From Nemopilema nomurai (lineage: Eukaryota; Cnidaria; Scyphozoa; Rhizostomeae; Rhizostomatidae), in contig ML133383.1 of assembly GCA_003864495.1 (NCBI GenBank), positions 889,560 through 953,559 of the forward strand: a stretch of 64,000 nucleotides of DNA. Reading direction: 5' to 3'. Of this stretch, positions 1 to 64,000 are shown one piece after another. The position numbers and the translations under genes were made by a program. The notes beneath the pieces were generated by a model that saw only the letters and a list, made by a program, of their open reading frames with translations, was not told where the DNA came from and made no database searches. Within the stretch, counting starts at the first letter, position 1, and every line of letters starts with the position of its first letter.

Positions 1-380
1 GTATCTATTGTTTTGGAGAGAAATTAAAATCTAAAGTTCCTCTTCAAAGCAATTCAGAATGCTCATAAGTTTTTGACCCTGGTAGTCATTCTCAAGAGCT
101 TTTTGCTGGTAGCTGCTATACATTCATACTGCAGTGTTAATCCATAAATTAATAATGAATTTATCTTACAATTTGCTTAACTCATTTGACTATCATTTTT
201 ACCATCTGGCGCACTTTGTTGTAAGGTGTTTTATCTCTGTTGTTGCCATCTGGCATAACTCTGATCTCAGTCTAGCATCCCCATTGTATCCAACTGGCAC
301 ACCAATGCCTAGTATGTAATTAGCTGATTCAACTTGTTTAATTGGACATTTTTGTAATTATTAGAAATTTTTCTGTGTAG

Positions 381-1317
381 GCTTTCCAAGAACTACAATC
401 TAAAGTGATAACGACAACTGCCCAGGTGAAATTGGCAGAGGCACAGATTCTGCAGCTGAAAAGGAACATCCAGCATGCTCAGTTAACACAACTTGAAATC
501 AATCAGCTACCGGACCAGACAAAGACTTACGAGTCTGTTGGCCGAATGTAAGTCATCTCATTACCACATGGAATTTAATTGCATTTAACTCACTACTTGT
601 CAGTTATATTTTGAAGCTTAACTTTTGAGTCACAGTTTGATGAGGTTTTTTAAAATGATCTACTCTAAGTTTTAAGTAGGGCAATGATTGACTCAAATTG
701 TCAGTAATATGTGCATAAAGAAGCTTTGACATTTTTTGTTGTCATTCACACAGGTTTATCTTGAGATCAACAAAAGAAACCAAAGGCAATTTAGAAAAAA
801 GAGTAAAACAAGCCGAAGAGAAGATCAAAGGAATAGAGGTATAGACATGTGTTCATTTACCACTAATCATTTTGAATGACTTGCAAAACCAGATAAATTT
901 TGGGGCTTTTGGTGGTGGATCCATTAGTACAAAATCCTACTAGCTTGATCATTAAGATCAAAAGTACGCTACTCATTGAATTATTAGTGTAGGTTGTTTC
1001 ATAATCATTTACTTAGCTTACATTTTAACTTCAATTCCTGTTCAAATTTTCCTGTATTGTTTTAGAGTTTTGATTTTTATCTATTCTACAAAAGCAATTT
1101 TTGGATCTTGCATAAACAAAGAAATCTTCCATTTCACTCCAGAAGCATACCAAAATCCTTGAATCTCTTTTATTCTTGTGTGTGACATTTTTGTTTTAAC
1201 AAGATAAGTTTTATTAGCAGAGTATGATCTTATTTTAAGGCTAACAAAGAATATCTTCAAAAGAGCGTGAAGGAGCAAGAAAACAGCATTAGAGAAATGT
1301 TACAGCAAAGAGTTTGA
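381..1317 (+). CDS. PFDN1: Prefoldin subunit 1 (3' three exons, partial)
   Basis: Cytosolic beta-type prefoldin subunit of the heterohexameric chaperone that hands nascent actin and tubulin to the chaperonin CCT. Three exons are visible: 381-547, 754-838 and 1240-1317. Each is bounded by AG acceptors and GT donors (gtaagt at 548, gtatag at 839), and the Met codon of GRM is split across the first intron. They join in frame to 109 residues ending in a TGA. The sequence follows animal PFDN1 along its length: AFQELQSKV, then the hairpin LPDQTKTYESVGRMFILRS, then a second heptad-rich helix ending SVKEQENSIREML. About 11 N-terminal residues found in the human protein are absent and should lie in an exon left of the window. 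Known: PFDN1 is about 120 residues with two coiled-coil helices joined by a beta hairpin. Identification is firm. Confidence 0.95.
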
Positions 1318-1896
1318 TGTTGAAGCATTTTATAGTGCTGCACAAGGGAGTTTTAAAGTACTAGAGAACAATGATGCTATTTGGATAAGAATTTCACGTT
1401 GATCAAAAACACTGCTGAACCAAAAAGATAATGTCTACTGGTGTACTACCCAGCAAGATCCTGCAAATGGTGGAGTTTGTTTAGGAGAAAGTCATACGAC
1501 CAGGATTTACATAGAAACACATGCCATTCTAGATGAACTGGATGTTTGAAACTTCTTCAGTTTGTATGCAAGTTTGTTTAAATTATTTGGTTAACATTGC
1601 TTGCTGCAAATTTTCGTTACATCTCTAGCATCCTACTGCTAAGTGCAGACACAATGAAGCACTGGCACAACTTGTAAACCAAGCGTCAAAATATTGTGAT
1701 CACGAATTTAACAAGCTGTGTTTCAATTGCAAAAATGAAAACAAAAAGGACTCAGTCGTAAACTTCCTTCAAATTATCAAGTGATGAAGCGAATCTCAAT
1801 TTTATAAACCAGCTTATGTTGTCTTTTCCCAAAAATACCAAACAACATTTTTTACAGTAAAGGGAGACGAAGTTGATGTTCATTTCTATCACAAAG
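1301..1896 (+). pseudogene. Decayed coding fragments with B-box-like Cys/His pattern
   Basis: Three consecutive stretches downstream of prefoldin look protein-coding but are broken. Frame 1301-1549 is open except for one TGA at 1400-1402 and includes the phrase YWCTTQQDPANGGVCLGE. Segment 1629-1784 follows a good acceptor (tctctag) and ends in TGA; it contains C-x2-H, then CDH-x5-LC-x2-C, the spacing seen in B-box zinc fingers of TRIM-like proteins. Segment 1858-1896 lies between tttacag and ggtatt and reads KGDEVDVHFYHK. I could not join these into one reading frame and do not recognise the family. They may be a dying duplicate gene or exons of a transposon. The B-box idea rests only on Cys/His spacing. 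Confidence 0.35.
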
Positions 1897-1930
1897 GTAT
1901 TATGTTAATACACAACAGCATTCATCCAGT

Positions 1931-4736
1931 CTACATTTTGATATCTTCCTCTGGGTCTTCGACCTCGTTTTCATCATCTTCTGCCTCGTCTAGAAGCTGA
2001 AGCCTTCTGGGAACGTGGAGTCTCTCTTGTCTTTGGCAGCGGTTGCGGGGAATATAATTCTTTATGTCAGGGTTGCATGTTGATGAGTGCTCGCAACAGC
2101 TAAAATAAAAATTCGTCAGAGGGTAATGCTAATGATGTGTTTGTGATTTTACTTTTTAAGGAGTTCCTAATTTCACCTGACATTAAGTGTTCTTTTACAT
2201 ACGTTAAGGGCTATGCTCAACATCATCTTATGGTTGAGCCTTTTCGTTAGGTACAGTCTTGGAAGCCTCCTTTTTTCTCGTTGGAAACTCTCCCCCTCCA
2301 TTTTCTATTTCCTCTTTCCTTTTTTTCGGCTAGGCCCCAAGACCTTTCATTCATTCATTGGGCTTTCCTTTATCAGGTTTAAAATCTTTCACGTTTAATG
2401 GTAGAAAACGAGCAAGGAGATAAAGATTATTACTTCAACTTTTGAACCGATTCTCTCTTTGGCCTGTTGGTGGTCGAAGGGGGAGGGGGGTGGGGGTGTG
2501 GCAGCTCAACGTTTTTCGCTAATAGGTGCCCGGAAGGGATCGATAAAACTTATCTGCCAGGATGATATTTCTTAAGAAAACATGGGTGTCTCCCAAGCAT
2601 CAATTATTAGAATCTGATTTAATTTTACTTTTGATTAACATCTCAATTGGCATTCATATACTCCATGCTTTGCCTCTGTATACGTACAGCATATCAAGGC
2701 CATGTTGGCACTCCTAAGACCAATCATAACAGTTACCTGCGGCAGCACTTGTCGCAAAAGACTGTTCGCCGTCTGAAGCAGCGCCTGTACCTGGACTTAA
2801 TGAATCGTGAGTACACGCGAACTACGTTGCACCTTGGCAGCTTTTTGTTTCTCCTGTTAGCTGCAAAAAGAGAATATGTCCATCAGTAATCGAACTGGCG
2901 AATTGGAATGCTTTGAACACGTGTGAAGAAATGTGAAGATTTTAAAAAGGTTTAATAAAGGCAGCCACTCCTAGATGTTTGAATAACAAAATCAAAGTCA
3001 GGACCCCACCAAGTTGAATAAATTACAGAATATTTTTCCTCCTTTCCTATTATTTATAAACTTTCTATTTCTTTCTACATGGCTTTAACAAGTATTTTGC
3101 TCTAAAAGAAGTGTCTACCGGCCCCTCCATTTTCATTTTACCCCGGCCCCGAGATAAAACCTAGCAAGATCATTTACTGTATGGGAATACGATCCATAGG
3201 AAGAATACGTCATGTGTTCTTCCATCGTACTTGTTAAAACTATTCAAAAGAGATGCTTTGGTTTTGTATACGATTTTACTACAAAAATATTGCCTAGCAG
3301 CAACAACTTACGATTTACACATCGCCCTGTCTCAAGGTCGCTCTTGGTGCTACACACCAGTCCCTTGTCACACACGCCACCAATGTTCCATGGTCCCCCA
3401 CACTTTTCACCTTCAACTTTGGCACAGACTGTACAGCAGCCACATGCATCACGTGTTGTTCCTCCTGTCAAATTAAACCAATTGCATGGCTTTATAAAAT
3501 TTCCTATTCAGTTAACGCTGGACACAGAACCTGCGCCATACATCCTAATTAGGTAAAATATTGCTTTTGTGATGTGTTTTAGATGATTGTGTAGGTGAGC
3601 AAAGCAGGTATATCATTTAGGCCTTTGTATCTGAGGATCTTTTCATGACTTTGTTGCTGTTGTTGTACCGTTTTCGGTGATTCCATTGAAAATGATTCGT
3701 TTTCAAATCACTCGATTTTCAAATCACTCCGTTTTCAAATCACTCCGCTTTCAAATCACCTGTTTTCAAATCATTCCTTTTTCAAATCACCCTGTTTTCA
3801 AATCACTCCTTTTTCAAATCACTCCGTTTTCAAACCACTTCGTTCTCAAATCACCCTGTTTTCAAATCATTCCTTTTTCAAATTACCCTGTTTTCAAATC
3901 ATTCATTTTTCAAATCACTCCGTTTTAAAATAACTCCACTTTCAAATCACTCCGTTTCAAACCAACTGTTTTTAGATCACTCCACTTTCAAATCAATCTG
4001 CTCTCAAAAGCGTTATCAAATGTGTTTGTTTTTGCTGCGTTTCAATGGCAGCCCAAAACGAGGAACATCCTACTCCGTTTCCGTATGAAAGTGGAGAACT
4101 GAAGTCATTCATTCGAACCGAGTCCAGTCTATTATGGTGGCTGAGAAGATTATGAATACAAGGCTAGCTAGCAATAACGTTGATGTACTTTGCAATATAA
4201 TAGATTATGTGACATCATGCAAATGTCACTCTTGTTTCTTCGTGATGAATCGGTATAAGTTTTAAACACAGGATCAAATTAAACGACCATAACCATAAAT
4301 TTCACTCAGAAGCTACACGACTTCTGCGTTGTTGAAAGATCCATGTAATTCTCTGAATACCTGGATTCACATGACTCAATTGAGCAATTGCAGCAACAGC
4401 TGACAAATATATTTCACGTAAGTCTGTTCAAACACAGGGCTACCAAGTTTACTTGGATTAGAGGTCACCGCTCTACATAAACTGGAGCTTTACGGGGCTT
4501 TCCCCTTCTATAACGCTTCAGTGAACTGATGATTTGGGGGCTAAGTAAGTAAACTTGATATGACAACTGTAAAACTAATAAAGGATGTTTATAAAGCTTT
4601 CCATACCCTTACAGCCTAGCGATTGCACATCCGGGCATTGTTGCTCTTCACATCGAAGGCACGTCAATGCAGATGTCCCTCGAAGCAGGCCAATGCAGGC
4701 CAATGCAGCTCCCAACAATACCACAAAGGCGTTCAT
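1931..4736 (-). CDS. Secreted IGFBP-domain protein with C-terminal cystine-knot-like domain (CCN-like)
   Basis: Four exons on the minus strand join in frame to 191 residues: 4607-4736, 3312-3464, 2737-2860 and 1931-2099, with intron phases 1, 1 and 2. Exon 1 encodes a signal peptide ([18 protein letters not shown]) and the first IGFBP cysteines. Exon 2 completes an IGFBP N-terminal domain with the diagnostic CGCC followed by C-x6-KCGG. Exon 3 is very basic, and exons 3-4 form a second Cys-rich domain (about residues 98-153) with FC-x2-CC-x2-CC-x-H-x-S-x-CNP. A 16-residue gap between its first two cysteines and the FC-x2-C, CC pattern recall the C-terminal cystine knot of CCN proteins, but the terminal C-x-C is missing. 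The tail is strongly acidic ([15 protein letters not shown]). Known: CCN proteins are IGFBP-VWC-TSP1-CT matricellular regulators; this would be a minimal form without VWC and TSP1 (inference). The gene faces PFDN1 tail to tail. The gene model is firm, the CT assignment is tentative. Confidence 0.85.
3690..4010. repeat. Short tandem repeat, about 16-17 bp, in intron 1 of the IGFBP-like gene
   Basis: Roughly 20 imperfect tandem copies of a unit close to TTTTCAAATCACTCCG. Copies differ by single substitutions (CCTG, CCTT, CCAC variants), showing an old, drifting array. It lies wholly inside the first intron of the gene on the minus strand and also keeps a spurious low-complexity frame open on the plus strand. 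Confidence 0.9.
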
Positions 4737-5119
4737 TTTCTCAAATTTCTTGACAGAACTAGTTCAACTGCTGATGCATCCACGATTAGTCTTGCCTCAA
4801 ACCCTCTTTTATTTACTGCCCAGGGTATTGGCTTGGCGTTAATGAGTAATCACGAGTATCCTTATTGCATATGGCTGTGATACCAGTAAAGGAAAGGCCG
4901 CTAAAACGATTTTTAATTATGCTGTAATTTGCCATTTCCCGGCCAACCCAGCCATCCATTGGCGTTTAATTGGCAATTTGTTATGCTTGGTGTTTAAGTA
5001 TCTCACAGTGTCCGCACCACCTTGATGTAACTTAGAGATTAACCCGTTAAATCATGGGCGTAACTAGCAAACGTGTATGCAAGCATGGCTTACAAAGCAA
5101 GTCCAGCAATTAATTCTAG

Positions 5120-5480
5120 AAGTTCTTATTTTGAAGAAGTTCTTCTTTTTGAGAATTTCTCCATTATAAGAATCTCTTCTTTATAAGAATCTCCTCTTAT
5201 TAAGAATTCCTTCTTTTTAAGAATCTTTTCTTTTTAAGAATCTCTTCTTTTTAAGAATCTCTCCTTTTTAAGAATTTCTTCTTTTTAAATATTTTTTGTA
5301 CGAATTTCTTATTTTTGAGAATTTTCTTCGTTATAAGAATTGTTTCTTTTTAAAAATCTCTTTTTAAGAATTTCTTCTTATAAGAGCTACTTCTTCTAAA
5401 GAATTTCGTCTTTTCACAAGTTTCTACTTTTTAAGAATTTTTCTACGTACAAATTTATTCTTTTTGCGATTTTCTTCTTT
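5120..5480. repeat. Degenerate tandem repeat, about 17 bp, TTCTTTTTAAGAATCTC type
   Basis: About 20 diverged copies built around TTCTTTTTAAGAAT. Each copy contains a small palindrome (TTCTTNNNAAGAA). The array lies just upstream (minus-strand sense) of the IGFBP-like gene, about 400 bp from its start codon. Units vary in length by one to three bases. Confidence 0.85.
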
Positions 5481-5637
5481 TCGAGAATTATTTTTTCGAG
5501 AATTTCTGTTCGTTTCTGGGCCAATAAGTGGTCCCTTCTTCTGCCCCACGCTCAATTCGCTTGGGAGAAGCTTCAAATCTCCAACTGAAACAATATTATT
5601 CGCAAGAACAAAGTGCACTTGCTACTGCAGGTGGAGT

Positions 5638-5805
5638 CTGTGTCTTTCTTTCTTTCTTTCTTAAGTTCTTTCTTTCCTTCTTTCTTTCGTTTTTACTTTC
5701 TTTCTTACTTCCTCTTTCTTTTTCTCTTTCTTTTTCTCTTTCTTTCTTTCTTACTCTTTCTTTTTTCCTTTCTTTCTTTCTTACTTTTTTCATTTCTTTC
5801 TTTAA
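5638..5805. repeat. CTTT microsatellite
   Basis: Long (CTTT)n tract with occasional CTTA and TTTTCC interruptions on the plus strand. It explains the Phe/Leu/Ser-rich and Lys/Arg/Glu-rich open frames on the two strands, which are not genes. Confidence 0.95.
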
Positions 5806-6337
5806 ATCTCACGTTTAGCGACATGTAAATAATTTATACGTGAATTACTGCGGCGACAAAAACGTTATGCATTCGATTTGTTATGGCAGGCTGGCCCGAC
5901 ACAGGGGGCTGAGGGTCAACGAAGGGCCCGCTGACTCCATTTACAGGGACATAGGAAGTATCTATAAGTAGGGGTCACCAAAAAGGGGTACATGATCATT
6001 CCGATTTTTGAACTTGGAAGGACTTATTTGGGTTCCACAGGGGCACTTTGGTATGGTTTGCCAAAAAGTGGGGGACATGACCCCTCTGCTCCTTTGTTTC
6101 CACGTCACTAAACCAATCCAACGAGATGAACTGCCATGGTTTTGTGGAGGGAAAGGGCAATACCCCCTTGGTACTATTCCTCAATGTTACATTCTATAGC
6201 CTGCTTTGATGCTTGCACTTCAGCCACCACAATTTTCTTCGGGGCATCCCCGCACAGTCTCTTAATCCTCTGCAAACAGCCATCAGCAACTGTTGCATAA
6301 CCTTCCCTGTTTGCGACAATTGTCAGCTTTCAATCAA

Positions 6338-6468
6338 GGGCTCTGACGCAGGTTGAAAAGTGGAGGGGCCAAGGAAGATTTTAGCAATCATGACAAAAGA
6401 TATTTAGAAAAGCTCTATTGTTTTACAAAAAAGTGCGGGGGCCATGGCCCCCCCTTCGTCGGAGGCCC
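6338..6468 (+). mobile_element. Small inverted-repeat element, copy 1
   Basis: Begins GGGCTCTGACGCAGGTTG and ends CGTCGGAGGCCC, so the ends are near-complementary. The interior carries GGAGGGGCCAAGGAAGATTT and a C-rich tract. A second copy in opposite orientation lies at 6795-6899 with the same interior. The short length and terminal inverted repeats suggest a MITE; no target-site duplication is evident. Confidence 0.6.
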
Positions 6469-6794
6469 TGTAACTTGCGTTTTTTAAAAAGTCATGTTGT
6501 CCAGACGCACGCCAGTCGGTAAAACAGACCAACTGCGAATAGACCGCATGATGCCACCTGAATTAGACGCGGGTTTGACCCTCACAGGATTGAGCCGCAC
6601 ACCCTCAGGTTGGGGCCAGTAGCGGCCAGGCCAAAGTCTCAGCATACCCTTTAAATGCTAAGGGTGCTGTGGATGGGGGTTGGGGAGGCAGCTGTATAGT
6701 AAAATTACTTGACTCGCCCTTTGATGTACATACGTATTACAAAAGTTTTGAATATTAAATGTTGCATTAGTTATCTGGAAGAGTAGTCGTTCTC

Positions 6795-6899
6795 AGAGCC
6801 TAAGACGAAGGGGGGGGGGGGGGCTTTTTTTAAACATCTTTTGTTATAATTGTTAAAATCTTCCTTGGCCCCTCCACTTTCCAACCTGCGTCGGAGCCT
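6795..6899 (-). mobile_element. Small inverted-repeat element, copy 2 (opposite orientation)
   Basis: Reverse complement of the element at 6338-6468 over almost its whole length, including the GGAAGATTTTAACAATT interior, with an expanded homopolymer G run at about 6810-6826. It ends CGTCGGAGCC. Together with copy 1 it makes a large inverted repeat with arms of about 105 bp and a spacer of about 325 bp. Confidence 0.6.
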
Positions 6900-8497
6900 A
6901 TGTTTCTGTGCATCAGTTCGGTGCACTTTCTAATATCCCTTGAATTAGCTAAGATTCAGTTCACCTGGTCTACAAATTACATTATTTAACAAATATTCAA
7001 GTGCCTAGTCACGATTGCTCTGTCTCAGCTTTTTCTGATGGGCTTTATTGAAAAAGTTAATTCAATTTTTCATTTTGGTTCTCGTCCTGGCTGGATGGAA
7101 TGCGTACGGTTTGTAATATGGAGAATGGCCGAAAAATGAATGGTGACGCGAATCCATAAATAAAAAGTTCCTTCTTTTTTCTGGTATAAAATCTTTCCTG
7201 GCCGCTACACTTCATGCGTGCGACAAACGGCATTCGAACGTGGCATGGACGTAACCTTTCACAAGGGTCTTCGACAGCAGATACATCTAAAATATATCCT
7301 ACACGAATAAAAACAACACGTGGGCAACATGTGAAGCACAGAGAGAGACGATGGTTTGTTGCTATAAACTTGTCATATTATAGGTAAACGTGGGTGACAC
7401 AACGTGTCGAACGGAGCGAAATACGAATGGTCAACGAAAACGAAAACGAATACGAAAGAATACAAAGGGGATTAGTATTAATATGTGTAAGCGTCCGTTA
7501 GGGTCCAGACCCCGGTACTAGGGCCCAGACTCCAGTACTTGACACAACAAGACCTTTCTCGAGCATCTTGCCCCTAAAACGATGCATGTCTCAGGTGAAA
7601 TGCTTGCTGCTAACAATCCATGATTCGTCCCTTAGAGAAAAAGCGCCTCGCTCGACTTTCTCCAATCTACCTCTAACTTTAATTCTAGCTATGTCTTCTA
7701 GCTACTTTAATACATGCCCAAAATATAATAAAACAAAAACTAATTGAAATACTACAGGTTATTTATATACATAATGATAGCTAATACAAACGATATTACC
7801 ACGAAGATCAATCAAATAAACTGAATAATGATACCAAATATCCCTAGAGAAATAACTACTTAATCAAAATGCGCAATTAATTAACAAAACGAAACATTCG
7901 AACGCACCAAAGGCATTTAATTCCAAGGTATCAATTTACAAAAAAAAACGAAATCAAAACTAGCACTATTACAAAAAAATCGTGTTTTTATAGTCTCTGA
8001 TTCCACAAATCATTTTCCTCTTTCCTCTTCACATGAAATCACCAGGACTTATGAAGCAGTTTGTAAGAGCGCTTGTCAAGGCGGGTTGATGCTTTGATGA
8101 CAATTGCAACCCTTTCCCAGACCAAAGCTCAGACGTAATCAAACATAGAGGATGATAGCTTTCTGTACTCGATGAAAGCTTTTGGAATCAAATGCCTTGA
8201 ATTCGATTGTTTGTGTTATCAACAACTTATTGGGTAACCACAAGCAAAAAACTGTTGTGTTGCTTTTGGAGAATGGTGCCAAGATGAGGTGCCCTGCACA
8301 TTCTGAATGGTCATTTAGACGGAACTGAAGCGATGTAAGATATGAAAAGGGTGTTTGAGCGGAAACGCCTCGTTCCATTTTGTAGGGTCCAGGCCCCTCC
8401 CGGGTTAACACGTGTCTTCCTCGCCTCCAATATAGTTAGTTGCTCAAACGTGTGTGGCCGTTTGTCCACGTACAAACCTATCACATGTAAACATAAC

Positions 8498-8800
8498 CAT
8501 AGGCGCCGACTTTTATTTTTCCCAGGGGGGGCTCAAAATTTAAATTTTAAAAAAATTAAAAAAGTTAAAAGGTAGAGAAATTACCTGTCGCTTTAATAAC
8601 GTAATACAACATATGTATTATGTATAATAACAAAACAAAACATTTTAATAAAGCAGATATAACATCATGGTCTTCAGTATCATCAGTTCAATTCTTTGAT
8701 TGATTTCAAACGAAATTCCCAGGGGGGGGGGCTGAGCCCTCCCATAGCAATTCCCAGGGGGGGCTCGAGCCCCCAAGCCCCCACGTAGTCGGCGCCTATG
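8498..8800. mobile_element. hAT-like MITE with intact TIRs and 8-bp target duplication
   Basis: A 303-bp non-autonomous element with perfect 14-bp terminal inverted repeats, CATAGGCGCCGACT at 8498-8511 and its exact complement at 8787-8800. It is flanked by identical 8-bp direct repeats AACATAAC (8490-8497 and 8801-8808). An 8-bp duplication is the hallmark of hAT-superfamily insertion. The interior has G-rich CCCAGGGGGGG blocks and no coding potential. The perfect TIRs and duplication imply a fairly recent insertion. Confidence 0.9.
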
Positions 8801-8808
8801 AACATAAC

Positions 8809-10171
8809 GAAAAAGCCGCCGTTGTGTAGACAGAAGGAGTTCGTTTTCTCTCTTGGACTCTATTGGTAATTTTTCTTTAGGCTCGCGGCACTGATTGGTC
8901 AACTATACCGGTCTTGTGCTTGCGTCTTTCTGATTGGCTTATTTCGATCCACAACTGGGTATACATTTTCCATCGTGTTTTTCGGAACCTTATTCTGACG
9001 TTTTATGCTCTGAGGAGTGTCAGACGAAAAAGCTTTGAGTATGTCGTAAAATGTTTGCTCTTTACAAAGCCATTTTCAAAATTTATCACATGTATCTTAA
9101 TAAATATAGTTATGTTCTGTTATGATAAATATATATGGAAGTCAAAGCACGATTTCTCTGTGACTCACTCATTCAAATAGAGGGAGACAAATTTACAAAT
9201 ATGTAACAAGAACAATGCATAGAGATCCTATCTGAGACAAATGACAGATGACTAATTATTGGTAAAGCATAATAAAAAATCCATATAGTCACCCATAAAG
9301 CTCAATCTCCAGTGAGAAAAGTCTTGCGAAATATTTCCCGCGAAATATTTCCCACGAAATATTTCCCGCAAAATAATTCCCGCGAGAAATGTGCAGGAAG
9401 TTGCATCAAACCCGAAATCAATTAACTACACTCCCCTCCTTGAAGTATTCGCTGTCAGATATCGAGACTTCATTCACAAATAGACTGATGTAGTGACTGA
9501 ATTTAAAATGTGTTTTGTTGTGTCAGTATAATAAGCCCTTTCTGTGAGCACCTTCCAACCGACTTTGATGATAAAAATAGGTGGTAAATTTTCATGCAAA
9601 TGTAACGTAATTTTTGTTGGTCTATTGGGTTCTTCTTAAGATGGTGAAGATACGTTGGATGCGATGGGGCTAGGCCAATGGGCCTAAGACCCGAATAAGT
9701 AGAACGCGAGAGAGACTCTATTCCGATGTTGTCTATACTCATTTAACAGCAAGACTAACTCAAACGTGACGTGATCAACGTACATACTAACAAGAACGGA
9801 AGGTAATTAAGAGAACAATACGAACGTCGCAATACATGTTGACAGACAAATGCCATTGCCATTAAAAAGGCGTTAACTAACACAACAGGACTCAACAGCA
9901 CGCGTGACTATAACACGCAACTGAAATATCACGAAATATAAGCAGAAGTGAAAAGCGATATCAGCAAAATCACACGAAACTGTTACACGTTCTTCGAAAA
10001 GTAGGTAGCAAGACCTGTTTTTAGATTCATAGGTGCAAAGGACTTCTATATTGAATGGGTTTTAAGTTGAAGGAGTTGACCCCAAAACGTGCTTAAAGTA
10101 GTTGCAAAGATTTTAATTTCTTAAACGACGATCCATTCATTTGTCCACTTGTACACCTACACAATAGTTCT
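8809..10171. other. Gene-free stretch
   Basis: No supported gene. It holds a short array of GCGAAATATTTCCC units (9318-9385), about four copies of a 14-15 bp unit. It also holds a fragment of a dispersed repeat at 9004-9033, read on the minus strand and shared with 13373-13420 and 42026-42076. Confidence 0.5.
9318..9385. repeat. Short tandem repeat GCGAAATATTTCCC
   Basis: Four adjacent imperfect copies of GCGAAATATTTCCC, the last diverged to CAAAATAATTCCC. The units contain a TTTC/GAAA palindrome. Confidence 0.8.
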
Positions 10172-10352
10172 GTACGAGCATAGTCAATAGAAAAACACTG
10201 GTCTGGAAAGCCGGCAAACATCAAAAGAATATCTTATTGTTAGGATTTTTGAAAGTCACGTGACATTATCCGTGCACACTGCTTCGGCCACTACTCTTGT
10301 ATGCTTTGATCGTGGATATATATCATGTCAATTTTATCATGCCCGGCGATAA

Positions 10353-10607
10353 TGGTGCAGTTTTAATTGTGGAAGCAGCCGTAGAACGAAAGGTATTGGA
10401 ATTTTTAAACTTCCAGCGGCAAATAACGACGAAAAAATGAAATGGAGGGAACTTCTCCTGAACGAAATAACGAAGAGCAGGGTACTGGACAAGGCCTTCA
10501 AAGAAAGAGTGAAAAATGACAGAGTTTCTATATGTGAAAAACATTTCCTACCAGAGCAAATAGAATTTTTTAAGTATCTAGCTATTGATTTGATGTTAAT
10601 AGCCTAG
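10353..10607 (+). pseudogene. THAP-domain remnant of the transposon
   Basis: Open frame with the THAP signature: C-x3-C (WCSFNC), then GIFKLP, then a central W in KMKWRELL, then C-x2-H in SICEKHFLP. The frame has no in-frame start: a TAA sits at 10350-10352 just before it, while an ATG at 10339 is out of register by one base, so a single-base indel seems to have broken the N-terminus. THAP zinc fingers in P-type transposases bind subterminal DNA. It closes with TAG at 10605-10607 after leaving homology. Family call firm, function lost or spliced in a way I cannot see. Confidence 0.7.
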
Positions 10608-11295
10608 TTAAATTTGTGATTTTCCTATAGTATACCTTTTTCATAAACATTTACTCGATCATTGAAAGATCGATCGCGATTGAACCTTGAAGCCAGCGGT
10701 TAGGAGCCTAGGCCTGTCTATTTTATCATGAGTACATTTTCAGGCCCCAAACAATTTTAAAACTGTAAGCCCACCCCTTTCAATATGAGTTTCGTACCGA
10801 CGACACTGCATGAATTTCGTACCGACGGCACTCAACAATAAGAAACTCAACAAATCCTCTCACAGTATGTTAAAGAATATTTATCAAATGCAATTTCAAA
10901 ATTGCAATTTTGTTAATGGTACAAATAATTTTAAATGCCTAACCGATTTTATCACAGCGAATAAAACAAAGCAAAGATAACTCTGGGGGCCTAAGATCGA
11001 TTCTGAGAAAGCTACTCAAGCTAATTGAAAGATTTGATTTATTGAATATGTGAAACTAGTACAACATTGGAAACTGAATTGGTTCTCGCTGAAACCTTGG
11101 GTATCAAGGATTTAGTTTGTCTCAATCGTACATTTACTTTGATCTTACAAAATCTACCGATGTATACCGATGTTGATGTCTCCATGCAGAAAGCATACCA
11201 ACAATCAGGGTCCGAAATTTGGCCGATAAGAAAAAAGAAAGCTGAACAGCATTGCCGACTTAATGGAATTAATTTTCTGATCTTTCAGGAAAAAA

Positions 11296-11580
11296 TTAAA
11301 AAACGGAAGTATTTTCATCAGTGGTAAATTTTGTTGAGAGAGCAAGCAAGATGGAAAGAATCAACCAGTAGTTGTTGGAAATACGTACGTGGCCCTTATC
11401 AGTCATTGATCGGTTTAATCTTCTACTTAGGCGCACTTCATCGTCAAACTCATGTTGCAAACTCTCCTCTAACTCCAGAGCCTCAAAGATTGCGTCCAAA
11501 TTTTCATCTGATACCTCTGAATTTTCATTATGTTGGGAAATTCTACGAGAAGATCTGCGACGTTCGTTGTTTTCTGCCAT
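11296..11580 (-). CDS. Acidic hypothetical frame inside the transposon
   Basis: Starts at ATG 11578-11580 as MAENNERRRSSRRISQ and continues with an acidic, helix-prone stretch (NLDAIFEALELEESLQHEF) for about 60 residues. After MTDKG the composition changes, and a splice donor may lie there. It begins just inside the right terminal inverted repeat and runs inward, mirroring the THAP frame at the other end. I do not recognise the family. It could be a second element-encoded protein or the far end of a transposase gene read from the opposite promoter. Confidence 0.35.
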   Translation of the reverse strand: MAENNERRRSSRRISQHNENSEVSDENLDAIFEALELEESLQHEFDDEVRLSRRLNRSMTDKGHVRISNNYWLILSILLALSTKFTTDENTSVF

Positions 11581-11720
11581 TATAAAACACTTCCGTGCAA
11601 GGTTGTGCACGGATATTGTCACGTGACTGGAGAATTCAACATGCTTTCAAATAATGCGAAAAGCCCTTTGATGTTTGCCGGCCTTCCAGACCAGTGTTTT
11701 TCTAATGACTATGGTACGAG

Positions 11721-12605
11721 CAGGCTTCATCCCGTCTGATGAAATACAATAGCCACCAAAACTACCGCTGTCCGCTGAAAAACATTAGGTAAATTAGCCT
11801 CGGAAAGGTGAAAGCCATTCGAGGCCATATGTGACGTCACGTGCAAGTTGGTGAGGGTGGCATAACTAGCAAGAAGATAATCAAGAGTGCAGAGCATCGC
11901 CTGTCCCCGCGACTCTTGGGATCATATAGAAACCAAGATTTGCACCCCACCCCGCTATTTCTCTCTCTCATCATCTCCATGCATCTTTCACTCACAGTCT
12001 CTATTGTTCCTTGTTTAATCCGTCGTTAATTTTATTGTTGTGTAAAACAGCCACATAAAGTCAACAAAACTTGTTTATGTTTTGTCGCGTTAATCGCCTC
12101 AATGGTTGAAGCTGACGTCAAAGAAACAGCATTTCGAAATGCATACCCGTGTTGCCATAGCAATGTCTGGATTGTCGATTGCACCAGTTGTTCAACCTCG
12201 TATGCATATTCATCACTGCTTTACCCATAGAGTAACTCAATGGCTTTACCACTGATGGTGATCTCTATTCTGTGGCTTCACGGTGATCTCTATTCGGTCC
12301 CCATTCTAAATGATTCTGCTGCTAGGTTTTGATTCGCTTACAAGTTCGTTTGGTTTGTGCATTTTTGTTTGCATTTTCCTGTCCTTTTAAGTCCATTCTC
12401 TCATTTTAACGTTGTGCAATCATAATCTCTGTTGCGCAAATGGTATTGTGTTTCTGTGAGGCTTGTTTTCCGCTCTGGTTGGGTAACGACTAGCGGCTCA
12501 CGGCCCACGGCCGCCGTTGTCTACCCCTGCTACCGATTAAATGCAAAACAGCTTCATTCGAGTCTCAAGTTTTCGGGGCTTGGTGCAATTTGCGAATCAG
12601 GACAG
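11721..12605. promoter_or_regulatory. Upstream region of the oxygenase gene
   Basis: No other gene is evident. The frame of the oxygenase exon stays open upstream to at least 12432 but has no ATG before 12606, so this part is probably 5' UTR. Two short near-repeats of GGTGATCTCTATTC-type sequence occur near 12257 and 12281. No clear TATA box was found. Confidence 0.3.
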
Positions 12606-15600
12606 ATGTTGTCGTTAACAAAGAAAATGCTTGCTAGTTTCCAGGCGAAAACCGTAGTAAAAAATGCCTTCTTCTTTGCACGGCATTCTTCGGCGATGCT
12701 TGCTGTTGGTAAGAAGAAAACAGAGGCATTTTCTGTCATAGAACCGGGAGAGATGAGTCTTCCATCGGCTGTTCAACTTCGGGGTCGTCGATTTCTTCCA
12801 GGAGCAGACAAGGACTCGTTTCCGGAACACTTGAGTGGACCGAGGGAGGATTTTCCTTTGGCACTGAGGGCCCAAGGCGATTACAGCATCCAAGAGTGGG
12901 GCAAGTTATGCAGAGAGGAAGCAGACGCGAATTTGCTGCAATACGGAGCGATACTGTTTAGACAGCTGCCTCTGCAATCAACAGCGGATTTTCAACTCCT
13001 GTACCAAAGTATTGGCTATCCTGCCATGAGCTATGTAGGAGGTAGTGCCCATAGAGAAAACATTTCTGCGCAAGTTTATTCAGCGAGTGACGAGCCCCCT
13101 GATTGCTGCATCGATCTTCATAATGAGATGTCCTACTCTCCAGTGTTCAACAAGAAGGTAGGCTGAATTTTTTTCTCGCAAACAGTTGATATGTTTGTGG
13201 TTTGATCGTGGTCAGTTCAGTTGTGCTGGCTGTATCATCAATAGGTAAAATGAGGCCTAAAGACCAAGGTATTTGAATTTCGAAATGGAAGCAATTATTA
13301 AGTTTAATACCTAGATATTGGCATTTGGAAATTAGAACATCACAATTGCTAGAAAAAGCGGAACTATTTTTCGCATACTTAAAAGTACTTTTTTCGTCCG
13401 ACACTCCTCAGAGTATGCAAACGTCGGAAGATAACCAAAAACTGACCGAATAAATAGCCAGATGCGGATCGAAAACACTAGAGGGTGATAAGCAGAGCGC
13501 GTGATTTGTTATAATTGAAATTAGAACAATAATAAAACCCAGAAAGTGGAAGAATTACGAAATGCGTCAGTCAAGATTTTCGTAAGAGAATTAAAGAGCG
13601 TAATCTGTCGTTAGCCATGTCAGTTGATGATTAAAGTCAGAAACCTCTCCTGTTATAACCCACAACGAATGCTGGATTTTTCTATAGCATCCTTATCTTG
13701 CGGTGACCCAGTCAAATACGGCATCCTGGATAAACCGGACCCTAGGACCCCTTTTAGGGTCCTAATGCGCTTAGTGCTGAAAGCAAAAAGGCCCTGAACA
13801 ATAAGATATGTCACCACTTCCGCACAGCTTGGTATTCGCTTGATCTGTTGTTATCTACCAAATCGAAACTTGATTGACCGGGGGATACCTTACGTTCATT
13901 AAAGCTTGGCCATGTAACTCAACCATGTAACCAAACAATTATTGTGTTCAGTCAGAGTAGCGTACAGTTAGGTAGACCTCGTGTTATCAAACGAACGCCA
14001 TTAGGAAGGGTCCTAGGGTCTGGTGGCATCCTTCATATTTCAGGGTCCTTTTAGGGTCCTGTTAGGGTCCTAGGGTCTGGTGGCATCCTTCATATTTCAG
14101 GGTCCTTTTAGGGTCCTGTTAGGGTCTGGTGGCATCGTTCATATTTCAGGGTCCTTATAGGGTCCTGTTAGGGTCCTGTTAGGGTCTGGTGGCATCCTCT
14201 ATATTTCAGGGTCCTTTTAGGGTCCTGTTAGGGTCCTAGGGTCTGGTGGCATCCTTTATATTTCAGGGTCCTTTTAGGGTCCTGTTAGGGTCCTAGGGTC
14301 TGGTGGCATCCTTCATATTTCAGGGTCCTGTTAGGGCCCTAGGGTCTGGTTTCTCCAGGATGCCGTCCAGACTGAATGCCACACCCCGCTCGTTTGACTT
14401 CGCAACATCCGGTTCAGACTAATCACACGAGACAACCAACAAAAATGTAATGCAATTTCTTGATTACTTTTGTAAGGGTTATGATTACTTTCAGAAAAAA
14501 ATGTAACTTGTCCTGCAGGAAGGGTAAGTTTGCTATCAAAAAGGCAATTTTTCTATCAAGAATGGGCAATTTTGAAGTTTAAAGAAAAAGATGGGACAGG
14601 GCCTTGTTAAATAGACTACAAACTGGATGGTAATACTTCTTCAATCGTTTTCTTCAAATTGTTTCTTTCAAACTCAGTCGGTATATCAACATGGTTGGTG
14701 AGGTGCTATTTTATGGATCTGAAGTTGAAGTGCACTGAACAATTATAACACTCAATAACGTGTTTATGACTACATTAAAAATTAGAATATTTGAGTAATC
14801 CATTCCATGACAAATTATAAAAAATCCCAGTGCTGAAATTTTTCAAGCTACTCCAGTTTTTTGGGGAAGAATAGTTTTTTCTAATCTGTGAAGCGCTCAG
14901 CAAAGCCAGTCAAATGGAAAATGAAATTCGAAGAAATTCAAAGAAATTAAATTTTTCAGTGTTCACCCCTTTTCATGTTTTCATCATACAGATTTTCTTG
15001 CGTGCAAATAACATTCGTGACTGGTCGAATGCGTAATTTCATACGAACATGCTATTCATGTAATGCTTGTATAGAATTGTCACTAATGACCTCATTGATG
15101 AGGTATTGTTAATGCTCTTTGTGCTATTTGAAAGAAAGGTGGAATAATAGAGCGGCTAGGAAAATCTGGTGAATTTTCTCACGCAATAAAATTTCTGTTT
15201 AACATAAAAAGGACTGTCTGACACAAGTGTAGTTGTTTGACCCCATTTTAATAATTTCAGCCAAGGCACCAGCTTCTGAAACTTAAGATCTTCAAATCCC
15301 TTTATGAACGATTCCATGGTTGTCCTCGTAGTAAACATACCCAACTGGGCCATATAGGCGTCGGTACGATTTCTTGGAATCATCATGCTTTTTTAGGCCC
15401 AAGTCAAACGTCGTTCTTCTCATGCGCCGAACCTAAAAGTAGTATCAGGCGCATGGGAAGAGCGACGTTTGACTCAATTAAGTGCAGCAGAATCAATTTG
15501 GAGCGACAGAATCAATTTGGAGCGACAAAATCAGTTTTGAGCGGCAGAATCAGTTTGGAGTGACATCAAGTCGCAACCCGGGCCTTAACCAGTTATGGAG

Positions 15601-17286
15601 GGCAATGGCTGCGAGAACGTTCTTTGCTGCTTTGTCTGGCTGGGCCTGTATTGAGGCACCGCGGAGCAGGGGGGGCTGGGGGGCTGGGGGGCTGTAGTCC
15701 CACACTTTTTGCCAAAGCGTAAAAAGTTAAAAAGGCGACGATCATCAATCCACAATAAAGTGGTCTATAAAAATATTTCTGTTGTCAGTCGGGAATTCCG
15801 TCAAGATTCCTATTTTATCGGAAAGTATGGGTGATGATTATGATGATGGTAATACCACACTGAATATAATGATGGATACTTTCTAACCTTGCGTATTAAT
15901 GGAAACCGCTTTATTGTCTGTTGCTACCGTTGTGATTTTTTTAATTGATAGTTTTTTATCGCAAAGTTCACCAGTCACGAATTTCAGCGACCCTTGCAAT
16001 TATATTGATTTAATTTTCGTTGTTTAATTCATATTTCGTGATGTCTAATAGTTGCATCTTATAGTCACATGTCCTTGGCCTGTTGCGTTCTGTTGAGGCT
16101 TGTTGTTGCATTAATACAGACAACATCAAAAGATTCTCTCTCGTGTGCTCCTTCTACCAATTAAGCCGATCGCCATACGATTTCTGCCTTCATGCACCAC
16201 CCTCGTCCAACTCCTACTTCTGAGAAATAACTATCTTCCGTTTTTAGTTCTTCTTTTTCTGCTTGGTGCCCCCGGAGTATGGCGGAGAATCTGTGCTCAG
16301 CAAAAACAATGATCTATTTGTCCAACTTGACAAGAAGTACGTAGACAAAATTAAAGAGAAAAGAATTCGATACATCAGGCACTGTCCAGATGGAGCGTCT
16401 TCCAACTACCTGACTTGGCAAAGGGTTTTTAAAGTCGAAACAAAAGAGGTATCATTTCATTCATTAACCGTCACGTTTTGTTGTATGCTTCGTTCAGGAT
16501 AATCTAACACTGAGGTCATCTAGTATTACCTGTTGGGGCCTATACTTGTTTAATCCGGTAAACACCCGTGTCTAGAAAACTGTTGCCAATGAAAGTGATT
16601 CCAGGGAAGTGATTGAAAAGTCAAGAGTGATTGAAAGTTAAAGTGTTCATTGCATTTAGAAGCAGCACTGGGTAGCGAAGAACTAAGAATTGTTTCGTGA
16701 CGAACTCCACTATAGAATAATGAATTTGAGCGAATTTAAATGATATACATAAAATTCCTTTAGATTTTTTTTCTATTTTGTGGAACATAGAAAACGACAT
16801 TGGCAATTTTGATTTGTGATGAATTCAATGCGTCAAGAATTTGGTCGTTAAATGCGTAAAGAATTTGTTGTCATGTCTCTTTAGGATGCAGAGAAAGAAA
16901 TGGTCAGACTTGGAGTTGACTGGGAATGGAAAGATAACTCTCTTTCATTTTGGTACCTGAAAGATCCAATGGAGCCTCACTATATAACTGGGGAACCAAT
17001 CTGGTTCAATCAAGCGCACGCCAATCATGCGTCTTATTACAAAGCGCACCCCTCATTTCAAGACTTGAACATTCCAGATGACGAGTACCCTTTGCATGCG
17101 ACATATGGCGATGGGGAGGAGTTCGAGCCAGAGTTTTTGCAGCAAATCAGAGATGCTGGCTGGAAAAGGGCAGTTGGTATACCTTGGTGCAAGAGCGATG
17201 TTATCATTCTGGACAACATGCTGGTACAACATGCCAGACTCAGTTTTATGGGCAAACGAAAGATTACAGTTGCTCTGTCGAATTGA
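12606..17286 (+). CDS. TauD/TfdA-type Fe(II)/2-oxoglutarate dioxygenase (clavaminate-synthase-like)
   Basis: Three exons, 12606-13157, 16248-16448 and 16885-17286, all joined at phase 0, give 384 residues. The iron ligands are visible: HNE of IDLHNEMSYSP at about residues 172-174 and the distal His in DNMLVQHARL at about 367, followed by the 2-oxoglutarate-binding Arg in GKRKI (about 376). FFFFCLVPPEYGGES matches the conserved FFFC-x-GGET core, and the arrangement closely follows plant and bacterial clavaminate-synthase-like proteins such as Arabidopsis At3g21360. The first in-frame ATG is at 12606. The N-terminus has repeated basic/hydrophobic segments and could be a mitochondrial targeting peptide, and other starts at 12627 or beyond are possible. 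The substrate is unknown. The first intron (3.1 kb) holds a minisatellite, a hairpin and short repeats. AATAAA lies at 17419. Confidence 0.9.
13719..14365. repeat. Minisatellite (57-bp unit) bounded by inverted repeats
   Basis: About six tandem copies of a roughly 49-60 bp unit, each containing TAGGGTCTGGTGGCATCC followed by ATATTTCAGGGTCC and one or two TTAGGGTCCT blocks, span 14008-14345. The block is flanked by inverted arms: CGGCATCCTGGATAAACCGG at 13719 and the near-complement of it ending at 14365, about 27 of 32 bases matching. This looks like a foldback or MITE whose interior amplified into a minisatellite. It sits in intron 1 of the oxygenase gene. No target-site duplication is evident. 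Confidence 0.8.
15402..15474. repeat. Perfect-looking hairpin, 27-bp arms
   Basis: Arms AGTCAAACGTCGTTCTTCTC...GCGCC at 15402-15428 and the complementary 15448-15474 pair at 25 of 27 positions across a 19-bp loop. It may be a very short foldback element or a structured RNA. It lies within intron 1 of the oxygenase gene. Confidence 0.75.
15484..15567. repeat. 19-bp tandem repeat GAATCAATTTGGAGCGACA
   Basis: Four adjacent copies of GAATCAATTTGGAGCGACA with a few substitutions, just after the 15402-15474 hairpin. Intronic. Confidence 0.85.
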
Positions 17287-17418
17287 AAGGTATCGCTCAA
17301 AGCTGTATTATCTTGTGAAGCCTTCAATCCAAGAAATCTTCCCCACAACACAAGTCAATATTCAAATCTGAGAACCGCTTTGCTCCAGTTGCTTTAAGTA
17401 TTGTAGGGAGAAGTAGTG

Positions 17419-17424
17419 AATAAA
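17419..17424 (+). terminator. Polyadenylation signal of the oxygenase gene
   Basis: AATAAA 133 bp after the stop codon at 17284-17286, on the coding strand, the expected position for a short 3' UTR. Confidence 0.6.
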
Positions 17425-17617
17425 GCTGTCATGCTACAAATTCGATTTCAATTAATAGTGGCTTTTTCATAAGGTAGATATATGGCCTAAACAGCTGGCC
17501 TAGCAGTGAGGTACTAGAAAGAGGCTAAACAATAATAGATTCACTCATCGCATGCTTTGTATGTCCAACAGGATCATTATGCTTGGTGCCGACTTTTAAA
17601 AATATTTGTTGTCACCA

Positions 17618-17882
17618 GTAATCGTTTGAATAAGCGCCCGTCTCAAATAAGCACCCCTGTCTAGCCTTGTCCTAAGGAACTAATCGTGGGTGAAGACCAT
17701 GAAAGTAAAAAGCAAATTGATATTTTTTAGAGTACTAACAATTAATTGTTTATCAGTTATTTACGTGTTTGACTTTTGTTTTTAATCCTTATTTTTAAAG
17801 AAGTAATTGGCCATTTTGATAAGCACCCTCATTGAAAGCAGAGAAATCAAATAAGCGCCTGGGTGCTTATTCGAACGATTAC
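17618..17882. mobile_element. MITE with 23-bp terminal inverted repeats
   Basis: GTAATCGTTTGAATAAGCGC at 17618 is mirrored by the complement ending at 17882 with two mismatches in 23. The interior has further AAATAAGC-GCC motifs in both orientations, so the element is partly palindromic throughout. Length 265 bp, non-coding. No convincing target duplication; flanking CA/AG is uninformative. Confidence 0.75.
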
Positions 17883-17889
17883 AGTAATT

Positions 17890-19012
17890 TGATTTCCGTA
17901 ATCTTCAATTCTAGTATGGCGCTATCTATTGCTTTGAGTATTTGCTTCTAATTTAGTTTTTGAATACAGAATTTTTGTTCAAATTTGGAATGAATAATTT
18001 TGGGGATTTAATTTGGGGATTTAAATATGGCATGAATAATTTGGGGATTTAATCAATTTTGGAGTGTTAATGGTTAAAGGTACAGTTTCACTTACATTTC
18101 AAGGTTGTAAAATTGTTTGAGTCAACAAGAATCCTACTAACTTGTAGATTTTGGATAAACAGAGTCAGACTGAAGCCCCACTCTTGATCTAGTACGAATA
18201 GCCATTTTTTCATTGCAATTATTGTATCCGGTAACAGATCAGTAATTTATTGCAAGAGCTACTTGACCAGTAATACTCTGCAAATCAGAGCAAGGACTGC
18301 TCTACTTCTTAGGAACATATGTTCAGGACAGAAAGGGCAAACACACGATTATAGTGGCAAAACAACAGCAAATAAAGAAAATACAAACTTTTTACTACGG
18401 GCAGGAAGCAGCTGCTTCCTCCAAGCATTGATGTAAATAAGGATACATTTTAAAAATACCAAGCACTCTTTAGATAGCATTCAAAATTGTAACTGGTGGC
18501 GCTTGATTAAGATTTTTGTAGCATCAAAAATGAGATCGCTTTATTTTTGAAATTGCTGTTAATTATTACAAATAAGCTGTAGCAGCTGAGTTTTACAGTA
18601 AAACATATTAAATGATATTATAATTCCTTTCAAAGGAGAAACTGTTTTTTTTCTCGAAAATTCTGCAAAACACAAATATGATGTCACTTTACTATGTATC
18701 TAAATTTTATAGTGCTAGAGTGAGACTTAACCTGGTTGGTGTTGTTAGTAAAACATGATTTAATAAGCATATGGATGGACACCTCCTGGCAACTTATTGC
18801 TAATCTAATCTATTTTGTTGAAAAATTTTTACATGCCCTAAATATTTGTAAAAATTGTAGACATTTCCTTGTGATTGTAAGAAAACCAGCCTGAAATTAC
18901 CAGACATCATCTTTACTATCCCCACAGATAAAGTGGATGTAGGTGATTTTATATTTGAATGACAATAAGACATTACATTAAAATGTACTTGTGGGTAAAA
19001 CAATGAAATGTT
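17890..19012. other. Gene-free stretch between oxygenase and VHL genes
   Basis: AT-rich, no supported gene. It has a local repeat of TTTGGGGATTTAA (about three copies near 17998-18052). The two flanking genes are convergent, so both 3' ends face this segment. Confidence 0.5.
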
Positions 19013-19018
19013 TTTATT
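19013..19018 (-). terminator. Candidate polyadenylation signal of the VHL gene
   Basis: TTTATT on the plus strand (AATAAA on the coding strand) about 117 bp beyond the VHL stop codon. Confidence 0.4.
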
Positions 19019-19134
19019 TCTCATGAGAAAGCTCTTGAAGCACAACTTGCTTCGCCGATTCAGGCAATGATTCCATATCAACTATTTTCTTTGATGTTTC
19101 TTTTTCGGAAGATTTCCCCATTGATTTGACAAGT

Positions 19135-20546
19135 TCAGAAAAGCCAGCTATCATGAACATCAACAAGTTTTTCTTTGATGCTTTGAGGAATTTCCAATTG
19201 CATGATCTCCGTTTTCCCAAGATATTTACAGACCTGCAGGCAACATGCAATCTCCAAGGGAAGAACTGAAAGTTAAGTACAAGTAAAGGGCAGCATTAAT
19301 AAAGGATGTATTTATTAATAGACTCTCAGTCAATAACATTAAAAAACAAAGAAGGGATTTTTACTCTATTCTGTATCAAAGTCCATCATCATAACCTCCA
19401 TTTGATAACAGTTCTAGGTGGACTACAGTATCTAAAGTTTCATCAAATCATTTCTTGTCAACATGCTATGTATTATTAGTAGAATATGGACCTGAGATTC
19501 AAAATTGAATAAAACTTATAGTACTTTGATTTTATAGATGAAAACATTCTGCTGTGCAATTTATTTTGCATTTATCAACACCTGGTGTAAATATTCATTC
19601 ACAATGAGTATTGATGGGTAGGTATTAGCTATGAGTGGAATTTTCATCAAGTTACCTGCATTTGTAATGTAAGCATCAAGATGCATGTTGATATCAGGAT
19701 TCGAAGAATCACCCACGTTGCTATGATTGTCTTGGATTGGGTTAATCTTCAAGAGAATGAGGCAGTAACAATTTTTAAACAGTCTTAGGCAACTATTTTG
19801 AAATGTTGAAAACAGTAGAGGTAGGAACAACAAACCAAAATACAATGAAAATAAATTGTCAACTGATCGACTTAGCACAAAGGTAAGAAATAAAGCAATG
19901 AAAAAACTCCTTCATCGACTATTTTGGGGAATAAATCACAGAATATCCAATCTATTGGTTGTAAACAATAAGCTCGACCATGTGAAAATAGATTTCACAA
20001 AGCCCCTTTTAGAATCAAATGTGTAACATAAATCTAATGTAAACAGAATTTAGGATTACGGTGATACATCATCTGCTATGTTCTAGAGAGATCTTCTAAA
20101 AACAGGATAACTCCATGTCACACACCTTTTGTACCACGCACGAGCACATCTTCGCTTGACTAAAAGATCTATGTTCACCATTCTAGAAAACCAATGATAC
20201 TTACTCTCAGCCTGTTTACTTTTCGTTCTTCTAGAGACAAATCTTGCAATGAAATTGGCCTGAGCACACGGCTAAAATTGATCGCAAGCAACTGCTTCTT
20301 CTTCTGGTCCACGGCTACCCAAGGGTGAGTTAAGAAAGAGTTTAATTCAAGACCTTTTCCATTTGCCGTAGTCCTTTTTATCCATCCATAAAAGACTGGC
20401 TTTCCTTTGAAATCAATCCAATATATCGATACATTATTTTCGGTGAGATTTCGAAATGTTATTTTATAGGGAACTTTACTCTCAGTTGATTTGCAAGAAT
20501 GGCCTTGAATTAGGCCAATGATTTCTTTACGCTTTTTATCCATCAT
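19135..20546 (-). CDS. VHL: von Hippel-Lindau tumour suppressor homologue
   Basis: Substrate-recognition subunit of the Cul2-elongin B/C E3 ligase that binds hydroxylated HIF-alpha. Two exons, 20205-20546 and 19135-19251, are joined at phase 0 (donor gtaagt after AGA, acceptor ttggag) to 152 residues starting at ATG 20544-20546. The beta domain reads ITFRNLT..IYWIDFKGKPVFYGW..NSFLTHPW. The residues equivalent to human W88, Y98, S111, H115 and W117, which form the hydroxyproline pocket, are all present here as W43, Y53, S70, H74 and W76. The alpha domain is in exon 2 (ACCLQVCKYLGKTEIMQLEI), matching the elongin C-binding RCLQVVRSL-type helix. The protein ends early, shortly after this helix. 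A second Met codon follows the first. A different frame through exon 2 stays open longer and is discussed under findings. Confidence 0.9.
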
Positions 20547-20559
20547 CAAGCCTGCTCAT

Positions 20560-23298
20560 CAACAATTTCATACATTTTGCCAGCCCTTGACATCCGCCCA
20601 AATCGATTTTTATCAATATCCAGGTCCATAATTGCTAGCTTTGCATTTCAACAACATCGAAGTCCATTTCTTGTTTTCTTTAGCGAAGTGAGGCTAAACC
20701 AAAACGAGGCGGAAATATTTCCGCGAAACTAAAAGAGCTTTCTTCCGAGGATGTTGTTGTTACAATAAATTATTGCAATTTTGTTTATCTTTCAGATTGA
20801 AAATCATGTTGATCTTAAACGTGGCAGGGCTGATCCAGAAAAAAATTTGAAGGGAAAGGAGCGGGGGGTGGGGGGGGTGTAGTTGATAAAAGAGGCACAG
20901 AAAATTTTTCAGAAATTTATGACGAGTGCAGGCTTTATCAAACAATTTCTGACTTTAACTTCTGAAAAAAGGGTCCTCTATTTATGTTCTATAGAAATAA
21001 CTTGAACATAATTTTAACATAGTACGATAAAGTCTGAACACAACTAAAGGCATCTATGTTCAGCGTTGGCACCACATAATTGAACCTTCACTCTTAGCCC
21101 TCCACATAATGGTGAAGTTTAGTGACATAGGAAGGCCCATCGTGTCTTCTAGAGGGGCTAAAAATTCATCTCCAGGACAAAAATTTGACAAAATATATAC
21201 CATACCGCTCAGAATAGACAGTTCAACAATTCTTATTGGTTACTAATTTTCAGGAAAAATTATGGAGGGGAGGGTTCATGCTAAAACTCTGGTGAGAGAC
21301 AGTGGGGATAGAAAGAAAAGGCGATTGGTTCAGATTGCATACTTCAATGATGTTGAATTGACTGAGAGGATTTTACTGAACACACATGTGCATCTTCAAG
21401 CGATTATTTTGGGCAAGCATTATCGTGCAACAAAAGGTTTTAACTGCAAATGAGGCGGTGCCTGAAGGCTTGTTATCTCTTCAAGAGAAATATTCAAAAA
21501 AGTTTTCAAAAGGGGTGCAAAATTTCAAAGAACGGGGCTTGCCGCCCCCCTCAATCCTACACTGAAACATGGTATGATGCTTTATTTTTGCATAAAGTAA
21601 TTAATTAACTTGGATTCGATTTTCTTTTAGAAGGAATGACCTCAAATCTTCTCAATGATAGCTAGTTGAAGGAAAGCCACCACAATTCGTAAAAACATGT
21701 TATTGCTAATAATTAGAAATATATTTTTATTATTATCATATCATCGTCATATAATTTTCATACTAAATATTTATCAATGATAGGTTCAAATGAGCATATT
21801 ATCGATAATTAACTAGATAAGTGGACCCTGTACAAGGGTGTTGATCTCGGATTGAAGTTATTTAATGGTTAGTACAGAAAACGGTTGACCAACATGGAAA
21901 GAAAATTGATTTAGTGTCGGCGGTTTTTCATTTTTAGAAAGTGCGGCCAGTTTTGCGGTTGAATCGTGAACAAAAATCCCAAAGGCCGTATAATACTTTT
22001 AGAGACTTGGAGCACTTTCTTTTTGCAACCGGAGGAGTGATTATATGAAACAACTATGCAGTGATACAACGATAAATTGCCAAGCATCGCCATATTTCGC
22101 TTTTCTACTCTATCCTCGATTAGGTCACCGTTTCTTTTCGAGGGGGAGTTTTAAAGGGGGTGTAGGTTATTGAATCTTTTAACTCTTCCTAGGCAATGTG
22201 TTTAAAAAAATACCTAATGATATGGACGCGTTTTTTCGATGGGGGCGTTTAATGGAGAGGGCGTTTAATTGAAGCATTACGGTAGTTTATCTTGCTTTAT
22301 CTGCTTGTCAGTTTATTGATATTTTGATATTTTTTTCTTTTTCTTGCATGTCTTGATCATGTATAGAAACTTGATAGATAACTGTTAAGAGCTTTAACGC
22401 TTGATAAAGTAGGACTAGATCTACTGTCGATAAGTCTTCAAGATTTATTGACGACTTCCTGAGACACAACTCCAGTTTCACACATTACATTGCCGCCTCT
22501 TTTGTCATCAAAACCGGCCTATTTTGAATGGAAAACCAGCTCAAGGTGAACAAGGCAACATGTACCTCGGACCCTAAGCCGGGTGCAACTCTGCATACAG
22601 CAAACAGGTAGGATCGTGGGATTTCTCACAAGGTTACCTTCCCATGCCCTGCATCATTTGTTTTCCGCAAGGGTCTGGACCCCAGCTAGTCAAGGAGGCT
22701 CAGTCCCATTCTCCCTGTTTCAAAGTGATGTCGTGATAATTATCCCCAGCCGCGGCTTTTGATGTTATGCCTAAGTTGTTCTTTCTAATTCGTTGCAAAT
22801 AACATGGGATGATACAAAAGTCGAAATTTGAAGGACATATTATAGTACTTTGCCAGCTTTTCTTGAAGCTATTTTGTACCAACACCGTGCGACATTTTCA
22901 CATTTTATTGCATTGTTATCACTACAAATAGGCCTTGTCACCTCCGCGTCTCTTGAGTACAACTAAACAACATGGCCGTTCCCTTGAGTTGCATTAAGTA
23001 TTACTCAACTTAATTTAAATGTTTTAGGCCAGTAACATTTACGTCAGTGCTAATTGCGAATTATTCTCCACTCTTGATAAAAGCCAGAGACCTGTAAGCT
23101 CAGCAACTTTCAGTGGAGTTTAAAAACGCGGCATCAGTTTTTTCTGAAATCTTCTACAAGACAAGAACAACGTTTTCAATGCCTTAGCGAATCCACGCTT
23201 CTGGTTTTTGGTTCAGCCCATGAAAGGGTGAAGTTGTTGTCTTTAAGCTGGTTTGGACCCAAGTCTATACTCGCCGTTGGAAAGAGGGTCCCTTGAAG
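20560..23298. other. Upstream region of VHL and gene-free stretch
   Basis: The segment from 20547 to about 20750 should hold the VHL promoter (minus strand) and starts with GC-richer sequence. The rest is AT-rich with no supported gene. Near 22130-22270 there are blocks of GGGGGCGTTTAAT type that look like MITE ends (ATTGAAGCATTACGGTA). A weak TATA-like GATAAAAG lies near 23076, upstream of the 23.3-kb gene. Confidence 0.4.
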
Positions 23299-23979
23299 AT
23301 GGAGCACCTAACAGTTGCATTGAGTGAACTGTACAACCGAAAGTCTAGGCCACATCTGCCGAGAATGATCCAGAGTCGGTGCAACGCAAGATCGCTAGTG
23401 GACGCCAGCTCTGCTGCTTCATCAGATCAAGGCCTTGACGAGCGAATACTCTTCGCTTACAAGAGTGTCGAACGCACTGTCACTCTACCCATTGTCAAAC
23501 CGACAGACCACTGTACAAACTTTGATATAAACTCGAATATTGATGGAAGCTCTTTTAGAATTTCGCAGCTAGCTCGGACTGCAGCGGAGGAACGCCAGAG
23601 GGAACCCAGTGACGTTGTTATTGTTCAGTTGTATGACGAAAAGGATGTTAAACGAGATGCAATAATATTCAAAGGGGCAAATCAAGATGGGAAGCACTCT
23701 CCCCTTGTGCGGTCACCCAGACAGCATAAAAGGGCAGTCCTCAGACGAGACTTGCCAGATGGTTGCGATAAATCCCCTAGCTTGCGAAGAGCTTCGGCTC
23801 CGGTTGTAGAACAGAGTAAATTTCGATCCAGAAGTGAATCAATCGTTGTCAACGGGTTTACGCAAATGGACTTAAAGAAGCACAACGAGCGACACAGGCA
23901 AAGACTCAACAGCTACGTCCCAACGGAGGAGCAACGATCAAGGAGCATTGTTGAGGAATGGTTGAAGAGCCTGCCTTAA
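23299..23979 (+). CDS. Intronless hypothetical protein, 226 aa, basic and Ser-rich
   Basis: Uninterrupted frame from ATG at 23299 (context gaagATGG, favourable) to TAA at 23977-23979. I do not recognise a family. The N-terminus reads MEHLTVALSELYNRKSRPHL. There is no signal peptide or membrane segment, so it is probably cytosolic or nuclear. The middle holds a hydrophobic DVVIVQLYDEKDVKRDAIIF stretch that could be a beta strand-turn-strand. The C-terminal half is rich in R/K-R-x-S motifs (RRASAP near 163-168, FRSRSES near 175-181), which look like basophilic-kinase or 14-3-3 sites, and the tail reads RSRSIVEEWLKSLP. Balanced codon choice and lack of low complexity support a real gene. Being single-exon in an intron-rich region it could be a retrocopy, but no poly-A tract or flanking duplication is evident. 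Confidence 0.7.
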   Translation: MEHLTVALSELYNRKSRPHLPRMIQSRCNARSLVDASSAASSDQGLDERILFAYKSVERTVTLPIVKPTDHCTNFDINSNIDGSSFRISQLARTAAEERQREPSDVVIVQLYDEKDVKRDAIIFKGANQDGKHSPLVRSPRQHKRAVLRRDLPDGCDKSPSLRRASAPVVEQSKFRSRSESIVVNGFTQMDLKKHNERHRQRLNSYVPTEEQRSRSIVEEWLKSLP

Positions 23980-25192
23980 TCTCAGTTATCCTATGTATAA
24001 AAATGGTACCCAAATAATTACACAAGTCCGCTTATTCTATATAAATCAGGTAATGTTCAAACCGGTCGTCTTAAACCACCCCAGTACCCCTTTGCTTTGA
24101 ATAGTGTCAAATCCACGGTTATCTTTACCTTGTCACACCGACTTTAGAATTCAATGTAATATTGAGACATCGTTGTACCAATCACCGTTGTTCTAAGCAA
24201 AATCATAATACCATGTCGGGAAAGTAACAAGAAAAATCAATTGTAACAAACATTTCAGAGCTTTGTATGAGTTGACTTTAAATGAAATTTAGTGCTGCTT
24301 GTTAATCTGAATGTGATCTGAAGCAATGTTTCAGGCATTTATTTCAAAGTCAGTTCTTTGTCACTGCCAAAGTGAGCCACGATAATGTCTGATCTAGACG
24401 TATGACCTTTATATGTGACCTTTGTGGCCACTGTGCGACCTTTATATCGTACCAACCATTAATATATTGCAATATATAAAAATAAGGAATTAGCTTCCTG
24501 TCATCTGTCGGCTTAATGACAAAATAAGCTGGTATTTACCAGTTTAAATATTCAGTCTTTTGAACAATTTGTTTTAGTGTCGAGTTTGCATTGGCTTAAA
24601 GTATGGTAATCTCTCGGACACAAATAGATCGAGCGAGAACACTGAAAAACGGTCAAAAAGGAATACGATTGATCTGGATAAATCTTTGAATGTATTCATG
24701 AAATTCGTCAAAAGACACTTGGATAAACCTATGGATGAGTGCAAATGTGTTGATTGAACTGGTGGCTCAATGGATTTTCGCTCATTGGCCTTGTTCCCAA
24801 TGTACCATGTAGAAAACACCATCATTTCAGTACACATTTCAACTACTCTCCTTGTTGGTTTATCTGTCGTTGTCAAAGTAGACTTAGTTTACTAATAAAG
24901 CTCAGCAAGTCTTTTTCTCAACCCAGACAAAACAATATTGCCCGAAGTAGCTCATATTCAGAAAGGGTAGGGCTGTTAAGAGGCATTTTCATGCATAAAG
25001 CTAAAAAATAAATGTCTGGTGCAGCATCCTTTATTTAGAGCCATTTGTAAGGTTAACCCTTTGCACACAATTGCGAGCAAAGTCATGAGGTCGAAGTTCC
25101 TTGCTTTCCTGCTATCATTCCAATTCTTAAAAGATTGAGTTTTTTGTTATCTTCTGTATTTAATTATTTCTAAATTTGCTTGCATCCTGTCT

Positions 25193-25318
25193 CTATTCAA
25201 TCCATGGATCTGGAAACGAATCTCTTACATAGTCTGAATCTTGTTGGCCACTTCGCCTCCCCGACAAATCAAGCGGAGGAGGAAATCCCGGCAACCATTG
25301 CGAAATTGATATTGGCAT
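25193..25318 (-). CDS. Possible small peptide or terminal exon
   Basis: Forty-one codons from ATG 25316-25318 to TAG. The sequence is compositionally protein-like (SQWLPGFPPPLDLSGRR then acidic PDPWIE end) and the frame is open upstream to 25387. There is no recognised family and no partner exon was found, so it may be chance. Confidence 0.2.
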   Translation of the reverse strand: MPISISQWLPGFPPPLDLSGRRSGQQDSDYVRDSFPDPWIE

Positions 25319-28300
25319 AAAAGACAAAATGGCGTTGAATCGAGAAATACGCAAGGTTTGGTTCTGAATTATTTTCTTAAAGTTCAAGGCATTCTTTTTA
25401 TCTAGCTAGTTAAAATTTTATTTGGAGCAAATGCAACCAAAGTAAGGATATTCTTGCTTAGGAAAGGATAGGATTGCGAATGCGCCGCAGCCGAATCATT
25501 TAATAAGATTTTTAATGTCTGATATTAGCAACAATCCTACGGATCCACAAACTTCTGACCAAACTTCCTCTTTTCAAGCAATTTTCTGCCGTTTACTAGC
25601 AGTAGCTGACAATGATATACTCTCCTGATTAGAAAGGTCCTTAAGCAGTGTAGCGTCCCCCTCTTTAGTGGACCGAGAGGAATACTTATGATTTGAATAT
25701 TCGAATACATCTTATAAAATTGTAAATAAAGGCCGACTGGGGCAAGCATTTATACAAAAGCCGCACGAAAATGCTTGCTGACGTCTTTTTTCCATTGTTA
25801 TTATATCTGTTACACTTTAAGGAGAATAATGTATTCCGACAAGTTTTTCAAGTGTTTACCCTGGAATTTGTGAGTATCCCCAACTTCTTCGCTTGCCTTT
25901 TAAGTTTTACCTACATATTAAAATATTTACATATGTTAATCGGCGGAAGATTGCTCTCTCGGTTCACCTAATGCTCGTTCTGAGAAATTTGATTGGCTTT
26001 AGAAATTTCCTGGTGTCAAGGCCATTTATTTTCAGAACGGAGTCAGAAACAAGGGGGAGGGGAAAGTTAAGGCTACAAATTTTTCAAAAAGAGAACGTTT
26101 ATTGGTGAATTCATTGAGGAAAAATCTTTGTTAGTTCATTTGTTAGTTTGAAAGATCAATTTTCTGGTGCACCCCAAGGTCAACCACCCCAAATTTCGAT
26201 AATCAAAACAATTTGGTGCTCATCTTGCTAATACTAGGAAACTCTTTTGAATATTGCCCTTGAATTCTATTACGATATAAAGCACACATTTGAACATCTG
26301 CACGTGATATTAATTGTTCTTATACGTTGGTAACAGTTTTTTTACTGGACCAACATAATAAAAAATTCATAATAAAAAAAATGAACCAACAGGGTGACGC
26401 CACATCGATGTTGGCCCCTAAATGTTGGCGAAACTTACGAATGGGGATTCTACTTAAACAGTTTAATGTTTGAGTTTAATGAAACGGTGCATTACAGAGC
26501 ACCCCATCCCCATCCAACTGTCCTGGTATTTGCAGAAGCCCATGTTTCATTGGTAATGGCAGGTTTATAAAGACAATGACGTGCTGGCAGAATCCCGATT
26601 CTTAATTTTTGTCCTAAATCTTCACTTTATACTCGTAATGTCGTTAACTTGAGAGATCTGAGAAGCCTATTGTAAAAGGACTCCATGTAAGGATTCTTCC
26701 TCGTGCCCAATGTTTCTTTTCAACTTGCTCTAAAAAGGTAAAGACTGTGTCCTATTAACAGCATGAATAGGTGCTGTGGCAAATGCAACATAAATATATA
26801 CGAAATACAATGAAGTGTTTACAAAACATCGACAGCATAAATTCTCTCACGTTTTCTAAAATCCTTGTCTAGACAACAGAAATATGTTTCGACACAAGGT
26901 GACAGTTGGGAGTGAAACAAAAACAGCTGGATCAACAAGACCCAACACGCCCAGATCAGATAAGTGCCCTTATACCACTTTTAACCCCAATCCAAAAACA
27001 AGTAAACCAATCAACAGTTAAAGATTTATTTGACTGAAGACAAAAGTAACAAAACAGAGTTTTGAATCATGCATGCTCGGCTATGGATGCAGATCAAATC
27101 TTAATGTTTGCTTACACGATACGAAATTCACTTCATATGAGATTTGTTATACACCAGGTAGGCCTTATGTTCACACAAATGTTAATTGTGAATTTCGATT
27201 CTGATGTGGAGAATCTGTGAAAAGTGAACTGTATTAGAGAACAATTTTCGTCTAGGAGAAAGGGTGCTTATTTTTGGCTAGAAAGCGGCTTCAACTTGAA
27301 ATTTTCTCACTTTACTTGGCATCGCCTTCGATTTGCGTTATTTCCCTATTTAAAAAACTAAATTAAAGCAATCATTTATCTCAGTCTTTCATGACGAGTT
27401 CTTTCTTCGGAGAATTGTGCTTCTACCCATTAAATATCGGTTGCTCATGAATTTCATAAAATGTCAAACCGATATGTGGCTTGGTTAAAAAAACGTTATT
27501 CACAGAGATTAGAGAAGATAGCCCCCAAATCCACTGCGTGAGCTTTTGCCCCTCTGTAAAAATAGAATTGCCCCTTAAAACTACATCCAGAACAAACTAG
27601 GCAGATTAGCCTCGGAATAACAAGAGCCTCGCATCGAGACAAAGAAAGGCGTCACGCACAACCACGCACCGGGACAACAACAACAGCATCAGTAAAATTG
27701 CGAAAGGCCCAATGCCCAGACATAGTGCGAAGAGGCCAAGTCCTCTAGCAGTTTGTCATATAGCAGCTTCATCTAAGCAGCTGCATCTAAATCAACTTCT
27801 TATATTTGTGCCAATGTTTATTTAATGTTTTTCTAAATCGAAGTTTGCTAAGAGGGGCGCACCACCTGTCTCCCTCTGCTCCCGTGCACCTAGTGACATA
27901 GAATGCACATCTAGCAAATCTAGCCACAATATACTGCATATCTCGATCTAACCATTTCAACTTGAATTCAACGGTACTGCCCCCCTCAGTTTCATTTGGC
28001 GTGTACCCTCAATGTATTGTAGCAACAGTATAAAAAAGTTGGACTAGGATCAGTCAAGATTGGCATGCATTCGCACAAACATTGCTTTTAATGAGAATTC
28101 GAATCGAAAATCATAGATTTGATAGGGGGAATTAAGGCAGATAAGCTTACCACAAACTGCAATGAAATGGCCACTTTGTCTCATGCAATGATAACTTGAT
28201 CACATCACAAATTTAGATGTGAATGGTCATCTCTCTTTTCTAGGGGCTTTATCTATCTGGCAGTATAATGGCCTTATCAATCTCTCGATAGCATTTCTTT

Positions 28301-30580
28301 TGACATAAAGCTGATGGTGGAGTTCAACTTCCTGTGATGAAGGCTCAGAGGTAATTGTATTTGATTTCGTTTACAGATTCAGGCTCCCTCTGTGCGTATT
28401 TTGGCTGTTTATGAATGTGTGTCTCAGTGAAAGAGTGCAACGTTGGAATGATAATGGAAGATTTCAATGCTTTTTAAGATCAGAAAATACATGGCCCTTC
28501 TACCAGACTACAATTTTTTCCACAACAGCTCAAAATATGATTACAATAAAGACGTCTTATGAACAGATTCCTTCATTCAAATGCGCTCTGACTTTCTACT
28601 AATCATCACCCCTTTCTCTGGTGTAATTTCTTTTTGTCGAGTCAAATTTCTTCCTTCCCTCCGCAACTTTCATTTATCAGTCATCCCTCCGCAATTTTTA
28701 TTTTTCAGCCAGTTAATGCTCAAGGTTTATAAACAACTTTCCATTTCTATGAGAATTCTAATTTATCTATCTGCTCATATAGTCACTTTATCAAAGTTGT
28801 TTTAACTGTCCATCAACTGCTACTTCTCATCATGGTCTATATCAGTGAACATGTTTCTAAGATAATTTAGACATCATTGTTCATTGGAAAATCTTCCAAT
28901 AATCCTTCTGTGATCTTGCTTTAGTCGTTTTACCATTTCCTTCATCAATTTTCTGCCAGTCTAACCATCGGTACCCACTTTCCTGTCAACTGCTTGTTTT
29001 TTCTGGCAAAACCTTTTTGATTATCAATTTAACCATTATCTTTCGAATGCATTTGCTACCGAGTCTATATCTTCCCGTATTACTTTGTCTACTCTTTCTC
29101 TAACTTTTGACAATTTTCGTCATCATTTGAAAGACCATTACACATTGTTTCCCTGCAAATTGCTCTCAGACTCTCGTAGCGATTTTCCTTCGAAATGACG
29201 TCATCCCCTTCAAATCCAAGCATCGACTTTTCCCATTTATAAATCTTCTTTCTATCCTATTTGATTTTCTTTACGGATCCTAATTGATTTTCTTTATTTT
29301 TTCTCTTTCCACTCTTCCCTACCATTCTGTATTATTCTGGTTATCTTTCTCCTTCTGAGATTAAGGACTTACTTTCTTGCTCTCTGAGATTAAGGACTCA
29401 AAAGCTTCCTTAATTACTTGTGTTTCTCTATTTATCGTCCTTCCACTCTTTCCTTATTTGATTACCATTTTCTTCCAACTGAAGTATCAACTTTCCTTAT
29501 TGGTGAACTTTACTTAAAACCCATTAGTTATAAAGTTTGCTTTTTATCATTTATTCTCGTTTTCCTTTGATCTTTTGTTTTCGTCATCACTCTCTTTCAA
29601 TCCAAAAGTGAATTTGTAAAAAGCCAATAGGCTTTCTTTTAAATTAATTGACTTTATTTTATGTTCCCTTTTTTAATCTTTCGTCAGTTATTCTACCATT
29701 TTCAAATCGATTGAATGATCTTTCTGTATCAGTTACTTTTTCCTTACTTTCCAGCTCATTTGCTATCGAATTTATTCACTTTGTTTCTAATTTTTTTCCT
29801 TTTCTTTCATCTGTTCTGTTGTTTTTGATATCATTCTTCAGAAGATCTTCCTTCGACTCGATGACTGATTTTCTTTCTTAAAAAGCCATTTTTCCAAGTG
29901 ATTGGCTAGCTAGTTTATTTGGCTTTCTTTATCAATTGTTTTTACGCTTATTCTCAATCAAACGATCGTCATCATCCTTTTTATCATATCAAGTAAAATT
30001 GCCGGGATTGCTTTCAACTGCTTACGATATTTCGAAGTACATTTGTTTGTTTGAAATTGACACTTTAGTTGTACGAAACATAATAACAAAGTTGTGGTGC
30101 ACTAAAAAAGCTAAAAGTTTAGAAACAAATAAAGCTTTGAATATAAAAGTTAATCTTAGTACTGAGAGGAAAATTTGAAGAAATTCAATTCCAAGTGGTT
30201 CGTTGATTGCAGAAAAGCCTTGCACATCTTCCGAAAGACTTCCGCAAAATGACCTAAAACTTTTGATTGTTGCGTTGTCTTCTTACGTCATCACCTTGCG
30301 TTTTTACCAGAAACACACTGCTTGGGAAATATATTTGATGTATAAAGATTTTTCTTTGTTTTGTAGTGACTCGTTTGTCTGCTTTCCATTGTGACACCAT
30401 GTCGTGCTGACACATCTTTTCCCCCTCCTCAGCCTAGACTGTTCCATGCCCATTACAACATCATTTCATCAATCTCTCTCATCCCTCATCAGCAAATTTA
30501 TCTTTAGAATAACCAATATACATATAATTATAAAATCATTCTGTCAGAAACAGAGTCAGAGCTACAGAAGACAGCGTCTT

Positions 30581-30586
<6 letters not shown>

Positions 30587-30628
<42 letters not shown>
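30587..30628. repeat. CT dinucleotide microsatellite
   Basis: About 20 uninterrupted CT repeats within the pyrimidine-rich region, ending in CGGTG. Confidence 0.95.
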
Positions 30629-30633
<5 letters not shown>

Positions 30634-31489
30634 TCTCTGCACGTTAAAAAAGACAACTATGGCTCGGATCGTCCATAGAGGCTGAGCAACGCAGTCGGTA
30701 GAAACCCACCTCAACAAGATCTGCATCAATAATAACCTTATAATAGATAAATATTATTTATGATATCATTGTATGGTATCGTTGTTTTCCCGTTTTTAAA
30801 GCTCAGTTGTCAATATATCAAGGCTTGGCTTTTTTCCAGTTTCGAGATTTTCACCCATAAGTTTGACTTCCTTCATAAACTTTCTTTTCAAACCATTAGC
30901 TATCAAGGCTTTCTGTGCTTCTTGTGTATTTTTTCAACTTCCCTTTCACTTTTTTCTTTTCAATTGCTCCATCATTTTGGCTATAGCTTTTTCTCAACAC
31001 TAGGATTAATTGTTTCGTTATTAAGGTATCACTAGGTGCACATTTATCGTATTCTCATTTTCTGACCAGTTTCCTCCTCACTTTGAGCAAGGTTTTTTGA
31101 CTGACTTTGTAAATTTGTAAATCAGCATAAAGTTTGTTAATCTTGTTAATCTGTCACCTAATCATTGACCGTATATTCTTTTTGGAGAATTTTTCCTAAT
31201 TTTCCTACCCTTTTTCAGTTGCTTTGCATGCTTATTTTTTTAAAAGCAATCTTCTTCATCTATTAGCATTGTCATTTGTTGTGTTTTTGTTCATGCTGGA
31301 AAGACAGATAATCCTTTTTCATGTCTGGGACTTTAGGACATCACATGAACTGCTCTTGCAAATGCATTTCTGTAACAATGCCCCTGAACATGTTTATTAG
31401 CGGGCACTTTTTAGCCCTCAAGAGATCACGTCTCTCTTTGTTTTATGGGCAGCAATACAGCAAAGCGCGCCTTCACTTCTTGCTGGGGG

Positions 31490-31536
31490 TATAAATACCT
31501 TCGCCCTCCAAATGCTCGCCCTTTGCCTTGTGTCCT
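31490..31536 (+). promoter_or_regulatory. Candidate TATA promoter and first exon
   Basis: TATAAATA at 31490-31497 in a GC-richer setting (TGCTGGGGGTATAAATACC) is followed within 40 bp by CCTTGTGTCCTGG and a consensus donor (gtgagt at 31537). The donor context (CTGG gtgag) resembles the donors of the duplicated mini-exons at 34.5-36.3 kb (CTG gtgag), so this could start a transcript across them. An ATG at 31512 opens a short hydrophobic frame (MLALCLVSWVSG), but it lies near or before the expected transcription start. Confidence 0.3.
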
Positions 31537-31599
31537 GGGTGAGTGGAAGGACCTCTGCAAAAGAATTGACGAGCGTTTTCTTCAACTATGGTAGGAAGC

Positions 31600-34550
31600 A
31601 AACTATCATCTCAGAACTCTCCTTTTGAATTTTCAATCCTGTTCCGATACCCTCTATTACCGCTCTTTGAAATAGCAAGTCAAGCTTGCGAATATTGAGT
31701 AAATATAGCATGAATTGCAAACCTCTCCGCTTCTATCATGGCCTAAAATTTTGTGCCACACAACGGCCTAAATTTGTGTGGTGACGTTAATTGTTTTCCA
31801 AATGAACCGCTAGAAGTGGCCACCTTTTTAACTAAATAATGAAGAAGCAACATTTTTGGTGCAAAATTTAATTTTTTACCTTTATTATTGTGTATTCAAA
31901 ACAACAGTTCAAGAAACATCGCAATCTCAACACATGTAAACTAGAATGAATTAACTCTATCCAAATTACAATTAACTTGCTTACCTATTTTTTCATGCTA
32001 TTCAATTAATGAAAATTATCTTCTCACTTTTCTTCACATAATTTTTAAATAGAGCGCCAATTTTTCATCTTATTTTCTGTCGTTATTGAGCTTTGATATA
32101 ATTACATTTTATCAAATTATAGTTGATATTTTATCTTATTAACATATTACTTAATATAAGCAAAAATATTCATTAATCTTTCACTTCGAACTTATATTTC
32201 ATCAAAGTTCTTACCATCAAATTCTTGATAAATTTTTTGTTCTCAACAGCAAGAACAAAGCTAATGCACATGAGCGAAAAGACTGCCAAGTGAAATGATC
32301 TGAAGTATGTTTCATTTTTTTAAAATTGGTTATGTAAAAGAACCAAGGCATTAAAACTTCACTGTCAAGTATGCTTTGACGTTATTTATTGCCACTGTTT
32401 TGTATATTGCATTTTGAAAATGTTCCGTTTATCTCCATGACTGCTTTTTGATGGTAACAATGCATCGAGATAATATTACAAACAATCTTTGAATAATAAG
32501 GACAAGATAACTTTCCTGAAGTGATCTTTTTTCTGCAGACTGCAAATAAAATTTGCTGTATTGTCATTTATTTCACGTACTTCTGTCATAAATTGTGTAC
32601 GTTGGCCATTTGTTTGAAAAAGACGCTCTAGATAACTATTGAAATTCTATACTTACTTGATCAACAACTGCTGCAAGAGAGGCAATGAATTGAGCTTATT
32701 AACAGTTTTTGTGACTCATTAACTAGATTAGCTGGTGCGCATTAAAGCTGCAAAGTTAGTTAATTAATAATCCACAAAAAGAGTTGGTAGCAAAAATTTA
32801 CAATTAGCATAACTTCACTACTATCAACGTTTATGGTTAAGAAAACTGCATCTTTTTTCTAATCTAAGGGTCAAATAGTTGACAAAGCGACTTGTTTCCT
32901 TGCTTTTCTACAAACATTTTTTGTTAGCCCTTGGAATCACCTGATGTATCTTTTGGATGTAGGCCTAAGAATGGCTTTGTCGTGGTTGTTGCGTTGGTTG
33001 GTTGGTGTGGATGGTGGTGGTTGTTGTCTGATTGTTGGCTGAAAGGGAGTTTTGTTAAGGTGGTTCGGTGGATGGAAGGTACATCAAGTGAGACCAAGGG
33101 CAGCACAAGAATGTTTTTACTCTACAAAATTTAACAATATAAACAAATGCACAACAAGATCTCAAATGCATTGAAACAGGCCATTTACAAAAATATGTTT
33201 TCGAAAATTTAATTGACATTTCTCTTCTTCAAAGACCTTTTCTTTATGAAAATCAAATCGTAATACTGGCTGGCATTTGTTTGGTTTAGATGATGCTACA
33301 AAAATTTCTTATAAGTCAGTTTAGTGTAGTGAACATGCAGGCTGATTAATTCATGCATTTACCAAGCTTTAAATCAAATATCTGTCCAAAAGTGCAAAAA
33401 GATGTGCTAAAAACCATATTGCAGTTGAATTTGGGCAATTTTCCGTAGCTTGAGGTTATCAATCTTTGGCTCGCAATGTTATGTATTTATTTATGTAAAA
33501 ACAAGTATTTTCAAGTCCCGTAGCAAAATAATTGGAAGAGTCGATGCGTTTTAAACCTTTCTTGAATGCTAAGTATTTGAATCCAACTTAAAATGATTCG
33601 AAAAAGTAGTTAAGTGTCTTATGACGACAAATATTTATGCCTCAAAGTAAAAAAGTGCTCAAAGCCTTTGAATTTAATCTAATTTTTGCTTCACCTGTTA
33701 CTTGGTATCATTTATAAAAGTTTTTGCAGTCCATTTTTTACGAAATAAGAATGTTTGATAAATGTCTTATTTTTACTAAAAGTATGGTTGTCATTCATGC
33801 CCATAAATGTTGCATGAGAAAAGAAGATTATTTTTAATAGTACAAGATAAAATAATGTCCGAAGTTCCCTTCCAAAAATCAAGAACGGACATATCATTAT
33901 GACATTTTGTTATTGACGAACCTTTAATATACATCTTGATATTAATAGTATAGCCTTTATATACTCTAATAACTCTTATTATGACATATAAAAATGTATA
34001 TTCCTTTTCCAGGTCTGGTTTTTGGAAAAATTCATGGTATTTCTTTTTCTCCCTCTACCTATAAAATCCTTGTGTTTATGTCTTTGTTTACTTTCTACGT
34101 TCTACAAAAGAGACCTGAACTGATGTTGAAGAAAGTCAAAGACATGGTTAGTATTTTTCTGTCTTCCTTTCGAACAACTTTGAAAAACCATAAATGAAAA
34201 TTTCGTTTTAGCAGTTTAACAATTTTCTAAAAGCTTCATATGACTGCCGGAAACTCCCCCCCCCCCCTTGAATCGGTAAGTTTTCAAATCTTTTTACCGA
34301 AATCTTTTTACCTGTCTTTATTTTGATGATCTTTTATTAAGTGAATAGCTTTTTAGCTTCTATAATCTTTGCACAGATTTACTTATTCAATCTTATCTAA
34401 ATGCTTGTCTAACTTACTTTTTTACTACCAGATGGATTTCTGGTTGTCGTTTCTTCCTTCAAGAATTTCTCATTTTCTTGGCTTCATGCATGATTGCTCC
34501 TTTCTTCCTTAAAAGTTTTCCAAGTAGCTGCTTCTTACGTCTTTTATATC
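31600..34550. other. AT-rich stretch with no firm gene
   Basis: No supported gene. At 32925-33105 the plus strand is GT-rich (TTGGTTGGTTGGTGTGG type). Its complement would encode a Thr/Pro/His-rich stretch (PHQPTNATTTTKP), comparable with another Thr/Pro-rich stretch on the minus strand near 37380-37450. Neither could be connected to further exons. A run of C at 34257-34268 is a homopolymer. Confidence 0.4.
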
Positions 34551-34559
34551 CAAGCAGGT

Positions 34560-36310
34560 TTTTTCTCCCCTTCAACTTTCATCAGAAAAAGCGGTGAGCT
34601 CTCAAGGACAGTTAATTTGTTCTTGTTTTACTTTAAAGATTATTTTTTGCTTGATAAATTTGCTCCCTAATGCTTGACTTGGACGCCAGTATGATTCAGA
34701 TGGTTGCTTAAATAGCAAAGGTAGGCGAAGCTTCTTTCTATCTTTTGCTCCATAATATTTTCTGTAACTTTTGCATATTTTCTTTCATTTCTTTTTTGAA
34801 GAATGTTTTTTTTTACTAATGTAGGTGGAGTCCACTGACATAAAAATCTTCGTAAGAACTTTGAACAGTATATGCTTAATAATTTGTGCATTTGCTCCTA
34901 AATGAATGCGTGAAACTGATGAAGTTTATTTTAGGTGGTTGTATAATTATCAAAGGTAAGTGTAACGTCTTTTGTATGTTTATATTCTTCTTCATTTTCT
35001 TCCATGCCAACTCATGTTAGTTTTTCGTTTTTGCATTTGTTTTTGCCTTTTTACCTATGTAGGCTCACTTCGATGACACAAAGATTCTCTTTTACTTAAG
35101 TACTTTAAACTTTACTTGCTTAGCAATTTTTTAATTCAATGTTTATCAATCAATCATTGACATTATTGCCACAGAATTTTGCAATCCTTTGCTGTAGGCC
35201 TAGATTTTTGCAGTATAAAGATGTCTCGATAATATAAAATGATTTGTTATTCCTTTTATCATGGCTTGAAAATGCATCGCTTTTAAATTTCAAGCCATTG
35301 ATAAAATGCTGACATGCAAATAATAACATTCGATACAACTATTTGTTGTCTTAGAGCAAAGCTTCTTAAATCCTGCAAATTTTAAATACTATCATTTCAC
35401 TGTTTCAAAATGACAACATTTATTTATACTTTATTTACCTCATCGAAGCATTTCCTGTAGTAGGTTTTTGCAAGGGTGCTTTAAAGAACTTAAAGAAAGA
35501 CCTTCTGGTGAGTTTCAATAAAGCTTCTAATTTTACTTTTATTGGTTTCATTGCTTTTTTATTAATTTTTCAATTGTCAGACACTATTTAATAGTGATTT
35601 TGTGAAGCTTTAGGTAGTTTCTACTTACTCCAATTTATTGCGAAACAATTTATTTCAGTTTTGAATACAAAGTCTATGTCACCTTTTCGCGACACTTGTT
35701 TGCGAATCAGCACATTATGCACATTTCACAAACCATAAAATCACTTCATGATAACAAGCTATGAAACTACGCCTTATTTTCTATTGCTTTTGCCTCTGCT
35801 TATATTGCTTATAATTTTTTATTTTTCTCATTAAACCTCTTTTCTGTAGTAGGTTTTTTCAATTTATGCATTAAAAGAAGTGTAGTAAGAATACACTGGT
35901 GAGTGGAAGTTAGCGTTATCTCTTTTCTTTGTCTTTCTTTTCAACGAGCATAAATGCATACTTTATCTTCAAAATCTAAGAAAACATTCGTTGAATTAAT
36001 CGACATAAAAAACTGCTTTTGTATGCTGTATAAAAACAGGCCTTGGTAATATAATATTATGCATCTTTTGGTTATGATTTGAAAATGTTTTACATTCAAA
36101 CGTCAAGTTATTGATGGCACACTGACAAAAATAGGATACATTTGCTGAATTAGAAAGTGCTTGACAAGTCTTAAAGTTTTTAAATTTTTTAATTATAATT
36201 ACTTTTCAAATATGTATTTCTGTATTTCAGTCTGGCCTGAGAAAAATGTTATGCAAATAAACAAAAGCGTCGAGATTTACTGGTGAGTCGTGTTTTATAT
36301 ATCATTATCC
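34560..36310 (+). repeat. Duplicated modules carrying exon-like mini-segments
   Basis: Two nested duplication patterns. A unit of about 236 bp is tandemly duplicated (34680-34915 and 34916-35150, with part of an earlier copy). Each copy has TGGTTG-TAA-TA-CAAAG before a gtagg/gtaag donor at 34721 or 34955, then a second exon-like block after atgtag at 34825 or 35063. A second family, spaced about 385 bp, has segments of 45-50 nt after (t)ag at about 35463, 35851 and 36231, each ending in CTG followed by gtgag. Reading frames do not persist between copies (GFCKGALKNLKKDLL in one, stops in another), which favours a non-coding, spliced transcript or decayed coding exons. Confidence 0.45.
35254..35306 (+). 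ncRNA. Near-perfect RNA hairpin in the mini-module cluster
   Basis: TTTTATCA-TGGCTTGAAA pairs with TTTCAAGCCA-T-TGATAAAA: 18 base pairs with a single bulged base around a 16-nt loop. A diverged copy near 36065-36125 keeps pairing in the upper stem with G-U wobbles (ATGATTTGA against TCAAGTTAT). Both copies are preceded by TAATATAA and followed by CTGACA. The layout (hairpin, ANANNA-like box, hairpin, ACA) recalls an intronic H/ACA snoRNA, or a small-RNA precursor, but neither can be proven by eye. Confidence 0.3.
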
Positions 36311-36949
36311 AATTCTAACTTGACTCAAAGACAGAAAAATGAAGTTAAATGGCAGCTTCATCGGAGCCTAGACTAACTCTTTGTTTCGGGGCCAATAAAA
36401 AACTCATTTTGTGACTTGAGCAAAGAAAACACAAATTTTACCTTAACATTCAATCGAGAGCTTTGAATTCAAGGGATATCCCGTACTGCGTTGATACATT
36501 ACAAGAATGTGCACAATTGTTCGAAAATCTCACAAGGAGAGTTTCAAAAATGCAATTTACGCTTCATAGTTTTTCATTTGCTTTGGTTTGGTCACAACTA
36601 TTATTAAGAGTCTGTCAAGCTAAGAGTGTTTGTCATAAATATTGCTTTGGAACAACAAATGTACACACGCAACCAATCGTTCTGCGAAACCGTTAATGGG
36701 CGATCTCAAATAGCCTGGTATAAGAAAGAGGTAATAATTCAAATTTTTTGTATTAAAATTGATAGCAAAATTTAGCGAAATTTCCAACGGAAAGACCCCC
36801 AAAAACACTTTTGTTGAGGTTATTGCAATGAGTGCAAAATATTAAAATATTGTTCGAAAGAAGGTGCCTTTAATGCACAATCCAAGCTACAAAGTTTCAT
36901 GACAATTAGGCAAATATTTCAAAATTTCAGCCTTCTTTGAAATCTTCCT

Positions 36950-38175
36950 TCCGTCAGTCTTTCTTACAATGTGCTCCATCAAACAAATTGGCAATGCTGT
37001 CTACAATCTCTTACTTTTCCTTTGTCATTCTGCATGTGTTTGGTTCCTAAAAACCTGTCAATCGCAGAATTATTCTGCTCATTTGAAAGCAAATTGGCTT
37101 TCATATTTTTTTCTCTTTCAATGAAAATTTGATAAAAAAACTCCCTCTAATGCAAAACCAAGATGTAATATCCATACTTAAATTATTGTTTCCTTAAGAT
37201 GAATATTTTGTGGAACTTTGCGACAGAATTCTGTGAAAATACTTAAACGTTTTTAAAAAAAATGTTTTGAAAGTAAGTGCAACAAGACATCAATCAATTC
37301 TGAACCAAAATCTGTCAAAATGAACAGCATCTTGATTGCCTATTAATAAATCCTAATTTTCACAAGTCATGGATTGGTGATGTTGGAGGTTTGAGGCTTT
37401 GAGGTGGTTGGTTTGTTGGTCGTGGTTGTTGGAACGGTTTTGCTTGGGAACCATGACTGTGAAAATAAGGACTAATGCAATCATTTTGCGTTCAACTCAA
37501 TGTTTCTCCGTTTTTTTCTGATGCAATCAAAGACCTGCAACATGAACCTTGTACTTTCTTCGTACTAATTTGCAAATGGATGGTATTCAAAAGAAATTTA
37601 AGCTTCTAAGAGGTGTATAAATCGCCGAAAGGACAAGTACCTTTTCTAAAAGAAATCGTCAGTCATTGAAGATTTTGTGAGTCATTGCAGAAAAACATAG
37701 ATCTTAAATACAGCAAGGGCAAGAAAAAACAAACTTTTGTGTGTTTATCAAAGTGTAGGAGGTAAATGCAGACTTGTACTCATAAAATGTGCGTATTTCA
37801 ATGATTTTCTGGTAAGGTAGTTGTTAACAGACCTAAAAATTCCCAAGAGAATATTTGTGCACGGGAAAGTGCCGAACAGGAATAGAACAAAAGCTTTCGG
37901 TTGAAGTAGCTTGGAATACAAAAGCCCATTGTATGTGGATGACATCGCACAATAGAGAAGTACCTTTGAGACAAAAATTGTTGCACCAAAGAAAAGGAAA
38001 ATGGCCTGATTATGTTTCGAGTCAAATTCATTTCTAGTAGAAGCCAGTCTTCTTTACAATGTGCTCCATCAAACCAACTGGCAAAGCTGCCTAGAATCTA
38101 TTTCGTTTCCCTTATCATCCTGCATGTGTTTGGTTCCTAAAACCCTGTCAATCGCAGAAAAACTCTGCTTATTGA
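36950..38175. repeat. Direct duplication of about 130 bp, copies 1.1 kb apart
   Basis: Copies at about 36953-37092 and 38045-38175 share TTACAATGTGCTCCATCAAA, CTGCATGTGTTTGGTTCCTA and CCTGTCAATCGCAGAA. On the minus strand one frame is conserved between copies (FDGAHCK followed by K/E and D), hinting at a duplicated exon, but no gene could be assembled. Confidence 0.7.
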
Positions 38176-39366
38176 AAGCAAATTTGCATGTTTTTGATGA
38201 TAATAGGATGTTAGAAATTGTTTATTCTTGAAGTCTACAGTCATTTATTTAAAACTTGTTCCTGGTGCATTTCCACAATTGAAATGTTTTGAATTAGCAA
38301 ACGGGCAGAACACTTTCTGCACGGAGACCATATTCCCAAGTGTAACTAAACGCAAAGTTGTACGTGCATTTGCATCGCATAGTCAGGACAATAGACTTTC
38401 TTCGGGCCTTTCGACAAGACTTCTTTGTTTCTAGAAGAGGAATGTTGATTAATGATTCAACTTTACTTGCAATAGGTATCGTTGTTGTTCTGCTTCAGTT
38501 CTATTTTCCATGACATTTGTGAGCCAAGCAATACTAATCGACATTCCTACTTCGATTTTGCTGCCTTCCTCTTCGTTTTTTCAGCTTGACGCAGCCTGAA
38601 CACAAGAAGACCCAGATGCATTGTGCAAGTGAAGAAAGAGTCAAGAAGATTAATGAACATTTTCAAGAACATTTTGCATATAAAATAACAAGAAATATTC
38701 TTAGTTTCGTACAGGAGCCTTCTCGCACCTTTGGATAACGTTCCCATTACAGTAGGTTTCGTTTCCCAAGCTGACCTAAGCCCTACTAGACTAAGTTGAA
38801 CAGGTTGTCAGTTATTCTCACGCTAAGATACAAGTTGATAGTCAAAATACAACCTCCTTAGAATATAAATTTTATTCTTGCTCATAACTATTGAACGAAA
38901 AGGGTTTTTATACTCTATAAAAGAAAGAATTGGCACTTAGATTAATGATTAAGAACCCCAGTCATAGCAAGGTAGCTGTGAGACCTCTAGAGTAATAGTT
39001 ACCTTATGATTAATTTTGCTAGTTATCTATTTCATAGGGAGTTTCTCTTTTCTGATTCCCATAGATGAATGATAAGCAGACGTATAGCTAGAACCTGTTG
39101 TCCCTCACCCTTAGTTTCATAGGACAAGAAGTATAAACGAGCCCTTTAGAAAGATTTCCAACGTTTTGTTTCCTTCATCGCCCGATAATCGTGGGGAGGC
39201 TCCATCTTATTTTATTCTTAATGTCGAGTAATGGAAGAAACAATGATACGGTTTTCCCTACGAATGGATGTGAGCAAGGCGCCTGTTTGCATCTGCTTTT
39301 AGGGTCAGCCGTTTCATTTTTCTTTCAACTTAGTTTATTCGTTGTAATTTAATTTGTAGTTTGCTT

Positions 39367-39622
39367 AGGAGACTGTTTTCGGTGTTGCGTTAGGGTTTTC
39401 GATAACACGGCGTTTTAATCAGAGGGTTTTCAAGAGGGCCTTCTTCTTGTTCACCCTTTGCTTAAAACGTCACTTTATCAAAACCCCTAACACAACATTG
39501 AAGGGATTTCCTTAGCACGGTGTTTTAATCAGAGGGTTAACAAGGGGGACTTCTCTTCCCTCTTGTTAACCCTTTGCTTAAAACACCATGCCAAGACAAA
39601 CCCCGCTCGAAAATAGTCTCCT
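39367..39622. mobile_element. Palindromic repeat element
   Basis: Ends AGGAGACTGTTTTCG (39367) and CGAAAATAGTCTCCT (39608-39622) are complementary with one mismatch in 15. Inside are two copies of a palindrome, GTTTTAATCAGAGGGTT..., paired with AACCCTTTGCTTAAAAC, at about 39410-39465 and 39520-39590. The whole 256-bp block can fold back. No target duplication is clear. Confidence 0.65.
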
Positions 39623-40219
39623 GTCTTCTTAGGTAGGTAGGCACTAAATTTGTACGTAGAGTAAGATCGCTTGAATGAAGTGGAGAAATATCAAACTGAA
39701 TTGCTACCTGACCCCCGTCTTTTCGCAGCCACAAGAGGCTACTAGCCCCCCGTCAATGAGGCAAAAATCTAGGCTTTTAATTGGCTCAAAAACAATAGAA
39801 TAGACAATAGAAAAATACTGAACTCTGATTGGTCAATAAACAATAGCGGCCCCTTGGCGGCCAAGGGCTACTCAAAAACATGATATTTACAGTTAACGGC
39901 TCCTGCCCGCAGCCACCAAAAAGGCTCAAATGAAGCAATCTGATTGGCTTAAAACAATGACCTGTCAATCATCCCGGTTTTGAGCCGCAAATCAGCTAGC
40001 CACCATCAGGCGGCTAAGACCGCCAGGTAAAACAATGGGAAGACAAAAGATTGACTTGGAGAAAAAATTGAATGGAGAATTGAATAGGAATGTCTTTTGA
40101 AAAACCATTGATTTTTTCTTTGAAATGACAATAGAAAAGCTTTATGAAACTCAAAAGAATTCTGAAGTCAAACTATTGTTTCTTCATTTTGAATACAAAA
40201 GACTGTGACTATAATACAA

Positions 40220-40640
40220 TGCGATACGGGGGGCAATTGAATAGAATTTAGAATCAAATACAAAAGAGTATGGGGGGACAATTCAAAAAATTCTAAATGA
40301 TAAGACCAAAGAAAACGGGGGGAAATTCAATAGAATTTTTTTCGAAGTACAATGAGATATCGGGGGGCAATTCAAAAGATTCTAAATGATAAGACAAAAG
40401 AAAACGGGGGGAAATTCAATAGAATTTTTTTCGAAGTACAATATGATATCGGGGGGCAATTCAAAAGATTCTAAGTGATAAGACAATAGAAAACGGAGGA
40501 AATTCAAAGGATTTTTTCTCGAATAATAATGAGCTATCGAAGGGCACTTCAAAAGATTCTAAGTAATTAAACAAAAAAACACTCGGGGAAATTCAATGGA
40601 TTTTTTGCAAAATAAAATGAAATACCGGGCAATAGAGTAT
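40220..40640. repeat. Minisatellite, 89-bp unit made of two related halves
   Basis: About four to five tandem copies of an 89-bp unit. Each unit is itself a diverged dimer of a 44/45-bp motif: GGGGGGAAATTCAATAGAAT and GGGGGGCAATTCAAAAGATT with purine-rich linkers. The period is exact between the block at 40317 and that at 40406. Copies decay toward the right. It marks the start of a purine-rich region on the plus strand. Confidence 0.85.
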
Positions 40641-43600
40641 TGGGGGAAAGCAATTTAGCAGGTTGTAAACTTAAGTAAAATTATTAAGTCACACAATTTT
40701 AGATTCGCAAAAATGATTAAGTGATTCGCTAAATACACACTGTTAACATAACTATTGAGAAGCGGTTCATTAATTCAAATATTATTTTTCGGTCCATTCC
40801 ACGTGGGCGTAGTTTCATATTTTCAACATAAGAAAATGCTTTTAAATTCTTAAGCAGAGTTATCGAGAGGAAAAATTCAAGAGCTACGGTAAAGTGTGTT
40901 GGAGATGCACAATGTAAACTAGTACAAGCGATGATAACTATGTTAATCAAATGTTTCTTTTTTAGAAAGTCATATACACAACTGGTAATGTCCTCAGTTC
41001 GAGTTCGTCTTCTTCGGTGCATCTGAGTTGTTCGTCAAGTGCAGCATGAATGATAGAACTTGGTAGAGCACAGCAATTGAAGGCATATGCACCTGAGTAA
41101 AATTAGAAAAGTGTTCAGATGGTACATGCGACTCACAAATGCTCATAAAAGCAAGAAGAAGTCAAATGGACGAAGAAATGAATTCTTATTATGAGGGGCC
41201 AAGGACTCGGGTAACCAGTCGTAGAATACTTTGAAAATAGTTTGGAAGAGACAAAAAGGAACAATTCATAAGAAAACATTAGGGGCACGTTGCCCCCTAA
41301 GCTTGGGTAACCTGTTGCTTGGGTAAGACGTCCATTTGCAAATTTAGATCAGACGTGGTTGCTTAAAAAACCGATATAATGTAGTCTTATCAAGCAAAGC
41401 TTTGTGTTAAGAACGAAATGAAATCAAAATAAATCGTAAGTGAAGGCCTAGATGCCATGAAACACGTTCTGCCTTCATAGCTTTAGGTTGAAAGATGCAA
41501 CTCAGCTTTCTGTAAGCCCGAAATAATTTTGAATTAAGAAAATATTAATTCACTTACGTTTACAGAGGGTCGTATCCTTTATGATACGAAAAAGACTCCA
41601 TAAAATTCTTGATTAAAGGCCGTAAATCGATGTCACAGCCAGCCATTTTGATCGAATAACTCAGACCACGCTTCCAGGTGTGAAAACCTTTTGTCCTGAT
41701 TTCAAAAGAAGGAGTCAGCCTCTGAAAAAGAATTGTGGCGTAAACATTTCGCGTTGAAGCACTGGGGAAGTATCGGTCATGATCAAGATTTTCTCGATAA
41801 TATAGCCACTCTCAAGTTTAAGTTGCATCGAAGAGAAGGAAAATGAGATGGTATAGTTGTAAAATAAAAAAAGCCTAGAGGAAATTCGTCAAAACGATCA
41901 ACCTTAAAATGGCATTTTTATATGGCTGAAAGAAAGAAAGAGACAAAAGTGAGGACCTAACGATGAAAGAAATAGGCGTGCCTAAAGAATAAACATTCAC
42001 AATGGCTAGAAAAAGCGGAACTAGTTTTTGCATACTTAAAGTACTTTTTTGTCCGACACTCCTCAGAGTATGCAATGAATGGAGATAGTGAATGGAGAAA
42101 AGAGGAAAATGATTATGTTAAAGATATCGAACCTTGTCAAGCAGTTCTTGCAAAGGTGGAATGAACAGAGAGTGGAAGCGTAGGATACTAAGGACAAAAA
42201 CGTTCATGCGGCCAGAAAGAATAAAAACGACTAACGTGCATTAAGTAAAAACAACTAATAAAAATAGAATAAGCAAAAAAAACTAAGGTAATTTGGTAAG
42301 ATAGTTAAGGTAGATTGCTAAGGTAAAAATAGGAATGTGTCTGGTAAAAAGGAGAGAGAAAATGTGTCATAGGCAACAGGATTTCTTACGAAGAATCATA
42401 AAGAGTGAGGGAAAGTAACCGACCCGAGAGCTTAACGGTGGAGCACTTGGCGTACAAAGTCAGGGATCGTGAAATAGAGAGGAAATGCTAAGAAATGAAA
42501 ACAGAGCAAATGAAGACAGGTGGTCTTGACGTAGAGGTAAAAAAACATTAACAAATATAGAGGATTAAAAAGACAGAACTTTTGCTAGAAAACAAATAGT
42601 CTTGAAGAAGAGTTCCTCCATTGATCGAATGAAGAGGGAAAAAATTTATAATGCTTAGACAAAAAATGGAGTTAAAATGAGAGGAATAGCCTGAACATAG
42701 AGTATCCAGAGAAAAGGTTAAGAATTATGTTAAAACATATTGAATCGGGGATAGATTAAATTAACGGAATATAGAATGCTAAGACAAAACGTGAACGTAC
42801 AAGAAGGAGGAATAAAAAGTACAAATGTGCATAGAGAAAAGAAAAGAGGGCTTAGCTGGAAAAATAAGGCGCGTGGTGGAAAAGGGAGATACCTTATATG
42901 AATAAAAACAGAATTGAAGTAGAGTTCTCTTATAGGTAGAATGAAGAAGAAACAACAATTAGAACGCTGAAAGAATACAAACGTGTAAAGAGAAAAGAGG
43001 GGAGAGCTTATGCTAGAAAAATATTGAGTTTTTTCATTGGGTTATTTTACCAAAGGAATAGAAAAGGGATAAAAGTTAAAATATTCACACATGAAAATAT
43101 AACCGTGCTTGGATAAAATTATTAGATAGTTAAAGAGAACAGGAATTGGCCTACAATTATGATTTCTAGATTTTATTGAGTAGAAAAGGCAAAAGTCATA
43201 ATTATTCGGACGCTAAGTTGAGGCTATAATGGCATTAAAAAGCACAACGATGATTAGATATTAATAGTTATTGGCACGGAATCTAGTAGGGTAAGATGTA
43301 GTATAGAAACTGTACTAGCAACTAAACCAATAGCGCCTAATTAGGCACAAAACATGAAGTAAATTTGTGATTTGAAGTGAAATTAAAAAAATATGTAGCA
43401 ACGAATTCATCATGTTTTTCTTACCTGGAGGATACGTGATTCACTGGAAACAGGGCCATGATTGTAAGGAAAGTTGCCTATGGATGGAAAACAGAACGCT
43501 AAGTGAAATATGCCACTTGAAGCCTTAATGGGACTAGTAATTCATCAAAATGAATACATACAATTAATAAAAGGCTAAATAAAGCGCTAATTATTTCCAC

Positions 43601-45325
43601 TATTCTTCGAATTTTTCAAACGGGAAATTTTGGCATTCAAAGTATGCAATCAAATTAAACGAAGCCTTAAAATCTTCGAAAGGGTTATCAAAAAACGACT
43701 TTGACATCTTTGCTGTTCAATTCACCAATATTCTCTTTATTCCCCGTTAATGCAACACTTGCCAACAAAGTTGGAATAACATCATCACTTTAGGGTGGCT
43801 GTACAAAATAAAAGTTACGTTTTAACGAAATGAACCCACTCTGACTTTTTTAAACTAAGGCGATACTGTGCTTCAAGTATCTTTCGAAATCTTCAGGAAA
43901 AGACCCAGCCCAAAATTTCTTATGAAATCTTAAAAAGTATTATTTCAAATAGAAGTTAAAATACTGACCAATTCGAGTTTTTCAGCAATGATGGTGAACA
44001 TCTTTTGGTGAATTCCATTCCTATTTCATAAGATGCAGTAAACTTGTTTATGCTGAGTGTTCTTAATTTTTCGAAAAACTGAGGCTGGATTGTTCTTAAT
44101 TCGTTCTTGGGCTTTTCAAGATGGTTTCACACTCCTGCACCACAACTCATGCATAGCCCTGCATGATTTTGGCAATGACATCGCAAAAATAGAAGCGATA
44201 CGTCAGCTAATGTCTTTCAAGGTTGAATTTTAAAGTACCTCGGCAACCTCACGCCAATTTTTAGCCTCATGGTCTTGTTAAAATAGTGCAACATCGTTTA
44301 GAGTTCAAGGTTTAGATCTATAACTTCCCTAAAAATTGCTTTCAATTGATTTCAAGTCACCCAAACATGTCAAAATTCTACTTACCATTATAATTGTTCC
44401 ACATTTTCACGCGATTAGACCTTTGAATTCGCCTAAATTGTCTTTAGCCTAGGAAATTATCAACTCAAGTTGAACCAAATGGGTTCTAAATAACCAATGT
44501 CTTGATGAGCTTTGATTTCTCCTCCTTGGGTAGATGCAACTTTACACAAAAACACATTGGTACATTCACATTCTCAATAAAAATGTTTTCGTCTCAACTT
44601 TGGCATCCTCTCTACTACCTCAATTGTGTTTAGCTTAAGAAATTCATTCGAGGATCTGCTCATTCTTGAGGAACTTTTACTTTCAGTTCTTGGTAGTGAA
44701 CACCAACACCAAGTTTGGACCAGACAAATTAGTGCATATGCTGAGTTTTCTAAAAATGGAGATAACACTTGTTCTCTAGCCTAGTCTACATGTTGGCAAA
44801 AATTCCAGCCTTTTACTATCAACTAAGCACCTTTCCTCAGATAAGCTACCTGAAAACTCTTAGGTTTCATTCAACTTGTCCTAATAGCCTCAAATAGTTG
44901 AACTTAAATGTTTCATTTGAAAAGGTTACCAAGCAAATGCATATGTACCCACCAATGGCAAATATACCCAAACTCTGAGGAACAAATATACCCTGATCCC
45001 AAAAGTACAGATGCAACCAACCCCCAAAATGCAGATAAAACCAAATGAATAGTCCATGTGAAAGATATACAGGAAAGTTTATTAGAAATCCACTTCAGAA
45101 TTTCCCTAATACTTTGTTGAATCAGATAATCATACTAAATCTCCCTTTCTTATCAAAGCTTGGCTACAAAGTTTGACAATTGATAATAAAAATACATTTT
45201 CAGGTATTCCTAAACATGGTAGAAACAATGTTCCTTGTTACAAGACTCTTTCCTGTGCTGGAGCGGTCACCATAAACTTCTCTGTTTATCTTCCAAATCA
45301 ATTTTCTTTAATTGCGTCATCATAT
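40641..45325. other. Gene-poor, purine-rich stretch (to about 43.4 kb)
   Basis: No supported gene. From about 40,000 to 43,400 the plus strand is A+G-rich without a fixed repeat (AGAAAAGAGG, GAAAGAAT words). This is the opposite skew to that at 28.6-31.2 kb. A copy of a dispersed repeat lies at 42026-42076. Confidence 0.45.
42026..42076. repeat. Dispersed short inverted-repeat element (one of three copies)
   Basis: TTTTGCATACTTAAAGTACT followed by GTCCGACACTCCTCAG and AGTATGCAA, so the ends TTGCATACT and AGTATGCAA are complementary. The same block, with upstream GCTAGAAAAAGCGGAACTA, is at 13349-13420 in the same orientation. The GACACTCCTCAGAGCATA part recurs on the minus strand at 9004-9033. 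It is about 50 bp between the inverted ends, with conserved flank outside one end. Confidence 0.7.
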
Positions 45326-48523
<3,198 letters not shown>

Positions 48524-49642
48524 GTTTTCGTTTCACACTGCCACACGCTTCAAGATGTACAGAAAGAGGACTAGTTTTCCCATGCGCTTCCCGACATTCA
48601 TTTCGGAGTGTCCCGGATGATTGCACCACGAGGCTGAAAGCTGGCCTCGCATTAGAGTCTATGACGTCATACCAACTATTCAATTTCACAAACGCATATT
48701 GTGGATAGGAGACAAAATTTGAATATTGCATTTAGCAATGTACTTTATGGTTCTACGTTTTCTGTTTGTCTTCCCGATGCAAGGAATCTTCATACGGGTT
48801 ATATTGAAGAATTTTAAAAGATGGCCTATTAGAAAAAATATTCCTAGGTGTATAATGTTTCTCAACACGAAATAGAGAAAATAACTAGCCTAGCACTTTT
48901 CAGCATTCAACATCTTTTTGCTGTTTTCCATTTTTAATTTCCAAATGATCGATTTATTAGATCTTGCTTTAAGTACTGGGATTAATTTCCTTTTAGCGCC
49001 GTTTTACATTCTCAACTTTTAAGTGAAACACACCAAACCCTGATAGTATGAAAACATACAACAACAAAAACTCTATTCATCGCTAAAATATCCAGAAAGA
49101 AGGCACAAACGGATATGTGAAATAGAGGTTATTAGTAATGGCATCAGTAGCAAATTCATTTTCCTAGAAGCACTTCTCTTAAATACTTTCGTACTGGACA
49201 GAAAGATAACTGTGCCTACGAAGGAATTGCCCAAGATAAAATCACAAAGTCCACTCATTATATCCATTATTATCTTTTATCTCCAAATCTGTTGTGCTTC
49301 ATATATATTTCCACCCCGTTCTGCTTTTGATTATCTTTATCGAAAATGGTGCCTTGTCCTCAGAGTGGTTATTTATAAAACCTCGGGGGGACAAGTTGCC
49401 CCATCCACCCCTGATTTTCTTGTTTATACTATTTTGTAAGTCGACTTCTGTAACAAAACACCAGTGGTTATAGAAATGTTTCACTCACCGGACAAATAAT
49501 CACTCAAATACCGCGGGATTAAATACAACTCTTTGCACCGTGGGTCGCCATTGAAAAGAAATCCGCCAGTCGTTTACTATTCTTATGTTTCCGGTGTGGG
49601 ATCACGAAAACTTTCTTCCATCAAGAATTAACAGCTTCGGTT
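48524..49642. promoter_or_regulatory. Shared upstream region between divergent RPS27 and the WAP/Ig/Kunitz/Kazal gene
   Basis: The two genes point away from each other, so this 1.1 kb should contain both promoters. I see no clear TATA box. Short open frames on both strands lack homology or splice partners. Confidence 0.35.
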
Positions 49643-52600
49643 ATGAATGCTTCGACTGCAGTTTTGCTCTTGCTGGCTTTTGTAATTTCGAGACAATATG
49701 TAGGTACGTGCTTAATTCAATTGGTCATTTTTTCATTGGTTGTGAGATCCGAGCGAAAGGAAGTTTTTCTCGGTTTTAAGCTCAGCTGGCTTCGGTTTTA
49801 GGCCCTTTTGTTAGGCCCACTGTTTAATAAAGTTTTGCACCTTGAGCGACAACCTAAAAGGTAGCTGCTCATTTACATGGCGGTTTACCTGAGAAGAATA
49901 TAATTGCTCCTGAAATATGCCGTCTACTATGAAAAAATTTCTTCCCTCTCGAAAGCTTCATTCACGAGAGCAGCTCTATAATAACAGAAATATTTATGCA
50001 GGGGAAAACCTTTTCGGTGCCAAGGCACTGTTATCGATATGGAAAAAGCCAGCTCTATGATTCACAAGGGTGACCCTTGTAGAATAAACCACCCTGCTCC
50101 ATTCACGCAGAAATTGGTACGTCTTCGAGATAGGCTGAGCAGTTTCTCGAATTCCTGTTAACGATGGCGAAGTGGCTAAAGGGTCGGGGGTCAAATTAGA
50201 GAAAAAGGGACGCCAAAATTGCTTGTTTGTGATATATTTCTTTGTAATACATAGCCAAAATATATAGGAAGGGGTGCAGGAATCTGATTGGTTCCCTCAG
50301 AGAGAACATAGTCACCCCGCCACTGCCCGATTATAATTTGTGTTAATAATTTTTTTTTGGGGGGGGGGGGGCAAAACCCTAGAACTGCAATACTTAGGGG
50401 ATTGGCATTATTTACGTAAGCTTTACAATATGTTGAACTTCAGAAAAAATTCTGTAGAAACAGTGTCAAAGTTTAGGATTCCGGTTAAGTAACAATCTGA
50501 ACTTAACTTGTGAAACTTCTGACCTTTGAAATATGACAATGATACTGGTCAAAAGCTAAGGATCGTTGGATCTAGGGTGGCCAAGTTTATTTTCGCGTTC
50601 TTCCAAAAAGATCTCTGTTACACATTTAAAACTAGCATTACAATAAACAATTTTGGCACCCCTTATCTCTAATTGCGCCCCTTTTCAGGGAGACATGCCC
50701 CTGCCTCTCTTGTTTTGGGGACAAACCCCAGTTTTTGTTGTCGAGCTCCATTCCTTTATCTGTGCCTGTACATTTCATGGCGTGTGTCTTTCATAAGACT
50801 CACGCATAACTTCCCCTTGAACAGTAGTAGTTCCAAGCTCTTTTTCTTCCATCAGTTCCCTTTATCCTGCCGAAGCCCGGAAGCTGCCCCATGTACAAGG
50901 TCATTTCGGAAAGCGCCCTCTGTGAGCAGGAAACTGCGGAGTGCACCCTAGATCAGTTTTGCCCGGGGGACCTCAAGTGCTGCGAGGACGAGCGCTGCGG
51001 AGTATCAAAGTGCATAAAACCGGTGGTCGAAATTCTTCCAACCCGTCCTGCAGGTAAAACTGGTTCTAACCTTCAATCAGGCAGGAAAATAAATTGATAT
51101 GTCACACATAATGAATGTCTTATGAAATATAGAGCGGTGGAAAAAGATACATGAATAGCTGCTTTTGTCAGATGAAGGGAAACATTGTACTTTTCTTTTG
51201 AACTTTGTACCTTTAACAACAGTAATTTTTACGGAAATTAGCTTTTTTGTGAAAAAGGCCCATTGTAGATATTGTTCCCTAGCATTTTCAAGTCGATCTT
51301 TCTCCTGCTCTTAGATCGTTGCCCCGTTGAGGATGCGTATCAATCGACTGGTTGTCGGCCCTACGCTACCAAGTTTTGCTTTATATCTAAATGTCAGAGG
51401 TAAGTTCAATGGAGTTTAGTAAATTGGACGGATCGCTGTCGTGATGTAGAGGAATTGTGTACAAAAGTCTGTGCGTTATTGGCAACTTACATTGCTGAAA
51501 TATGAAAAGGGGGCTCATGATTTGCTTGAGAAGAGCAGAGCAATGGCATGCAGTTAGGCCCATCATGGTGCTGCCATGGCAACTTATCTCACAATCACCC
51601 AGAAACGAGGCTGACTGAGAAACTGGCTAGTCCGTAACTTGCCAACGTTGTTGTTGTGATTTCAACTTCCAGGAAGAAAACAGTGAGGGCATTCCTAAGC
51701 TACTGGGAATTAGGAAGAAAGAGTAATTTAGAGCGAGAAATTTAAACAACTTAAAATCTTATTGAAAGGCTCAAGAACCACTTTGATATTTTCACATTAT
51801 CATCAATGGCAATTGCAAAACCATCATAAAATTGTTTTAATGGATAGCATTAGGCCTGGTTTCCATATAACCGTATTGCGGCGTGAAGTTGTCGGCGCCA
51901 GTCCTCTGCCATTACCCACGGCCACTAGAATATTGTGCCGCAACCATCGTGGCTGTAGTGGGCTGAGGCTGCCGGAGATAACCGGAGAAGTGGTTTCCTT
52001 ATAAGTCATATAGCTGCAGCATGCTGGTGGTAATTATACCGGCAATGGTTGAGACAACCTTACTATAATGTTTTAGGAGCTGATCATAGAGAAATGATTG
52101 TATAATCACTATAATACCAACTGTATATGAACTCGATAGATATCTAACTGGACAAAATAAAAAAACACGCGTGTACGAGATTGCATGCGCGGATTACATA
52201 CGGGACTTAGTGTACATACGGGATACTGATTATGTGAAAATTACAATAATGTGAAGATGTGTTGTGATGATCTTTCAAGGCTATGTGGAAACTGGGCCCG
52301 AGAGAGAATACAGAATCATTTGGTGTTCTGTTGGTGCAGTTTCTAAAAGCTTCTCCCTTCCCTTCTTCATGCAGGCATTCATGACCAAGAAACACGTCTT
52401 CAAAGAGATTTTAGAACATGATCGCTTTTCCTTATAATAATAGGATTGCAAGGTAGTGAACCTTTTTGGAAATGTAGTTAACAAGAATGACAAAAGCAAT
52501 GTTAACTTTTTAAGCCACGCTGTTTTTCCAGGTGTTGCACACACACGAGCAACTGTAATCCAGCAAAGGATGTCTTGGTGAAGTTTGAAGAGTGCAAACA

Positions 52601-55600
52601 ACGTAAGTTATGATGATCCTTTACAAGTGTCTAAAGATTGTAGTTTAATGACAGGTAACAAGTAGCAGGGACAAGTTTAATGACAGGTAACAAGTAACAG
52701 GGACAAGTTTAATGACAGGTAACAAGTAACAGGGACAATTTTAATGACAGGTAACAAGTGACAGGGACAAGTTTAATGACAGGTAACAAGTAACAGGGAC
52801 AATTTTAATGACAGGTAACAAGTAGCAGGGACAAGTTTAATGACAGGTAACAAGTAACAGGGACAATTTTAATGACAGGTAACAAGTGACAGGGACAAGT
52901 TTAATGACAGGTAACAAGTAACAGGGACAAGTTTAATGACAGGTAACAAGTAGCAGGGACAAGTTTAATGACAGGTAACAAGTAACAGGGACAATTTTAA
53001 TGACAGGTAACAAGTAACAGGGACAATTTTAATGACTGGTAACAAGTAACAGGGACAAGTTTAATGACAGGTAACAAGTAACAGGGACAAGTTTAATGAC
53101 AGGTAACAAGTAACAGGGACAAGTTTAATGACAGGTAACAAGTAGCAGGGACAAGTTTAATGAAAGGACAAGCTGCATAAGGAATAGTTCATCTGATATA
53201 ATGCTTTGGATGATTGTCTACAGGACACTATTCGAATATAACGGCATGAATAAAGATACGATAATAAGATTGGTCCTGAAGAATAAGTCCTGGATATGTA
53301 GCATGCAATCTAAAGCAAATCCGCGTTAAATAGAGATACAAGTATGCTTCGCTCACCAAGGTGGTCAAGCAACGTCCCATCTTGCCCTTAACTCTATCTC
53401 ATAATCCCCTTACTCCCTCAATACTCACGTTTACACATCACGTGTACATCACATGATACATCACGTGCTACACCACCTGATAGGTCATGTCATAGACATC
53501 AAATGTACCCTAGTATAGGTTTACTTAAAATAAGTCTCTCTGACAGTAAGTAAACTATATTAACAGCTGGTACTTAAGACATGTTTTGCAAACAAGTTTT
53601 GCTCCTAAGATTCTACTTAGGCCTTTAAATGCTTTCAAAATGAACAACTGGCTCTCGATTTATCACATGCATCATAAGAAGAGAGGTGCACACGACTTTA
53701 TCACCCCATTTCATGGTTTGGTCTTTGAAAAACTTTTATACATAAAAGACATATTTCTTTACCTGGTTTAGTTCCCTTTTGTAACTTTTCAGCCATTTTG
53801 ACCGCCTTATTCTCCATCTACTTCAATTGTCATACGACAAAAACAATTTGTATATAGCGAAAGGTCTTCAGCACAGCACCTTAAGCAAAACTGTTTGTTT
53901 TCTGTTTAGGCACACCTATAAACCGCACGAAGAGCATGCTAGCTGTAAAAAGTGGACAATCAGTCGTCTTGGAGTGCCAATTGCCAAAAGAGAACTCTCT
54001 GCGACGTTGGTCGAAGATAGTCAATGGGGAAAGCGTTTATTGGACTGAGGCCCAAACTGAAGTCATTGACAAGGACTTGGTGTTGAAAATCTCAAAAGCT
54101 GTTGTAGCTGACAGTGGGCAGTACTTATGCGAATCTGTGTACCATGGAATGAAGTACGTAAGAGAAGTTCAATTAACAGTGGATGAACCAGGTAGCTTTA
54201 CGTTAGAAGTTATTTCGCTTCAACATGTACGAATTACCTGTTAGCTCACACCCAAATTTCTCCCGGCAGATTATTTTGCTGCTTCATCTTTGGCAATGCA
54301 AACGCAGATGACATGTGCAAAAGCACTTGAGCAATAATTTTTCTGGTTGTCTTTCAAGATTTCCATAGCTATACCAAGCTGCTTTAGATGTTTTAAGTTA
54401 CATACATTGTAGCTCCTGTGTGTATGACCCCCTCTTTTACCAAGTGCTCGAGTGATGATAGATTTGTCTTTTTATCTCGGCAAATTTTTCTAGATAACTA
54501 TGAAAATGTTTGCTTGATGGCTAAAGTGGCAGGAAATTGCAGTTTCAACTTCCAGCATTATTACTATGACGTAATAGACGACAGCTGCAAAGCCTTTCAA
54601 TATGGCGGCTGTGGCGGAAACAATAATAATTTTGCAGATATTTCCACGTGCGAGCAAAAATGCAAAGGTAAAATATTTCATACAAAGTATTATTGCTTCT
54701 ATAGTTAATGATACAGACTGGAAAATCCAAAACATTCATGACTGAAGCTAAGATCAAACTTTTTAAGGGTTACTTCCCCTTTCGTTGATCCCCAACAGGG
54801 TGATTGATGATCAGCTGGTTACAATGAAGAACCTTCGTTTTAACTTGCACATCAGAGATTAAGTCGCTAGTTTTTGTGGTGGGGCCCCAATTTCACTTAA
54901 ATCTGTCATCTCGAACTTTGGTTAAGATGAATTGCTCCTCATTGCTATTGCCCAAATCCCTTGACATTTGCCTTTAGTCAGTCGATTTCATGCATTTCTC
55001 CTTGGTAGAAATGGCACATTAGTTTACCTCTGTTCTAGGGACACGACAGTCATGTCCTAATATGACCCAAGCCCCAAAAGAATGTCCCAAAGATGTCACC
55101 CATGAATGCGCGAATAATGAAAATTGCAGTAGTAGAATGTCTTGCTGTTTGGTCGGCTGTATGCGCAAATGCATCGACCCAAGCAAGCCTCCGACTTTGA
55201 TGCCACAGACTACATCCACCAAGGCACCTCCAGTCACAGCAAGTAAGTAGAAAAATGCTATCGAGTAAATACTATGCCTGTCAAAATTATTAGCACATTG
55301 ATAAAAATTCTTTGACTTGCGTTCGTTCGTCTCTCTAACACCCCCCCCCCCCCCCCCTACAAAAAATGTTGTATTGCTGCTAAACGAAGCGTCAATTTTA
55401 CACCAAACTTTTTCCCCAGATTGAGCGAATGCTATACTTTGTTATCAACATTGCTTTAGGGGGGAGAGTGGGGGGTTCACAGCTATGGGCCCGTCAAAGA
55501 AATGAAAAACGCAAAAACAGGAGAAAAAACTTATATGTTCCAAGGACCTTTGGCAGGCATTGTAGAAGGAAACAAAAATTTCAAATAGCTGTTTGATGCA

Positions 55601-57949
55601 CCGTGCCATGCCTTTTTGACAGCCTGTTGGGAGCTTTTAAGAAGTTGTTATTGTAGGCCCTTTACGAGAGAATGCTTGCAGGAATGCATTCTGGTGTGGC
55701 AAAAAAATTTTTCAAAAGAAAAATGCTTCTTTAGTCTATATTCTTCCTTCTATCAATTAGCTTCTTCCTTTATCTATTATCTAACATTATCTTTATAAAT
55801 AGTTAGCAGATAAAGATATGAGATTTTATATCAGGGGGTACTTAGGTCAATTCTTTCACGATCAATATGCAACAGCAGTAACGATACGATGATAATGTCA
55901 AGTGACCTTTCATCTCTTCGCAATCAGAATCACTTATCCAATCAAGTATAAAGTGTCATAATTAAGCAGATATATGTTATTTTTTCTGGCCTTGATTCCG
56001 TATGATTCTGAGTTCTCTATTGGCCTTAATTGTCCCAGGCTACATTTAAACGAGAAACTTTGCAACGGTTCTGAATCTAGTAAGCAATCTAGGACAGTGG
56101 CTATTACAATAAAAAAGTTCTATTAAACCCAAAGACAAACAAAGTCTTCATATAGTAAACAGCACTTACACAACATAAGATCTGGTACGCGTCCTTGTAC
56201 TTTAGGCTCTTTGGTAAATCGGCTCGTAGTCGAAGGACGTTCATTCAACGTGCAGTTTCTCTCTGTTGAGTCTCACACCTACTCTATGATTCTATTGTTT
56301 CCCTTCTCGTCACTCATTGTTTTCCCTCTGGGCCAACATTCAATTCGAGGCTCTCCTTCACAGAAGGTTTTTACTTTTTTTTTGGATTGGGAGACATGTT
56401 CATTTATTGCATTGAGTATTCACTGGGAAAGTTAAAAGGTTTCCAACTTTGCTCCGTGGAAAATATTGCGCTTCTTCTATTTTTATACTACAATCTCTGC
56501 CAAAAGTCTTGGAACACTTGCCCTAATTTACGCATCGCGCAAGTTGCCAATTCCCTTCGCCCCACAAACAATGTTGCGTAGCGCAAAAGTGAATAATCCT
56601 AAAAACAAAAGTGAAGTATTCTCATGTACCTATGTCATTCCCCTAAAGATGCAACATTGTTTAAGGGGGCAGGGGGGTTGCAGCTACAAAAGAGAGACGG
56701 AAATAGAAAGGGGGTGGCAAAATCAAAAAAATTTCACGGTGTTCCAACTACTTTTGGCAGAGATTGTAGAGTCATCATGTCGATAAAGGACTTCTTTACT
56801 TTTTATTTCCTCCAAAATGCATTAACATACTTAGCTGAGTCCAACTAACAAGAAAGTTGAAAATATACCAAATATAAGAATGTATTCGTACCAAACTCCT
56901 ACTAAAAGTATACCAAAATCTTTTCTTCCAGGGGTATACATTCCTTGTGGAGGACGGAAATGCGAATTCTATTCAGAATGTAGAGAGGGAAGATCAGGCG
57001 TAAAAGAGTGCCAATGTCCGCGAAGTTGCAACTTTGTGGGAATGAAAAGAGTTTGCGGCATGGACAAGAAATTAAACGAGACACGAAGATACAGGTCGAT
57101 GTGTTTTTTGAAAATAAGATCATGCATGCTGCAGCGAGAGATTAGACTTGTTCCCCTTCACGAATGCGGTAGGTAAAAGTACGATAATGTAGTTTTATGG
57201 AAGGCACCTGTTCTTGCAATGCACGGATTGACCAATAAAGCATTCGCCAAAAATCTGGAGTAAAAGGTTGACAACCGTTATAATGAATGTCAGCCGTTAT
57301 AATAGATTATTATTTGTCTCTAACTTTAATAATTTCATAACCTCTTCTGGCAATAGTTTTGCTACAGCTGACAAAAAATTACATCAATCACTTGAAATGC
57401 GGACAAAATTTTTTTTGTTACTACTCACTACAATATTTGCTTGATTTAAATATTTGATGGCTAAAAGCCAATGCGATTTAATCAGGATGGGACGGCTATC
57501 CAGTTTCAGGCAGATGATGAGATACAGCCAGGTTGTAGCATACTTGAATGGCCTGCATATTTGAAAGTATGATAGTATTGTGAAAATACGTTGTATTTGA
57601 TATCTATTCTCCACTTTGTGCTGCTAAAATTGTCGCTATGGTTTATAAACACGAATGACAAATTTTTATAAATGTTCCATTTCCTTCATCCCTAGACAAA
57701 AAGAATGCAATTACCAAAGATGGACCAGTATCTGATCTTTGCAGCCTAAAGGAATGCCCACCATATGCAAATTGCGTCATCAATAGATTCGACAAGCAGC
57801 CTCAGTGCTTGTGTCCACGATTCTGTAGACTGGTCAGGAAATTAGTATGCGGTAGTGACGGGCAGACCTATAGAAACGAATGTTTCTTACGGGTATTGTC
57901 CTGTGGACGGAATCTAAATGTTCGAATAATGAGACCTGGACGCTGCTAG
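49643..57949 (+). CDS. Secreted modular protein: WAP, cystine-knot-like, Ig, Kunitz, WAP, Kazal, Kazal
   Basis: Nine exons join without a break to 521 residues: 49643-49703, 50856-51053, 51315-51399, 52532-52602, 53910-54191, 54494-54667, 55039-55242, 56932-57168 and 57696-57949. Exon 1 is a signal peptide (MNASTAVLLLLAFVIS). Residues 21-86 are a WAP domain (eight Cys, CPGDLKCCED core), 87-138 a Cys-rich module with FC...C-x2-CC-x-H-x-S-x-CNP, 139-232 an Ig domain (DSGQYLC), 233-290 a Kunitz domain (six Cys, YGGCGGNNNNF), and 291-358 a second WAP with Thr/Pro-rich tail. Residues 359-437 and 438-521 are follistatin/agrin-type Kazal repeats (VCGSDGQTYRNECFL). Every intron is phase 1 except the one inside the Cys-rich module (phase 2), typical of exon shuffling. 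The Kunitz P1 position holds Ser instead of Lys/Arg, so trypsin inhibition is doubtful. The composition resembles WFIKKN and papilin proteins, known protease inhibitors and growth-factor binders; that role is inferred. Confidence 0.92.
52643..53170. repeat. Minisatellite, 31-bp unit, in intron 4 of the modular gene
   Basis: About 17 tandem copies of GTTTAATGACAGGTAACAAG followed by TARCAGGGACAA. Copies are very similar, differing mainly at AAGTTT/AATTTT and GTAACA/GTAGCA/GTGACA. Near identity implies recent expansion. Each unit carries CAG|GTAAC, which resembles a splice donor, and ACAG, which resembles an acceptor. Confidence 0.95.
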
Positions 57950-59173
57950 AAAAGAAAAAGGAATCTCCCTTCCACGACGTACACCGGGACATTCTCTAAC
58001 GGTGCAGTCGAAAAACTGTGGGGCTGAATAGAGAGAGACTCGAGGCAAGATTTTGAGATCAGGCCAAGCGACTTAAACAGTGATGTATCATATTTTGTAA
58101 CAACGTTCATAGATAAAAACATTACATAGCTATATAACATTTATATTTAGTTCTTAAGGAGCAACTTGCAAATGGAAAAAAGTGTTTTACTCTTTTTGGT
58201 GTATGAAGCCCGGATATGCTGGAGATTGACACATTGGGACCCTCCCCAAAAAGGTAACAAGGGCATAGACTCAAAGCTTCCAACTACCAGGGAGGTTGAA
58301 AAACGCACTCGTGCCGGTGCTACAAAACGTTACTTATCCGTTACTGAATGACATCGATCAGTAATCTTTGATCTCATCGGAACAGGCAAAGTCCGAACTT
58401 TGACCTCTGACCTCTGACCTCAAAAGCATTAGTGCATTACATTAGCAAACGCTAGAACTTTCATTAGATCCAGAAAATACTCAAGTGTAAGAATTTATTC
58501 AGAGTAGAATGATTTATGAATCTAACAATGCCTTATGAATAATAAAAATCATTAAAATTTGTTGTCTATACTGCAGGCTCCTTTTGATGTAATCCTTCCA
58601 AGATAGGGATAAAACCAACGGTATACTTCACTCAAATTGCAAATAACGTAGATACAAAAATCCGATAATCTGCAGTCACTTCTTTAAAACCTCATTTATA
58701 AACACGAACCACGCAATGGGCTAGTATTTTGAAAGTTACCATCAATATTTGAAAGTAACTACACCTTCAAATCTTTTACATTGAGCTAACTTGAGGTTGA
58801 TTGCTATTCCCCTTTTCCAATTGACAAATTTCACATCATAAAAGAGATTGCTGGTATAGGGGGTAAAAATCAAAGTAACAGCGTTTAGCAGGCAAAGCAA
58901 GGCATTTAGAAATGCATGGTAGAAATTAATAGAACGCAAAGTGTACCAATTTTGTAGATTCTTGCTTCTATTTGGGTATATTAGCAAAGGTACCTCTAAG
59001 CCGCTTCTCCAGCTGTCCCATCGCATTTCTAAGTCCTTATGCCCAAGCAATACCCCAGAACAAGTCAAAGCTACAAACATTCTAATACAAAAACTGAACT
59101 ACTAACAGAATAGACATTGTCTAAATAACACGGTTAAAAAGGGAGCATACCTACAAGGTTTTTTAAAGCTAGG
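57950..59173. other. Intergenic segment between convergent genes
   Basis: Holds the 3' ends of the modular gene (+) and the ABC transporter (-). A GACCTCT triplet repeat (TGACCTCTGACCTCTGACCTC type) lies near 58405. No further gene is supported; open frames are short and featureless. Confidence 0.5.
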
Positions 59174-62100
59174 TTACTTTTGCTGGCCACGATTGGTGAA
59201 TACAAGGAAGATATAAGCAAGTGCACGGAATGCTACCCCAAAGCAAAACAGAATGGCCAGACACAAGCCGTAACTTTCCAGGTTGTAGTTGTTGCTGAAG
59301 GCCAAATAGTCGATGGTCGTCTGCATAATGGCAGGGTACCGCTCGGCCTCCTTCTCAAACAAAGCTTCGACGAACCAACGACAGTAAGAGAGGCTGTAAG
59401 CAACAGGGCCTATTACCGTGAATTCGTTCAGCTGACAGAGATCAGGCATCGAACCTACAAGTAAGCACAAAGTATGTGATAATTGACACATGACAATGTG
59501 GCACAAAGTGCAATGTGGCACAAAGTGACAATGTAACAAAAAGGGGACAATGTGACACAAGGTGCAATGTAGCACAAAGTGACAATGTGGCACAAAGTGC
59601 AATGTAGCACAAAGTGACAATGTAGCACAAAGTGACAATGTGGCATAAATTTCAATTTGGCACAAAGTATGTGATAATTGACACATGACAATGTAACACA
59701 AAGTGACAATGTGGCGCAAAGTGCAATGTGGCAAAAAGTGCAATGTGGCGCAAGGTGCAATGTAGCACAAAGTGATAATGTGGCGCAAAGTACAATGTGG
59801 CGCAAAGTGCAATGTAGCACAATGTGAAAATGTGGCACAAAGTACAATGTGGCACAAAATGAGTGAGTGACACAATGGACTCGATTCACGTGGATAGTAC
59901 ATAAAAAAAGTAACGATGACATGTATGCCATTTTGTCACCCTAAAGCCCTAGTAAAACCTGGTGAGCAGCTTGCTAGACATTTCGAAAGGCAAATATATC
60001 TGAAAATTGCTTACAAGCTTTATATACGTGCTTTTCCAGCACTTTTTTGTGATATCTCTATGTTTTTTGTAAGATTTTGCACGGTATTAAATGATTTTCT
60101 GTTATTTTTTCAAAAAGCGTTAGAGATTTGCCCCTTAGAATAGTTATGCTCAGTAAGACTTATGTTCAGTGAAATGTTTAACGTGGATAAACGAAACGAT
60201 GCGATGGGAAGATTTTCCCTAAATGAAATTCTAAAAACAGCAAACTTTAGTATGCAAGGGATGAAAAATGGACTTTTAATAGAAAAAGGAAAAATCTGCT
60301 GAAATTTAGTAAACAAATTTATGTATGATCTATATCTCAATTCATTCAACAAATACAGATTCTTGGGAGGAAATATGCTGGAAAATTTTCAGAGAATAAA
60401 AGAGATGTCAAAAGAAACATGGCAGCGAGGTAAAAGAAGCCTTTTAAACACCATCAAGTAGATCAAAACTAAAAGAAAAAAATAAATAGAGAATATTTAC
60501 ATAACTAGCATGCTTGAGAATAGTTTAAAAGAGGGATCTTTACCAGACAGTAGGGACGAGATTAGAACAACCACCACAGTAGCCATTTGTGAGTTTCTTG
60601 GGTTGAAAATGCAAGAAATGGCATACCCAATGCCAGTTGTTGCAAACTGGGCCATCAATACGGCAGCATAATGAAATTTGAAAAGTGCTGAAAAACAATG
60701 AGATGATTTCAAGAAATGCAGGAACAGGAAAGGAATCGAAGAAACAAAGTGTCTGTGATTCTTTGGGATGATTGTGTTATCATTCAATGTATTTCTTCTA
60801 GTAGCCTTGATAGAGCCTTATGAAAGAACGTTGGATCTTTAATGCTTTCAATGCAAAAGTCAAGCCGCACAACAATTGTGGTGGGCAGAAACTATAAAAT
60901 AAGGAAATATAACAATAAAATGAGTGGGCAGAAACTATAAAATAAGGAAATATAACAATAAAATGCAACCAAAGCATTTGGATGTGATGACTGAACAGCC
61001 ATCGCTAACCTACCTCTTGGGGATGTGAATGTGTATTGAAGACTAAGATAAACCAAAGGCGTCAAGAGTATGAGTGGCAGTTGGCACACGTTGACTGCGA
61101 GAAAGTAACTAAACCTGTTCACGCCAGATGCTGACTCCCTAAAAGTGGAAAATGGGACATTCAGCCGTCACATACTGGTCTGGAATATTTCTTTGTGAAA
61201 GATAGGCCATCTGTAAATACATAATTGTGGCCTAAACTTGGTACCCTTGGTTGGCTTACAGGCTGTTTGTTCAAAAAGACTTCAAAGTCTCCTTGCTGAG
61301 ATCTACAGTTTATGCCCCTAGCAAATGTCAACATGTAAGATCTGTCTCGCGATAATGGAACAAAAGGAGTTACTGATTGTTTCCAGTAAAATGCCCACAA
61401 CAATAGTTAAGAAAATGTTTTTTGTACTTTGCTCTTCGATAGATAGTTTGTGTGAGTTGCGTAAGTTACTGACCGCCAGAAAGTTGTCCGGTGGTTTCCG
61501 AAACATCGCAAAGAGGCTAGAGTCGCAGTGAGGCCAATGGCCAATGCGCTCATAGTATTCATTGCCTTCGTCTTTTGCAGTGACACCTTCAAGAAAATCA
61601 AAGCTATGTATTCAAGGCATATACGACAATGGATATCAAACTGCCAAATTTCAGATTTAAAATCATCTACATTCCCAACATGATCGTCTTTAAAATTGTC
61701 TATTAAAATTTGTGGCACGAATAGAGCGACAAATATTTAAAAATCGGCTTCAACAAAATCACAGCGAGTGCTTTCCTTGTAGAGTCTGCCAGCAATTTAA
61801 GGATGTCAATTGACAACATGGACTGACTAGTGAATGTAATAGCTGTTCTTGGAATTTCTATCCGCGTTCTTAGAATTCTACTTCCTTCTTCAGAATTCAG
61901 GTATCCTACCTCTGAGTATAGTCCTCCTAGTACACCGCCAGCAAGAAGAACCAAGAACAAGTCGAGCATCAGAGACTTTATGTATCTAAGCTGAAGGATT
62001 CCTTCCCTCTTCAGGAACATTAAAAACTGAGAAAAGATATTTGGCATCTCCCGTGCTTGGAAGTGGTTATCTGTGCGAGAAGAAAGCAACAAAGTATTAG

Positions 62101-63917
62101 AGAAAATTTACAACTTATAAAGATAGCTTTTAATAAGATCAATTGACGGGAAAATGTCTGCAGGTCCCGAGAATTTCGGGGTTATTAGATTTTAAGGACA
62201 AGACCGTAAACCACAAAGCTATAGATCAATTCATGCAGTCAAATAGGAAATGAAGTAATATGCAAAGTACTTGATATACAAAAATGTTGAATAGTTACAC
62301 AGGATGTGTTGAATTAGAGTACACAAGTGTCATATTTCCGGAGAGAAACATATTATAAATGTATGGGAATCGTAGTTGCTAGTTCTGATGTTTTGCAAGA
62401 TAATATAATGGATGCAAATAGAATATTACAAAATGGATGCAGATATACTAGAATTTAATGGATAGAAATTGAACATAAAACATTGGATGCCAATAGTACT
62501 GAATGATACCTTTGTCAAAAGACAACCGGCGCATTTCGCCAGCATCGGCACCAGAGGAACCAGATGTATGACTTTTCCACGAGTCAAAAAGGTCTGAGGG
62601 ACTATAATCTGCATTGTCCTTCTTAACCACCCCACCTATAACATCCATGTAGTGATCAGCTGGGTTGATGTTTTCTGGGCAGGGAAATCCCATTCCCTCG
62701 AAATAAACTCTTGCCCCCTCCACAGTTCCTTGATACACTGTTTTTCCACCAGCGCCCAAAAATAGGAGCTTATGGAACATTGCTGTAATCAAGATAAACA
62801 AAGTATATGAATCAATGTTAGAATTAGAATGAACAGTCTTAGTAAAACTTCAGTAAGAACTTCACAGTAAAACGTCAGATTAATGATAACATTGGACAAC
62901 AATGAACAAATCTAAGCCATGTACAATCTGTAATAGTAGAATCAAATGAAGAGCTATCTAACTTTTGAAGCTTTAGCTCCTTGCAAAAAAGGACAAAAAA
63001 TGAACCTTGGCTAGCACTGTCAGTAAAGCAAGCAATGGAAAGTCTAACCGTCCCTAGATCAATTGCAAATAAATACGATGAAAGAATCAATAGCAATGTT
63101 TCTATGGCCTAAAAAAGTTGAAAGAAAAACACTAAAAGGGTGACGTACCAAAAATTTCATAACGAGGCTGGTGGATGACACAAACCACAGTGAGGCGTCC
63201 TTGCTCGGCCACAGCTCGCAAAGCATGAAGAACCGACAAACTCGACGTACTATCCAAACCACTTAGAAAATAAAAACAAAAACACTAACATCACTTCAAG
63301 GAACATTGCAAATATTTTCGTGGCTTGTTCCTATACAAAGGTGGAATAGCAAAACGTTTATGAGCGCTGTATGGTTTTCTTCCCATATCTTTGGCGTGCT
63401 TGAAGGGCCAGCTCCAGCAAAAATCTTAGAAAAACCTTTTGAGCTTCAGTGGCCCTGTGACCCTATAAAGTCCTTGCCCGTGACATTTTATAAACTTCCA
63501 TCCTACTTTTAGTTTTCAGAAGGTCGACTGATTCATGTACAGCAGCAAATTAATATGCACAAAACATTATACACGCTATTAATATTTATTGATACAGTTT
63601 AATGCCTCGCTCTTGCAAGTAAGAGAAAATATTGACAAGTATTGGTGAATTAACTTAACAAATATGGAGCTGTTGCGCATAAAGAAAGGGGTGTATCAAG
63701 GTTGTTGATGTTGTTGTCGTTCCTAATATGGTTGTTGTTGTTATTATCGTCGTTGTTGTAGATGTTACTGTGACGTAAACACAAACTGCATAATGGCGCC
63801 GGCTCTACTTTTACCATACCTTGTAGGTTCATCAAGAAACAGCAATGTCGGATCCGCAATTAGTTCCATGCCAATATTAACCCTCTTTCTCTGCCCTCCT
63901 GATATCCCACGAGTTTC
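59174..63917 (-). CDS. ABCG-family half transporter, C-terminal part (partial)
   Basis: Eight exons on the minus strand join in frame: 63820-63917, 63149-63261, 62510-62782, 61910-62070, 61474-61586, 61014-61138, 60544-60687 and 59174-59454 (TAA at 59174-59176). The first visible exon has the ABC signature and Walker B ([18 protein letters not shown], then LLFLDEPT). The next has the D-loop (SGLDST) and H-loop ([12 protein letters not shown]), then KTVYQG and [14 protein letters not shown] typical of ABCG proteins. The rest is the membrane domain, with [34 protein letters not shown], the GIGYAIS helix, and a C-terminal [15 protein letters not shown] followed by a last hydrophobic helix. Walker A and the Q-loop lie right of the window. 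ATP-driven export of lipids or small molecules is the family role. The wording of the signature and loop regions is closer to plant ABCG24/28-type than to White or ABCG2 (impression only). Confidence 0.93.
59465..59880. repeat. Degenerate repeat CAATGTGGCACAAAGTG in the last intron of the ABCG gene
   Basis: About 24 copies of a 14-17 bp unit close to AAAGTGCAATGTGGCAC, in the intron just upstream of the last ABCG exon. On the minus strand all three frames remain open through much of the array ([19 protein letters not shown]), so the last exon merges with it into an apparent 242-codon frame. That extension is intronic, since the acceptor at 59455 (acttgtag) joins in phase with the preceding exon. 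Confidence 0.9.
60881..60966. repeat. Perfect 43-bp tandem duplication
   Basis: GTGGGCAGAAACTATAAAAT and the following 23 bases occur twice in direct succession. Intronic in the ABCG gene; looks like a recent duplication or an assembly artefact. Confidence 0.85.
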
Positions 63918-64000
63918 CTGTAAAAAGTTCAATATTTGACCGGATTGCTACTTTTTGTCACCACACCTTCGCCTCAAAATATTTAGATTGATTAAAATGA

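Follow-up and report, generated by a model that had tools for sequence, protein, structure and literature searches.

Our results suggest, with a probability that we place at about 0.7, that two genes of Nemopilema nomurai share an undescribed extracellular domain of approximately 52 residues, module X, which carries eight conserved cysteines and is spread over two exons, the intron phases being 1-2-1. This is the best reading of the 64,000-nucleotide stretch of DNA that was analysed (the window). It contains one copy, X1, in an IGFBP-like gene (gene 1) and another, X2, in a modular WAP/Ig/Kunitz/Kazal gene (gene 2) about 45 kb away. All four X exons have consensus splice sites at the coordinates given by the original prediction, whose exons and splicing are thereby confirmed for both copies, as are the phase-1 entry and the phase-2 intron just before CC. 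That intron splits the codon immediately preceding CC, which encodes Ser in gene 1 and Arg in gene 2. The cysteine order common to both copies is TxFC...C-x2-CC-x-H-x3-CNP...C, and the eight cysteines together with T, F, H, N and P are invariant in five of five sequences, namely the two window copies, P0001, P0002 and P0003. The motif CC-x-H-x-S-x-CNP that had been proposed holds in the window copies, but its S is missing in P0002 and P0003; likewise VxF-x-EC is present in the window copy of gene 2 but not in its orthologs, which read LVPYDEC (P0002) and LLPPDKC (P0003). Two structure predictions had mean pLDDT values of 35.5 and 34.0, with 22-28 over X in the second, and neither defined a fold.

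Table 1. Exons of the two genes that carry module X (positions in the window).
Feature	Positions	Strand	Basis
Gene 1 exon 1: signal peptide, beginning of IGFBP-like domain	4607..4736	-	Splice sites, phases; PF00219 E 9.3e-9
Gene 1 exon 2: remainder of IGFBP-like domain; phase 1 at both ends	3312..3464	-	Pfam, splicing
Gene 1 exon 3: 5' half of X1; phase 1 in, 2 out	2737..2860	-	Splicing, conservation, ortholog P0001
Gene 1 exon 4: 3' half of X1, acidic tail, stop; phase 2 in	1931..2099	-	Splicing, conservation
Gene 2 exon 1: signal peptide	49643..49703	+	Splicing
Gene 2 exon 2: WAP domain 1	50856..51053	+	Pfam, splicing
Gene 2 exon 3: 5' half of X2; phase 1 in, 2 out	51315..51399	+	Splicing, conservation
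Gene 2 exon 4: 3' half of X2 (CCTHTSNCNP...C); phase 2 in, 1 out	52532..52602	+	Splicing, conservation
Gene 2 exon 5: Ig-like domain	53910..54191	+	V-set E 3.7e-5, just below Pfam cut-off; splicing
Gene 2 exon 6: Kunitz domain	54494..54667	+	Pfam E 2.3e-15; splicing
Gene 2 exon 7: WAP domain 2	55039..55242	+	Pfam, splicing
Gene 2 exon 8: Kazal/follistatin-like domain 1	56932..57168	+	Splicing; Pfam domains of ortholog P0002
Gene 2 exon 9: Kazal/follistatin-like domain 2, then stop	57696..57949	+	Frame reading; Pfam domains of ortholog P0002

The two genes are otherwise built from different parts. In gene 1 a single N-terminal IGFBP domain lies above the Pfam cut-off and is the sole Pfam match at E<=10, with no VWC or TSP1; X1 is 3'-terminal, with a phase-1 intron before it and none after, and no cysteine follows its last one. 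X1 is strongly basic (+17 over 66 residues) ahead of the acidic tail, and the cysteine count of the gene is odd (21). Gene 1 shares one N-terminal IGFBP domain with the CCN family, but the CCN order is IGFBP, VWC, TSP1, CT whereas that of gene 1 is IGFBP, X, acidic tail. When the first 17-19 kb or so downstream of each of the three other IGFBP matches in the genome were searched with the X profile, the best E was 0.28. Gene 2 has the architecture WAP-X-Ig-Kunitz-WAP-Kazal-Kazal; its X2 has a charge of +3 and is not notably basic. GASP/WFIKKN proteins, described as containing WAP, follistatin/Kazal, Ig, two Kunitz and NTR domains (PMC3427181), have WAP, Ig, Kunitz and Kazal/follistatin-like domains in common with gene 2, which differs in domain order and number and in having X behind WAP domain 1; the Pfam domains listed for the orthologs P0002 and P0003 do not include an NTR. 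A 292-residue Nematostella protein with Ig, Kunitz and two WAPs (PMC3427181) may be nearer to gene 2 than GASP/WFIKKN, judging by the domains described there.

Module X was found at the place predicted from the exons in each ortholog: P0001 (gene 1) and P0002 (gene 2) of Rhopilema esculentum, and P0003 (gene 2), encoded by a JGI contig of 2,217 bases that is too short to hold introns like those of gene 2. Both copies are thus retained in Rhopilema, and the gene 2 copy also in the more distant P0003. For P0001 and P0002 alike the longest contig given has 8,174,362 bases, so that the two presumably share a contig. Between gene 2 and Rhopilema, X (60%) is less conserved than five of the six other domains. 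The source names of the X-bearing relatives, such as 'agrin-like' and 'cysteine-rich motor neuron 1 protein-like', say nothing of X; the Rhopilema record of the gene 2 ortholog is labelled 'isoform X2'. The protein search with X1 gave one relative, that with the X2 region none at E<=0.01, and that with the whole of gene 2 three, the third being turtle WFIKKN2 (E 1.8e-7, covering 10%). Because these searches depend on shared 5-residue words, absence elsewhere is weak evidence.

That X1 and X2 are homologous is nearly certain, in agreement with the original prediction that both genes encode the same domain. In hhalign the X1 and X2 profiles aligned with a probability of 94.1 and a score of 37.06, which was reached by none of 300 column shuffles with cysteines fixed (maximum 30.5) and by none of 300 full shuffles (maximum 22.3). 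The profiles are shallow (Neff 1.2-1.6), and one cysteine-fixed shuffle attained a probability of 87, so the hhalign probability alone is not decisive. Thirteen other cysteine-rich domains of the genome gave at most 2.1% against X, and MAFFT paired X with X unaided when whole proteins were aligned. For the six ortholog pairs, Smith-Waterman scores were reached by 0 of 2000 full shuffles each, and by 12, 13, 4, 0, 0 and 0 of 2000 shuffles with cysteines fixed. Single-sequence queries of the genome did not link the genes: that with gene 1 matched itself alone and that with gene 2 did not recover gene 1. Among 10,076 frame pieces the X2 profile recovered X1 no better than at E 3.3e-4 and 5.8e-3, below a pair of intronless loci, L011 and L012 (E 5.2e-5), that an X2 search had earlier drawn in. 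The low identity between X1 and X2 (33%), the cysteine bias and the shuffle at 87 could be taken as signs of convergence between unrelated cysteine-rich domains, the intron being coincidental. We consider this very improbable, since no cysteine-fixed shuffle equals the hhalign score, the non-cysteine residues TxF, H and NP are common to all five sequences, and an intron matching in place and phase would be expected by chance about once in 170 (58 codons x 3 phases).

The same intron place in two copies suggests copying between genes as an exon pair, and a transfer between these linked genes is likely. One of the two neighbours would have received its exon pair from the other through intronic recombination, probably before the Nemopilema/Rhopilema split. 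Shuffled class 1-1 modules have equal phase on both sides and a length of 3n (PMC8001218). X2 has this form: phase 1 on both sides and 85+71 = 156 bases, or 52 codons. Like such modules, X occurs in secreted proteins, and phase-1 introns flank X2, all introns of gene 2 other than that inside X2 being phase 1; X differs in its internal phase-2 intron and in that just two copies were found. The mobile exon pair proposed originally thus agrees with the symmetrical form in gene 2, but its mobility is only weakly held, with two copies and one inferred transfer. The distance of roughly 45 kb, the shared intron and the homology would fit equally well with a history in which an entire ancestral gene was duplicated and the domains around X were later exchanged. 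However, X is present in otherwise unrelated genes, an IGFBP gene and a WAP/Kunitz/Kazal gene, in which IGFBP occupies two exons and WAP one; a duplication history therefore needs more steps, whereas exon shuffling would be expected to leave a symmetrical 1-1 module (PMC8001218), so that we regard duplication as unlikely.

A cystine-knot or CCN origin of X is not supported. In CTCK domains the knot ring is completed by two cysteines in C-x-C, C323 and C325 in CCN2 (PMC10326224). X ends at the cysteine after NP without a closing C-x-C, and in gene 2 the Ig exon then follows. The proposal of an undescribed short cystine-knot variant survives in its first part: at E<=10 the five X sequences matched no Pfam family, including PF00007 and PF00341, under filters that drop most weak matches, and neither NCBIfam profiles nor PDB sequences matched X at that threshold, a PDB search with X2 alone giving two Kunitz peptides (E 4.1 and 5.3). 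The knot itself is not supported, with C-x-C absent, CCN hhalign values of at most 10% and, in the comparison with the Pfam CTCK profile, matches for none of the five sequences at E<=10. One version of a knot origin derives X from the CT domain of a CCN-type protein through loss of the final strand and the closing C-x-C. This is consistent with the IGFBP domain preceding X in gene 1 as in CCN proteins, with the shared order of the first cysteines, and with a local likeness of X2 to a CCN2 sequence, GC...KFC...RCCT-H. The CCN2 letters used are provisional, as a PDB search with them gave no CCN chain, just VWF at E 0.02 and 0.07. With cysteines fixed, Smith-Waterman scores against this CCN2 sequence were reached by 3, 10 and 7 of 2000 shuffles for the three X2 sequences and by 14 for P0001, but by 281 for the window X1, and fifteen comparisons with likewise provisional CCN1, CCN3 and CCN4 sequences gave 20 to 1378 of 2000. 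Against the provisional CCN CT domains hhalign gave 6.7% for X2, 0.4% for X1 and 10% for the joint profile. X also differs in the extra cysteine before NP and in its internal phase-2 intron, which is absent from the six CTCK domains found in the genome since all are open across the CC pair; VxFxEC, moreover, is not kept in the orthologs. A CCN origin is therefore quite improbable. Even less credible is a reduced PDGF/VEGF-type knot (PF00341). The PDGF-family exon L041 of the genome, reading CVSLKRCAGCCTVAREC, has a similar local C-x2-CC-x5/6-C spacing, and its score with X was reached by 58 to 150 of 2000 full shuffles; however, 816 to 1015 of 2000 cysteine-fixed shuffles reached it, so the agreement is limited to the cysteines. 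In addition, hhalign gave 1.9-4.5% with L041 and 0.5-0.8% with a provisional VEGF-A sequence, and X lacks the closing C-x-C.

No convincing third copy of module X was found in the genome within our limited pattern, query and profile searches. The pattern CCxHx3CNP had four matches (control, 0). Of the two outside the window, L017 has a stop inside the motif, and in L016, whose DNA was translated by hand, a stop comes immediately behind it. An exon-4 pattern with acceptor matched 16 times, its reversed control 8 times; of the 14 matches outside the window, 13 run into a stop in 26 codons or fewer, while L051 has an open frame with no resemblance to X. The exon-3 pattern showed no excess (54 against 50 in the control). 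Of its 52 matches outside the window, the one whose surroundings were read (L060) gave no convincing exon, and some of the others keep frame. A consensus query recovered both X2 exons and X1 exon 4 (E 0.049) and missed X1 exon 3, and its match at E 0.16 contains two stops; queries with the X of P0003 matched gene 2 alone. Given the partly read exon-3 matches and the limited sensitivity of the queries, these results fall short of proving that the genome lacks a third copy. The loci L011 and L012, identical to each other over 211 bases, were matched by the X2 query at E 0.009, with Smith-Waterman scores of 82 against window X2, 54 against P0002, 44 against P0003, 33 against gene 1 and 30 against P0001. 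They lack three cysteines, and their DNA similarity is no better than that of shuffles; we took them, without proof, as chance, and likewise L013 (E 1.28, X2 query). None of 55 pattern stretches in viral_contigs or 22 in genome_contigs was confirmed as X, and among the papers listed in literature searches none was recognisable as describing module X. Within the searches made, X has so far been seen only in jellyfish-like sequences.

Module X may serve as a small binding domain stabilised by disulfides rather than as an enzyme or a classical cystine-knot hormone. X2 and the first WAP of gene 2 would then belong to a multi-headed protein of GASP/WFIKKN-like build that inhibits proteases or binds ligands. 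The basic X1 would tether the IGFBP-like protein to sulfated polysaccharides of the matrix, which would not be a function common to both copies because X2 is only +3, and the odd cysteine count of gene 1 would permit a disulfide-linked dimer. These proposed functions of X1 and X2 are guesses. None of the libraries searched holds a curated profile for X. Many shuffled extracellular modules are too old for their donor, acceptor and introns to be traced. More speculatively, X may found a new family that originated among jellyfish and has a disulfide fold of its own; the neighbouring genes would then record, with linkage and intron preserved, a traceable shuffle of an exon pair, and X1 would give a covalent IGFBP-like dimer. 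Since X occurs in a linked pair of genes and is cut by a matching intron in each, the transfer would be datable and its direction readable from outgroup genomes.

The four module exons named in the original prediction are present, with consensus splice sites and in the phases claimed, and in both genes the codon just ahead of the CC pair of the cysteine-rich module, X, is interrupted by a phase-2 intron. The IGFBP-like gene (gene 1) has four exons encoding 191 residues in the order signal peptide, IGFBP domain (PF00219, Pfam E 9.3e-9), module copy X1 and acidic tail. The modular gene (gene 2) has nine exons encoding 521 residues in the order signal peptide, WAP, module copy X2, Ig, Kunitz, WAP and two Kazal/follistatin-like domains, and its introns are in phase 1 throughout with the sole exception of the one within X2. 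Judged by protein sequence, both gene models are supported from outside by orthologs. Gene 1 aligns over its full length with a 190-residue Rhopilema esculentum protein (P0001), the identity being 75% in the searched part, which contains the module. Gene 2 is matched at 61% by another Rhopilema protein, which has 528 residues and bears the name agrin-like isoform X2, and at 46% by one of 524 residues from a JGI contig of 2,217 bases. That contig is too short for such introns and is therefore probably a transcript. The longest contig listed for both Rhopilema proteins has 8,174,362 bases; both are presumably encoded on one contig, so that linkage of the two genes would be conserved.

Coordinates of the module exons and of other features seen in the window and elsewhere in the assembly
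Feature	Place	Coordinates	Strand	Observation
X1 exon pair	window, gene 1	2860-2737, 2099-1931	minus	
X2 exon pair	window, gene 2	51315-51399, 52532-52602	plus	
Short repeats	window, gene 1 intron 1	3680-3960		type gatttgaaaacggagt
Tandem array	window, gene 2 intron just after exon 4	52640-53170		units near 32 bases (taacaagtaacagggacaagtttaatgacagg)
Open frames	window	62448-63947	minus	ABCG-type transporter motifs, LFLDEPT among them
X2-like frame	L011 (C67)	about 1501-1596 (C67:1667666-1667761)		second copy in L012 (C163)
Another IGFBP gene	L026 (C55)	near 814 and 7097		cysteine-rich open frame (RSCQAPCQHTTCQACYF...) about 6 kb downstream, no match to X
IGFBP exon	L022 (C133)	near 2564 and 4245		about 1.7 kb downstream a Kazal-like open frame, perhaps of the same gene
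PDGF-family-like exons	L042, L043 (C157)	148486-148707, 185588-185773		about 37 kb apart; RCQGSQG or RCNGSVG for usual RCxGCC, CC pair thus missing; L043 under Pfam cut-off

As had been proposed, X1 and X2 are by sequence comparison the same, homologous domain, a conclusion drawn from profile comparison, shuffle tests and the shared intron, the last being independent support. Across five sequences, 13 columns of X are invariant (all eight cysteines, together with T, F, H, N and P), and hhalign aligned the X1 and X2 profiles with a probability of 94.1 and a score of 37.06. Because cysteine spacing alone can yield high values, the non-cysteine columns of X1 were shuffled; none of 300 such cysteine-fixed shuffles reached this score (maximum 30.5; probability up to 87 in one shuffle), and all 300 full shuffles likewise fell short of it; 13 other cysteine-rich domains of this genome gave at most 2.1% in hhalign. 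In Smith-Waterman comparisons of the six ortholog pairs, none of 2000 full shuffles equalled the score of any pair; among 2000 cysteine-fixed ones, 12, 13, 4, 0, 0 and 0 did so. Counting against homology are the 33% identity of the two copies, the failure of single-sequence genome searches with either to detect the other, and the behavior of the X2 profile on 10,076 reading-frame pieces, where X1 appears only at E 3.3e-4 and 5.8e-3 and is outscored by the intronless L011/L012 frame, itself drawn in by an X2 search. This frame, identical over 211 bases in its two copies, resembles window X2 at 47% over 32 residues; three X2 cysteines are missing and there is no DNA similarity, and the likeness is probably chance.

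A cystine-knot or CCN origin of X is not supported by the tests made, namely closing cysteines, profiles and CCN comparison. The final C-x-C is indeed missing, and no cysteine follows X1 in gene 1; the CCN2 knot, as described in PMC10326224, employs C323 and C325, a pair without equivalent in X. Comparison with Pfam CTCK profiles, suggested earlier, lent the idea no support, since X had no match at E<=10 among Pfam and NCBIfam models or PDB sequences. The VxFxEC motif that had been likened to CCN proteins is kept in neither gene 2 ortholog. With unverified CCN domain sequences, hhalign gave 0.4 to 10%. Pairwise, CCN2 gave a marginal signal with three X2 copies (3, 10 and 7 of 2000 cysteine-fixed shuffles reaching the score) and with X of P0001 (14 of 2000), and none with window X1 (281 of 2000); for CCN1, CCN3 and CCN4 the counts were 20 to 1378 of 2000. 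In the six CTCK domains detected in the genome, unlike in X, the reading frame stays open across the CC pair, and the intron of X is therefore not common to them. One survey reports no CCN homologs in Hydra (PMC6610741). VEGF-like local spacing in X is accounted for by the cysteines alone.

Identities to the Rhopilema gene 2 ortholog are Kunitz 74%, Ig 66%, WAP1 65%, Kazal2 64%, Kazal1 62%, X 60% and WAP2 53%, and to the most distant ortholog WAP1 64%, X 58%, Kazal2 54%, Kunitz 53%, WAP2 42%, Kazal1 40% and Ig 30%. All eight cysteines of X are retained in both, so X is constrained, though not always most of all domains. In its domain architecture gene 2 is reminiscent of GASP/WFIKKN, and PMC3427181 describes a shorter Nematostella protein containing Ig, Kunitz and two WAPs. 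Unlike X2 (+3), X1 is strongly basic (+17 over 66 residues), and an acidic tail (-9) follows it. After the signal peptide, the gene 1 product has 21 cysteines (12 in the IGFBP part, nine in X), as does its ortholog; from this odd number a free cysteine or interchain bond is predicted. Most likely, we infer, both secreted proteins would use X as a small binding domain held together by disulfides, and in gene 1 it may serve matrix attachment and possibly dimer formation.

The X2 exon pair comprises 156 bases flanked by phase-1 introns, a symmetrical form regarded as diagnostic of exon shuffling (PMC8001218). Searches of the 213 Mb assembly with sequence queries and exon patterns, which are blind across introns and in one pattern search had 3 of 54 matches read in context, revealed no convincing copy besides X1 and X2. 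Both detected copies lie within about 51 kb, which indicates one local transfer. Of the suggested mobile exon pair, the shuffling-type 1-1 form in gene 2 stands and transfer between linked genes is likely, with mobility reduced to two detected copies and this single event. The transfer would predate the split from Rhopilema, since identity between orthologs (58-75%) exceeds that between X1 and X2 (33%). X is undescribed in the libraries searched, although it belongs to a well-known type, the cysteine-rich 1-1 modules, and its range is so far narrow; its main interest is that the likely transfer of an exon pair between linked genes is traceable.
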